Below, in pieces: positions 1-42,978 of a DNA stretch of 42,978 nt. This stretch comes from Bizionia sp. (GTDB lineage: Bacteria > Bacteroidota > Bacteroidia > Flavobacteriales > Flavobacteriaceae): contig JAHDHI010000039.1 of NCBI GenBank assembly GCA_020631395.1, positions 1 through 42,978 of the forward strand, written 5' to 3'. The notes under the pieces are model-generated. The model was not told the DNA's origin and made no database searches. It saw only the letters and a list, made by a program, of their open reading frames with translations. Position numbers and translations under genes: made by a program. Numbering within the stretch: position 1 is the stretch's first letter; each line of letters opens with the position of its first letter.

Positions 1-27
1 AAGCTAGCTTCCGATATTTGTCCTAAA

Positions 28-924
28 ATGTTGCACTTACTAATTGAACTTAGGTTATTGACAAGCATAATCATTGCATTTGTAATTAACAACGTATTGC
101 CTTATGCCATTTTACAACCACAAAGAGTCAAAGCCTTCAATTACCTAGAAGTACACAATCAAGACTACGAGAAGGTCAATCTACTATCCAAGGACAGCAT
201 TTCGCTTCAAGGCTATTATGTAGAGTCCAATTTGGAGACCACATATGCGTCCATAATATTGGTTCATGGTATAGGAGGGTGCAAAGAGCATTTTTCAAAA
301 TTGGTTATGGATTTGGCGAACAGGGGCTATGCCAGTTGGCTATTCGACAATAGAGCACATGGAACAAGTGGAGGGCAGTACACTACGTATGGTTTTTTTG
401 AAAAACAGGATATTTCTACAATCGTCAACGCGATTGAAAAAGAAGATCCGGAGTCCAAAATCGGGATTTGGGGAAACTCGTTAGGTGGTGCAATAGCCAT
501 TCAAGCCATTGAAAATGACAAAAGGATCGATTTTGGAATTATTGAAAGTACATTCACCGATTTAAATCAAATCGTACTAGATTATCAAAGAAGATACACG
601 TATGGATTCGGATTCAAGTGGTTATGCGACCAAACATTGAAAAAAGCTGGAGAAATAGGAAGGTTCAATCCAAAGCAAGTAAAACCCATAGAGTCTGTCA
701 AGAACATTTATTGTCCCATCCTAATTGCCCATGGCAATGAAGATGCCAACATAAGATATGAGTATGGGAAACAATTGTTCAACAACTTGAAAGCAAAAGA
801 CAAGGTTTTCATAACTGTAGACAAGGCAGATCATTACAATATGTCCAATGTTGGAGGTGAAGACTACAAAAATAAGTTATTTGCTTTTTTGGATAGACAA
901 ACCAACAACCTCAATGTGGATTAA
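28..924 (+). CDS. alpha/beta hydrolase, membrane-anchored or exported
   Basis: The 298-residue product has a hydrophobic N-terminal segment (about residues 8-30), probably a membrane anchor or uncleaved signal. An alpha/beta-hydrolase fold follows, with an oxyanion HG motif at 80-81 (HGIGG), the nucleophile elbow G-N-S-L-G with Ser151, a candidate acid Asp239 (HGNED) and a candidate His269 (ADHYN). This triad order matches serine hydrolases of the BAAT/S9-like 'lysophospholipase' group. The substrate cannot be read from sequence; esterase, acylglycerol lipase and peptidase are all possible. The first ATG lies 27 bases into the window, so a further upstream start cannot be fully excluded. It converges on the ABC gene across a 443-bp gap, and no partner gene is visible. 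Confidence 0.85.
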   Translation: MLHLLIELRLLTSIIIAFVINNVLPYAILQPQRVKAFNYLEVHNQDYEKVNLLSKDSISLQGYYVESNLETTYASIILVHGIGGCKEHFSKLVMDLANRGYASWLFDNRAHGTSGGQYTTYGFFEKQDISTIVNAIEKEDPESKIGIWGNSLGGAIAIQAIENDKRIDFGIIESTFTDLNQIVLDYQRRYTYGFGFKWLCDQTLKKAGEIGRFNPKQVKPIESVKNIYCPILIAHGNEDANIRYEYGKQLFNNLKAKDKVFITVDKADHYNMSNVGGEDYKNKLFAFLDRQTNNLNVD

Positions 925-1367
925 AGATCTCAAGGCAAACCCCTTCCTCATATGAAAAATGTTTGGAATAAAATAAAGTCTACAAATCAAGAAAGAAAAG
1001 TATTGGAGTAAGATAAACCTAGGATTTGCGCTAAGATACATTGTTTGCAAATAACGATTTCAAGATGTTAAATAAAATATAAAAGCTTTTAAAGTGTTAA
1101 AATATTGTGTATTTCATCTAATTTTAATGCTTTTAAACTGATTTATGAAAAACAAATGTATATTTGTAATCCCAAACCTATTATAAATTTAAAACTCAAA
1201 TGTACCATAGTTCGACCACTATGCTATGTTGACCCAAATTTATCATAACTTAACCTAACTTATTAATTTTTCAAGAACCCCTGATGAAGAGCAAATTACA
1301 TAACGGAGTCCAAAATGTAATGTCTTTTACAAAGAATGTCTTTTATTTAGCAAAGAAGGTGTTTATG
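925..1367. other. 443-bp convergent intergenic region, no gene seen
   Basis: This AT-rich gap lies between two converging genes. I find no plausible coding frame and no strong GC-rich terminator stem. A TATATTTG string at 1159-1166 fits the Bacteroidetes -7 consensus TAnnTTTG on the plus strand, but no TTG sits 19-21 bp upstream and no plus-strand gene follows before 3259. If it is real it would drive a short RNA. A short direct repeat AATGTCTTTTA occurs twice close to the end of the gap. Confidence 0.4.
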
Positions 1368-3053
1368 CTATAAGCTTTTGGGTATGGCATTTATCAGCTT
1401 TTTCGTATACTCATTCTTTGGGTACTCGTAGACAGTGTCTGCATCATCCAATTCTTCAATTTTCCCTTTGTTCATAACCAACAATTGATCGGACATGTAT
1501 TTGACGACAGCCAAATCATGGGAAATAAAAATATAGGTAAACCCAAAATTGATCTTCAATTCGTTCAAGAGATTTAAGACTTGTGCCTGTACGGATATGT
1601 CCAAGGCCGAAACCGATTCGTCACACACAATCAACTTGGGTTCCAGGGCTACGGTTCTTGCTATGCCAATCCGTTGTCGTTGCCCACCGGAGAACTCATG
1701 GGGATAACGATTGAAATGCTCCTCAGACAAACCTACTCTATTCAAAATGTCTATGGCTTTGGTTTTACGTTTTGTTTCTGTATCGTACAATTTATGAACC
1801 TTCATAGGCTCCATAATGGCATTTCCAATGGTTATTCTCGGATTCAAGGAAGAGTAAGGATCTTGAAAAATAATTTGAATGTCCTTTCTCAGAGCAGTGG
1901 TTTGTGAGGCATTCAACTTCGTAATGTCCAAGCCATTAAATAAAATAGTACCAGAAGTAGCCTTGTCCAGTTGTAAGATGGCGTTGCCTAAAGTTGATTT
2001 TCCACAGCCAGATTCTCCAACCAATCCCAATGTTTCCCCTTCATAGAGTTTGAAACTCACGTTGTCCACAGCTTTGAAATAATTTGGTTTGCCAAACCAA
2101 CCAGATTTGGAGATGTATTCTTTTTCAAGGTTGATGACTTCCAAAAGTGGAGGTTTGCTGTAGATTTCCTCATGATGTCTTTTACGCATTGCCGAAGAAA
2201 TTTCATCATGAGAAACATTATTGTTCAAAACATCATTTATGGTAGGCAAGGTTTTTAGCCTTGTATTCATTGATGGTCTTGAGTTTATTAGTGCCTTGGT
2301 GTAATTATGTTGAGGTGACTTGAAAATGGAAGCAACGGTATTTTGTTCCACGATGTGACCTTTGTACATTACCAAGACTCGATCGGCTATTTCAGAAATC
2401 AAAGCCAAATCATGTGTAATGAAAATGATGCTCATCTTGGTTTCCGCTTGAATTTCCTTCAATAGGGAGACAATGTCGTTTTGAACGGTAACATCCAATG
2501 CCGTAGTCGGTTCGTCAGCGATGAGAATCGTTGGTTTGCAAGCAATGGCCATGGCAATCATTACACGTTGTTTTTGCCCGCCAGAAATTTCATGTGGATA
2601 CGAATTGCATACACGAATGGGATCGGGAAGCTTTACTTTTTCAAATAACAGAAGTGTTTCCGATTTTATTTCTTTATTTGACAATGACGTATGTTGGGAT
2701 AAAATTTCTTCCACTTGTTTACCACATGACATTGATGGATTTAAGGAACTCATAGGTTCTTGAAAGATCATTGCTATTTTTTTTCCTCTTATGGATTGAA
2801 ACCGTTTCGAGGGCAAAAGTGTCAAATCTTCATTTTCAAATAGAATGCTTCCAGAAGTCATTTTGGATACCTTGTTGGGCAAGAGCCCCAAAATGGCCAA
2901 GGACGATACGGATTTGCCTGAACCCGATTCTCCAACTATGCCCAATATCTCATTCTTTTTTAAATGATACGATATGGAATGTATAATTTCATTTTCCTTG
3001 CCGTTGGAAAAGAAGGAAATTGAAAGGTCGTTAATACTGAGTATGTTATGCAT
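1368..3053 (-). CDS. ABC transporter ATP-binding protein with two ATPase domains (dipeptide/oligopeptide type, DppD-DppF fusion)
   Basis: The 561-residue protein consists of two complete ABC ATPase domains in tandem. Domain 1 (about 1-265) has Walker A GESGSGKS at 41-48, signature SGGQ at 157-160 and Walker B ILIADE at 176-181. Domain 2 (about 303-555) has Walker A GESGCGKS at 345-352, signature SGGQ at 454-457 and Walker B LIVCDE at 473-478. The linker around 260-300 is charged. The second domain is followed by the short C-terminal extension typical of oligopeptide/dipeptide/nickel ATPases. It would energise a peptide importer or a microcin-C-like exporter from the cytoplasmic face. No permease or binding protein gene is adjacent, so the partner must be encoded elsewhere. 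The cargo is unknown. Confidence 0.9.
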   Translation of the reverse strand: MHNILSINDLSISFFSNGKENEIIHSISYHLKKNEILGIVGESGSGKSVSSLAILGLLPNKVSKMTSGSILFENEDLTLLPSKRFQSIRGKKIAMIFQEPMSSLNPSMSCGKQVEEILSQHTSLSNKEIKSETLLLFEKVKLPDPIRVCNSYPHEISGGQKQRVMIAMAIACKPTILIADEPTTALDVTVQNDIVSLLKEIQAETKMSIIFITHDLALISEIADRVLVMYKGHIVEQNTVASIFKSPQHNYTKALINSRPSMNTRLKTLPTINDVLNNNVSHDEISSAMRKRHHEEIYSKPPLLEVINLEKEYISKSGWFGKPNYFKAVDNVSFKLYEGETLGLVGESGCGKSTLGNAILQLDKATSGTILFNGLDITKLNASQTTALRKDIQIIFQDPYSSLNPRITIGNAIMEPMKVHKLYDTETKRKTKAIDILNRVGLSEEHFNRYPHEFSGGQRQRIGIARTVALEPKLIVCDESVSALDISVQAQVLNLLNELKINFGFTYIFISHDLAVVKYMSDQLLVMNKGKIEELDDADTVYEYPKNEYTKKLINAIPKSL

Positions 3054-3087
3054 AGCTTTGTAAATGTAAGAATAGTCTTATTTTAAA

Positions 3088-3105
3088 TTACGGTAAAAAC
3101 CGTAA
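3088..3105. promoter_or_regulatory. TTACGGT-N4-ACCGTAA inverted repeat (candidate operator)
   Basis: This is a perfect 7-bp inverted repeat with an AAAA spacer, 18 bp in all. It lies 153 bp before the M43 protease start, in a region flanked by divergent genes, so it cannot be a terminator of either. The same arrangement, TTACGG-N6-CCGTAG, lies 147 bp before the M4 protease at 24210. That makes a transcription-factor site the best reading; the cognate factor is not identified. Confidence 0.55.
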
Positions 3106-3133
3106 ATTCAATAAAAATGCATTTTTATTGAAT
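3106..3133. promoter_or_regulatory. 28-bp perfect palindrome abutting the TTACGG dyad
   Basis: The left half is ATTCAATAAAAATG and the right half is its exact reverse complement CATTTTTATTGAAT, with no spacer. It begins at the base after the 3088-3105 dyad. It is AT-rich but symmetrical over its whole length. Divergent flanking genes argue against a terminator; an operator for a dimeric regulator or a cruciform-forming element is more likely. Confidence 0.45.
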
Positions 3134-3194
3134 AATAATCATAAAAAATATTAAAATAATGAGAAATTTTCATAGTTTTAAAATATACAATTGA

Positions 3195-3240
3195 AAATGC
3201 TCCCGCAAAACAATTAAAACTGCTCCCATAAAACCAATAC
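3195..3240 (+). repeat. two imperfect 23-bp direct repeats in the protease leader
   Basis: TGCTCCC followed by a CAAAAC- or TAAAACC-like stretch occurs at 3198 and again at 3221, a 23-bp period just upstream of the protease start at 3259. A related ACTCCCATG immediately precedes and includes the start of the paralogous protease at 27655. Its function is unknown; a regulator site or a leader element is possible. Confidence 0.3.
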
Positions 3241-3258
3241 TTATTTAAACATTTTACC

Positions 3259-5391
3259 ATGAAAAAAACCATTACTTTATCTCTATTGAGTTTTCTTTTC
3301 TTGTTTACAGTTTCAGCCCAACAGGAACGGAACTGTAAATCTATGGAAAACTTGGAGTACAGAAAACAATTGAATCCTCTTTTAGAGGAAAACATGAAAC
3401 AAATTGAAGCTTATACACAAAATAAGATTCAAGAAATGCAAGGACAACAAAATAAAATAGTCGGGGACATCATTACGATACCTGTAGTCGTGCACGTCAT
3501 CTATAGCAACTCCAATGAAAATATCAGTGATGCACAGATATTATCTCAAATGCAAGTGTTGAATGATGATTTCAGAAGAACGAATTCTGATGCTGACAAT
3601 ACTTGGTCACAAGCAGCAGACATGCAAATAGAGTTCTGTTTGGCATCTGTGGATGAAAATGGCAATGCGACGAATGGAATTACCAGAAAATCATCCACAA
3701 AAACCACTTGGGGAACCAATGATGCAATGAAAAAATCCTCACAAGGAGGAGTAGATCCATGGGATACCTCGCAATACCTAAATATGTGGGTATGCAACAT
3801 AGGAGGCGGAATCCTTGGGTATGCACAGTTCCCGGGAGGAAGTGCAGCAACCGATGGAATTGTGATGGGGCCTAATTACTTTGGAAGCAAAAATGGTGGG
3901 TCAGGATTTTATTTGTCAGCACCTTTTGATTTGGGTAGAACGACAACACATGAAATAGGACACTTTTTAAATTTGCGCCACATTTGGGGAGATGGAGGAT
4001 GTGGAGTTGACGATTTTGTATCCGATACCCCAGAATCCGATGCCTCCAATGGAGGGTGTGCCACTACGCATGTCTCTTGTGGGTCTGTAGACATGGTACA
4101 AAACTATATGGACTATAGTGATGATTCCTGCATGAACCTATTCACGCAAGGACAAAAAGATAGAATGAGGGTAACTCTGCTTCCAGGAGGAGTAAGAGCT
4201 AGTCTTGGAGCATCAACCAAATGTGATGGAGGTACTTCACCAACATGTGACGATGGTATCCAAAACGGAGATGAAACAGGTGTAGATTGTGGAGGGCCAG
4301 ATTGTCAACCATGTGATACGACGCCAACATGTGACGATGGTATCCAAAACGGAGATGAAACAGGTGTAGATTGTGGAGGGCCAGATTGTCAACCATGTGA
4401 TACGACACCAACATGTGACGATGGTATCCAAAACGGTGATGAAACAGGTGTAGATTGTGGAGGATCCGTTTGTGAGCCTTGTGATACGGCATGTGCGGAG
4501 AATGAAGTCAATGTTACAATTACTTTGGACAACTATCCAGAAGAAACGGCATGGGAAATAAAAGATTCTAATGGTACGACAGTGGCATCTGGATCCTATT
4601 CCACTTCAAATCCTGATGGTTCCACGGTTACAGAGGCATTATGCCTTCCAGATGGATGTTACGACTTTGTAATTACGGATTCTTATGGAGATGGCATTTG
4701 CTGTTCTTATGGAAATGGCTCATATGCTGTTACTGGAGCAGCTGGTACTTTGGCCTCAGGCGGTGATTTTGCAAGCTCTGAAACGACCAGTTTCTGTCTA
4801 GGCGATGCTGTTCCTACTTGTACAGATGTAACGGTATCCATTAAATTGGACAACTATCCGGAAGAAACGGCTTGGTCGCTTGTCGATTCCAATGGAGCAA
4901 CAGTGGCTTCAGCTAGTTACTCTACGTCGAACCCTGATGGTTCCACGGTTACGGAGACTGTATGCCTAGAAGATGGATGTTATGACTTTGTGATTACAGA
5001 TACGTATGGAGATGGCATTTGCTGTTCTTACGGAAGAGGCGAGTATACTGTGTCCGATGGATCGGGAACTTTGGCTTCGGGAGGTTCTTTTGGAAGTTCT
5101 GAATCCACCAACTTCTGTATAGGTAACACAAGAACTGCAGGAGAGGTGAGAACGGTGAATTTCAACAACAACAATTTCACCATGCATCCAAACCCTGTGA
5201 ATGACGTATTGAACGTTAAATTGAAAGGAGACCTTGAAGCGACTTATAGAATTGTAAACATGATTGGGCAAACCATTGCCAATGGTAATTTGACTGGAGA
5301 GATAAATGTAGCAGACCTTAAAGGAGGAATGTACTTTGTTGAAATCAATGATGGCGTGGCGACAATGACCAAAAAGTTTATTAAACGATAA
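3259..5391 (+). CDS. secreted M43-family (pappalysin/cytophagalysin-like) zinc metalloprotease with T9SS sorting tail
   Basis: This 710-residue precursor has a signal peptide (about 1-20, ending SAQQ) and a pro-region to about residue 60. The M43 catalytic domain (about 65-320) carries the metzincin zinc site HEIGHFLNLRH at 231-241, with Glu232 as the catalytic base and a following Met-turn region around QNYMDY. Three 28-residue Cys-rich repeats of the type CDDGIQNGDETGVDCGG follow at 328-411, then two roughly 105-residue repeats ending SYGDGICCSYG...NFC (about 412-622). A T9SS type A sorting domain closes the protein (about 641-710, PNPVNDV to KKFIKR). It should be exported by Sec, then moved across the outer membrane by T9SS and released or surface-anchored. 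The catalytic half is paralogous to the protease at 27655. A strong terminator follows. Confidence 0.93.
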   Translation: MKKTITLSLLSFLFLFTVSAQQERNCKSMENLEYRKQLNPLLEENMKQIEAYTQNKIQEMQGQQNKIVGDIITIPVVVHVIYSNSNENISDAQILSQMQVLNDDFRRTNSDADNTWSQAADMQIEFCLASVDENGNATNGITRKSSTKTTWGTNDAMKKSSQGGVDPWDTSQYLNMWVCNIGGGILGYAQFPGGSAATDGIVMGPNYFGSKNGGSGFYLSAPFDLGRTTTHEIGHFLNLRHIWGDGGCGVDDFVSDTPESDASNGGCATTHVSCGSVDMVQNYMDYSDDSCMNLFTQGQKDRMRVTLLPGGVRASLGASTKCDGGTSPTCDDGIQNGDETGVDCGGPDCQPCDTTPTCDDGIQNGDETGVDCGGPDCQPCDTTPTCDDGIQNGDETGVDCGGSVCEPCDTACAENEVNVTITLDNYPEETAWEIKDSNGTTVASGSYSTSNPDGSTVTEALCLPDGCYDFVITDSYGDGICCSYGNGSYAVTGAAGTLASGGDFASSETTSFCLGDAVPTCTDVTVSIKLDNYPEETAWSLVDSNGATVASASYSTSNPDGSTVTETVCLEDGCYDFVITDTYGDGICCSYGRGEYTVSDGSGTLASGGSFGSSESTNFCIGNTRTAGEVRTVNFNNNNFTMHPNPVNDVLNVKLKGDLEATYRIVNMIGQTIANGNLTGEINVADLKGGMYFVEINDGVATMTKKFIKR
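4240..4491 (+). repeat. three tandem 84-bp coding repeats
   Basis: Each unit encodes 28 residues beginning PTCDDGIQNGDETG and containing four cysteines and several acidic residues. Units start at 4240, 4324 and 4408. By eye, units 1 and 2 differ at one base in 84, while unit 3 diverges in its last third. This indicates very recent duplication or ongoing copy-number change. A single related unit exists in the paralogue at about 28638. Confidence 0.9.
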
Positions 5392-5434
5392 TATTAATTA
5401 GTCTTTAATATATAACCAACCAACTATCTGAGAA

Positions 5435-5467
5435 AGTCCCGATTCAATAGAATCGGGGCTTTTTTTA
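5435..5467 (+). terminator. rho-independent terminator of the M43 protease gene
   Basis: The stem CCCGATTC / GAATCGGG has an AATA loop (5438-5457), extended by A-T and G-C pairs outside and followed by a run of T. It sits 43 bp after the stop codon. Confidence 0.85.
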
Positions 5468-5646
5468 TTTAGAAAACCAATTTATGGCTAAAAGCTATGT
5501 TCTACCTATTTACGAAAGAGTAGATGGTTAAGTACTCAAAATGGATAAGAATAGAAGTTTCTATGGATATGGAGGCGTTTTTTTCGTCAAATTTGAAAAA
5601 CCCACTAGTGAGAATGAAATGAACAAATAAGATATGCTACATCGTT
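5468..5646. other. intergenic stretch with one doubtful 29-codon frame
   Basis: Between the two terminators there is no convincing gene. A plus-strand frame at 5541-5630 (MDKNRSFYGYGGVFFVKFE...) has a start and stop and a somewhat protein-like composition, but no recognisable family and no clear promoter. It may be a gene remnant or chance. Confidence 0.2.
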
Positions 5647-5679
5647 AAAAAACAAGCATTTATTAAAGGCTTGTTTTTT
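5647..5679 (-). terminator. terminator of pheS
   Basis: A perfect 11-bp inverted repeat AAAAAACAAGC / GCTTGTTTTTT with an 11-base loop ends 9 bp beyond the pheS stop. Read on the minus strand it gives a hairpin followed by a U-run. Confidence 0.7.
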
Positions 5680-5688
5680 AGATACCTA

Positions 5689-6717
5689 TTACAAAGCACT
5701 TTTAAATTGTTCTAAAAAGCGAACATCATTTTCACTCAACAAGCGAATGTCGCTTATTTGATGCAATAGCATTGCTATACGGTCAATTCCTACTCCAAAG
5801 GCAAAACCAGAATATTCGTTGGAGTCTATTTTGCAATTTTCCAAGACATTGGGATCTACCATTCCACAGCCTCCAATTTCCAACCAACCAGTTCCTTTGG
5901 TTATCTTATGATCTGTATCGGTTTCCAACCCCCAATACACATCTATTTCCGCGCTAGGCTCAGTAAACGGGAAGTAGGACGGGCGCAACCTGATCTTGGA
6001 TTTTCCAAAAAGCTCGGTTGTAAAGTATTGCAAGGTTTGCTTTAAATCTGCAAAGCTCACATCTTTATCTATGTAAAGCCCTTCCACTTGATGGAAAAAA
6101 CAATGGGAACGTGCCGAAATGGCTTCGTTTCTATATACTCTTCCAGGAGAGATGGTGCGTATTGGAGGAGGATTGTTTTCCATATAGCGTACTTGTACGG
6201 AGCTTGTGTGCGTACGTAGTAGTATATCTGGATTTGTTTGTATGAAAAACGTGTCCTGCATATCTCTAGCGGGATGATACTCCGGAAGATTCAAAGCTGT
6301 AAAGTTATGCCAATCGTCTTCTATTTCCGGGCCTTCGCTCACATTGAATCCTATGCGGGAAAAAATGTCCGTAATTTGGTTTTTCACCAACGAAATGGGA
6401 TGACGAGCACCCAATGCGATAGGTTCCCCTGGGCGAGACAAATCTCCAAGGACACCTTTGTCTTCTTCATTGGATTCCAATTCACTTTTCAATGCAGCTA
6501 CTTTTTCTTCTGCCGTCTTCTTAAGTTTGTTTATGGTCTGACCAAATTCTTTCCTTTGCTCGTTCGCCACATTTTTGAATTCGGCGAAATAGTCGTTCAG
6601 CAATCCTTTCCTACCTAAGTATTTTATGCGGAAAGCTTCAACCTCTTCTTTGGATTGTGCTTTGAATGCTTCTGCTTCTGTGATGAGCTCCTTTATCTTG
6701 TCTATCATGGTGGTCAT
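5689..6717 (-). CDS. pheS: phenylalanine--tRNA ligase alpha subunit
   Basis: PheS charges tRNA-Phe as part of the alpha2beta2 cytoplasmic synthetase. The 342-residue length is normal (the E. coli protein has 327). An N-terminal coiled-coil tRNA-binding arm (about 1-90, rich in K and E) precedes the class II catalytic core. The core contains the segment GPEIEDDWHNFTALNLP, the motif 2 region RTISPGRVYRNEAISARSH and the motif 3 glycine-rich FAFGVGIDRIAML. An alternative start three codons in (MIDKIKEL) is about equally good. A -7-like TAAATTTG lies just upstream. The beta subunit gene is not in the window, as is usual when pheS and pheT are separate in Bacteroidetes. Confidence 0.97.
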   Translation of the reverse strand: MTTMIDKIKELITEAEAFKAQSKEEVEAFRIKYLGRKGLLNDYFAEFKNVANEQRKEFGQTINKLKKTAEEKVAALKSELESNEEDKGVLGDLSRPGEPIALGARHPISLVKNQITDIFSRIGFNVSEGPEIEDDWHNFTALNLPEYHPARDMQDTFFIQTNPDILLRTHTSSVQVRYMENNPPPIRTISPGRVYRNEAISARSHCFFHQVEGLYIDKDVSFADLKQTLQYFTTELFGKSKIRLRPSYFPFTEPSAEIDVYWGLETDTDHKITKGTGWLEIGGCGMVDPNVLENCKIDSNEYSGFAFGVGIDRIAMLLHQISDIRLLSENDVRFLEQFKSAL

Positions 6718-6730
6718 TGTAAAATGATGG

Positions 6731-6738
6731 CAAATTTA
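6731..6738 (-). promoter_or_regulatory. candidate -7 element of the pheS promoter
   Basis: TAAATTTG on the minus strand matches the Bacteroidetes -7 consensus TAnnTTTG exactly. It lies 13 bp before the pheS start codon, which would give a very short leader. No TTG is found at the standard 19-21 bp spacing upstream, which lowers confidence. Confidence 0.35.
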
Positions 6739-6758
6739 GTGATTTTATGGATAAAAAA

Positions 6759-6782
6759 ACGCCTTCAAGAGCATGAAGGCGT
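6759..6782 (-). terminator. terminator of the lipocalin-like lipoprotein gene
   Basis: The stem ACGCCTTCA / TGAAGGCGT has a 6-base loop. On the minus strand it is followed by seven T. It lies 22 bp beyond the stop of the 6805-7227 gene and separates it from pheS. Confidence 0.85.
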
Positions 6783-6804
6783 CAAATTTATTGGAGATGA
6801 ACAA

Positions 6805-7227
6805 CTATTGTCTTTTATACACCTCTTTGTACGTTGTGGTGGTGGACCCTTCTGTATCGCTATATTCCAAATAAAAGGTGTCTTCTTCGAAAACAGGTTC
6901 CTGAGATTCAGTTTCCCCTTCAATGGTAATGTTGTAGATGGATCCATTTTTTGTCCAAGTACCGCTTGTAGTTTCCTCCAATTCACAAGTTCCATTTACT
7001 TCGTCGTAATTGGACCCAGAATATGCCCCGTTTGCTGAGTAGATCAAAGTTTCCTCGGTGTCACATGGTTCCAAGGTCACTTCCTCCCCATTTTCATAGG
7101 ACTTGAAGTATTTCCACGTTCCAATGATGGAATCCATAGGTTCTGGCGGCATGTCGTCGTCTTTTTGAGGACAAGCCATTAGTGTAGTCGCTAGAGCGAA
7201 AAGTAGTGGTAATTTTGCTTTTTTCAT
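6805..7227 (-). CDS. lipocalin-like domain lipoprotein
   Basis: This 140-residue protein has a type II signal peptide with lipobox TLMAC, so Cys19 should be lipidated. The mature part starts with an acidic PQKDDD stretch and then IIGTWKYFKSYENGEEV, the first strand pattern of the small Bacteroidetes 'lipocalin family' proteins. Two cysteines (in EPCDTEE and GTCELEE) could pair. It is probably surface- or periplasm-exposed; its ligand is unknown. The family assignment rests on the G-x-W start and the beta-rich length, not on a catalytic motif. Confidence 0.7.
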   Translation of the reverse strand: MKKAKLPLLFALATTLMACPQKDDDMPPEPMDSIIGTWKYFKSYENGEEVTLEPCDTEETLIYSANGAYSGSNYDEVNGTCELEETTSGTWTKNGSIYNITIEGETESQEPVFEEDTFYLEYSDTEGSTTTTYKEVYKRQ

Positions 7228-7283
7228 TGTTTTTTATTTTAAGATTAATTCCTTCAATGCATCAAACAACATACCAAAAGCAT

Positions 7284-7640
7284 CTAATCTATGTACTTTG
7301 TCTCTAAAAAATAGTTTACTATGGCTTCTTTCATAAGGATGCTTTGTTCCCCAGCTTTTAGGTGTGGCAATTCTTCCTTTATCGTATAGTGAGGCCAACC
7401 ATCTTCATCGACAAAATCGAATTCATAATAACCATAGGGTTGTAGTAATTTGCATATGGCAATGTGCATTAAATCCAATTTGTGATCCTTTTTGAACTTG
7501 CGTTCCAGTTGTCCCAATTCTTGTATGCCTATCAAGTAGATTATGGCATCCAAATCCAATGTATCCCCTTCTGCAAATTGATTTGATAGTTTCTTTACTA
7601 CCATTTCCCAACGTTCTTTTAATTCTTGATCTCTAGACAT
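7284..7640 (-). CDS. conserved hypothetical protein
   Basis: A soluble 118-residue protein with no signal or membrane segment. It begins MSRDQELKERWEMVVKKL and contains the notable stretches LDLDAIIYLIGIQELG and HIAICKLLQPYGYYEF. I recognise it as a small protein conserved in Flavobacteriaceae but know no function for it. The 56-bp gap to the lipoprotein gene suggests possible co-transcription. An exact TAnnTTTG element lies upstream at 7718-7725. Confidence 0.75.
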   Translation of the reverse strand: MSRDQELKERWEMVVKKLSNQFAEGDTLDLDAIIYLIGIQELGQLERKFKKDHKLDLMHIAICKLLQPYGYYEFDFVDEDGWPHYTIKEELPHLKAGEQSILMKEAIVNYFLETKYID

Positions 7641-7717
7641 ATTTGTTTTCCATCTTTTAATTCCGTTTTAAGCTAAACTGCAACGGAAATCTTTTTTGAT
7701 TGTAAAAATGACAAGGG

Positions 7718-7725
7718 CAAAGTTA
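7718..7725 (-). promoter_or_regulatory. candidate -7 element for the 7284-7640 gene
   Basis: TAACTTTG on the minus strand matches TAnnTTTG and would give a leader of about 70 nt. A TTG partner at 19-21 bp is not present. Confidence 0.3.
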
Positions 7726-7882
7726 GTTATTTTCAAATCATGACCACTTGGCCTTTCGAATAAAGATTTTTGGAAATTCTATGAATTTTGCTTTTGGATT
7801 GACTAGGATGCAATTATTTAAAAAAAGATTCGTTTTTTATATGCTATTAAATTGTGTAGGTTTACACATTAAATGCATTCTT

Positions 7883-8401
7883 ATGAGTATTATAGATATT
7901 GTTTTGGCTGCGCTTCTGCTGTTTGGATTGGTTCGTGGATTCATGAAGGGACTCTTTGTGGAAATAGCTTCGCTCGTTGCGTTGGTTGGCGGAGTTTATG
8001 GGGCCATACATTTTAGCAACTTTGTCGCATCTTATTTGGAAAGCAAGACCGAATGGAGTGAGCAAACCATAAACGTCACAGCTTTTGCCATTACATTCGT
8101 GGTAATTATCGTGGCGATATCCTTGGCGGGAAAGGCTTTGACCAAGCTTGCCGATTTTGCTGCTTTGGGCATTTTGAACAAACTGCTTGGTGGTATTTTT
8201 GGAGCTCTTAAAATTGGTTTGATCCTGAGTGTAGTTCTTATCGTCTTTAACAAGATGAACAGTACGATTGCTTTTATCGATGAGGATGACATGAAAGACT
8301 CCATTTTATACGAACCTGTAAAATCGTTGGCACCTATGATTTTTCCAAGTATCATCAATGGTGGGGAAATAGAAGGAAAAGAAGAGGAGACGAAAGCTTG
8401 A
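7883..8401 (+). CDS. CvpA family integral membrane protein
   Basis: From the ATG at 7883 the product has 172 residues: MSIIDIVLAALLLFGLVRGFMKGLFVEIASL is the classic CvpA N-terminus, followed by four predicted membrane segments and a short acidic tail. The frame is open upstream to 7748, but that extra peptide has no family resemblance, so the later start is preferred. CvpA proteins are inner-membrane proteins tied to colicin V production in E. coli and to envelope stress and bile resistance in other species. The biochemical role is unclear. The stop codon is only 3 bp from the stop of the converging batE gene, so no terminator fits between them. Confidence 0.88.
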   Translation: MSIIDIVLAALLLFGLVRGFMKGLFVEIASLVALVGGVYGAIHFSNFVASYLESKTEWSEQTINVTAFAITFVVIIVAISLAGKALTKLADFAALGILNKLLGGIFGALKIGLILSVVLIVFNKMNSTIAFIDEDDMKDSILYEPVKSLAPMIFPSIINGGEIEGKEEETKA

Positions 8402-8404
8402 TGA

Positions 8405-9154
8405 CTAAAGTTCCTTTATGTCGTCATTGGCAATCCAACCCGTCTTACCGTCTGCAAGTTTGATTTTTTTCCAATTGCTTACGGTATCTAGAATTTGAAC
8501 TTTGGTTCCTTCATGTAGGGTGAATGCTTCATCACTTCTTAGGTTAGGTTCGCTCTTTACTTGACTCTCTTGTGCAAAGACAATGGCTGCCTTGTCTTTT
8601 TGTGCCAAGTTATAATTGTGAAATGTAAAGGCCAAGGCAAAGCATGCGAAGAATATGGAAGCTAGACTACTTATGAAGTACAATCTTTTCTGAACTGTGG
8701 AATAAGTGAAATAGTATAGCAAAAACAATGTCACAAAACCAAATACCAAGATTACCGATAGTTTTGCCCAAGTGTCAAAACTGAAAGTGTTGGTCAAGTT
8801 CTTTATGAATTTCTTGATGCCAATCTCTGGCAATACGTCTATGGCATCTATTTTCATATTGTTTGCAAATGCCATGTTGTTCTTTATTTCAGAATCATTT
8901 GGAGCCAATCTTGATGCCTTTTCATAATAATATATGCTTGGTGCAATATGATTTAGCTTGTAATGCGCATTTGCGATGTTGAAATACAACTCGGCAGAAT
9001 GTTTGTCGCCTTGCAATATGGCATTGTACTTGTCCAAGGCTTCTGCGAATTTACCATCGTTGTACAAGGTGTTGGCCTGGTCGAACAACGCATTGTCTTG
9101 AGCTGTAAGACTGCTGGTTAAAATGAAGAATAATAGGTATGTTAATGCTTTCAT
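8405..9154 (-). CDS. batE: BatE: TPR and SH3-like domain membrane protein
   Basis: This 249-residue product has a signal peptide (about 1-19, ending LTAQ), TPR repeats (about 20-100; YFNIANAHYKL, SIYYYEKASRLAPND), two membrane segments (about 130-150 and 158-180) and a C-terminal bacterial SH3 domain (about 190-249, ending GKTGWIANDDIKEL). It is the last gene of the bat operon. BatE is believed to act with BatA-D at the envelope. It follows batD with a 40-bp gap. Confidence 0.9.
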   Translation of the reverse strand: MKALTYLLFFILTSSLTAQDNALFDQANTLYNDGKFAEALDKYNAILQGDKHSAELYFNIANAHYKLNHIAPSIYYYEKASRLAPNDSEIKNNMAFANNMKIDAIDVLPEIGIKKFIKNLTNTFSFDTWAKLSVILVFGFVTLFLLYYFTYSTVQKRLYFISSLASIFFACFALAFTFHNYNLAQKDKAAIVFAQESQVKSEPNLRSDEAFTLHEGTKVQILDTVSNWKKIKLADGKTGWIANDDIKEL

Positions 9155-9194
9155 TGCTTTGATATTTAATAGTTTCCTTGGAAGAAAGACAAAA

Positions 9195-10967
9195 CTATCG
9201 TATTTGCCTGTCTATTAAATTAATGGTTTGTGCTGCCTTGTCGTAATCTTGTTGCATGGTTACCGTTGTAATTGGGGTGTATCTTGCCAGTTCACAACTT
9301 TCCAAAATGTTGTCGAATTCCGAGATTGTCGATGGGTCTACTTGGCGTTCTGCCAACAAGATCTTTATCTTGTCTTTGCTTAAATCGCTAGTTTCTATGT
9401 TAAGTTTTGCCTTCAAGTAATTATGTAGCGCTTTTTCCAATGCGACATAGAATGCTTCTTTTTGGCCCAAGGATTTTTTTGCTTCCCCCAAATAGCGTTT
9501 GGCTAGCCTGTCTGCCTTTCTCAATCTGTTTCCTACCACATCGGCATCTCGTTCTGCTTTTTTTCTTCGGAATGCGATGGCCAAAGGAATGGCTAGAAAA
9601 GGAGCTAGCAAACTACTCCAGAAGGCTGTGGATTTGAAGAAGTGAGTGCTCTTTTTTGATACTAGATTGGCTTCTGTCTTTACAAATGCAAATTGATCGT
9701 TGCTTAAAAGTACTGGTTGCTTTCCTGTACTTGAAGTTGCTGCATTATTGTCCGAATTGGCATAGCTCGGGCCTTCGAGGACATCTATCACGGTTTCTTC
9801 GGAAGAGATGCGTTTGTAACTTTCCGTTTTCAAGTCGAAATAGGAAAAGGAAATGCTTGGTATTGGATATTTGCCCTTGTATTGTGGAACTATGGTATAG
9901 CTATCCGAGATGCTTCCTTGCATTCCTGCCAAGTTGGTTCTCACGGATTCCTTATGTTCGGGTTCATATACTTCCAGAGAACTCGGTACGTTTAGTTTGG
10001 GCAACTCAAACAACTTTAGGTTTCCTTTCCCTGAAACCTCTACCTTGGCTTGTAATGATTCCGTTGCATTCAATTCTGTTTTAGAGGTCATCAATCTAAA
10101 ATTAAACTCGCCAACGGCACCAGTAAAGTCAAGCGGCTTTCCTGTTTCTGGCAATGGCTTCACATTAATGGTTCTATTTCCTGCCGAAACGGTTCTGTGA
10201 ACTTGCGTCATTAGACGCCCTCCAAATATGTCACGACGTTTTGTGGGCACGTCTACGGTGATGTCGAGACTTAATGGCTCTATGTCCAGTTTTCCTGTTT
10301 TTTGAGGGTATAAAACGGACTTGCGGAGTACGACATAGCGATAGTCCTCCCCCTTATAGGTACCATTTAGTATCTTAAGTCCCTTGATGTCTATGTTCTG
10401 ACTCCAGAAATCATCAAATTTTGGGTTGTCTATCTCTCTCCAATTGCTAACGCCTGTGTTTGGGGAGACGTATAGTTTGTAGACGACCGTTATGGCTTCG
10501 TTCAAATACGGATTTGAGTTTGAGACCTCTGCTACCAGATGTATGTTCTCGGTAGCAAGATATTCTGCATTGTCACCGTTTTTTGGTTTGTCTACGGCCT
10601 TGGTGACCGTTATGGTTATTGGGGATGTTTTGTAAACTTGTCCATCGACATTTATGGTTGCTTGCTTTATGGGGAAGCTCCCTCTTTTTTTTGGTGCTAG
10701 AAAATAACTGTATGTTTTTTGAAAGCTCTTTTTACCATTTATCCAAGAAGTGCTCACGGATTGGTTTGGACCACCAACTACGGTGAAGTTGTCAAAATTG
10801 GGGGGATTGAAGTTGTCTCCATCCTTATTCATTTGAAAGTCGACGCGCAAACGCTCGTTGATGCCCAGTTTCTTCTTGCTTACCTTGGTTTCAAACTTTA
10901 CTTGTGCGGAGAGCAAACTCGTGCTCAAAACAAGGAATAGTATGGATATGTGTTTGATTAGTTTCAT
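9195..10967 (-). CDS. batD: BatD: oxygen-tolerance membrane protein
   Basis: The 590-residue protein starts with a signal peptide ending LLSAQ. A long periplasmic region of several Ig-like beta domains follows (KFETKVSKKKLGINERLRVDF at the start is the typical BatD opening). There is a single membrane segment near residues 445-465 followed by RRKK, and a cytoplasmic alpha-helical tail of about 120 residues (RLAKRYLGEAKK...). Size and layout match Bacteroidetes BatD. It lies between batC and batE on the same strand, 73 bp after batC. Confidence 0.93.
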   Translation of the reverse strand: MKLIKHISILFLVLSTSLLSAQVKFETKVSKKKLGINERLRVDFQMNKDGDNFNPPNFDNFTVVGGPNQSVSTSWINGKKSFQKTYSYFLAPKKRGSFPIKQATINVDGQVYKTSPITITVTKAVDKPKNGDNAEYLATENIHLVAEVSNSNPYLNEAITVVYKLYVSPNTGVSNWREIDNPKFDDFWSQNIDIKGLKILNGTYKGEDYRYVVLRKSVLYPQKTGKLDIEPLSLDITVDVPTKRRDIFGGRLMTQVHRTVSAGNRTINVKPLPETGKPLDFTGAVGEFNFRLMTSKTELNATESLQAKVEVSGKGNLKLFELPKLNVPSSLEVYEPEHKESVRTNLAGMQGSISDSYTIVPQYKGKYPIPSISFSYFDLKTESYKRISSEETVIDVLEGPSYANSDNNAATSSTGKQPVLLSNDQFAFVKTEANLVSKKSTHFFKSTAFWSSLLAPFLAIPLAIAFRRKKAERDADVVGNRLRKADRLAKRYLGEAKKSLGQKEAFYVALEKALHNYLKAKLNIETSDLSKDKIKILLAERQVDPSTISEFDNILESCELARYTPITTVTMQQDYDKAAQTINLIDRQIR

Positions 10968-11040
10968 TTTAAATGTACGATTCTAGATTTTGAACTTGCA
11001 ATTTGTGAAATAAATCGAAATTCGTAAGTCTCAATTCGTT

Positions 11041-11883
11041 TTACCAGTCTTTTTCTGTTTGTATCTTTATGCCTTTTGCTTTGTTTGCATTCATTTTGTC
11101 TTGAACCTTTTGTTCTTGGTTGTTCATGGCCTCGAGTAAGTTCTTGATTTGTTGAGGGGATAGCTTTCCTGGCTGTGGTTGAGGCTTTTGTTGGTCTTTC
11201 TTGTCTTCTCCTTCTCCTTTGTCCTCTTTTTCATCTTTGGGCTTTCCTTTTTCGTCCTTTTTGTCCTCGCCTTCTTTTTTGTCTTTCTCGCCTTTGTCTT
11301 TTTCGTCTTCCTTGTCTTTTCCTTCGTCTTCTTTATCCTTTTGGTCTTTGTTTTCGTCTTCTTTCTTGTCCTTGTCCTTATCGTTTTTGTCGTCTTGCTC
11401 CTGTTGCTCCTGTTGTTCCTCTTGCTCTTTGGCACATTCCTTTGCCAAGCTTAGGTTATAGCGGGATTCGTCGTCTGTGGGGTTGTTTCTCAATGCATTT
11501 TTAAAGGCTTCCTCAGCTTCCTTGCACTTGTTGTTTTTCATCAAGATGTTCCCTATGTTGTGGAATGCCCTGTGCTTTTCTAATTTGTCGGTTGCATTCT
11601 TGGCGGCTTGCTTGTTGCGATACAATGCTTCTTCGTAGTTGCCTTTTTTATAATAGGAATGTGCTAGGTTGTATGTTCCTGCAACACTGGTAGGTTTTTC
11701 AGACAATGCTTTGCGATATTCCATTTCTGCGGAAATAAAATCGTCGTTGCTTGCCAAGTCATTGGCTTCATAGACCAGATCATTGGATTTCTGCGTAGCC
11801 AAAGCCAACTGTTTGTCTTCTTGCTCTTGGGCAAACGAGTACACTGTCGTCAATAGCAATATGTATGTTATTATCTGTTTCAT
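11041..11883 (-). CDS. batC: BatC: TPR protein with highly charged tail
   Basis: A 280-residue exported protein with a signal peptide ending YSFAQ. Three to four TPR units (about 30-150; GTYNLAHSYYKKGNYEEALY, AFHNIGNILMKNNKCKEAEEAF) are followed by a long low-complexity K/E/D tract (about 155-240) and a short helical C-terminus. TPRs probably scaffold the Bat complex in the periplasm. The charged tract is far longer than the TPR function needs and its length is likely variable. The gap to batB is 147 bp, the longest inside the bat part of the operon. Confidence 0.9.
   Translation of the reverse strand: MKQIITYILLLTTVYSFAQEQEDKQLALATQKSNDLVYEANDLASNDDFISAEMEYRKALSEKPTSVAGTYNLAHSYYKKGNYEEALYRNKQAAKNATDKLEKHRAFHNIGNILMKNNKCKEAEEAFKNALRNNPTDDESRYNLSLAKECAKEQEEQQEQQEQDDKNDKDKDKKEDENKDQKDKEDEGKDKEDEKDKGEKDKKEGEDKKDEKGKPKDEKEDKGEGEDKKDQQKPQPQPGKLSPQQIKNLLEAMNNQEQKVQDKMNANKAKGIKIQTEKDW
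11166..11421 (-). repeat. low-complexity K/E/D-coding tract in batC
   Basis: The minus strand is almost pure purine here (KDK, KED, KEG and similar codons), so the plus strand is almost pure pyrimidine. Several other frames are accidentally open through it. Replication slippage should make this tract variable between strains. Confidence 0.8.
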
Positions 11884-12030
11884 CTTATGCTTGCCAAGGC
11901 AAGTTTTTCAATTATAGTTTTTTTTACCAAAAATAAATATATAAAACCACCATCATTTTTGCTGTTAAGGATTTTATAAATTATGAGCTTCAAATGTTCT
12001 ATTGAAAATCCTGACTTCATTTGGCAAAAA

Positions 12031-13071
12031 TTAGAAATTTTCATTAAATAAGTTCAATCTTTTCAACCAACCTGTTTTACGTTCCAAAAGAAAGATATCC
12101 AAGAATAGAAGAAAAATACCAATACCTAAAAACCATTGGAATTGATCTTCGAAATCTGCAAATTGCTTGGCTTCGAACTCTGTTTTGTCCATTCTATTGA
12201 GAATGGCTTTTATTTCTTCTACGACATTGTCTGTTATTCTTCCGTTTATGTATGCGCCATTCGCCTCGTCTGCTATGTTTTGAAGTGTTTCTTCATTTAG
12301 ACGAGTAATGACGGTTTCACCTTGTCTGTCTTTTTTGTAGTTGAGTACCACACCGTTCCTTTTTATGGGTATTGGTCCGCCTTTTGTGTCTCCAACGCCT
12401 ATGGTGAATATTCTAATGCCTTCTTTGCTGGCTTCCTCTGCGACACTTGCCGATGATTCACCATGATCTTCCCCATCGGATATTATGATCAATACACGAT
12501 TGGTTTGTTCATCGTCATCATAGTATGTCTTAGCTAGTTCTATGGCTTCGTTTATTGCTGTTCCTTGTGAAGATAGCATGTCTGTATTCATGTTTTGAAG
12601 AAACATCTTCGCAGAGGCATAGTCCGTCGTTATTGGCAATTGTGGGAATGCCTTTCCTGCATAGGCGATTATCCCAACACGGTCACTGGCCAAGTTGTTG
12701 ATGATTTGGGTTACCAACTGCTTCGATTTTTCCAATCGATTCGGTGCAATGTCTTCTGCCAACATGCTTTTTGAGACATCTACGGCAAAAACGATGTCTA
12801 CACCTTCTCGTTTTACGGTCTCGAGTTTCGAACCATTTTTCGGATTGACCAATGCAATGGTCAAACTGGCAAAAGCCAAACAAAGCACGATTACCTTTAA
12901 AGTGGATTTGAAGAGCGACTTGTTTGGACTCAACCTACCAATCATTTCTTTGTTGGCAAACTTGTTTTGAGCGCTACGCTTCCAAATTTGGAGTATTAAA
13001 AACAGTACTATTATCGCTGGGATGATTAGCAATGTCCAAAACCATATTTTTTCTTCTAATAGATCAAACAT
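12031..13071 (-). CDS. batB: BatB: von Willebrand factor A domain membrane protein
   Basis: This 346-residue protein has two N-terminal membrane helices (about 12-29 and 57-75), a VWA domain (about 90-290) and a C-terminal helix (about 313-333). The MIDAS metal site is complete: D98-V-S100-K-S102, a Thr in SSQGTAINEA and an Asp in IISDGEDHG. BatB pairs with BatA in the Bat complex and probably binds partners through Mg2+. Here a flavin reductase gene stands between it and batA. Confidence 0.94.
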   Translation of the reverse strand: MFDLLEEKIWFWTLLIIPAIIVLFLILQIWKRSAQNKFANKEMIGRLSPNKSLFKSTLKVIVLCLAFASLTIALVNPKNGSKLETVKREGVDIVFAVDVSKSMLAEDIAPNRLEKSKQLVTQIINNLASDRVGIIAYAGKAFPQLPITTDYASAKMFLQNMNTDMLSSQGTAINEAIELAKTYYDDDEQTNRVLIIISDGEDHGESSASVAEEASKEGIRIFTIGVGDTKGGPIPIKRNGVVLNYKKDRQGETVITRLNEETLQNIADEANGAYINGRITDNVVEEIKAILNRMDKTEFEAKQFADFEDQFQWFLGIGIFLLFLDIFLLERKTGWLKRLNLFNENF

Positions 13072-13103
13072 ATTTACTTCCTGAGCATGCAGGGTTCTTT
13101 TTG

Positions 13104-13634
13104 TTATTTGTTATTCGTGTATTGGGCAGTGGTCAAACTGTCGCCAAATGCTTTTATTTTTGCCTTTACTTCTTTCGAAATGCCTTTCTTTTCAATCCAT
13201 GTGTGAATGTGTCCTTTGTAATGCATTCCGAGATATCTTGCACTTTCCTCGAACGGCATCGCAAAACCGTCGAAAACTTCGTCTTCATCACTACAACTTA
13301 CCACACCCATTTGCATACCTCTCAACCGTCTGCCGAAATCCTTTTCGATTTTCAGGAAATCGGAAATTCTATCTATGAACACCTTTAGCAATCCGCTCAT
13401 CGTGTACCAATAGATTGGTGTTGCAAAGACAATGACATCATAATGTTGTACGATGTCTTTGAACAAGGCGTTGAAATCGTCATCTTGATTTTTGAATTCA
13501 TAATCGAAATGACCGATTTGTTTGGTGTTTAAATCGACAATGTCATAACCTGTTTGTTCTTGTAAAAAAGAAACTATGCCACTAGTGTTCCCTATGCTTC
13601 TTGAACTGGCTTGTATGATGATTCCTTTTTTCAA
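13104..13634 (-). CDS. NAD(P)H-dependent FMN reductase / flavodoxin-like protein inside the bat operon
   Basis: This soluble 176-residue protein has a flavodoxin-like fold. The phosphate-binding loop for FMN is ASSRSIGNT (9-17), and the isoalloxazine-contacting stretch ATPIYWYTMSGLLKVFIDR is characteristic of the NADPH-dependent FMN reductase / iron-sulfur flavoprotein group. No membrane segment or signal is seen, so it works in the cytoplasm. It lies 15 bp after batA and 32 bp before batB on the same strand and is therefore almost certainly co-transcribed. A quinone- or flavin-reducing role in oxidative stress would suit an aerotolerance operon, but that is inference. Confidence 0.88.
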   Translation of the reverse strand: MKKGIIIQASSRSIGNTSGIVSFLQEQTGYDIVDLNTKQIGHFDYEFKNQDDDFNALFKDIVQHYDVIVFATPIYWYTMSGLLKVFIDRISDFLKIEKDFGRRLRGMQMGVVSCSDEDEVFDGFAMPFEESARYLGMHYKGHIHTWIEKKGISKEVKAKIKAFGDSLTTAQYTNNK

Positions 13635-13649
13635 AATGTATTCTTTTAT

Positions 13650-14654
13650 CTATATGAAACTTCTAAAAATGGTAAATCGCAACAATAGTTCCAAGAGTAA
13701 CATTAGCCCTGCAATCCATACGAACCATCTGTACTTCTCTTCGTAATTGTAGAACTTGAACTCTTCGATTTTCGTTTTTTCAAGTTTGTTTATTTCGTCG
13801 TAGATTTGTGCCAACTTCTTGTTGTTTGTTGCTCTGAAGTATTTTCCTCCAGTAACTTGAGCTATTTCCTTCAATAAGGCTTCGTCTATTTCAACTTGTA
13901 CCCTCCCATATTGAAATTGCCCGCTGGATGTTCTTCCTATGGGGGATAGCGCCATGCCGTTTGTACCTAAGCCAATGGTGTATGTCTTTATGCCAAACTC
14001 CAACGCCAATTCACTGGCGATCTTTGGATTTATTGAGCCGGAATTGTTTACTCCGTCTGTTAGCAGGATGATGACTTTGCTCTTGGCCTTACTGTCTTTT
14101 AGTCGGTTAACCGAGGTAGCCAGCCCCATTCCTATTGCTGTTCCTCCTTCTATGATGGAGTTGTACTTTATGTCCTTCAATGAACGCAAAACAATGGACT
14201 TGTCACTTGTTATTGGTGTTTTCGTGTAACTTTCACCAGCGTATTCCACCAAACCAATCCTGTCATTTGGTCTACCTTTTATAAATTCTGCAGCAACGTT
14301 TTTCAATGCCTCCAATCGGTTGGGTTTTAGGTCTTTTGCAAGCATGCTGGCTGAGACATCTATGGCTATCACAATGTCTATTCCTCGGGTGGTTTTTGTT
14401 TTAGTGGAAACATCTACCGTCCTTGGTCTGGCCAATGCAGTTATTAAAAAGGCCAATGCGAACAAACGTAGGGCAAATAGCAAGTGTTTCAGTTTTGGCA
14501 ACCAGGATTTGGTTACTTTGAAACCTTTTAAACTTGATATTCTTAGCTCCGCAGTTTGCTTGCTGTGCTTAAAAACATACCATAGTATGGCTATTGGTAG
14601 CAACAATAGCAACCAGAAAAACGGTTTGTTTAAAAATTCGATGCCTTCAAACAT
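13650..14654 (-). CDS. batA: BatA: von Willebrand factor A domain membrane protein
   Basis: The 334-residue protein has helices at about 11-28 and 57-75, a VWA domain (about 90-285) with MIDAS residues D99-V-S101-A-S103, Thr in IEGGTAIGMG and Asp in LLTDGVNNSG, and a C-terminal helix (about 308-328). Its start codon shares one base with the stop of the upstream BatD-like gene (TAATG), indicating translational coupling. It is inferred to be an inner-membrane component of the MoxR/Bat envelope complex. Confidence 0.94.
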   Translation of the reverse strand: MFEGIEFLNKPFFWLLLLLPIAILWYVFKHSKQTAELRISSLKGFKVTKSWLPKLKHLLFALRLFALAFLITALARPRTVDVSTKTKTTRGIDIVIAIDVSASMLAKDLKPNRLEALKNVAAEFIKGRPNDRIGLVEYAGESYTKTPITSDKSIVLRSLKDIKYNSIIEGGTAIGMGLATSVNRLKDSKAKSKVIILLTDGVNNSGSINPKIASELALEFGIKTYTIGLGTNGMALSPIGRTSSGQFQYGRVQVEIDEALLKEIAQVTGGKYFRATNNKKLAQIYDEINKLEKTKIEEFKFYNYEEKYRWFVWIAGLMLLLELLLRFTIFRSFI

Positions 14655-16351
14655 TATTCTTCTTCTTTAGGTTTTAATTCGAGAGAGTTAATAATTCGCT
14701 CTGTTATTTGATCTGCATAAACATCGTTGCTCTTCCATGTCAAAATGATTTGTTGCAATATGTTTTGAGTTGTAAAGCTTAAAATGGTAAACTTGCCTTC
14801 GTTTGTTTGTCCTTCAATCAATGTTGGGAAATCACCAGTACCAGATGTCTTCAATCCTTCGGCTCCATTTGGAGTGGTAAATTTTACTTTGTTTAAAATG
14901 ATGTTTTGTGCTCCGGAACTCTCCCATTTTTCTATGCTCGCATCCACAGCTTGATTTAGATCTATTTGGTTTTCTCCTTGCCCATCTTCTTGACCTTGTC
15001 CTTGAGGTGTGTTTAAACTTGTTGTTGCTACTGCAACATTCAAGTGTTCTATTAAGCTACCATACCCAAACATTGATATCTTTATCTTGTCTTTCATTTC
15101 GTCAGGAATGGAGGCATTCATGCGTTTTAAGACTTTAGGGGTGGTTATGGTTATTGGCGGGTAGCCATATTCGCTGGTCACCCAATTGCCTTCGAGGAGT
15201 TCTTTGCTTTCATGACCAATTATCGTGTCCTTTACATAACTGAATCCATACTTGATGATGAAACCGGTAAGTGTGGCAAACAATAGAAAGACGGCTATTG
15301 CCACGGTAAGCATTACTTTTTTGCGCTTTTGCTTTTTCTCTTGTTCTTCCTTGTATTGCTGATCTAGTAATTTTTCTTCTTCTGTAGGCTCAGGCAATGC
15401 TTCCTTTACTTGATCTATTTCAATGTCTATCGTCTTTCTGTCTATCTCTGCTAGGGCGATGTCTGGAGCAGATTTTGCAAATTTTACTAAATCGGCACGC
15501 TTCAGGATGGTCTCTATGTTTCTTATGTCTTCTTTGCTCAACTCGATTTGATTGCCTTCCTTCAAGAGGTTTAGCCTGTTTACAAGTTCGTCCGTGGTAC
15601 TTTCCAATGCACGATCGTAGACCTTTTCGTCTAGGTATTTTCTAATGATGAAGGTCAACTCGGAGTAGTACTCTTTCATTTCGGCATTTTTGAGATAACC
15701 GGATTCATCTAGTTTCTTCAATGCCAGCTTCGCTCTGTCGTAAGGAGGAAGCAAAGCGATTTCTTCTTCTTCCGTCAACGGTTTTTTACGCCATATGAAC
15801 CAATAGAGAAGGAAGGCTACCAATGCAACCAACACTATGGCCAGTAGAAGATACTTCCACCAATCTCCAACGCTTTTTTCAACTTGAATTATTGGCTTTA
15901 TGTCATATAGACCTTGTTTGGTGGTATCGATGGCTACGTTTTTCACTTCTACCTTGAGTGAATCCGTGAAAAAGGGTTTGTTTCCAATGATTATTTTTTG
16001 TCGTGGGATGACATGGGCTCCGGAATCGAATTGGGTCAATCCATATTTTTTGATGAGGTTGTACTTGGCATCGTGTTTTGTCGTGTCTATTTTATAGGAT
16101 TCGATCATCTCCAATGGAAGAAAAGTTTGACCCTCTGGAAAGACAACAGTCGCTGTGGTATCTGTTTCAACTTCTATCTTATAGGTGATTTGCTCCCCAA
16201 TTCTTATGGAGGTAGAATCTATGGTCGATGTTACTTGCGAAAAGGAGCTAAGTGTAACAAGGCATAAGACAAGGGTTGAGAACCAAAAGCTTGCGACGGT
16301 TTCCCTGTCTTGCTTTTTATTTGTGTTCAAAAATTTAAAATCGTTAATCAT
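14654..16351 (-). CDS. BatD-like / DUF4381-type membrane protein of the MoxR-Bat operon
   Basis: The 565-residue protein has a signal-like segment (about 20-40, ending SSFSQ), a BatD-like N-terminal beta domain (about 41-160; STSIRIGEQITYKIEV) and a first membrane helix (about 168-188) followed by WRKKPLTEEEE. A helical cytoplasmic domain (about 190-345, DUF4381-like) ends in a charged coiled coil. A second membrane helix (about 347-368) leads to a C-terminal domain of roughly 195 residues. Its place between DUF58 and batA is the usual one in Bacteroidetes. The C-terminal domain is one I do not recognise. The start is placed at the first ATG; the gene is 17 bp from the DUF58 gene. Confidence 0.82.
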   Translation of the reverse strand: MINDFKFLNTNKKQDRETVASFWFSTLVLCLVTLSSFSQVTSTIDSTSIRIGEQITYKIEVETDTTATVVFPEGQTFLPLEMIESYKIDTTKHDAKYNLIKKYGLTQFDSGAHVIPRQKIIIGNKPFFTDSLKVEVKNVAIDTTKQGLYDIKPIIQVEKSVGDWWKYLLLAIVLVALVAFLLYWFIWRKKPLTEEEEIALLPPYDRAKLALKKLDESGYLKNAEMKEYYSELTFIIRKYLDEKVYDRALESTTDELVNRLNLLKEGNQIELSKEDIRNIETILKRADLVKFAKSAPDIALAEIDRKTIDIEIDQVKEALPEPTEEEKLLDQQYKEEQEKKQKRKKVMLTVAIAVFLLFATLTGFIIKYGFSYVKDTIIGHESKELLEGNWVTSEYGYPPITITTPKVLKRMNASIPDEMKDKIKISMFGYGSLIEHLNVAVATTSLNTPQGQGQEDGQGENQIDLNQAVDASIEKWESSGAQNIILNKVKFTTPNGAEGLKTSGTGDFPTLIEGQTNEGKFTILSFTTQNILQQIILTWKSNDVYADQITERIINSLELKPKEEE

Positions 16352-16368
16352 AAATGGTTAAATCCTTT

Positions 16369-17235
16369 TTATCCTCTTCTTTTAAAGTAGCCTAAAAGTT
16401 TTTTTACATAGCTTTCATCTACGCGACAATCTATTGTGCCTGCTCCAGCTTTTGCAAAGCTATCTTTATAGTATTCTACTTTTTCGTTGTAGAATTTGCT
16501 GTAATTCGTTCTTGTTTTTCTAGATGATGTGTTGACTAGCATCAATTCTCCCGATTCTTCGTCTTGCATTTGCACCATTCCCAAGTTCGGGATGGCCTCT
16601 TCACTTTTGTCGTAGACTCTAATGCCGGTGACGTCATGTTTTCCTGCTGCAATTTTAAGCGTTTGCTTGTAATCGTCTGCAATGAAATCGGATAGGACAA
16701 AGACAATGGCTTTCTTCTTCATCACGTTTCGTAGAAATTTCAATGCTTCGGCAACATTTGTTTGTTTGCTCTTTGGTTTGAATTCTATGAGTTCACGGAT
16801 AATTCTAAGTACGTGCGAACGGCCTTTTTTTGGAGGAATGTAAAGTTCCACGTCGTCTGTGAACAGTATCAACCCTATCTTGTCATTGTTTTGTGTGGCG
16901 GAAAAGGCCAAAGTGGCAGCGATCTCGGTAACGACTTCGTTTTTGAATTGTAGGTCGGTCCCAAATAATTCCGAACCCGAAATGTCTACCATCAGCATCA
17001 TCGTCAGTTCGCGTTCCTCTTCGAAGACCTTGATGTAAGGTTCGTTGTAACGTGCAGTGACATTCCAATCGATGTTTCGAACGTCGTCACCAAATTGGTA
17101 TTGCCTCACTTCACTAAAAGTCATACCTCTACCTTTGAAGGTGGAATGGTATTCCCCTCCAAAGATGTGATCAGACAAACGACGTGTCTTTATTTCGATC
17201 TTGCGTACTTTTTTTAGTAATTCTTTAGTATCCAT
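16369..17235 (-). CDS. DUF58 domain protein (VWA-like), MoxR partner
   Basis: The 288-residue soluble protein carries the DUF58 signature (36-57: G-R-G-M-T-F-S-E-V-R-Q-Y then GDDVRNIDW) and a VWA-like core with D84-I-S86-G-S88. DUF58 proteins almost always neighbour moxR and are proposed to dock client or metal for the AAA+ ATPase. It lacks the N-terminal membrane helices found in longer DUF58 proteins, so it should be cytoplasmic. The 109-bp gap to moxR contains no terminator that I can see. Confidence 0.92.
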   Translation of the reverse strand: MDTKELLKKVRKIEIKTRRLSDHIFGGEYHSTFKGRGMTFSEVRQYQFGDDVRNIDWNVTARYNEPYIKVFEEERELTMMLMVDISGSELFGTDLQFKNEVVTEIAATLAFSATQNNDKIGLILFTDDVELYIPPKKGRSHVLRIIRELIEFKPKSKQTNVAEALKFLRNVMKKKAIVFVLSDFIADDYKQTLKIAAGKHDVTGIRVYDKSEEAIPNLGMVQMQDEESGELMLVNTSSRKTRTNYSKFYNEKVEYYKDSFAKAGAGTIDCRVDESYVKKLLGYFKRRG

Positions 17236-17344
17236 ATTATTTAGTAAACGGTTTTCGACAAGCAGTGTTCAGCAAGCAGTTAAATCAATCGGTTCATGGT
17301 AATCACATTGTCTATTCGAAGACTGATTGCTGTAAGTTTGCTGT

Positions 17345-18349
17345 CTATGGTACTTCTATTTCGTTTACGATCTTGTTGATGATGTCTACAGATGTTATGT
17401 TTTCTGCCTCTGCCTCATAGGTGATGCCTATCCTGTGTCTCAACACGTCATAGACCACGGCGCGAACATCTTCAGGAATCACATAGCCTCTGTGTTTGAT
17501 GAAAGCATAGCATTTTGCTGCATTTGCAAGGTTTATGCTTCCACGAGGTGAAGCCCCAAAGGAAATCAAAGGCTTTAAATCTGCTAGTTTGTATTTTTCA
17601 GGGTAACGTGTGGCGAAAATGATGTCCAAGATGTATTTCTCTATCTTTTCATCCATATACACTTCACGAACAGCTTCCTGTGCGTTCAATATTTGTGAAA
17701 CGGAGACCACTGGGTTTACTTTTTCGAAAGCGCCTTTTAAATTGGCTCTCATAATCAATTGCTCTTCGTCTTGTTTTGGGTAGTCAATAACCGTTTTTAA
17801 CATGAAACGATCCACTTGAGCTTCAGGCAGAGGGTATGTACCTTCTTGTTCTACGGGGTTCATTGTTGCCATTACCAAAAACGGTTTGTCCAAAACAAAA
17901 GTTTCCTCCCCAATGGTCACTTGCTTTTCTTGCATAGCCTCAAGTAGTGCAGATTGTACCTTTGCTGGTGCTCTGTTAATCTCATCTGCCAGCACGAAGT
18001 TGGCAAATATTGGCCCTTTCTTTATGGAGAAGTCGTTGTCCTTCATATTGTAAATCATGGTTCCAACAACATCTGCAGGTAAAAGATCTGGAGTAAATTG
18101 AATACGACTAAAGCTACCATCAATGGCTTTGGAAAGTGTATTGATTGCCAATGTCTTTGCCAAACCAGGAACTCCTTCGAGCAATATGTGCCCTTGCCCC
18201 AACAAGCCTATCAATAGACGCTCTATCATATGCTTCTGACCAACGATTACCTTATTCATTTCAAGCGTTAGCAGGTCTACAAACGCGCTTTCTTTTTCAA
18301 TTTTTTCATTAATTGACTTAATGTCAATTGTACCTGTGTCTTCCATCAT
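17345..18349 (-). CDS. moxR: MoxR family AAA+ ATPase
   Basis: The 334-residue protein has Walker A GVPGLAKT at 59-66, Walker B LADE at 120-123 followed by INRAPAKVQSALLEAMQE, the sensor region ATMNPVEQEGTYPLPEAQ-DRF, and the C-terminal lid domain. This is the standard MoxR layout. It is the first gene of the operon running down to batE and should act as a chaperone-like ATPase on the VWA proteins downstream. An alternative start at the second Met makes no difference. A promoter candidate with both elements precedes it. Confidence 0.95.
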   Translation of the reverse strand: MMEDTGTIDIKSINEKIEKESAFVDLLTLEMNKVIVGQKHMIERLLIGLLGQGHILLEGVPGLAKTLAINTLSKAIDGSFSRIQFTPDLLPADVVGTMIYNMKDNDFSIKKGPIFANFVLADEINRAPAKVQSALLEAMQEKQVTIGEETFVLDKPFLVMATMNPVEQEGTYPLPEAQVDRFMLKTVIDYPKQDEEQLIMRANLKGAFEKVNPVVSVSQILNAQEAVREVYMDEKIEKYILDIIFATRYPEKYKLADLKPLISFGASPRGSINLANAAKCYAFIKHRGYVIPEDVRAVVYDVLRHRIGITYEAEAENITSVDIINKIVNEIEVP

Positions 18350-18368
18350 TTTTGATTTTTTAAACTCA

Positions 18369-18399
18369 CGAATTTAATATTCCTATTTCGGAACTGCAA
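18369..18399 (-). promoter_or_regulatory. candidate promoter of the moxR-bat operon
   Basis: On the minus strand, TTG (18399-18397) is followed after 20 bp by TAAATTCG (18376-18369). This fits the Bacteroidetes -33/-7 pattern TTG-N19-21-TAnnTTTG with one mismatch. The moxR start codon is about 20 bp further on. Confidence 0.5.
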
Positions 18400-18505
18400 A
18401 TTGTTAAAATTTTTTATGTTCAGTTGTTAATAATTGGTTAAAAATTGAGCTTGTTAACACTTGTTAACCTTATTTAGTTTCCTATTTTTAAACTTCAAAT
18501 TCATA

Positions 18506-18808
18506 ATGATGGCCAATATAGACTATTCAAGGGTAATTGCAGGTACAATGACTTGGGTAAAATGAGGAAGTGCATTGACAGAAAAGGGAATGGTGGACAG
18601 AATGCATTGTTGCATGGACAATGGCATCATGACTTTTGATCATGCAGACATCTATGGAGGTTACACCACAGAGTCCGATTTTGGTAAGACTTTTGTAAAA
18701 AGTGGCATTGGACGTGATAAAATCCAGTTGATATCCAAATGTGGAATACAATATATTGTAGAAGCTAGAAACTACAATAGTGTGAAACATTATGATTTTG
18801 GTAGCTAG
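18506..18808 (+). pseudogene. aldo/keto reductase remnant (internal stop, 3' truncated)
   Basis: Reading from ATG at 18506 (or 18509) gives MANIDYSRVIAGTMTWVK, a TGA stop at 18563-18565, then in the same frame GSALTEKGMVDRMHCCMDNG and FDHADIYGGYTTESDFGKTFVKSGI, ending at a TAG at 18806-18808. This is the N-terminal third of an aldo/keto reductase of the YdhF type: the Asp/Tyr active-site segment DHADIYGGY is intact. In the family the motif is GTMTWGKWG, so the TGA probably replaces a Trp codon TGG by one base change. The remaining roughly 190 residues (Lys and His of the tetrad, NADPH site) are absent before the next gene. This is a dead gene. Confidence 0.88.
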
Positions 18809-18913
18809 TCAAGGTCACAAAGTGCCTTAGTTTGTCGTTTTTTGTGTAAGTAGAAGTAGAATTAGGAGAAAATAATTAACAATTAAAACGAATTTTATTT
18901 CGTAGAAGACAAT

Positions 18914-19669
18914 ATGAAAGACAAAGTAGCATTGATTACAGGGGCAACAAGTGGAATAGGTAGGGCCACTGCTTACGAATTTGCAAAACACGAAATTAAA
19001 TTGATACTATGCGGAAGAAGGCAAGAGCGTTTGGATACCATTAGAGAAGCGCTTAAGAAGCAAACAAAGGTGCATACGTTGAATTTTGATGTTAGAGACA
19101 AAGATGGAGTATTAAAAGCCATCAATGATTTACCCGAGGATTTCAGGGGAATAGACATTCTTATAAACAATGCCGGCAATGCACATGGTTTGGATCCGAT
19201 TCAAAATGGGAATTTGGATGATTGGGATGCCATGTTGGACATCAATGTCAAGGGATTGCTTTACGTAAGCAAGGCAATCATACCGCAAATGACAGAAAGA
19301 CAATCAGGCCATATCATAAATATAGGATCTTCGGCAGGAAAAGAAGTCTATCCAAACGGGAATGTATATTGTGCCAGCAAACATGCGGTTGTTGCTGTAA
19401 CCGAAGGAATGCGCATAGATTTAAACCCTTTTGGAATCAAGGTAGGATCGGTTAATCCTGGTTTGGTGGAAACAGAGTTTTCGCAAGTGCGCTTTAAAGG
19501 AGCATCCATTGCAAACAAGGCATATAAAGGCTATAAGGCCTTGCAAGCAGAAGATGTAGCCGATGTCATATACTTTGCCGTGTCAAGACCGGCACATGTA
19601 AACATTGCCGATGTTTTGATGTTTTGTACGGCACAAGCCAGTGCGACCATCGTAAAAAAAGAATTATGA
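18914..19669 (+). CDS. short-chain dehydrogenase/reductase (YdfG-like)
   Basis: The 251-residue classical SDR has cofactor motif TGATSGIG (9-16), NNAG (85-88), Asn111, Ser139 and the YCASK pair Tyr152/Lys156. The GRR after the second strand (34-36) suggests NADP(H) preference. It resembles the YdfG/serine-3-dehydrogenase group, which reduces or oxidises 3-hydroxy acids and small aldehydes, but the substrate is not fixed by sequence. Its stop overlaps the start of the next gene (ATGA), so it heads a four-gene plus-strand cluster. Confidence 0.92.
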   Translation: MKDKVALITGATSGIGRATAYEFAKHEIKLILCGRRQERLDTIREALKKQTKVHTLNFDVRDKDGVLKAINDLPEDFRGIDILINNAGNAHGLDPIQNGNLDDWDAMLDINVKGLLYVSKAIIPQMTERQSGHIINIGSSAGKEVYPNGNVYCASKHAVVAVTEGMRIDLNPFGIKVGSVNPGLVETEFSQVRFKGASIANKAYKGYKALQAEDVADVIYFAVSRPAHVNIADVLMFCTAQASATIVKKEL

Positions 19670-20295
19670 CAAGTTGGCTAAAAGAGGAATGGTATGAGTT
19701 GGCTTTGAAATATATTGAAGATCAAGAAATTGTTGATCGGTTTTGGCAAGATATCGTTTCTTCATATCTTAAGAAATCTAGACATTATCATAATTTATCA
19801 CACATTCATGATATGTTGGTAGAGGCAAAGTCCATTGAAACCAGCATTGTGAATTTTGATGACCTGCGTTTTGCGATCTGGTATCACGATGTCGTCTATG
19901 AGGCAACAAGGAATGACAATGAGAAAAGAAGTGCTGTTTTTGCTAAAAAATGTTTGAAATCGTCCAATGTTGAAGAAAAGAGATTGAAAAACATTGAAAA
20001 GTTGATTGTTTCAACGCAAAAGCATCAAATATTGGTAGCAAAGAATGATGACAATGCCTATTTGTTGGATTTGGACCTTTCAATTCTAGGAACAGATTGG
20101 GATACTTATGAAAAATATACTCAAGATATAAGGAAAGAATATATAATTTACCCAAATTTCATATATAAAAAAGGACGTAAAAAGGTATTGCATCATTTTT
20201 TGGAGAGGGAGACCTTGTTTTTTTCGACCTATTTTAAAAATAGATTTGAAACACAGGCAAGGACTAACATAAAGAGAGAGATTGATTTGTTATGA
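19666..20295 (+). CDS. HD-superfamily predicted metal-dependent phosphohydrolase
   Basis: The ATG at 19666 overlaps the SDR stop (ATGA) and gives a 209-residue protein, MTSWLKEEWYELALKYIEDQ. An upstream in-frame ATG at 19624 lies inside the SDR gene and is less likely. The sequence RHYHNLSHIHDML (40-51) and the HD pair H74-D75 in IWYHDVVYE are the hallmarks of the small 'predicted metal-dependent HD superfamily phosphohydrolase' family found in many Bacteroidetes. The natural substrate (a nucleotide or other phosphate ester) is unknown. Its own stop overlaps the next start by ATGA. Confidence 0.87.
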   Translation: MTSWLKEEWYELALKYIEDQEIVDRFWQDIVSSYLKKSRHYHNLSHIHDMLVEAKSIETSIVNFDDLRFAIWYHDVVYEATRNDNEKRSAVFAKKCLKSSNVEEKRLKNIEKLIVSTQKHQILVAKNDDNAYLLDLDLSILGTDWDTYEKYTQDIRKEYIIYPNFIYKKGRKKVLHHFLERETLFFSTYFKNRFETQARTNIKREIDLL

Positions 20296-21032
20296 TTAGA
20301 AGGTTTGGTACTTTGGTAGTTGTTCTGACTTTTGCATGCATAGTAGTTGTTTTGTCTTGTAAGAAAGAAGATAAAGTTGTAGTTGTCGACAATCCTAAAA
20401 TATTGAGTTACGTGATAGATTCAGAAAGGCAAGAATTGAAAATGTATTGGAAAGATGAAAGTGATTCCAATTACTTTAATTTCAAACGTCTTGAATTGGC
20501 TTTGAAAAAAGAAAATAAAAAATTGACATTTGCTACCAATGGAGGGATGTACAACAAGGACGCCTCTCCACAAGGACTTTATGTGGAAGATTACATCGTG
20601 CATTCAAAAATAGATACCTTACAAAATGGGGACGGCAATTTTTATATGCAACCCAATGGCATCTTTTATTTAATGGACAAAGGATTGTCCAATGTGGTTG
20701 CTACTTCAAGCTTTATGGTAAATGAAACCATTAGATATGCTACGCAATCTGGTCCAATGTTGCTGATTGAGGGAGAGATGCATCCGAAATTCAATATGGG
20801 TTCTACCAATGTGAACATTAGAAATGGTGTTGGAGTGCTTCCGGATGGAAGTCTATTGTTTGCGATGTCCAAAGAGAAAATCAACTTCTACGATTTTGCT
20901 TTGTACTTTAAGCAGAATGGCTGTGAAAATGCGTTGTATTTAGATGGTTTTGTATCCAAGACCTATTTGCCATCTCAAGGGTGGGAACAATTAGATGGGA
21001 ATTTTGGGGTTATTATAGGAGAAACAGAATAA
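20292..21032 (+). CDS. phosphodiester glycosidase (NAGPA/DUF2233) lipoprotein
   Basis: This 246-residue lipoprotein has signal lipobox VLSC with Cys23. The mature part has the DUF2233/NAGPA core: FATNGGMYNKDASPQGLYVED, the QSGPMLL segment, RNGVGVLPDGSLLFAMS, and CENALYLDGFVSKTYLP near the end. NAGPA-type domains cleave sugar phosphodiesters such as uncapped GlcNAc-1-phosphodiester; bacterial members are exported. Here it is probably in the periplasm or on the outer membrane. Its start overlaps the stop of the HD gene. Confidence 0.88.
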   Translation: MIRRFGTLVVVLTFACIVVVLSCKKEDKVVVVDNPKILSYVIDSERQELKMYWKDESDSNYFNFKRLELALKKENKKLTFATNGGMYNKDASPQGLYVEDYIVHSKIDTLQNGDGNFYMQPNGIFYLMDKGLSNVVATSSFMVNETIRYATQSGPMLLIEGEMHPKFNMGSTNVNIRNGVGVLPDGSLLFAMSKEKINFYDFALYFKQNGCENALYLDGFVSKTYLPSQGWEQLDGNFGVIIGETE

Positions 21033-21053
21033 GCTTATCTTTAAATTAGTGGC

Positions 21054-22187
21054 ATGATCAATAAACGTCTTTTAATTAAAAACTTGCTCGCTCATAATGA
21101 CGAGAATAGTTTTTATGATAAAAAACGTAAGATAGACATAGGACAAAAAGAAGGTAAAGCCAAATTTTTAAAGCACATATGCGCTCTTTCCAACAGCAAC
21201 CCCAAGAACAATTCGTTCATCGTCATCGGTGTGGAAGATGAGGACAATGAAATAATAGGAGTAGATTTTTTTGACGACAGTAAAATTCAAAACCTCATAA
21301 ATGCCTATTTGACGAACCCTCCAATGGTACAATATGAAAATGTGCCTTTTCCACATTTGCCGGATCACAAAGTCGTAGGTTTGGTTACAATAAGGCCAAT
21401 AGATGAATTGACGGCGCTACGAAAAAACATTTGGAAATATTATGGAGGTACCGTCTTTTTTAGAGATGGAAGCATAAGTATGCCCAAGGTATTTGAAAGT
21501 GACATTAAGGATGTGAACTCTAAAATTGTCGCTGCCATAGAAAATCATTCGCAAAACAACATAGAATATACATTGGATGGTGTTTTCGATTTCATGGAAA
21601 AGAGGGAGGATTACAATCCTCAGTACAAGGTGTTCAAGGAATATTTCGTAGTCTGCTGGTCTGGGCAAAAAAAGGAAGTCAAGGAAGAGTTGTTTTATTC
21701 AAGGGTGGACATAGAACTCATAAATGAACAAGTGCGATTGTTTTTTTCAGCTCTGGATGAGGTTTCCATAGCGTTTGACGAGGATAGTTTCAAAATAGTG
21801 GAATATGTGAATCTAGGGCTCCAAAACGCATACAAATACTATCCTTTGGAAGAAACGATCATTAGCTTTGGGAATAATGCCAATTACAACATAGATACCA
21901 CTTTGATTTTCGAAGCCCCGCAATTCGATAAAAAAATACTGCACCATATATACAATGCAAACAATGCCTTGTTGGAGAAACTCAAAAAGGGAATGGCGTT
22001 GAATGCGACTGAAACACGAGACCTGGAAAACCTACCTGCAACGTATTTAATTTGTTATCTCAATCTATTTCACAATGCCATTGATAAACTTAGGGAAGCC
22101 AAGCCTTTTTTAAAAGCCTTTGGTAGCAATGTATATATGAGATATAAAGAATCCATTAGGATTTTGAGGAAAGTAAAGTATAGTTAG
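21054..22187 (+). CDS. AlbA_2 (Schlafen-like) putative DNA/ATP-binding protein
   Basis: The N-terminal part (about 1-120) has the AlbA_2 / Schlafen AlbA_2 pattern: FLKHICALSNSNPKNNSFIVIGVEDEDNEIIGVDF, a DDSKIQNLINAYLTNPP stretch and then HKVVGLVTIRP. The C-terminal 250 residues (of 377) match nothing I know, though they look globular and helical with many aromatics. AlbA_2 proteins are often called ATP-binding transcriptional regulators; some occur in defence loci. It begins 21 bp after the glycosidase gene and is likely part of the same transcript. A bidirectional terminator follows. No helicase, nuclease or other defence gene lies beside it. Confidence 0.75.
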   Translation: MINKRLLIKNLLAHNDENSFYDKKRKIDIGQKEGKAKFLKHICALSNSNPKNNSFIVIGVEDEDNEIIGVDFFDDSKIQNLINAYLTNPPMVQYENVPFPHLPDHKVVGLVTIRPIDELTALRKNIWKYYGGTVFFRDGSISMPKVFESDIKDVNSKIVAAIENHSQNNIEYTLDGVFDFMEKREDYNPQYKVFKEYFVVCWSGQKKEVKEELFYSRVDIELINEQVRLFFSALDEVSIAFDEDSFKIVEYVNLGLQNAYKYYPLEETIISFGNNANYNIDTTLIFEAPQFDKKILHHIYNANNALLEKLKKGMALNATETRDLENLPATYLICYLNLFHNAIDKLREAKPFLKAFGSNVYMRYKESIRILRKVKYS

Positions 22188-22200
22188 CTTTTATAAGGAA

Positions 22201-22226
22201 AAAGGCGTTTCAATCGAAACGCCTTT
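22201..22226. terminator. bidirectional terminator between converging operons
   Basis: A perfect 11-bp stem AAAGGCGTTTC / GAAACGCCTTT with an AATC loop lies 13 bp after the AlbA_2 gene and 25 bp after the minus-strand HhH gene. The minus-strand U-run is stronger (five T). Confidence 0.88.
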
Positions 22227-22251
22227 CATGTCTTAGGGTATTTTAGAGAAT

Positions 22252-22830
22252 CTATTTGCCTCCATCCAATTGATCTTGCCAATCTTTCAATTCTTTCCAT
22301 TTGCCTTCTGAAGCCAATTGCGATTGCTTTGGCCAAGTCCCAGGCTTGTGAATTTTGAAGCGCTCTCCTCCACTGTCCAAGACAGATTGGCATTTCTCTA
22401 CGCTGCAAACTGCCAAATCTGCCCAAGTTTTTACATCATGGTTATGAAATAGCTCTTGTATTTTTGGTCCGATACCCTCAATTATCGTCAGGTCGTTGTC
22501 TTTGATGCGTTTTCCATAAGCAGCTTTGGCAGCTTCGGCATCAAAGACAACAGCACTGGTCGTTGTTGCTTCTGCAAGGTTGGAGGCCATCATGGTAGAT
22601 CCGATACCTCCATTTCCAGCACCAGATGCTATGCCACTGTGTCCTGCGTCATTGTTTGAATCCTTGTTGGTTCTGCAATCTTCGAGATCCGATTCCAAAA
22701 TTGCGATTCTGTTCTTAAAGACATTCACGTCTATGTCATTGTTATTTTTGTTTCCTAATAGTCTACCTAGCAAGTACCCTAAAATTGCACTTATGATTCC
22801 TACTACCAATGGGATTAATATACACCACAT
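22252..22830 (-). CDS. membrane-anchored helix-hairpin-helix domain protein
   Basis: This 192-residue protein has an N-terminal membrane helix (about 3-22; a Gly-rich ILGYLLGRLLG end), a short coiled coil (about 35-55), a low-complexity Gly/Ala/Thr linker (about 65-105), and a C-terminal helix-hairpin-helix-like domain: DLTIIEGIGPKIQELFHNHDVKTWADLA, ending with KPGTWPKQSQLASEGKWKELKDWQDQL. The C-terminal block is conserved across Bacteroidetes proteins of this kind. It is paired with an OmpA-domain gene (16 bp away). The domain is DNA-binding-like, but an envelope location is suggested by the membrane anchor, so I would not infer DNA binding. Confidence 0.8.
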   Translation of the reverse strand: MWCILIPLVVGIISAILGYLLGRLLGNKNNNDIDVNVFKNRIAILESDLEDCRTNKDSNNDAGHSGIASGAGNGGIGSTMMASNLAEATTTSAVVFDAEAAKAAYGKRIKDNDLTIIEGIGPKIQELFHNHDVKTWADLAVCSVEKCQSVLDSGGERFKIHKPGTWPKQSQLASEGKWKELKDWQDQLDGGK

Positions 22831-22846
22831 AATTTTTTTGTTTAGT

Positions 22847-23782
22847 TTAGTTAATAGTTACTACGACTCTTCTGTTTTTTGCTTGTCCTTCTTTAGTGTT
22901 ATTGTCTGCGATGGGTCTGTCGGGGCCTTTCGAAGAGGTCTTTATCTTGGATTCGGGTATTCCATTGTCCACGAAGTACTCCTTGACGAAGTTTGCTCTG
23001 TTTAGACCTAGTTGAATATTGCTCGATCGGTCTCCTGTATTGTCTGTATGTCCTGTGATTTGTATGGTTGTGTTATCGGTTTTGTCGACATATTTGGATA
23101 TGTTGGCTACCTTTTCGCGTTGTTCTGGAGTAAGGCTGATGGTTGTGTTGCCTATTTCGAAATACATTATCAAAGGGTTGGCCTTAATGTCTTTTTCCAA
23201 GGCCTTTAATGCGGCTTTGGCTGATGTGTCATCTGCGTCGGCAGTGTTCAGCTTATATCTGATGGGGCCAAAGTAAATGTCTTTGACATCAGGAATCAAG
23301 TTGTCATTAACTTTGCCTTGGATGTTTATGGATTTTGAGGAGGCTCCATTGGAAATGAAATAGTTTTTAACGGCATTTGCCCTTGCCAGTCCCAAATTTG
23401 GAAAAGCAGTGTTGTTTTTTTCCTGACTAGTGTAATGGCCATAAATGTTTACATGCTTGTTCGGGTTGTTGTTCAGGTAGTTGGTCAATTTTCGTACCTC
23501 GTTGTTCAAATTATTGGAAACAGGATTGAGAATGGAAAAATTGGAGGCTTTGAAGTTGAAGTTGTCGTTAGTATTGAAAGCCATGCCGCTATTGGAATCA
23601 ATAATGGAAAAGGCTTCTTTCGTTGCTGCTTTGACTTCCGGTGATTTCGGAACCGTATTCTCGGTTTCTGTAATTTTATTCGCTTCTTCATAGCATGGTT
23701 TGCAGCACAAATAATAATACAAGAGAGTCCCTAGAATAATGATCAGTAAAATCCCTAAAAGATAACTGCTTTTTTTACTCAT
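22847..23782 (-). CDS. OmpA-family protein with two OmpA-like domains
   Basis: A 311-residue protein anchored by an N-terminal helix (about 7-26, followed by CCKPC). Two tandem OmpA-like peptidoglycan-binding domains follow. The second (about 200-311) is canonical: TTIQITGHTDNTGDRSSN, then LGLNRANFVKEYFVDNGI and AKNRRVVVTIN, with the expected Asp and Arg ligands for diaminopimelate. The first (about 70-165; HVNIYGHYTSQEKN, LGLARANAVKNYFI) has lost the TD of GHTD and is probably degenerate. The N-terminal anchor is inner-membrane-like rather than a beta barrel. Upstream is a 427-bp divergent region shared with the M4 protease gene. Confidence 0.88.
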   Translation of the reverse strand: MSKKSSYLLGILLIIILGTLLYYYLCCKPCYEEANKITETENTVPKSPEVKAATKEAFSIIDSNSGMAFNTNDNFNFKASNFSILNPVSNNLNNEVRKLTNYLNNNPNKHVNIYGHYTSQEKNNTAFPNLGLARANAVKNYFISNGASSKSINIQGKVNDNLIPDVKDIYFGPIRYKLNTADADDTSAKAALKALEKDIKANPLIMYFEIGNTTISLTPEQREKVANISKYVDKTDNTTIQITGHTDNTGDRSSNIQLGLNRANFVKEYFVDNGIPESKIKTSSKGPDRPIADNNTKEGQAKNRRVVVTIN

Positions 23783-24044
23783 TGCATTGTGTGTTTTTGG
23801 TTAGTGACTATAAGTTATTAAATTATATATAAACTTTTGATAATTTATGGGCTAAAATGTAGTTTTTTATGTTAAAACTCGATGAAAAACACAAAACAGA
23901 TGGTTAAATTTTTTATTTGAGATAGCCATCAGATGAAACTTGTATAAAGCATTTAAAAAGAGATGGGTATGAAAACGCTTTATGAGGGGATTTGAAAATA
24001 CATTTTGTCAAAAATGCTTTTTTTACGTTAAATCATAAAAACGA

Positions 24045-24062
24045 TTACGGGAAAAACCGTAG
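24045..24062. promoter_or_regulatory. TTACGG-N6-CCGTAG dyad upstream of the M4 protease
   Basis: The same half-sites and 6-bp spacing as at 3088-3105, including the AAAAA in the spacer, with one base of the right arm changed. It lies 147 bp before the start codon, against 153 bp in the M43 gene. Both lie in divergent regions, which argues for an operator rather than a terminator. Confidence 0.55.
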
Positions 24063-24133
24063 TATCCAGAGAATGAATTTCATTTGATTGCACTTTGTCG
24101 AAAAAAATAGAAACCGACTAATCATTCTACTTG

Positions 24134-24154
24134 GTTTTGATACATTTATTGCGA
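24134..24154 (+). promoter_or_regulatory. 21-bp element shared by the M4 and second M43 protease genes
   Basis: GTTTTGATAC-ATTTATTGCGA occurs identically here and at 27596-27616, 55 and 38 bp before the respective start codons. TACATTTA inside it resembles the -7 consensus TAnnTTTG with its last base changed, so this may be the core promoter. A TTG at the usual spacing is lacking in both. Confidence 0.5.
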
Positions 24155-24209
24155 TTTTCTTATTAAAAATCACAATAAATTGATTAATCAACCAAAACCT
24201 CATTAAATT

Positions 24210-27200
24210 ATGAAGAAACAAGTACTGAGAGCTTTTGCCATTCCTATGCTTTTTGCACTAACCTGTGCATCTAGTTATGGCCAAGAACAAAAGAACGATC
24301 AACGAAATACAAACGGAGAACCTAGTTTGATGGTATTTCAAGAAGAATCATCTTATAGATTGCAAGATGCCAATGCTATTTTTAAAAATCAATTAAGCAC
24401 AGGAGAGAACGATGGGTTCGTTCAGATTAAATCTGAATCGGATGAACTAGGTTTTACACATCAAAAATACCAACAACAATACAACGGAATCAATGTGGAA
24501 TTCGCAACGTATACCTTGCATGCCAGAAATGGAAAGGTTAGCACCATGAGTGGGGAGTTTTATGACATAAAGGGAGTAAACACTACGCCAGTATTGACAA
24601 AGAAGCAAGGGTTACAGGCAGCGATAAACCACATAGGAGCTCAAAGCTATCTATGGGACAATGTAGAAGTCGCCAACCAAATGGGATATTCCAAGCCAGA
24701 AGGTGAATTGGTGTTATTGCCAAATATGGAAGGCCAAAGCAAAGAAACCTCCAAGAATGCACAATTGGCTTATAAATACGATATCTATGCGGCACAGCCA
24801 TTGAGTAGGGGTGTTTTATACATTGACGCAGTTACAGGAGCACCGTTGTTTTACAATAGTACGATAAAGCACCTGGACGAGCACGCGAATTCTTCAGTAA
24901 ACCTAGGGTATGTCGAAGGAGGTTGTGAAACAGGAGAGACCACTGCCTTTAGAGCGGCCGGGACTGCTGCTACCAGATACAGTGGTTCAAGAACGATCAC
25001 AACAAGAGTAATTGGATCCAGCTATGCATTAAGAGACAATACAAGAGGAGGTGGCGTTAATACTTACAACAGTGGAGGGCAAAACAGTTATCCGCAAACC
25101 AACTTTACAGATGCAAACAATGATTGGACTGCAGCGGAATTCGACAATGCCAACAAGGACAATGCTGCATTGGATGCACATTGGGGAGCAGAAGTAACTT
25201 ACGATTACTGGCAAGCAATACACTCCAGAAACAGTTTTGATGGTTCAGGGGCAGCTATCAACAGTTGGGTGCATTATGACAACCAACCAGGAGGAGCAGG
25301 ATACGACAATGCATTCTGGAATGGTAGTGTGATGACTTATGGAGATGGTTCTTCCAATGGAAATGAAGGAAATGGTTTCTTCGATGCATTGACATCCTTA
25401 GATGTAGCTGCCCATGAAATTGGACATGCGGTTACATCCAATACTGCAAACTTGGCTTACCAAAGAGAATCTGGTGGGTTGAATGAAGGATTTTCAGATA
25501 TATGGGGAGCAGCAGTAGAGCATTATGCCAAAGGAAATGGAAACAATGCCGCACCTGGAGCAAATGTATGGTTAATAGGAGATGAGATAGACAGGAGATC
25601 TGGTTCTGTAGGGTTGCGATCCATGAGTAATCCAAATGATAGAAACCAACCAGACACCTATGGAGGTACATATTGGAAAAATCCTAATTGTGGTGTGCCA
25701 ACGCAAAGTAATGACTATTGTGGCGTACATACGAATTCAGGCGTGTTGAATTTCTGGTTTTACTTAAGTGTTGTTGGTGGAAATGGAACAAACGACATAG
25801 GAAATGCATATAGTGTTTCTGGAATAGGTATGGACAAGTCTGCAAAAATTGCCTTTAGAACCTTGAACAACTACCTGTCTGCAAACTCTACATTTGCCAA
25901 TGCTAGAACTGGTGCAATACAAGCTGCAAAAGATTTGTATGGAGCAGGAGGAGCAGAAGAACAAGCGGTAACGAATGCTTGGCATGCAGTGGGAGTAGGA
26001 GCAGCCTTTTCTGGAGGAGGTGGAGGAAACAACTACTGTAGTTCCAATGGAAACAATACCAATGACGAGTACATTTCTCGAGTACAGTTAAATACCATTG
26101 ACAAAACATCAGGGATAGGTACTACAAGTACTGGATATTCAGATTTCACTACGACATCCACAGGTTTGTCAAAAGGAGTGTCAGTTACCATTACGGTGAC
26201 TCCAACTTGGACAGATACACTATACAATGAAGGTTACAGTGTATGGATAGATTACAATCAAGATGGAGATTTTACAGATGCTGGAGAGCAAGTGTGGACT
26301 AAGGCAGCATCTCAAACCACTCCTGTAAGTGGGACGTTCACCGTACCAGCTGGGGCGGCAGATGGTGAGACAAGAATGAGAGTATCTATGAAATACAACG
26401 GCGTTCCAACTGCTTGTGAGAGTTTTCAATATGGAGAAGTCGAAGATTATACCGTAAGCATAGGAGGAGCAGTTACGGATACGACCAAGCCGGTAATTAC
26501 CTTGGTTGGTGATGCAACTGTGAGCATTACGGAAGGAACTGCATATACAGATCAGGGAGCGACTGCTACGGATGATGTAGATGGGAATTTGACATCTAGC
26601 ATTGTAACGACAGGTTCAGTAGATGCAAACACTGTAGGGGCATATACCATTCGTTATAATGTGAGCGATGCAGCTGGCAATGCCGCAGATGAGGTGACAA
26701 GAACTGTTAATGTAGAAGAAGCAAGCCCAGTGACATATTGTAGTTCCAATGGAAACAATACCAATGACGAGTATATTTCCAGAGTACAAATAGGTTCTAT
26801 CGACAATACATCTGGAGTTGGCAGCACAAGTACGGGGTATTCTGACTTTACTTCGTTGTCGGCAAATTTGACCCAGGGAGCATCGGCTACCATTACGATT
26901 ACACCAACTTGGACAGGAACCGTATACAATGAAGGTTACGCAGTGTTCATAGATTACAACAGAGATGGTGATTTTGCAGATTCAGGTGAAACCGTTTGGA
27001 CGAACTCGCCATCTAGAACTACGCCTGTTAGTGGTACGTTTACAGTGCCGGCTGGAATTTCAACAGGGGTAACAAGAATGCGTGTATCTATGAAATACAA
27101 TGCAATTCCTACGTCTTGCGAAAGTTTCCAATGGGGAGAAGTTGAAGATTATAAAGTTGACATTGGTGCATCTAGCATTGCTCAAACACTTACTATTGAA

Positions 27201-27434
27201 GACGGCAATTCTATCGAAATATACATCTATCCAAATCCAGTAAGAGGAAATGTATTGTATGTAAAGTCAAATGAGAGTATGGGGTACATTATTGTGAATG
27301 CTTTAGGGCAACAAGTTGCAAAGGGAGCTTATATTACCAACGGGATTAACGTAAGTGGATTGGAACCAGGTTTGTATGTGATTCAATTCAATGCAAACAA
27401 TAAAACGATTACCAAAAAGTTCGTTAAACAATAA
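24210..27434 (+). CDS. secreted M4-family (thermolysin-like) metalloprotease with GEVED repeats and T9SS tail
   Basis: This 1074-residue precursor has a signal peptide (about 1-24), an FTP/PepSY-type propeptide (about 60-215), and an M4 catalytic domain (about 255-605). The catalytic domain carries HEIGH at 402-406, the third zinc ligand Glu426 in [10 protein letters not shown] exactly 24 residues after the first His, and the transition-state His in [15 protein letters not shown]. Two GEVED domains (about 609-752 and 843-985) flank a DUF5011/HYR-like Ig domain (about 756-837; [19 protein letters not shown]). A T9SS type A sorting domain ends the protein (about 1004-1074). It should be secreted by Sec then T9SS and activated by removal of the propeptide, digesting external protein. 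A terminator follows. Confidence 0.95.
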
Positions 27435-27460
27435 TTCACTAACCAACCAAATTATTGTTG

Positions 27461-27492
27461 AAGCCTCGATGTAAGTCGAGGCTTTTTCTTTT
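27461..27492 (+). terminator. terminator of the M4 protease gene
   Basis: The stem AAGCCTCGA / TCGAGGCTT has a TGTAAG loop and is followed by a T-rich tract. The same stem and loop recur exactly at 29888-29911 after the next protease gene. Confidence 0.88.
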
Positions 27493-27506
27493 AGATAATG
27501 AGTTGA

Positions 27507-27552
27507 TTACGGGAAAAATCATCCTTTTCATAGAATGATTTTTTTTTCAATG
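27507..27552. promoter_or_regulatory. TTACGG half-site merging into an AAAAATCAT/ATGATTTTT hairpin
   Basis: TTACGGGAAAAA matches the left 12 bases of the 24045 dyad, but the right half is TCATCC instead of CCGTAG. The A-run and TCAT instead pair with ATGATTTTT further on, a 9-bp stem with a long loop followed by more T. It may be a decayed operator, a second terminator, or both. Confidence 0.3.
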
Positions 27553-27566
27553 TTTTTAAACGAAAA

Positions 27567-27600
27567 AAAACGATACCGAATATATATTCGGTATCGTTTT
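27567..27600. promoter_or_regulatory. 34-bp perfect palindrome before the second M43 protease
   Basis: The left half is AAAACGATACCGAATAT and the right half is its exact reverse complement ATATTCGGTATCGTTTT, with no mismatch or spacer. Its last five bases are also the first five of the shared 21-bp element, so a bound dimer would sit directly against the putative promoter. As RNA it could also fold as a third hairpin between the two genes, but it is 80 bp past an effective terminator. Confidence 0.55.
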
Positions 27601-27616
27601 GATACATTTATTGCGA
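27596..27616 (+). promoter_or_regulatory. second copy of the shared 21-bp protease promoter element
   Basis: It is identical to 24134-24154 and lies 38 bp upstream of the M43 start. It overlaps the end of the 34-bp palindrome. Confidence 0.5.
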
Positions 27617-27654
27617 ATCTTTAAAAAAAACAATTAATTAATTAAAGTACTCCC

Positions 27655-29862
27655 ATGAAAAAAACGATTACATTATCATTGTTGAGTTTCCTTTTTGCGT
27701 TTTCAATCTATGCACAAGAGAGAAAATGTGGAACAATGGAAAATTTAGAACTTAGAAAACAACAGGATCCAAAACTAGAACAAAGGATGGCGGCTATCGA
27801 AGCCTATACCAAGATCAAAGTCGCCCAGTTGGAATCTTCTACCAATAAGGTTGTTGGAGACGTCATAACGATTCCTGTCGTAGTACATGTTTTATACAGA
27901 AATAGCACAGAAAACATAAGTGTAGCACAAATTCAATCACAATTGGATGTTTTGAACGAAGATTTTAGACGTACCAATAGCAATGCAGACAATACTTGGC
28001 CTCAAGCTGCAGATACACAAATAGAATTTTGCTTGTCTACCATAGACCCTAACGGAAATGCGACTAGCGGAATAACGAGAAAGCAAACAACACGCCAAGA
28101 TTGGGGTGCTGACAATGACGCAAAACGTTCATCTAGCGGTGGTATCGACCCTTGGAATACCTCAGAGTATTTAAACATGTGGATTGTACCTAAGATGACA
28201 ACAGTATCTCAAGGACAAACCATTAACCTTTTGGGGTATGCTCAATTTCCTGGAGGAGCAGCAGCTACAGATGGTTTGGTTATGATTTATAACGCCTTTG
28301 GTAGGGTTGGTGCGGTTACTGCTCCTTATGATGGAGGAAGAACAACAACCCATGAGATAGGACACTTTCTTAATTTAAGACATATTTGGGGAGATTCCAA
28401 TTGCGGAAATGATTTTGTAAGCGATACACCTACACATCAAACATCTAATAGAGGTTGTCCAACTGGTCAAGTATCCTGTTCTTCAACAGACATGCCACAA
28501 AACTATATGGATTACACGAATGACTCTTGTATGAACTTGTTCACGCAAGGTCAAAAAAATAGAATGCGTGCCGTATTGGAGGCAGGTGGTGCCAGAAGAA
28601 GTTTGGCGTTATCAGACAAATGTGGTTCTGTAGCTCAGCCAACATGTACTGACGGTGTTCAAAATGGAGATGAGACAGGAATAGATTGTGGTGGATCATG
28701 TACTCCATGTCAAACAGGAAATCAATACTGTGATTCAAATGGAAATAGCGTGTCAGATGAATACATTTCCAAAGTGGAATTAGGAACGATCAGTAATACC
28801 ACAGGAGCATCTTCTGGAGGTTATGCAAACTATACGGCACAATCGACGGATTTGTCCAAAGGAGCTTCAGCAACCATTACAATAACACCGACATGGACAG
28901 GAACGAAGTACAATGAAGGTTATGCCGTCTTTATAGATTACAATAATGATGGTGACTTCACGGATTCAGGTGAGACGGTATGGACAAAGGCAGCTTCCAA
29001 GACTTCACCAGTAAGTGGAACGTTTACCGTGCCTACAACTGCAACTACAGGAGCAACAAGAATGCGTGTGTCTCTAAAATACAATGGAGTGCCGACATCA
29101 TGTGAAAGTTTCAATTATGGGGAAGTTGAGGATTATACAGTTAATATAGTAGGTTCAGCTCCACCAGTGACATATTGTGCTTCAAATGGAAACAGTACTA
29201 GCGATGAATATATTTCTAGAGTACAAATAGGTTCCATAAACAAGACATCTGGAGTAGGAACAACAAGTACAGGTTATTCAAATTTCACTTCAACATCCAC
29301 AAATCTATCAAAAGGAACGTCAACGACGATTACGATAACACCGACATGGACAGGAACGAAGTACAATGAAGGTTATGCAGTATTCATAGATTACAACAAA
29401 GACGGTGACTTCACGGATTCTGGTGAGACGGTATGGACAAAAACGGCATCTAAAACAACACCGGTAAGCGGTACCTTTACTGTTCCAGCCAGTGCAGCAA
29501 CAGGTACGACAAGAATGAGAGTATCCATGAAATACAATGGAGTGCCAACATCTTGTGAAAGTTTCCAATATGGAGAGGTTGAAGACTATACTGTTAACCT
29601 AGGAGGGACAGTAAGAGCCGATACGGCATCGACTTCAATTAATGAAATTAGCATTTATCCAAATCCAGTAAAAGGAAACGTATTCTATGTGAAGTCTAAT
29701 GAGAGTATGGAATATACGATTGTAAACACGTTAGGGCAGCAAGTTGCTAGAGGAAATACTACTAGTAATGGAGTTAACGTAAGTAATTTGGATTCTGGGT
29801 TATATTTGATTCAATTCAATGCCAACAATAAAATAGTGACCAAAAAATTCATTAAAAAATAA
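27655..29862 (+). CDS. secreted M43-family metalloprotease with GEVED repeats and T9SS tail
   Basis: This 735-residue precursor has a signal peptide (MKKTITLSLLSFLF start, ending IYAQE) and an M43 domain (about 60-320) with zinc site HEIGHFLNLRH at 233-243. It then has one Cys-rich DGVQNGDETG unit (about 328-355), two GEVED domains (about 358-499 and 506-649) and a T9SS type A sorting tail (about 662-735). The catalytic half is paralogous to the protease at 3259, and the signal peptides share their first 14 residues. The GEVED and sorting parts instead match the neighbouring M4 protease almost word for word ([26 protein letters not shown]). It is a chimaera by domain shuffling. It is exported as the other two are. 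Confidence 0.94.
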   Translation: MKKTITLSLLSFLFAFSIYAQERKCGTMENLELRKQQDPKLEQRMAAIEAYTKIKVAQLESSTNKVVGDVITIPVVVHVLYRNSTENISVAQIQSQLDVLNEDFRRTNSNADNTWPQAADTQIEFCLSTIDPNGNATSGITRKQTTRQDWGADNDAKRSSSGGIDPWNTSEYLNMWIVPKMTTVSQGQTINLLGYAQFPGGAAATDGLVMIYNAFGRVGAVTAPYDGGRTTTHEIGHFLNLRHIWGDSNCGNDFVSDTPTHQTSNRGCPTGQVSCSSTDMPQNYMDYTNDSCMNLFTQGQKNRMRAVLEAGGARRSLALSDKCGSVAQPTCTDGVQNGDETGIDCGGSCTPCQTGNQYCDSNGNSVSDEYISKVELGTISNTTGASSGGYANYTAQSTDLSKGASATITITPTWTGTKYNEGYAVFIDYNNDGDFTDSGETVWTKAASKTSPVSGTFTVPTTATTGATRMRVSLKYNGVPTSCESFNYGEVEDYTVNIVGSAPPVTYCASNGNSTSDEYISRVQIGSINKTSGVGTTSTGYSNFTSTSTNLSKGTSTTITITPTWTGTKYNEGYAVFIDYNKDGDFTDSGETVWTKTASKTTPVSGTFTVPASAATGTTRMRVSMKYNGVPTSCESFQYGEVEDYTVNLGGTVRADTASTSINEISIYPNPVKGNVFYVKSNESMEYTIVNTLGQQVARGNTTSNGVNVSNLDSGLYLIQFNANNKIVTKKFIKK
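28882..29378 (+). repeat. intragenic GEVED duplication with identical 44-bp core
   Basis: A 44-bp stretch encoding [15 protein letters not shown] is identical at 28882-28925 and 29335-29378, inside the two GEVED domains. Third-position identity indicates a recent duplication or gene conversion. Confidence 0.85.
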
Positions 29863-29887
29863 TCTATCAATAAGTCAATTGTTTTTG

Positions 29888-29915
29888 AAGCCTCGATGTA
29901 AGTCGAGGCTTTTTT
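29888..29915 (+). terminator. terminator of the second M43 protease gene
   Basis: The stem AAGCCTCGA / TCGAGGCTT with a TGTAAG loop is identical to 27461-27484 and is followed by six T. Confidence 0.9.
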
Positions 29916-30060
29916 GTATAGATCAAGGATGTAAAAAAGATTTGTTCATGGAAAGTAAAACCTTATGTAGGTTAATTGTCGAAAGTACAATTATGAAGAT
30001 AAAGGAACGGAACCATAATTAATTTTTATGATGACATTGTTGAAATTATTAGATGTAGCA

Positions 30061-30096
30061 AAACAGCCCAAGAAGTTTCCTTCTTGGGCTGTTTTT
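30061..30096 (-). terminator. terminator of the aldehyde dehydrogenase gene
   Basis: A perfect 15-bp stem AAACAGCCCAAGAAG / CTTCTTGGGCTGTTT with a TTTC loop lies about 30 bp beyond the minus-strand stop. A T-run on both sides would let it act in either direction. The rest of the 264-bp gap shows no gene. Confidence 0.85.
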
Positions 30097-30126
30097 TAAA
30101 TTTTCATGCGTTTAAGATGAAACGCT

Positions 30127-31680
30127 CTACAAATCGAATTTGATTCCTTGTGCCAAAGGTAAATCTGTCGTATAGTTAATGGTATTGGTTTGGCGTCTCA
30201 TGTACACTTTCCATGCATCAGATCCAGATTCGCGTCCTCCACCAGTTTCTTTCTCACCACCAAAGGCTCCTCCAATCTCAGCACCGGAAGTTCCTATGTT
30301 CACATTGGCAATTCCACAATCGGAACCAGCAACGGACAAGAAAGCTTCAGCTTCACGCAAGTTGTTTGTCATAATTGCAGAAGACAATCCTTGAGCTACC
30401 CCATTTTGTATGTCCAAAGCATTTTCAACACCTCCAGAATACTTCAATAAGTATAGAACAGGAGCAAATGTTTCATGTTGTACTATTTCAAATTCATTTT
30501 TGGCTTCTGCTATCGCAGGCTTCACATAACATCCGGATTCGTAGCCTTCACCAGAAAGCACCTCACCTTCAACGATGATGTTTCCACCTTCTTCAACAAC
30601 TTTGGTCAATGCATTTTCATACATTTTTACGGCATCTGCATCGATGAGAGGCCCGACATGATTGTTTTCATCCAAAGGATTACCAATGCGTAGTTGGCCG
30701 TAAGCTTTTACGATGGCATCTTTGACGGTATCGTACATGCTGTCGTGTATAATTAAACGACGAGTAGAAGTACAACGTTGTCCAGCAGTACCAACAGCTC
30801 CAAAAACAGCTCCAATAACAGTCATTTTAACATCGGCATCAGGAGTTACTATTATTGCATTGTTTCCTCCTAATTCCAATAAGGACTTGCCTAGACGTCC
30901 AGCTACTTCCTTGGCAACGATTTTACCCATTCTAGTGGATCCCGTTGCAGATACCAAAGGTACACGAGTATCTTTCGTCATCATTTCCCCTACTTTGTAA
31001 TCACCATTAATGAGGTTGCAAATACCTTCTGGCAAACCATTGGCTGCAAATACTTCGGCAGCGATGTTTTGGCAAGCTATCCCACAAATTGGTGTTTTTT
31101 CAGATGGTTTCCAAACACATACATCTCCACAAATCCATGCCAAGGCAGTATTCCAAGCCCAAACGGCCACTGGAAAGTTAAATGCAGAAATAATTCCTAC
31201 GACTCCTAGTGGATGGTATTGCTCGTACATTCTATGTCCTGGACGCTCAGAGTGCATTGTCAATCCGTGCAATTGACGAGATAGCCCCACTGCAAAATCA
31301 CAGATGTCTATCATTTCTTGAACTTCACCTAGACCTTCTTGGTAGGATTTTCCCATTTCATAGGAAACCAATTTCCCCAAGGCTTCTTTTTTCTCTCTTA
31401 ACTTCTCTCCAAACTGACGGACAACTTCACCTCTTAGAGGCGCTGGTTTTGTTCTCCATTCTTTAAAGGCAGTTGTTGCAGCTTCCATTACTTTATCGTA
31501 GTCTGCTTGTGTTGTCGCTTTTACCTTACCTATCAATTTTCCATCTACGGGAGAATGGGATTCTAAGATCTCTCCGTTGGAAAAATGATTGGAACCAGTA
31601 GAAGTTCCTTCATTAATATCTTTAACACCTAACTCTAAAAGTGCCTCTTTTATTCCGAAATCAGCTGAAACTGCTGCCAT
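30127..31680 (-). CDS. aldehyde dehydrogenase, ALDH7 type (alpha-aminoadipic semialdehyde dehydrogenase-like)
   Basis: The 517-residue NAD-dependent aldehyde dehydrogenase has proton-acceptor Glu in LELGGNNAII, nucleophile Cys in GQRCTSTRRL, and the cofactor-site SATGSTRMGK. The opening (LELGVKDINEGTSTGSNHF) and the segments SERPGHRMYEQYHPLGVVGIIS and AVWAWNTALAWICGD are typical of ALDH7/antiquitin. That enzyme oxidises aminoadipate semialdehyde (piperideine-6-carboxylate) to aminoadipate in lysine degradation. Lysine catabolism is therefore the likely role. No other pathway gene is nearby, so the substrate remains an inference from subfamily. It is cytoplasmic and monocistronic as far as seen. 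Confidence 0.92.
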   Translation of the reverse strand: MAAVSADFGIKEALLELGVKDINEGTSTGSNHFSNGEILESHSPVDGKLIGKVKATTQADYDKVMEAATTAFKEWRTKPAPLRGEVVRQFGEKLREKKEALGKLVSYEMGKSYQEGLGEVQEMIDICDFAVGLSRQLHGLTMHSERPGHRMYEQYHPLGVVGIISAFNFPVAVWAWNTALAWICGDVCVWKPSEKTPICGIACQNIAAEVFAANGLPEGICNLINGDYKVGEMMTKDTRVPLVSATGSTRMGKIVAKEVAGRLGKSLLELGGNNAIIVTPDADVKMTVIGAVFGAVGTAGQRCTSTRRLIIHDSMYDTVKDAIVKAYGQLRIGNPLDENNHVGPLIDADAVKMYENALTKVVEEGGNIIVEGEVLSGEGYESGCYVKPAIAEAKNEFEIVQHETFAPVLYLLKYSGGVENALDIQNGVAQGLSSAIMTNNLREAEAFLSVAGSDCGIANVNIGTSGAEIGGAFGGEKETGGGRESGSDAWKVYMRRQTNTINYTTDLPLAQGIKFDL

Positions 31681-31800
31681 AATTGCTTAGTTTTTACGAA
31701 TTATTAAATTTTGATGCGAAGATACTAATAAAAGTCATTATTTTGAATACTTGGCTTTTTTAAAATGTTAACTTTAGTGCAACCTAAAAAACACCATCGA

Positions 31801-32889
31801 ATGAGAAAGATATTTCAATTGTATTTTGCCTTTTTTTTGCTTTTCAACTGTGGAGAATTGATTCCCAATCCAGATGACAATGCACAAAACATAAAAAGAG
31901 AAGAACCTAAAATAGAAAGGACGAACGATTTCGCAATCGTTATTCATGGTGGAGCGGGAACCATTAAAAAAGAGAACATGTCTGCTGAGAAAGAAGCAGA
32001 ATACAAGGCGAAGTTGGAAGAAGCCATAAGAGTGGGACATGCCATTTTAAAAAATGGTGGAAGTAGTTTGGATGCCGTGGAAAAGACAATCAACATTATG
32101 GAAGATTCTCCTTTGTTCAATGCAGGAAAAGGAGCCGTTTTCACAAATGCTGGGACAAATGAGTTGGATGCATCGATAATGGATGGCAAGACATTGAATT
32201 CTGGAGCTTCAGCAGGAACGAAGACGGTAAAGAATCCAATTAATTTGGCGCGTAGAATCATGGATGATTCACCTCATGTGATGATGGCTGGAGATGGTGC
32301 AGATTCCTATGCGAAGGAACAGGGGTTGGAGATTGTCTCCCCTGAGTACTTTTTTACTGAAGGAAGACTTAAATCCCTTGAGAGAGCAAAAGATAGGGAG
32401 AAGGTAGAAATGGATCACGACGACAATCAAAAAGCAGCGTTTTACGATGCAGACATAAAAGATAGCAAATATGGAACCGTGGGATGTGTGGCCTTGGACA
32501 AGTCAGGGAACTTGGCTGCAGGAACATCCACTGGAGGAATGACCAACAAACGTTTTGGGCGTGTAGGAGACACACCTATCATAGGAGCAGGAACTTATGC
32601 CAACAATGCCACTTGTGCCGTTTCAGGGACAGGTTGGGGAGAATATTTCATTCGAGGTACGGTAGCTTATGACATCTCGGCAATGATGGAATACAAAGGC
32701 TCGACTTTGGAAGAAGCTTCGGTAGAAGTGATTCAGAAAAAACTAACGAATTTGGGGGGTACGGGTGGTATCATCGCAGTAGACAAGAACGGAAACATGA
32801 TGATGGAATTCAATACTGCAGGAATGTATCGTGCAACCATGGATGACAAAGGTGAATTGAATATTGAAATCTACTCGAAAAAGCAGTAA
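31801..32889 (+). CDS. isoaspartyl peptidase / L-asparaginase family lipoprotein
   Basis: I start this at the ATG at 31801, which gives a 362-residue protein with a lipoprotein signal (MRKIFQLYFAFFLLFNC, Cys17). The longer frame from 31765 would put a charged peptide before the signal, and it begins in a promoter-like stretch. The Ntn-hydrolase core is clear: FAIVIHGGAG, NAGKGAVFTNAGTNELDASIMDG, the autocleavage site SKYGTVGCVALD with the nucleophile Thr after Gly, then AAGTSTGGMTNKRFGRVGD and GAGTYANNATCAVSGTGWGE. The proenzyme splits into alpha and beta chains at G/T and removes isoaspartyl or asparagine residues. The lipid anchor puts it in the envelope, where it could process cell-wall or extracellular peptides. 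Confidence 0.92.
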   Translation: MRKIFQLYFAFFLLFNCGELIPNPDDNAQNIKREEPKIERTNDFAIVIHGGAGTIKKENMSAEKEAEYKAKLEEAIRVGHAILKNGGSSLDAVEKTINIMEDSPLFNAGKGAVFTNAGTNELDASIMDGKTLNSGASAGTKTVKNPINLARRIMDDSPHVMMAGDGADSYAKEQGLEIVSPEYFFTEGRLKSLERAKDREKVEMDHDDNQKAAFYDADIKDSKYGTVGCVALDKSGNLAAGTSTGGMTNKRFGRVGDTPIIGAGTYANNATCAVSGTGWGEYFIRGTVAYDISAMMEYKGSTLEEASVEVIQKKLTNLGGTGGIIAVDKNGNMMMEFNTAGMYRATMDDKGELNIEIYSKKQ

Positions 32890-32981
32890 AAACGAATACT
32901 ATTTTTCCAGCAACGAATCCTCGTATCAACCCAACGAATGTTAGATCCTATGGATTTATCCAAAAGGGTTTCCATAGTTTT

Positions 32982-35900
32982 ATGAAAACTTTAAAAATTA
33001 TGCAATCAAAATCGCTTTTAGCCATGGTCCTTTGCTTTCTATTGGCAATCTCATGTAAAAAAAAGGAATCGGAAACCGACAACGTATTCAAGTTTAGGGA
33101 CTACATAAGCTATACTACTTCAGGAAGGGTTTCGGTATCCAAGGAAATAGCCATAAATTTAACTAGAGATGTAGAAGGTTGGGATGCGGACAAGGAGATT
33201 GTAGAAGACATAGTGAGCATAAGACCCCATGTTTCCGGAAGGTTGGTTGCAAAGAGCAAACATTCGCTACTATTCTACCCCGATGAGCCTTTGGAGTCGG
33301 ATACGGAGTATTCGGTTTCTGTAAAGTTGGGGGACATCTATGGGGATGTGCCTTCAGAATTCAAAAATTATACGTTTCAGTTTAAAACCATCAAACCGAA
33401 CTTTACCATCATGACCAAGGATTTGCAATCATATGGCAAAGAATGGCAATATCTTTTTGGGATGGTTAGATCGGCTGATGACATTGCACTTGCCGATGCC
33501 AAGAAGATGATTAGCGCATCGCAAAAGGGAAAAGCCCTTAAGATAGAATGGAATGAAGAAAGTTTGCCGTCAAGACAATTCGAATTCAAGATCGATAGCA
33601 TAAATCGTTTTGTGGAGGATAGTGAAATAGAGGTAAAGTGGAATGGGAAAGCTATAAAATCTGACAATTCGGGAGAAAGCAAAGTGATCATTCCTGGGAA
33701 GAACAACTTTACGATAACGAAGATCGATGTGATACAAACGCCGGAGCAGTATCTGTCCATCAATTTTTCAGACCCAATAAAAAAACAACAGAACTTTGAT
33801 GGATTGGTAACCATTCAGAATGCCAAAAACCCAAAATACATCGTGGACGGGAATGTACTTAAAGCTTATCCTGATTCAAAAATAATAGGAAAGGTTCAAG
33901 TAGACGTCTTTCAAGGCATAAAAAACACTGGAGGCTATAAATTGAAAAAGCCATTTTCTGAGACCATATCCTTTGAAGAGATAAAGCCACAAGTTCGTTT
34001 GATAAACAATGGGGTGATCTTACCAAATTCACAAGAATTGAAATTCAATTTTGAAGCGGTTAACTTGAAAGCCGTGGATGTCAAGATAATTAAAATCTTT
34101 GAAGATAACGTATTGCAATTTCTTCAAGACAATGAGTTGCAAGGAGGTTATGAGAACAACATACGGTACGTAGGGCGTCGCATTGCTAAGAAAACAATAG
34201 ACCTTGTTGATGGTGAAGTTGAGAACACGGGAAAATGGAAGACCTATAGTGTAGATTTGTCTCATTTCTTCAAAGCTGATCCAGGAGCAATCTATAGGGT
34301 GGAGGTCAGTTTCAAAGAAGCGTATTCATTGTATAATTGTGAAGTGAACCAAAATATTACGAACTCAGAAGACAATGATGACTATTACGAGGACGAGTAT
34401 TACGAAGATGATTATTATGGAGAAGATTACAGTGAAAGTACAACCGAAGACGAAGATTTGCGTGAAGAGGAATACTGGGACAATGTAACCTACAATTACA
34501 GGAATGACAGTTACAACTGGAGAGATCGCAACAACCCATGCAAGGCATCATACTATAAGAGGAATAACAGAGTTTCACAAAATCTATTGGCATCAAACAT
34601 TGGCGTGATTGCAAAAAAAGGGGCTAACAACAACTACTATTTTGCGGTAACCAACATATTGAATACGAACGTTGAAGCCAATGCAGTCATAGCATTGTAC
34701 AATTATCAACAACAAGAAATTGCCAAAGCCACTACAAATGGAGATGGTTTGGCTACCATAAAAACAGATAGACGAGCAGCTTTTGCGATAGTTTCCAAGG
34801 GCAACAACAAAAGCTACGTCAAGCTCAAGGATGGGAATTCCTTGTCACTGAGTAAGTTCGATGTGTCGGGGAATCGCTTGCAACGAGGGCTAAAAGGCTA
34901 CATCTATGGAGAACGTGGCGTTTGGAGGCCTGGAGATTCATTGCATTTGACATTTATGTTGAATGATGTGGCAAACAAGTTGCCAAAAGGGCATCCCGTG
35001 AAAATGGAAGTGACAGATCCAAACGGAAAATTGACCTACAAAAAAGTAACCTCAAACAACGTCGATAATTTCTATAAGTTTACCGTTCCAACTGGAACAG
35101 AAGACAAGACGGGAAATTGGAATGCCAAGGTAAGCGTTGGTGGAGCTACGTTTTACAAAGGGTTGAAGATTGAAACCGTGAAACCAAACCGTTTGAAGAT
35201 CAAAGTGGATTTTAAAAATGAAGTACTTACGGGAACAGATCCATTAAATGGGGACTTGGAGGTTAAATGGTTGCACGGTGCACCTGCCAAAAATGTGAAA
35301 ACGGAGATTAAAGCCAAATTTAGCAATGCTTATTCCCCGTTTAAAAATTATAAGGATTATGTCTTTAGAGACCCTTCACGACAATTTACGGGGGAAGAAC
35401 TCACCGTTTTCGAAGGAAATGTAAACGAAGAAGGATTGGCAAACATTACCAATAAGTTGAATGTGGGAACAAATGCACCTGGAATGTTGAATGTTCAATT
35501 TTTGGTACGCGCATTCGAAAATGGAGGAGATTTTTCCATGGATGCCTTTACAAAGCAGTATGCACCATACGAATCCTTTGTCGGTTTGAAATCACCTAAA
35601 GGGAGAGCTTATGGCTCTTTCTTCACGGACGAGAACAAGAGTTTCGATGTCGTTGTGCTAGATGATCAAGGTAAACCCATGAAACGCAATGGTCTTGAGG
35701 TAAAAGTCTATAAGATAGAATGGCGTTGGTGGTGGAACTCGTCTTACGACAACCTGTCTAAGTATGCCAAGAGCTCGTATCACAAACCATTCATGAATAC
35801 AACCATAAATACCAATGCGAAAGGGAAAGCCAGTTTTAACATCAAGGTGCCTGAAGCAGAAGGAGGACGTTATTTGATTCGCGTCTATGACCCGAAAAGT

Positions 35901-38582
35901 GGTCATGCAACAGGTCGTACAGCATATTTCTATAAGAATTGGTGGAAAAGACAGCCTAGTGGAGACAAGGAAGCAGCCAAGATGCTGGTGTTCTCTGCAG
36001 ACAAAGAGAATTACAATGTAGGAGAGACGGCAAGAATTACATTTCCATCTGGAACAGAAGGACGTGCGTTGATTAGCGTGGAGAATGGGACAGAAGTATT
36101 GGAACACAAATGGGTTAAGACCACGCAAGGAGAAACCGTGGTAGACATTCCAGTTACAAAGGACATGGCGCCAAACGTATTTGTGAACATCTCATTGTTG
36201 CAACCGCATGCAACGACAACCAATGATTTGCCCTTGAGATTGTATGGGGTCATTCCATTGTTGGTGGAAAACCCAGACACCAAATTGGAACCAGAAATAA
36301 GAATGCCTAGCGTATTGCGTCCAGAGCAAGAATTCGATGTGATCGTTTCGGAAAAGAACAACAAACCAATGACATATACCATTGCAATGGTGGAAGAAGG
36401 TTTGTTGGATCTTACACGCTTCAAAACGCCAAATGCATGGTCGGCTTTCTATGCACGAGAAGCTTTGGGGGTGAAGACGTGGGATGTGTTCGATGATGTA
36501 ATAGGAGCATATAGCGGGAGCATAGATCAAATATTTGCCATTGGAGGAGATGGGAGTGCAGCAGGAGGAAAAAACAAGAAGGCAAACCGCTTTAAGCCCG
36601 TGGTTACCTATTTGGGGCCATTTACATTGAAGGCAGGAGATAGAAAGTCACATACCATTAAAATGCCAAATTATGTTGGGGCAGTTCGCACAATGGTCGT
36701 GGCAGGAGACAATGTAAAAGAAGCCTACGGTAGTGTCGATAAGTCCGTCGAGGTTAAAAAACCTTTGATGGTGTTGGCAACACTACCTCGGAAATTGAGT
36801 CCAGGAGAAAAAGTAACGCTTCCTGTCACGGTGTTTGCAATGGAGCCAAATGTAAAAAATGTGAATGTCAAATTGAAGATGAGCAAAGGCATCTCCATAG
36901 TAGGAGATCAATCCAAGACATTGACATTTGCAAGACCGGATGAGCAAATGACTTATTTTGAATTGGACGTCAGTAAGGCCAATGGTATAAATGCAATTGA
37001 AGTCATTGCCACGGGAAATGGAGAGAAATCGACTTACAAGGTGGAGTTGGATGTGGTGAATCCCAACCCGATAACATCAAGAACGTTGGACAAGACTTTG
37101 GAGGCAAACGAAACGGGAACCATGGATTTTTCAACCTTTGGAGTGCCAGGTTCCAATGGAGCAACAGTAGAATTTTCTACAATGCCCCCAATGGATTTTT
37201 CAAGACGATTACAATACTTGATACAATATCCTCATGGTTGTGTGGAACAAACGACCTCTAGCGTATTCCCTCAACTGTACCTCAATGATATTTTCGATTT
37301 GCCATTCAAGAAAAAGCAAGAAATACAATCCAACATTCAAAACGGAATCAAGCGATTGGGAAATTTCCAAAGACCAAATGGAGGTATGAGCTATTGGATT
37401 GGAGAAGGCAATGCAAACGATTGGGGGACCAGTTATTCTGGACACTTCATGGTCGAAGCGGAGAAAAAGGGATACGTGTTGCCATTGACGTTCAAGAGCA
37501 ATTGGATTCGCTATCAAAAAGACGTGGCAAGAAGTTGGAGGCCAAGCTATAAAACCTACAATTCGGACTTGGCACAAGCATACAGGTTATATACGCTGGC
37601 TTTAGCAGGAAGCCCAGACTTGGCATCAATGAATCGCTTGCGTGAGTTCAGCGAAATCTCCAACGAAGCAAAATGGAGGTTGGCTGCTGCCTATGCATTG
37701 GCAGGGCAAAAAGAAGCAAGCAATAAGATTTCCAAGACGGCAAACATAGAGTTCCAAGCACCGCGTTATAATTATTACACCTATGGCTCTGTAGATAGAA
37801 ATAGGGCAATGGCTTTGGAAACCATGGTGGTGACAAAGGACGATAGAGCAAAGGATTTGGCAAGGACATTGGCAAAAGACCTATCTGGCAATCGTTGGAT
37901 GAGTACACAAACAACGGCATACAGTTTGTTGGCCATAGCCAAAATGGTGGAAGCAAATGGCGGAAAATCCATAAAATTGGAATATGCCATAAATGGTAAA
38001 ACGGAAACGATGGATACCAAAAGTGCCATAGCACAACGAGAACTCAAACTGAAGGAAGGGAACAATACCCTAAGCTTAAAGAACAATCAGGCAAATGTGG
38101 TCTATGTACGCGTATTGAACTCTGGGAAGTTGCCATTGGGAGAGGAGTTAACGGAACAACGAGGCTTGAGCGTTAGTGTAGTTTACAAAGATTTGAAAGG
38201 AAACAAGATAAACATAGGCAAGTTGCAACAAGGTCAGGATTTTGTAGCTACCGTTACAGTAAGCAATCTTAAAAGTGAGAATGTGAACGATGTGGCCTTG
38301 ACACAAATTTTCCCGTCGGGTTGGGAGATAGTGAACACTCGCTTCACGGCTTTTGGAAGCTCGACGACAAACCAGGCACGCTTTACTGATATTAGGGATG
38401 ATCGTGTAAACTTCTATTTTGATTTGAATAAAAGAGGGAAATATGATACCAAAACATTTAATGTCATGTTGAATGCAGCTTATTTGGGAACCTATTATTT
38501 ACCAGGGGTACAAGCGGAAGCAATGTATGATAACGAATTCTTGGTAAGAACCAAGGGGCAATGGGTTGAGGTCGAGAAGTAA
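32982..38582 (+). CDS. alpha-2-macroglobulin family lipoprotein (bacterial A2M)
   Basis: This 1866-residue lipoprotein has a signal with lipobox LAISC (Cys25). It then has MG-type beta domains, including the typical IYGERGVWRPGDSLHLTFML bait-side motif, an alpha-2-macroglobulin core and a thioester CVEQ at 1420-1423 in an alpha/alpha toroid, with a closing receptor-like beta domain. Bacterial A2Ms trap attacking proteases in the periplasm by covalent thioester capture. An acidic Tyr-rich insert (about 463-503; DDYYEDEYYEDDYYGEDY) is unusual and probably forms a flexible loop. An alternative start at 33000 (MQSKSLL) would keep the signal. It is followed by a GNRA-loop hairpin and, 1.8 kb on, by pbpC, its known functional partner. 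Confidence 0.95.
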   Translation: MKTLKIMQSKSLLAMVLCFLLAISCKKKESETDNVFKFRDYISYTTSGRVSVSKEIAINLTRDVEGWDADKEIVEDIVSIRPHVSGRLVAKSKHSLLFYPDEPLESDTEYSVSVKLGDIYGDVPSEFKNYTFQFKTIKPNFTIMTKDLQSYGKEWQYLFGMVRSADDIALADAKKMISASQKGKALKIEWNEESLPSRQFEFKIDSINRFVEDSEIEVKWNGKAIKSDNSGESKVIIPGKNNFTITKIDVIQTPEQYLSINFSDPIKKQQNFDGLVTIQNAKNPKYIVDGNVLKAYPDSKIIGKVQVDVFQGIKNTGGYKLKKPFSETISFEEIKPQVRLINNGVILPNSQELKFNFEAVNLKAVDVKIIKIFEDNVLQFLQDNELQGGYENNIRYVGRRIAKKTIDLVDGEVENTGKWKTYSVDLSHFFKADPGAIYRVEVSFKEAYSLYNCEVNQNITNSEDNDDYYEDEYYEDDYYGEDYSESTTEDEDLREEEYWDNVTYNYRNDSYNWRDRNNPCKASYYKRNNRVSQNLLASNIGVIAKKGANNNYYFAVTNILNTNVEANAVIALYNYQQQEIAKATTNGDGLATIKTDRRAAFAIVSKGNNKSYVKLKDGNSLSLSKFDVSGNRLQRGLKGYIYGERGVWRPGDSLHLTFMLNDVANKLPKGHPVKMEVTDPNGKLTYKKVTSNNVDNFYKFTVPTGTEDKTGNWNAKVSVGGATFYKGLKIETVKPNRLKIKVDFKNEVLTGTDPLNGDLEVKWLHGAPAKNVKTEIKAKFSNAYSPFKNYKDYVFRDPSRQFTGEELTVFEGNVNEEGLANITNKLNVGTNAPGMLNVQFLVRAFENGGDFSMDAFTKQYAPYESFVGLKSPKGRAYGSFFTDENKSFDVVVLDDQGKPMKRNGLEVKVYKIEWRWWWNSSYDNLSKYAKSSYHKPFMNTTINTNAKGKASFNIKVPEAEGGRYLIRVYDPKSGHATGRTAYFYKNWWKRQPSGDKEAAKMLVFSADKENYNVGETARITFPSGTEGRALISVENGTEVLEHKWVKTTQGETVVDIPVTKDMAPNVFVNISLLQPHATTTNDLPLRLYGVIPLLVENPDTKLEPEIRMPSVLRPEQEFDVIVSEKNNKPMTYTIAMVEEGLLDLTRFKTPNAWSAFYAREALGVKTWDVFDDVIGAYSGSIDQIFAIGGDGSAAGGKNKKANRFKPVVTYLGPFTLKAGDRKSHTIKMPNYVGAVRTMVVAGDNVKEAYGSVDKSVEVKKPLMVLATLPRKLSPGEKVTLPVTVFAMEPNVKNVNVKLKMSKGISIVGDQSKTLTFARPDEQMTYFELDVSKANGINAIEVIATGNGEKSTYKVELDVVNPNPITSRTLDKTLEANETGTMDFSTFGVPGSNGATVEFSTMPPMDFSRRLQYLIQYPHGCVEQTTSSVFPQLYLNDIFDLPFKKKQEIQSNIQNGIKRLGNFQRPNGGMSYWIGEGNANDWGTSYSGHFMVEAEKKGYVLPLTFKSNWIRYQKDVARSWRPSYKTYNSDLAQAYRLYTLALAGSPDLASMNRLREFSEISNEAKWRLAAAYALAGQKEASNKISKTANIEFQAPRYNYYTYGSVDRNRAMALETMVVTKDDRAKDLARTLAKDLSGNRWMSTQTTAYSLLAIAKMVEANGGKSIKLEYAINGKTETMDTKSAIAQRELKLKEGNNTLSLKNNQANVVYVRVLNSGKLPLGEELTEQRGLSVSVVYKDLKGNKINIGKLQQGQDFVATVTVSNLKSENVNDVALTQIFPSGWEIVNTRFTAFGSSTTNQARFTDIRDDRVNFYFDLNKRGKYDTKTFNVMLNAAYLGTYYLPGVQAEAMYDNEFLVRTKGQWVEVEK

Positions 38583-38586
38583 TCAA

Positions 38587-38606
38587 ATTCCCGTGAAAAC
38601 GGGAAT
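38587..38606 (+). terminator. GAAA-tetraloop hairpin after the A2M gene
   Basis: A perfect 8-bp stem ATTCCCGT / ACGGGAAT with a GAAA loop sits 4 bp after the A2M stop and 21 bp before the next start. There is no U-run, so it may act as an RNA stabiliser or attenuator rather than a true terminator. Confidence 0.5.
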
Positions 38607-38627
38607 CTCATTAATTGAAATTGAATT

Positions 38628-39185
38628 ATGAATGAATTAAACTGGGTTTCTATAGGAGTAACATCTCTGTTGAGTTCCACTGGTGCGTTTTTGGCAACAT
38701 ATATTTCTTTTGTTTATAAAAAGAAAGAAAAGAAACATGAGTATAAACTAGAGCTTGAAAAGAGAATTATTAGTGAGTTGAACGTTCCCATATATGAGTT
38801 AGAAGAAAACCTCTCGTATATTAAAAAATACATTGAAATTTTTAAGATTGATGGCATAACAGAGATGATTGTTAAGGAATCTATTAATGATGTTGCTGAA
38901 ATATTAATTTTAGGAGAACGAATGACTAAAGCTTCGGAGTTAATAAAGAGAATTGTTATGGTAAACACATATTACTTGGTTTATGATAAAGCCGAAATGA
39001 TAATTGAAGAGATGGAGAAAGTATCAGGAGTAGGGTTCTTTTGTAAAGCACTATTAAATTATATTGATAACAAGGAAAACAAAGATGAAGCTACAATTAA
39101 ACCTTTGTTCGAAGAGGTTTTAAAGAGGGCTAATGATTATGATTCAGCCAAAGTTCATAATGTATTACCTGAGTTATTTTCATAA
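38628..39185 (+). CDS. hypothetical protein with one N-terminal membrane helix
   Basis: I do not recognise this 185-residue protein. An N-terminal membrane helix (about 5-27; VSIGVTSLLSSTGAFLATYI) is followed by a basic KKKEKK stretch and a helical cytoplasmic domain rich in Glu, Ile and Lys (IISELNVPIYELEENLSYIKKYIEIF...). The layout resembles small membrane-tethered helical proteins often found as hypotheticals in variable loci. The base composition looks more AT-rich, with more ATT/ATA and TTA codons, than its A2M and PBP neighbours, which hints at recent arrival. It lies 45 bp after the A2M gene. Confidence 0.6.
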   Translation: MNELNWVSIGVTSLLSSTGAFLATYISFVYKKKEKKHEYKLELEKRIISELNVPIYELEENLSYIKKYIEIFKIDGITEMIVKESINDVAEILILGERMTKASELIKRIVMVNTYYLVYDKAEMIIEEMEKVSGVGFFCKALLNYIDNKENKDEATIKPLFEEVLKRANDYDSAKVHNVLPELFS

Positions 39186-39211
39186 AGAGATTTCACACGA
39201 GCAAGAAATGG

Positions 39212-39949
39212 ATGAAAACAAGTCGAATACTAAATCAAACAGATCACAGGCCTTTTGAATGTCCAACAAGACCATGGGTGTTCTATCAAGAATGGAACAA
39301 AGCCATTTTCTTGCATTGGGAAGTCAAAGCAGACGCCATACAGAGATTGCTCCCTAGTGGGTTGAAAGTGGATGTGATAAATGGAAAGGCTTGGATGAGT
39401 TTGGTAGCTTTCGACATGAATAACATCAAGGCAAGATATTTACCAAAACTACCACGTATTTCAGACTTTCAGGAAATAAACATTAGAACCTATGTGATTT
39501 GCAATGGAAAACCAAGCGTATATTTTTTAAGTATGGAAGCCAATAACAAGGTGTCATGCAAGTTGCTTGAAAAAGTTTCTAAGTTCCCATATCGGTATTC
39601 GGAAATGAAGAGAGACGATGATGGTTACCAATCAAAGAATTCCAATTTGGGAGAATCTTTCAGCATAGATTACGAATTGGACGATGAACCCGTTGTAAAA
39701 GACGAAACAGATTTTTGGCTAACAGAACGTTATGCGGTTTTTCAAGACCATAAAAACGAAATAATAGAATACGATGTACATCATTTGGAATGGCCAATGC
39801 GGAATATAACAAGCAAATTCATCAAGGTGAATTACCCTAGATTTCATAAGCTTATAAATGATAACCCGGATAGAATTCATTATTCAAAAGGTGTACAAGT
39901 ATTGACTTGGAACAAAAGAAAACATCAAATTAAAAACGATTTGAAATGA
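39212..39949 (+). CDS. DUF2071 (YqjF-like) family protein
   Basis: The 245-residue soluble protein fits the DUF2071 family: an opening PTRPWVFYQEWNKAIFLHW followed by EVKADAIQRLLPSGLKVDV, then GKAWMSLVAFDM and YVICNGKPSVYFLSMEA. Bacillus YqjF belongs to this family; no catalytic activity is established. It is probably cytoplasmic. It is 26 bp from the preceding gene and may be co-transcribed. Confidence 0.82.
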   Translation: MKTSRILNQTDHRPFECPTRPWVFYQEWNKAIFLHWEVKADAIQRLLPSGLKVDVINGKAWMSLVAFDMNNIKARYLPKLPRISDFQEINIRTYVICNGKPSVYFLSMEANNKVSCKLLEKVSKFPYRYSEMKRDDDGYQSKNSNLGESFSIDYELDDEPVVKDETDFWLTERYAVFQDHKNEIIEYDVHHLEWPMRNITSKFIKVNYPRFHKLINDNPDRIHYSKGVQVLTWNKRKHQIKNDLK

Positions 39950-40036
39950 AATATTCATAACTGAAGATTGCATATAAAGGAGAATGATTATAATGAATAT
40001 TGCAGATGATCTATAAAAAACAATAAATATAAACAG

Positions 40037-40354
40037 ATGAAATCAAACTTCGAACCCTACTATGCAGTCATTTTCACTTCAACTAGAACTGAAGGAGATA
40101 ATGGATATAATGAAATGGCAGAATTGATGGAAAAACTGGCAAAACAACAAGAAGGGTTTCTGAGGATAGACTCGGCGAGAAGCGAAGTAGGAATAACTGT
40201 AAGTTACTGGAGAAATTTGGATGACATAAAAAACTGGAAACAACAAACAGATCACATATTGGCACAGCAAGAGGGAAGAAAAAATTGGTACAGTTGGTAC
40301 AACGTTAGAATTTGCAAGGTTGAGCGTGAGTACGATTTTAAAAAAGAAAACTAA
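40037..40354 (+). CDS. antibiotic biosynthesis monooxygenase (ABM) domain protein
   Basis: This single-domain 105-residue protein has the ABM ferredoxin-like pattern: YYAVIFTSTRTEGDNGYNEMAELMEKLAKQQEGFLRID, ITVSYWRNLDDIKNWKQQTDH, and a closing WYSWYNVRICKVEREYDF. ABM-domain proteins form beta-barrel dimers and include heme-degrading and quinone-modifying monooxygenases, but many have no known activity. It sits 27 bp before pbpC, with no terminator between, so it is likely co-transcribed with it. Its presence between A2M and pbpC is unexplained. Confidence 0.85.
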   Translation: MKSNFEPYYAVIFTSTRTEGDNGYNEMAELMEKLAKQQEGFLRIDSARSEVGITVSYWRNLDDIKNWKQQTDHILAQQEGRKNWYSWYNVRICKVEREYDFKKEN

Positions 40355-40381
40355 GTTGTTCGATTGAGCAGGTGAATAGAG

Positions 40382-42733
40382 ATGAAAAAAATTATAAACT
40401 ACATAAAAAAACACAGAATAAAATCTGCACTTTTCGCAGTAGTCCTACTTGCCTATTATTTTTGCTTGCCAAGACAATTGTTCAAAGATCCAACGGCGAC
40501 TGTAATTACTAGTAAGACAAATGACTTGTTGGGAGCACAAATAGCAAAGGATGGGCAATGGCGATTCCCCAAGAATGACAGTGTGCCAGAAAAATTTAGA
40601 ACCTGCATCATCAATTTTGAAGACGAGTACTTCTACAAGCATCCAGGGTTCAATCCCATTTCCATTTTCAAGGCGATGAAGCAAAATATGGAATCGGGAA
40701 AAGTGAAGAGAGGAGGGAGTACCATAACACAACAAGTGATAAGGCTTTCCAGAAAAGGGCAATCTCGAACCTATCTCGAAAAAATAAAAGAGATGATCTT
40801 GGCAACGCGATTGGAATTTAGGTATGGCAAAGATGAAATTTTGGCCTATTATTCAAGTTATGCACCTTTTGGAGGAAACGTAGTTGGTATCGATGCAGCA
40901 TCGTGGCGTTATTTCAATCGAGATGCCAATGACTTGTCATGGGCGGAAAGTGCCACACTGGCTGTTTTGCCAAATGCCCCGAGTTTGATTTATCCCGGAA
41001 AAAACCAAGAGCGTTTATTGGAAAAAAGAAACAGGTTGCTTAAAAAGCTACTTCAAAACAAAACGATAGATACTTTGACCTATGATTTGTCCATAGCAGA
41101 AGGTTTGCCAGGAAAACCATATCCGTTGCCGCAAATTGCACCACATCTATTGCAGAGGATATCCAAGACACATAAAGGAAAACGCGTTCAAACCACGATA
41201 AATCGAAAGTATCAAGAACAAGCGAATACCATCGTGTTCAATCATTACAACTTGCTACAACAAAACGAGATTCATAACATTTCTGTATTGGTGCTAGATG
41301 TAAAGACAAGAGAAGTATTGACCTATGTTGGCAATTCTCCGACAGATCGAGCGCACCAAAAAGATGTGGACATCATAGACAAGGGAAGAAGCACCGGTAG
41401 TGTTTTGAAACCTTTTTTATATGCCGCGATGTTGGACTCTGGCGACTTGTTGCCTAATGCGCTTATCCCGGATGTACCTTCACAATTTGGTAATTATGCA
41501 CCAGAAAACTACAATAAGGAATATGATGGAGCCGTACCGGCAAAACGAGCATTGTCAAGATCCTTGAATGTGCCAGCAGTAAAAATGTTGCAACAGTTTG
41601 GTTTGGATCGTTTCCATCATTATTTAAAAGAGTTGAAATTGAAAGACGTTAGGTACAATGCCAATCATTATGGGCTGTCTTTGATATTGGGAGGAGCAGA
41701 AAGTAGCCTTTGGGACCTATGTAAGAGTTATGCCAGTCTATCTTCGACATTGAATCACTTCAATGAAAGTTCAAGTGAGTATTTTTCGAATGAATTTTGT
41801 GAACCTAATTTCTTTGCTTCGGAAACGATTGATTTTGGAAAGAAGTCAACTGAGAAGACACTCTTCGATGCTGCATCCATCTATTTGACTTACGAAAGCC
41901 TAAAAGAAGTAAATAGGCCCGAAAGTAATGAGAACTGGGAGTTTTTCGACGACTCCAAACAAGTGGCTTGGAAGACAGGTACAAGTTTTGGTTTTAGGGA
42001 CGCCTGGGCCATTGGAACGACAAAGGACTATGTGGTAGGCGTTTGGGTGGGCAATGCAGATGGAGAGGGAAGGCCAGGATTGGTCGGAGTGCAGACGGCT
42101 GCCCCAATTTTATTTGATGTATTCGACATATTGCCGAACAGCGAATGGTTCTCCAAACCTTTTGACGAGATGCAGGAAGTGGATATTTGTACAAAGAGTG
42201 GGTATCGTGCCAATCCAAATTGTGAAGAAGTCAAAAAAGAATACATCCAAATAAACGGACTTAAAACGAAGCCTTGCCCATATCACATCTTGGTGCATTT
42301 GGATGGTGATCAGCAATATCAAGTCAATGCATCCTGTGAGAACTTGAACGTTATTTCTCACAAGTCATGGTTTGTATTACCTCCTTTAATGGAGTACTAT
42401 TATAAAGTTAAAAACCCGTTTTACAAGCCTTTGCCTCCTTACAGGAACGATTGTGTTGCAAGTGCGACAGCTTCAATGCAATTCATATACCCAAAAGAAT
42501 CCAGTTCCATATTCTTACCCAAGGATTTTGATGGAAAAACCAACGAACTCATCTTGAAGATGGCACACTCAAAACCAGAAACCACATTGTTTTGGTATGT
42601 AGACGAAACCTTTGTAGGCACCACCAAGGATATTCACGATATGGCCATAGTCCCAGAGGAAGGAGAACATACTATAACTGTCTTGGATTCCTTCGGAAAT
42701 GAGGTTAGAAGAAAACTAGATATTAGTAAGTAA
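40382..42733 (+). CDS. pbpC: penicillin-binding protein 1C (bifunctional glycosyltransferase/transpeptidase)
   Basis: This 783-residue inner-membrane protein has a helix at about 12-30. Its GT51 transglycosylase domain has catalytic Glu80 in EDEYFYKHPG and RGGSTITQQ. The transpeptidase domain has SVLK at 340-343 (active Ser340), SxN in SRSLNVPAVK, and KTGT at 531-534. A C-terminal BiPBP_C-type Ig domain (about 690-783) is the mark of PBP1C. It polymerises and cross-links peptidoglycan at the outer face of the inner membrane. In many bacteria pbpC lies directly beside the A2M gene and the two are thought to act together in envelope repair and defence. Here three genes stand between them. Confidence 0.95.
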   Translation: MKKIINYIKKHRIKSALFAVVLLAYYFCLPRQLFKDPTATVITSKTNDLLGAQIAKDGQWRFPKNDSVPEKFRTCIINFEDEYFYKHPGFNPISIFKAMKQNMESGKVKRGGSTITQQVIRLSRKGQSRTYLEKIKEMILATRLEFRYGKDEILAYYSSYAPFGGNVVGIDAASWRYFNRDANDLSWAESATLAVLPNAPSLIYPGKNQERLLEKRNRLLKKLLQNKTIDTLTYDLSIAEGLPGKPYPLPQIAPHLLQRISKTHKGKRVQTTINRKYQEQANTIVFNHYNLLQQNEIHNISVLVLDVKTREVLTYVGNSPTDRAHQKDVDIIDKGRSTGSVLKPFLYAAMLDSGDLLPNALIPDVPSQFGNYAPENYNKEYDGAVPAKRALSRSLNVPAVKMLQQFGLDRFHHYLKELKLKDVRYNANHYGLSLILGGAESSLWDLCKSYASLSSTLNHFNESSSEYFSNEFCEPNFFASETIDFGKKSTEKTLFDAASIYLTYESLKEVNRPESNENWEFFDDSKQVAWKTGTSFGFRDAWAIGTTKDYVVGVWVGNADGEGRPGLVGVQTAAPILFDVFDILPNSEWFSKPFDEMQEVDICTKSGYRANPNCEEVKKEYIQINGLKTKPCPYHILVHLDGDQQYQVNASCENLNVISHKSWFVLPPLMEYYYKVKNPFYKPLPPYRNDCVASATASMQFIYPKESSSIFLPKDFDGKTNELILKMAHSKPETTLFWYVDETFVGTTKDIHDMAIVPEEGEHTITVLDSFGNEVRRKLDISK

Positions 42734-42925
42734 TTTGTTAAAATCTTATAAAATAATGAATATGGTAAACTAACAACCATTCATTTCATCGAAAAAGGCT
42801 GCATTACGTCTATCTCTAGTTCTATAATATATGGAATTAGTATACATTGTATGCAACTAATAAAATTTTTTTCAAGCCCCAAGGCTATGAAAAAGTTAAT
42901 TAACCCTTTAAAAAATTAATTATAA
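42734..42925. other. 192-bp intergenic region before the last gene
   Basis: No terminator stem, RNA gene or clear promoter pair is visible. The stretch is AT-rich with a weak AAGCCCCAAGGCT inverted repeat at about 42875. Confidence 0.4.
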
Positions 42926-42978
42926 ATGAGAAAGATTACCTTATTGTTAATTTTGCTTTCATTTAGTTATTCGCTTAG
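42926..42978 (+). CDS. start of an exported protein (cut by the window end)
   Basis: The ATG at 42926 opens MRKITLLLILLSFSYSL, a typical Sec signal peptide. The gene continues past the window, so its function cannot be stated. Confidence 0.6.
   Translation, partial: MRKITLLLILLSFSYSL

Follow-up and report, generated by a model that had tools for sequence, protein, structure and literature searches.

Dyads and secreted-protease genes in the window

The window, i.e., the whole 42,978-nt stretch of Bizionia sp. DNA that was analysed, contains three genes encoding secreted metallopeptidases with a T9SS C-terminal domain: an M43 enzyme (3259..5391, plus strand), an M4 (thermolysin-type) enzyme with a GEVED domain (24210..27434, plus strand) and another M43 enzyme, also with a GEVED domain (27655..29862, plus strand). 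The first gene is divergent from that of a two-domain peptide-type ABC transporter ATPase (ABC_tran twice, oligo_HPY; 1368..3053, minus strand), and the gap between them holds the perfect dyad TTACGG-TAAAAA-CCGTAA (TTACGGTAAAAACCGTAA; 3088..3105, no strand assigned), a putative response-regulator site. A second dyad, TTACGG-GAAAAA-CCGTAG (TTACGGGAAAAACCGTAG; 24045..24062, no strand assigned), precedes the M4 gene. Both were found at the same place in genomes G001 (L058 and L057, respectively) and G002 (L062 and L063).

The original prediction had placed the two full dyads at these positions, 153 bp ahead of the ATG at 3259 and 147 bp ahead of that at 24210, in divergent gaps and upstream of proteases of the M43 and M4 families; the sequence, gene layout and domain matches agreed with this, and Por_Secre_tail matches in all three proteases bore out their description as T9SS cargo. 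At the third protease, the left half at 27507 (TTACGGGAAAAA, 27507-27518) was located as predicted; however, it is not a lone half-site but a decayed dyad, TTACGG-GAAAAA-TCATCC (27507..27524, no strand assigned), as judged from the congeners, which carry TTACGG-TAAAAA-CCATAC and -CCATAA here. The third protease, the second M43 enzyme, belongs to the family of the first, of which the G002 orthologue lacks the M43 domain.

The -10-like box TACATTTA of the ABC transporter gene (3061..3068, minus strand; coordinates counted by hand) lies 20 nt from the dyad core and is almost abutted by the ATG. At the M4 gene, a second shared promoter element, TTGCACTTTGTCGAAAAA (24088..24105, plus strand), was aligned across three genomes, and a -10-like box TACATTTA (24141..24148, plus strand; coordinates counted by hand), conserved in the three genomes, lies 79 nt past the dyad core. 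The three-genome alignment placed the counterpart of this element, ATGTTTTTAAACGAAAAA, at 27550..27567 (plus strand) before the third protease, where a -10-like box TACATTTA (27603..27610, plus strand) likewise lies 79 nt past the decayed core. The promoter of the third protease is adjacent to that of the M4 gene and appears related to it. By eye, stretches resembling TTGCACTTTGTCGAAAAA were also seen 17 or 28 nt past other dyads. The dyad count in the window was by itself unremarkable, as 16 of 100 shuffles reached two matches at ≤2 mismatches.

Distribution, conservation and promoter geometry of the dyad

Genome-wide, TTACGGN5-6CCGTAA occurred eight times in G000 against five for the reversed-letter control, and TACGGNWWWWNCCGTA nine times against three, both modest excesses. 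Placement, spacer and conservation, rather than counts, set the dyad apart from chance. The motif was not spread as in random DNA: only one of 59 exact dyads in nine genomes was intragenic, whereas of the 15 sham-pattern sites, which turned up in 8 of the 11 genomes scanned, 14 were. Each of the seven exact N6 sites in the genome has a spacer with an A/T core. Nor was the motif absent before orthologous genes; the sites hold position in both congeners despite diverged flanks, and six dyad loci are common to all three genus genomes, including those before the M43, M4 and M57 genes and one beside a two-component system. L060 (intragenic, off-consensus, G001) and L218 were excluded from one dyad-locus set before counting.

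The spacer is 5 or 6 bases in other genera, giving the general form T-D-Y-GG-N5/6-CC-R-H-A, with TTACGG-N6-CCGTAA in this genus. A genus-specific, N6-only motif was discarded on account of these N5 versions. A literature search confined to open-access papers turned up neither the dyad nor its variants; some papers contained the two half-sites as loose strings.

TAnnTTT-type boxes peaked 20-23 nt from dyads (36 boxes, with at most 16 in every other 4-nt bin). The box at 3061..3068 falls in this enriched class, and its spacing makes the divergent ABC transporter a more probable target of the first site than the protease; the dyad occupies the ABC transporter gap also in seven genomes of other genera. 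Several protease promoters have 65-79 nt between the site and the -10 box, an arrangement that is less easily accommodated. Apart from one copy between convergent genes, most dyads are upstream of genes, ahead of a promoter box.

A predicted sRNA beside a two-component system

The regulon proposed around the dyad extends across the family and centres on an sRNA and a two-component system. Of all copies, the best conserved is found immediately downstream of the gene for a NarL/LuxR-type response regulator, some 100 bp from where the kinase-regulator operon ends; a predicted sRNA of about 110 nt is encoded there behind a TAnnTTTG promoter. The dyad preceded the sRNA in 48 of 49 loci (0.12 expected after shuffling), comprising G000, 29 named loci and 19 of 20 loci of a further set; L256 (three copies) was judged by eye, and L082, L085, L089, L095, L099 and L100 were left out. 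It lay 20-22 nt ahead of the sRNA -10 box in 43 of the 48, and many sRNA loci have an additional copy 22-23 bp further upstream. One MAG contains three sRNA copies, each with its own dyad.

Hand-copied tables showed the sRNA alongside the close regulator in 77 of the 80 genomes. In these tables, exact dyads averaged 1.69 per genome where the regulator was present (control 0.94) and 0.68 where it was missing (control 0.82); in many regulator-bearing genomes the count was close to the control. Matches to the sRNA at E ≤ 1e-3 were located behind the regulator in 75 of 77 cases. Among named loci, 33 of the 35 regulators with ≥57% identity had the sRNA, in comparison with none of the 26 with ≤51% (at E ≤ 0.01); 22 of the sequences compared had also served to build the sRNA model. 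In G109, G212 and G237, the regulator was present and a linked sRNA was undetected. The sRNA model R1 had matches in 4 of 196 genomes of the order and none in 12 listed genomes of the large genus g152 (probably Flavobacterium). At the sRNA, no Rfam 15 model passed the gathering threshold in seven loci, and L075 showed only weak, chance-type matches. R1 matches in the window at 29831 (E 0.09) and 29999 (E 0.08) were weak and were taken as chance.

Other genes preceded by the dyad

The dyad was present in 20 of 20 regions upstream of a gene for a conserved, apparently exported 47-aa protein (0.08 expected in shuffled sequences); these regions were hand-picked, mostly high scorers, from 102 genomes with the gene. 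The gene co-occurred with the system in 75 of 80 genomes, as counted with the help of a hand-copied table of the 82 genomes that had it at E ≤ 5.2e-8. Site variants drift together at the two loci, with GGG-TTT-CCC or CCGCA/CCACA forms at both the sRNA (L243, L249) and the 47-aa gene (L293, L292). Peptidase genes of seven families also have a dyad in front of them, as do the genes for the peptide-type ABC transporter and for an outer-membrane protein. Of 53 intergenic dyads in eight genomes from other genera, 13 are followed by a peptidase gene (M43, M57, M12B, S8, M14 or C10).

Just three of nine named G000 sites or decayed sites were placed upstream of T9SS-tailed genes. The original proposal of one regulator for secreted proteolysis was supported, while T9SS cargo as the definition of the regulon was not, because several members lie outside this cargo, namely M57, the ABC transporter, the outer-membrane protein, the 47-aa protein and the sRNA; the T9SS C-terminal domain is present on several of the dyad-preceded peptidases, not on all targets.

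A candidate regulator and alternative explanations

In the linked regulator, D12/D13, D66 and K123 are invariant or nearly so, in agreement with a receiver domain having a phosphoacceptor Asp, and PDB profiles matched RcsB, VraR and NarL over the full length. Pfam gave no HTH/GerE match to the regulator, and its match to the receiver domain stayed below threshold. In the structural model (mean pLDDT 90.8), helices 165-175, 180-183, 191-204 and 212-221 form a C-terminal four-helix HTH, and the model resembles DNA-bound RcsB entries. The kinase has TPR_12, HisKA_3 (just under the cut-off) and HATPase_c domains only.

The site, its geometry and conservation, the sRNA-regulator linkage and the membership of the regulon were read from sequence comparison. 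The dyad is probably the upstream activating site of the linked regulator, through which proteolysis outside the cell and the use of peptides would be switched on. We infer the single binding protein, activation over repression and the role of the sRNA. The phosphorylated regulator would bind the dyad in dimeric form and recruit RNA polymerase to TAnnTTTG promoters; in the near promoter class, the centre of the bound dimer would lie about 43 bp upstream of the start of transcription. The regulator would turn on the sRNA right behind its own gene, the 47-aa small exported protein with the genes behind it, predicted exported peptidases of several families, and the peptide-type ABC transporter with the outer-membrane protein.

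Alternatively, the dyad may be a genuine site of the regulon that is bound by a NarL-type paralogue or an unlinked protein, the two-component system being merely a neighbour. G000 contains four matches to the regulator at E ≤ 1e-20, a dyad in G225 is upstream of a 42% paralogue, four genomes with at least four exact dyads (G114, G135, G137 and G160) have no close regulator, and no dyad-type site lies ahead of the kinase-regulator operon in the loci inspected. However, the sRNA, the close regulator and the 47-aa gene co-occur at the frequencies given above, and the sRNA is absent beside the 26 more distant regulators; we consider another binder unlikely. The tracking of N5/N6 spacers by regulator residues 168 and 182 was dropped as evidence on the binder, because the regulator tree needs one change only and the coincidence is not independent support.

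The few, almost entirely intergenic copies per genome would also suit a chromosome-organisation or segregation site (parS-like), but the fixed distance to -10 boxes, the recurrence before the same genes across genera and the unclustered scatter of the dyads over many contigs make this very improbable. A still smaller chance attaches to the palindrome working as RNA, either as a hairpin terminator or as a 5' leader structure. At C19 (L051), the palindrome does extend into a perfect hairpin of some length, and convergent genes flank one conserved copy; yet the extended arms are gone in G002 (L064), the convergent copy keeps a fixed distance ahead of a promoter and an sRNA with its own covarying terminator, and the remaining copies mostly stand upstream of genes. 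We therefore rejected a terminator or RNA hairpin on the geometry and the lost arms. Chance, or inherited likeness of neighbouring promoters, is scarcely credible: the non-significant window count and the related look of the M4 and third-protease promoters are outweighed by the recurrence at two unlinked loci across genera, in 20 of 20 and 48 of 49 cases.

Comparison with known systems

Marine flavobacteria rank among the main degraders of proteins and algal material, and to our knowledge, the control of their secreted proteases is hardly known. The present analysis yields a named candidate regulator, a scannable site, an sRNA family and a regulon list across genera. In Bacteroidota, PorX/PorY-SigP provides T9SS control through a regulator that is not known to be NarL-type; that system likewise ties two-component control to T9SS export, but concerns secretion-machine genes. 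The ComA box, TTGCGG-N4-CCGCAA, is a near look-alike of the dyad. ComA is also among the closest solved structures to the regulator, together with RcsB (an activator of the rprA sRNA), VraR, NarL and DesR; whole-length identity to RcsB is about 20% in the fold comparison, and the targets differ.

The Rsm cascade governs secreted products, including proteases, and GacS has a hybrid kinase layout. In contrast, the kinase here combines TPRs with a HisKA_3 core and has no hybrid layout, the sRNA has 0-2 GGA motifs (49 loci) rather than many and its gene adjoins that of the regulator, and the proteases carry the site themselves. The GacA/UvrY-type UAS before the rsmX/Y/Z sRNAs is TGTAAG-N6-CTTACA (PMC4950607). 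The two systems share a NarL/FixJ-type regulator, a dyad of 18 bp whose spacer has 6 bases and an sRNA as a main target, and differ in the half-site and in the spacer, which is 5 or 6 here. The proposed logic of the system resembles that of GacA-rsm, outside that family.

In Flavobacterium psychrophilum, which has TAnnTTTG-type promoters, the sRNA Rfp18 is described as folding into three or more stem-loops and pairing with its targets; when it is deleted, mRNA levels of two metalloproteases fall (PMC9723704). Rfp18 is comparable to our sRNA as a Flavobacteriaceae sRNA with a link to metalloproteases, from an organism with the same promoter type, and differs in the stem-loops and target pairing described for it.

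A sequence element shared by the sRNA and the 47-aa leader

An open loop of the sRNA contains UUAAUUAA(N)UCCCU, and the same sense sequence lies 11-12 nt before the 47-aa start codon. The element had 3 of 18 matches elsewhere, against 11 for the control; its presence at both loci is partly by construction, because it was defined after viewing some of the same loci. The shared element suggests that the sRNA may be an RNA decoy. If this reading as a leader mimic is true, Rsm-like decoy-RNA logic would have arisen separately in Bacteroidota. More speculatively, and with rather low odds in our view, the 47-aa protein could be the kinase signal, or a precursor of that signal, in a peptide-sensing circuit in which the sRNA would titrate a leader binder as Rsm sRNAs titrate RsmA. 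If so, secreted proteolysis would be coupled to cell density or peptide supply via the two-component system, the peptide and the mimic RNA. The TPR repeats of the kinase appear to be located outside the cytoplasm.

Dyad sites in the window and in the genus

The original prediction had placed two full TTACGG-N6-CCGTAA-type dyads at 3088-3105 and 24045-24062, 153 and 147 bp before protease genes, and re-reading of the window sequence confirmed both. It had also described a left half-site at 27507; the position held, and the site was not a lone half-site. Because the congeners show TTACGG-TAAAAA-CCATAC (G001) and -CCATAA (G002) there, the window copy represents a decayed dyad. All three proteases (3259..5391, 24210..27434 and 27655..29862, plus strand) carry T9SS tails, as proposed, on M43, M4 and M43 metallopeptidase domains, respectively. 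The window count alone was unremarkable; 16 of 100 shuffled windows reached two dyad matches at ≤2 mismatches.

The window's genome (G000; 4.41 Mb, 120 contigs) contained seven exact TTACGG-N6-CCGTAA sites, all with an A/T spacer core, and nine TACGG-NWWWWN-CCGTA sites vs three for the reversed-letter control; G001 and G002 contained eight and nine of the latter. Comparison of orthologous upstream regions, which had been suggested as a check, showed the dyad at six loci in all three genomes: between the ABC transporter and M43 genes; 148-149 bp upstream of the M4 peptidase ATG; upstream of an M57 peptidase gene, by 158 bp in each genome; between the gene of an OMP_b-brl_3 outer-membrane protein and one that by eye looks lepA-like; at the gene adjoining a 174-aa membrane protein; and, as a tandem pair, at the end of the kinase-regulator operon. 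In the alignment of these genomes the dyad was nearly unchanged while its flanks diverged. Counting against conservation, three sites in G000/G002 had no counterpart in the other genus genomes, and the first M43 protease's orthologue in G002 (L062:5298-6953) kept the T9SS tail but has lost any recognisable M43 domain.

Dyad sites in other genera

An N6-only search recovered few sites beyond the genus because many genera have an N5 spacer. TTACGGN5-6CCGTAA was present in 118 of 249 family genomes, exceeding the control in a subset only. The expectation that the motif is not equally dense in coding DNA was borne out: one of 59 exact dyads in nine genomes was intragenic, vs 14 of 15 sham-pattern sites. 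Peptidases form a small fraction of any genome. We read 53 intergenic dyads in eight genomes of other genera, and a correctly oriented peptidase gene followed within 360 bp at 13 (raw count): M43 (four), M12B, M14, S8 and M57 (two each) and C10 (one). Among all 88 intergenic dyads, the neighbours that recurred across genera were the ABC transporter (10 dyads, 7 of them outside the genus), the locus of the 174-aa protein (9; 6 outside), OMP (6; 3 outside) and M57 (6; 3 outside). Many other dyads had different or unnamed neighbours; 31 were unclassified, several lipoproteins among them.

TAnnTTT-type boxes, counted in both directions from these 88 dyads, peaked at 36 at 20-23 nt, with ≤16 in every other four-base bin; orthologues are included, so the counts are non-independent. 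TAnnTTTG is the sigma-A -7 box described for a flavobacterium (PMC9723704).

A small RNA linked to the regulator

The tandem dyads follow the response regulator gene, on the side of a convergent DUF456 gene. Across the named genera the dyad and TAnnTTTG persist in this gap, together with a conserved segment of ~110 nt. This segment is closed by an ATCAAC/GTTGAT stem and has a terminator hairpin that covaries; of the 20 pairs predicted, 10 varied on both sides somewhere. An Rfam search at this gap gave no match.

The model R1, built from 22 sequences, matched 86 of 249 family genomes (E<=0.01) and, in the order, 4 of 196, every one from the same family. The close regulator (E<=1e-75) occurred in 80 genomes, 77 of which had a same-strand sRNA behind it (median 154 nt); conversely, 75 of 77 sRNA matches at E<=1e-3 were linked to it in the same way. 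The sRNA stood beside 33 of 35 named regulators of ≥57% identity and 0 of 26 of ≤51% (E<=0.01). A loosened dyad was found in 48 of 49 sRNA promoters (shuffled expectation 0.12), the TACGG/CCGTA core in 32 and the strict form in 28. The gap to the -10 box offsets spacer length, being mostly 22 nt for N5 and 20-21 nt for N6. One MAG (G179; L256 and L100:4834-5644) contained three tandem sRNA copies, each preceded by its own dyad. A match to Flavo-1 RNA (RF01705) in Lacinutrix sp. C3R15 (L129:33-117, minus) is unrelated to this sRNA.

A 47-aa gene behind the dyad

The dyad at the 174-aa protein locus actually precedes a small ORF (L052:4375-4515, minus; orthologues in L054, L067, L180, L183, L201, L211, L217 and L225) of 47 aa in eight of nine orthologues and 50 aa in the ninth, which heads the 174-aa membrane protein/alanine-dehydrogenase-like locus (the latter named by eye). 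It has an export-type hydrophobic N-terminus, ending A-x-A in most genera except the window's, and a KIKIPTxG-like C-terminus. Substitutions concentrate at third codon positions (7/4/12 and 15/8/22).

The gene was found in 102 of 249 genomes (E<=0.01). At E<=5.2e-8, 75 genomes had both it and the close regulator, 5 the regulator only, 7 the peptide only and 162 neither, a co-occurrence for which the genera's common ancestry accounts in part. A loose dyad lay 102-117 nt ahead of the ATG in all 20 upstream regions examined (expected 0.08), with the core in 16. Drifted sRNA-promoter forms, GGG-TTT-CCC or CCGCA/CCACA (L243, L249), were mirrored in the 47-aa promoters of the same genomes (L293, L292), which implies one reader of the site family. 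The 47-aa promoters (L274-L293) also contain a repeated TTTTAACAT(N4-5)TTTAACATT between dyad and -10 box, possibly a direct repeat of another factor; TGTTAAAA also occurs where the gap behind the regulator gene begins.

The regulator and its probable role

Pfam gave only a weak receiver match on the regulator; a profile of its orthologues matched full-length RcsB, VraR, NarL and DesR chains. Its structure model (pLDDT 90.8) contained a receiver as well as a C-terminal domain of four helices, and matched RcsB best. The kinase combines TPR, HisKA_3 and HATPase domains; by eye it seems to have a signal peptide and a membrane segment, which would place the TPRs outside the cytoplasm. On the best reading, the dyad is probably an activating site through which the linked regulator controls proteolysis and the uptake of peptides as well as the sRNA and the 47-aa gene; we infer activation from site position.

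The likeness to GacA-rsm is a matter of logic. Kinase type, site sequence (TGTAAG-N6-CTTACA in GacA-rsm; PMC4950607) and GGA content differ, and therefore we did not place the dyad system within it. Rfp18 (PMC9723704) is the closest precedent in terms of function.

A search of ten genomes gave 18 matches to TTAATTAA(N)TCCCT, against 11 for the control; 6 were in the sRNA, 9 in the 47-aa leader and 3 elsewhere. The sequence occurs in the same sense in the sRNA loop (e.g., L071:4842) and the leader (e.g., L180:2128); TCCC lies 11-12 nt upstream of the ATG in 20 of 20 leaders and in an unpaired loop of the sRNA consensus fold. A universal role is less favoured because the window genus and Lacinutrix diverged at this element. 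Our boldest reading, that the 47-aa product is a signal and the sRNA a decoy of its leader, is unlikely.

Promoter layout at the window proteases

At the first site, the 20-23-nt spacing was satisfied on the ABC transporter side, with TACATTTA at 3061-3068. The M4 and third proteases share a distal layout of dyad, TCGAAAAA-bearing element and TACATTTA, the last 79 nt from the dyad core at both. Between dyad and -10 box lies a putative second promoter element whose form is TGCAYTTNNTCGAAAAA (24088-24105 and 27550-27567) and which resembles a LytTR-type site; such elements were also found near protease-side dyads of other genera. Behind the third protease gene, two weak R1 matches (29831-29918, E 0.09; 29999-30101, E 0.08) are probably chance. 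Directly before its -10-like box is a perfect 28-bp palindrome, ACGATACCGAATATATATTCGGTATCGT (27570-27597), with imperfect counterparts in the congeners.
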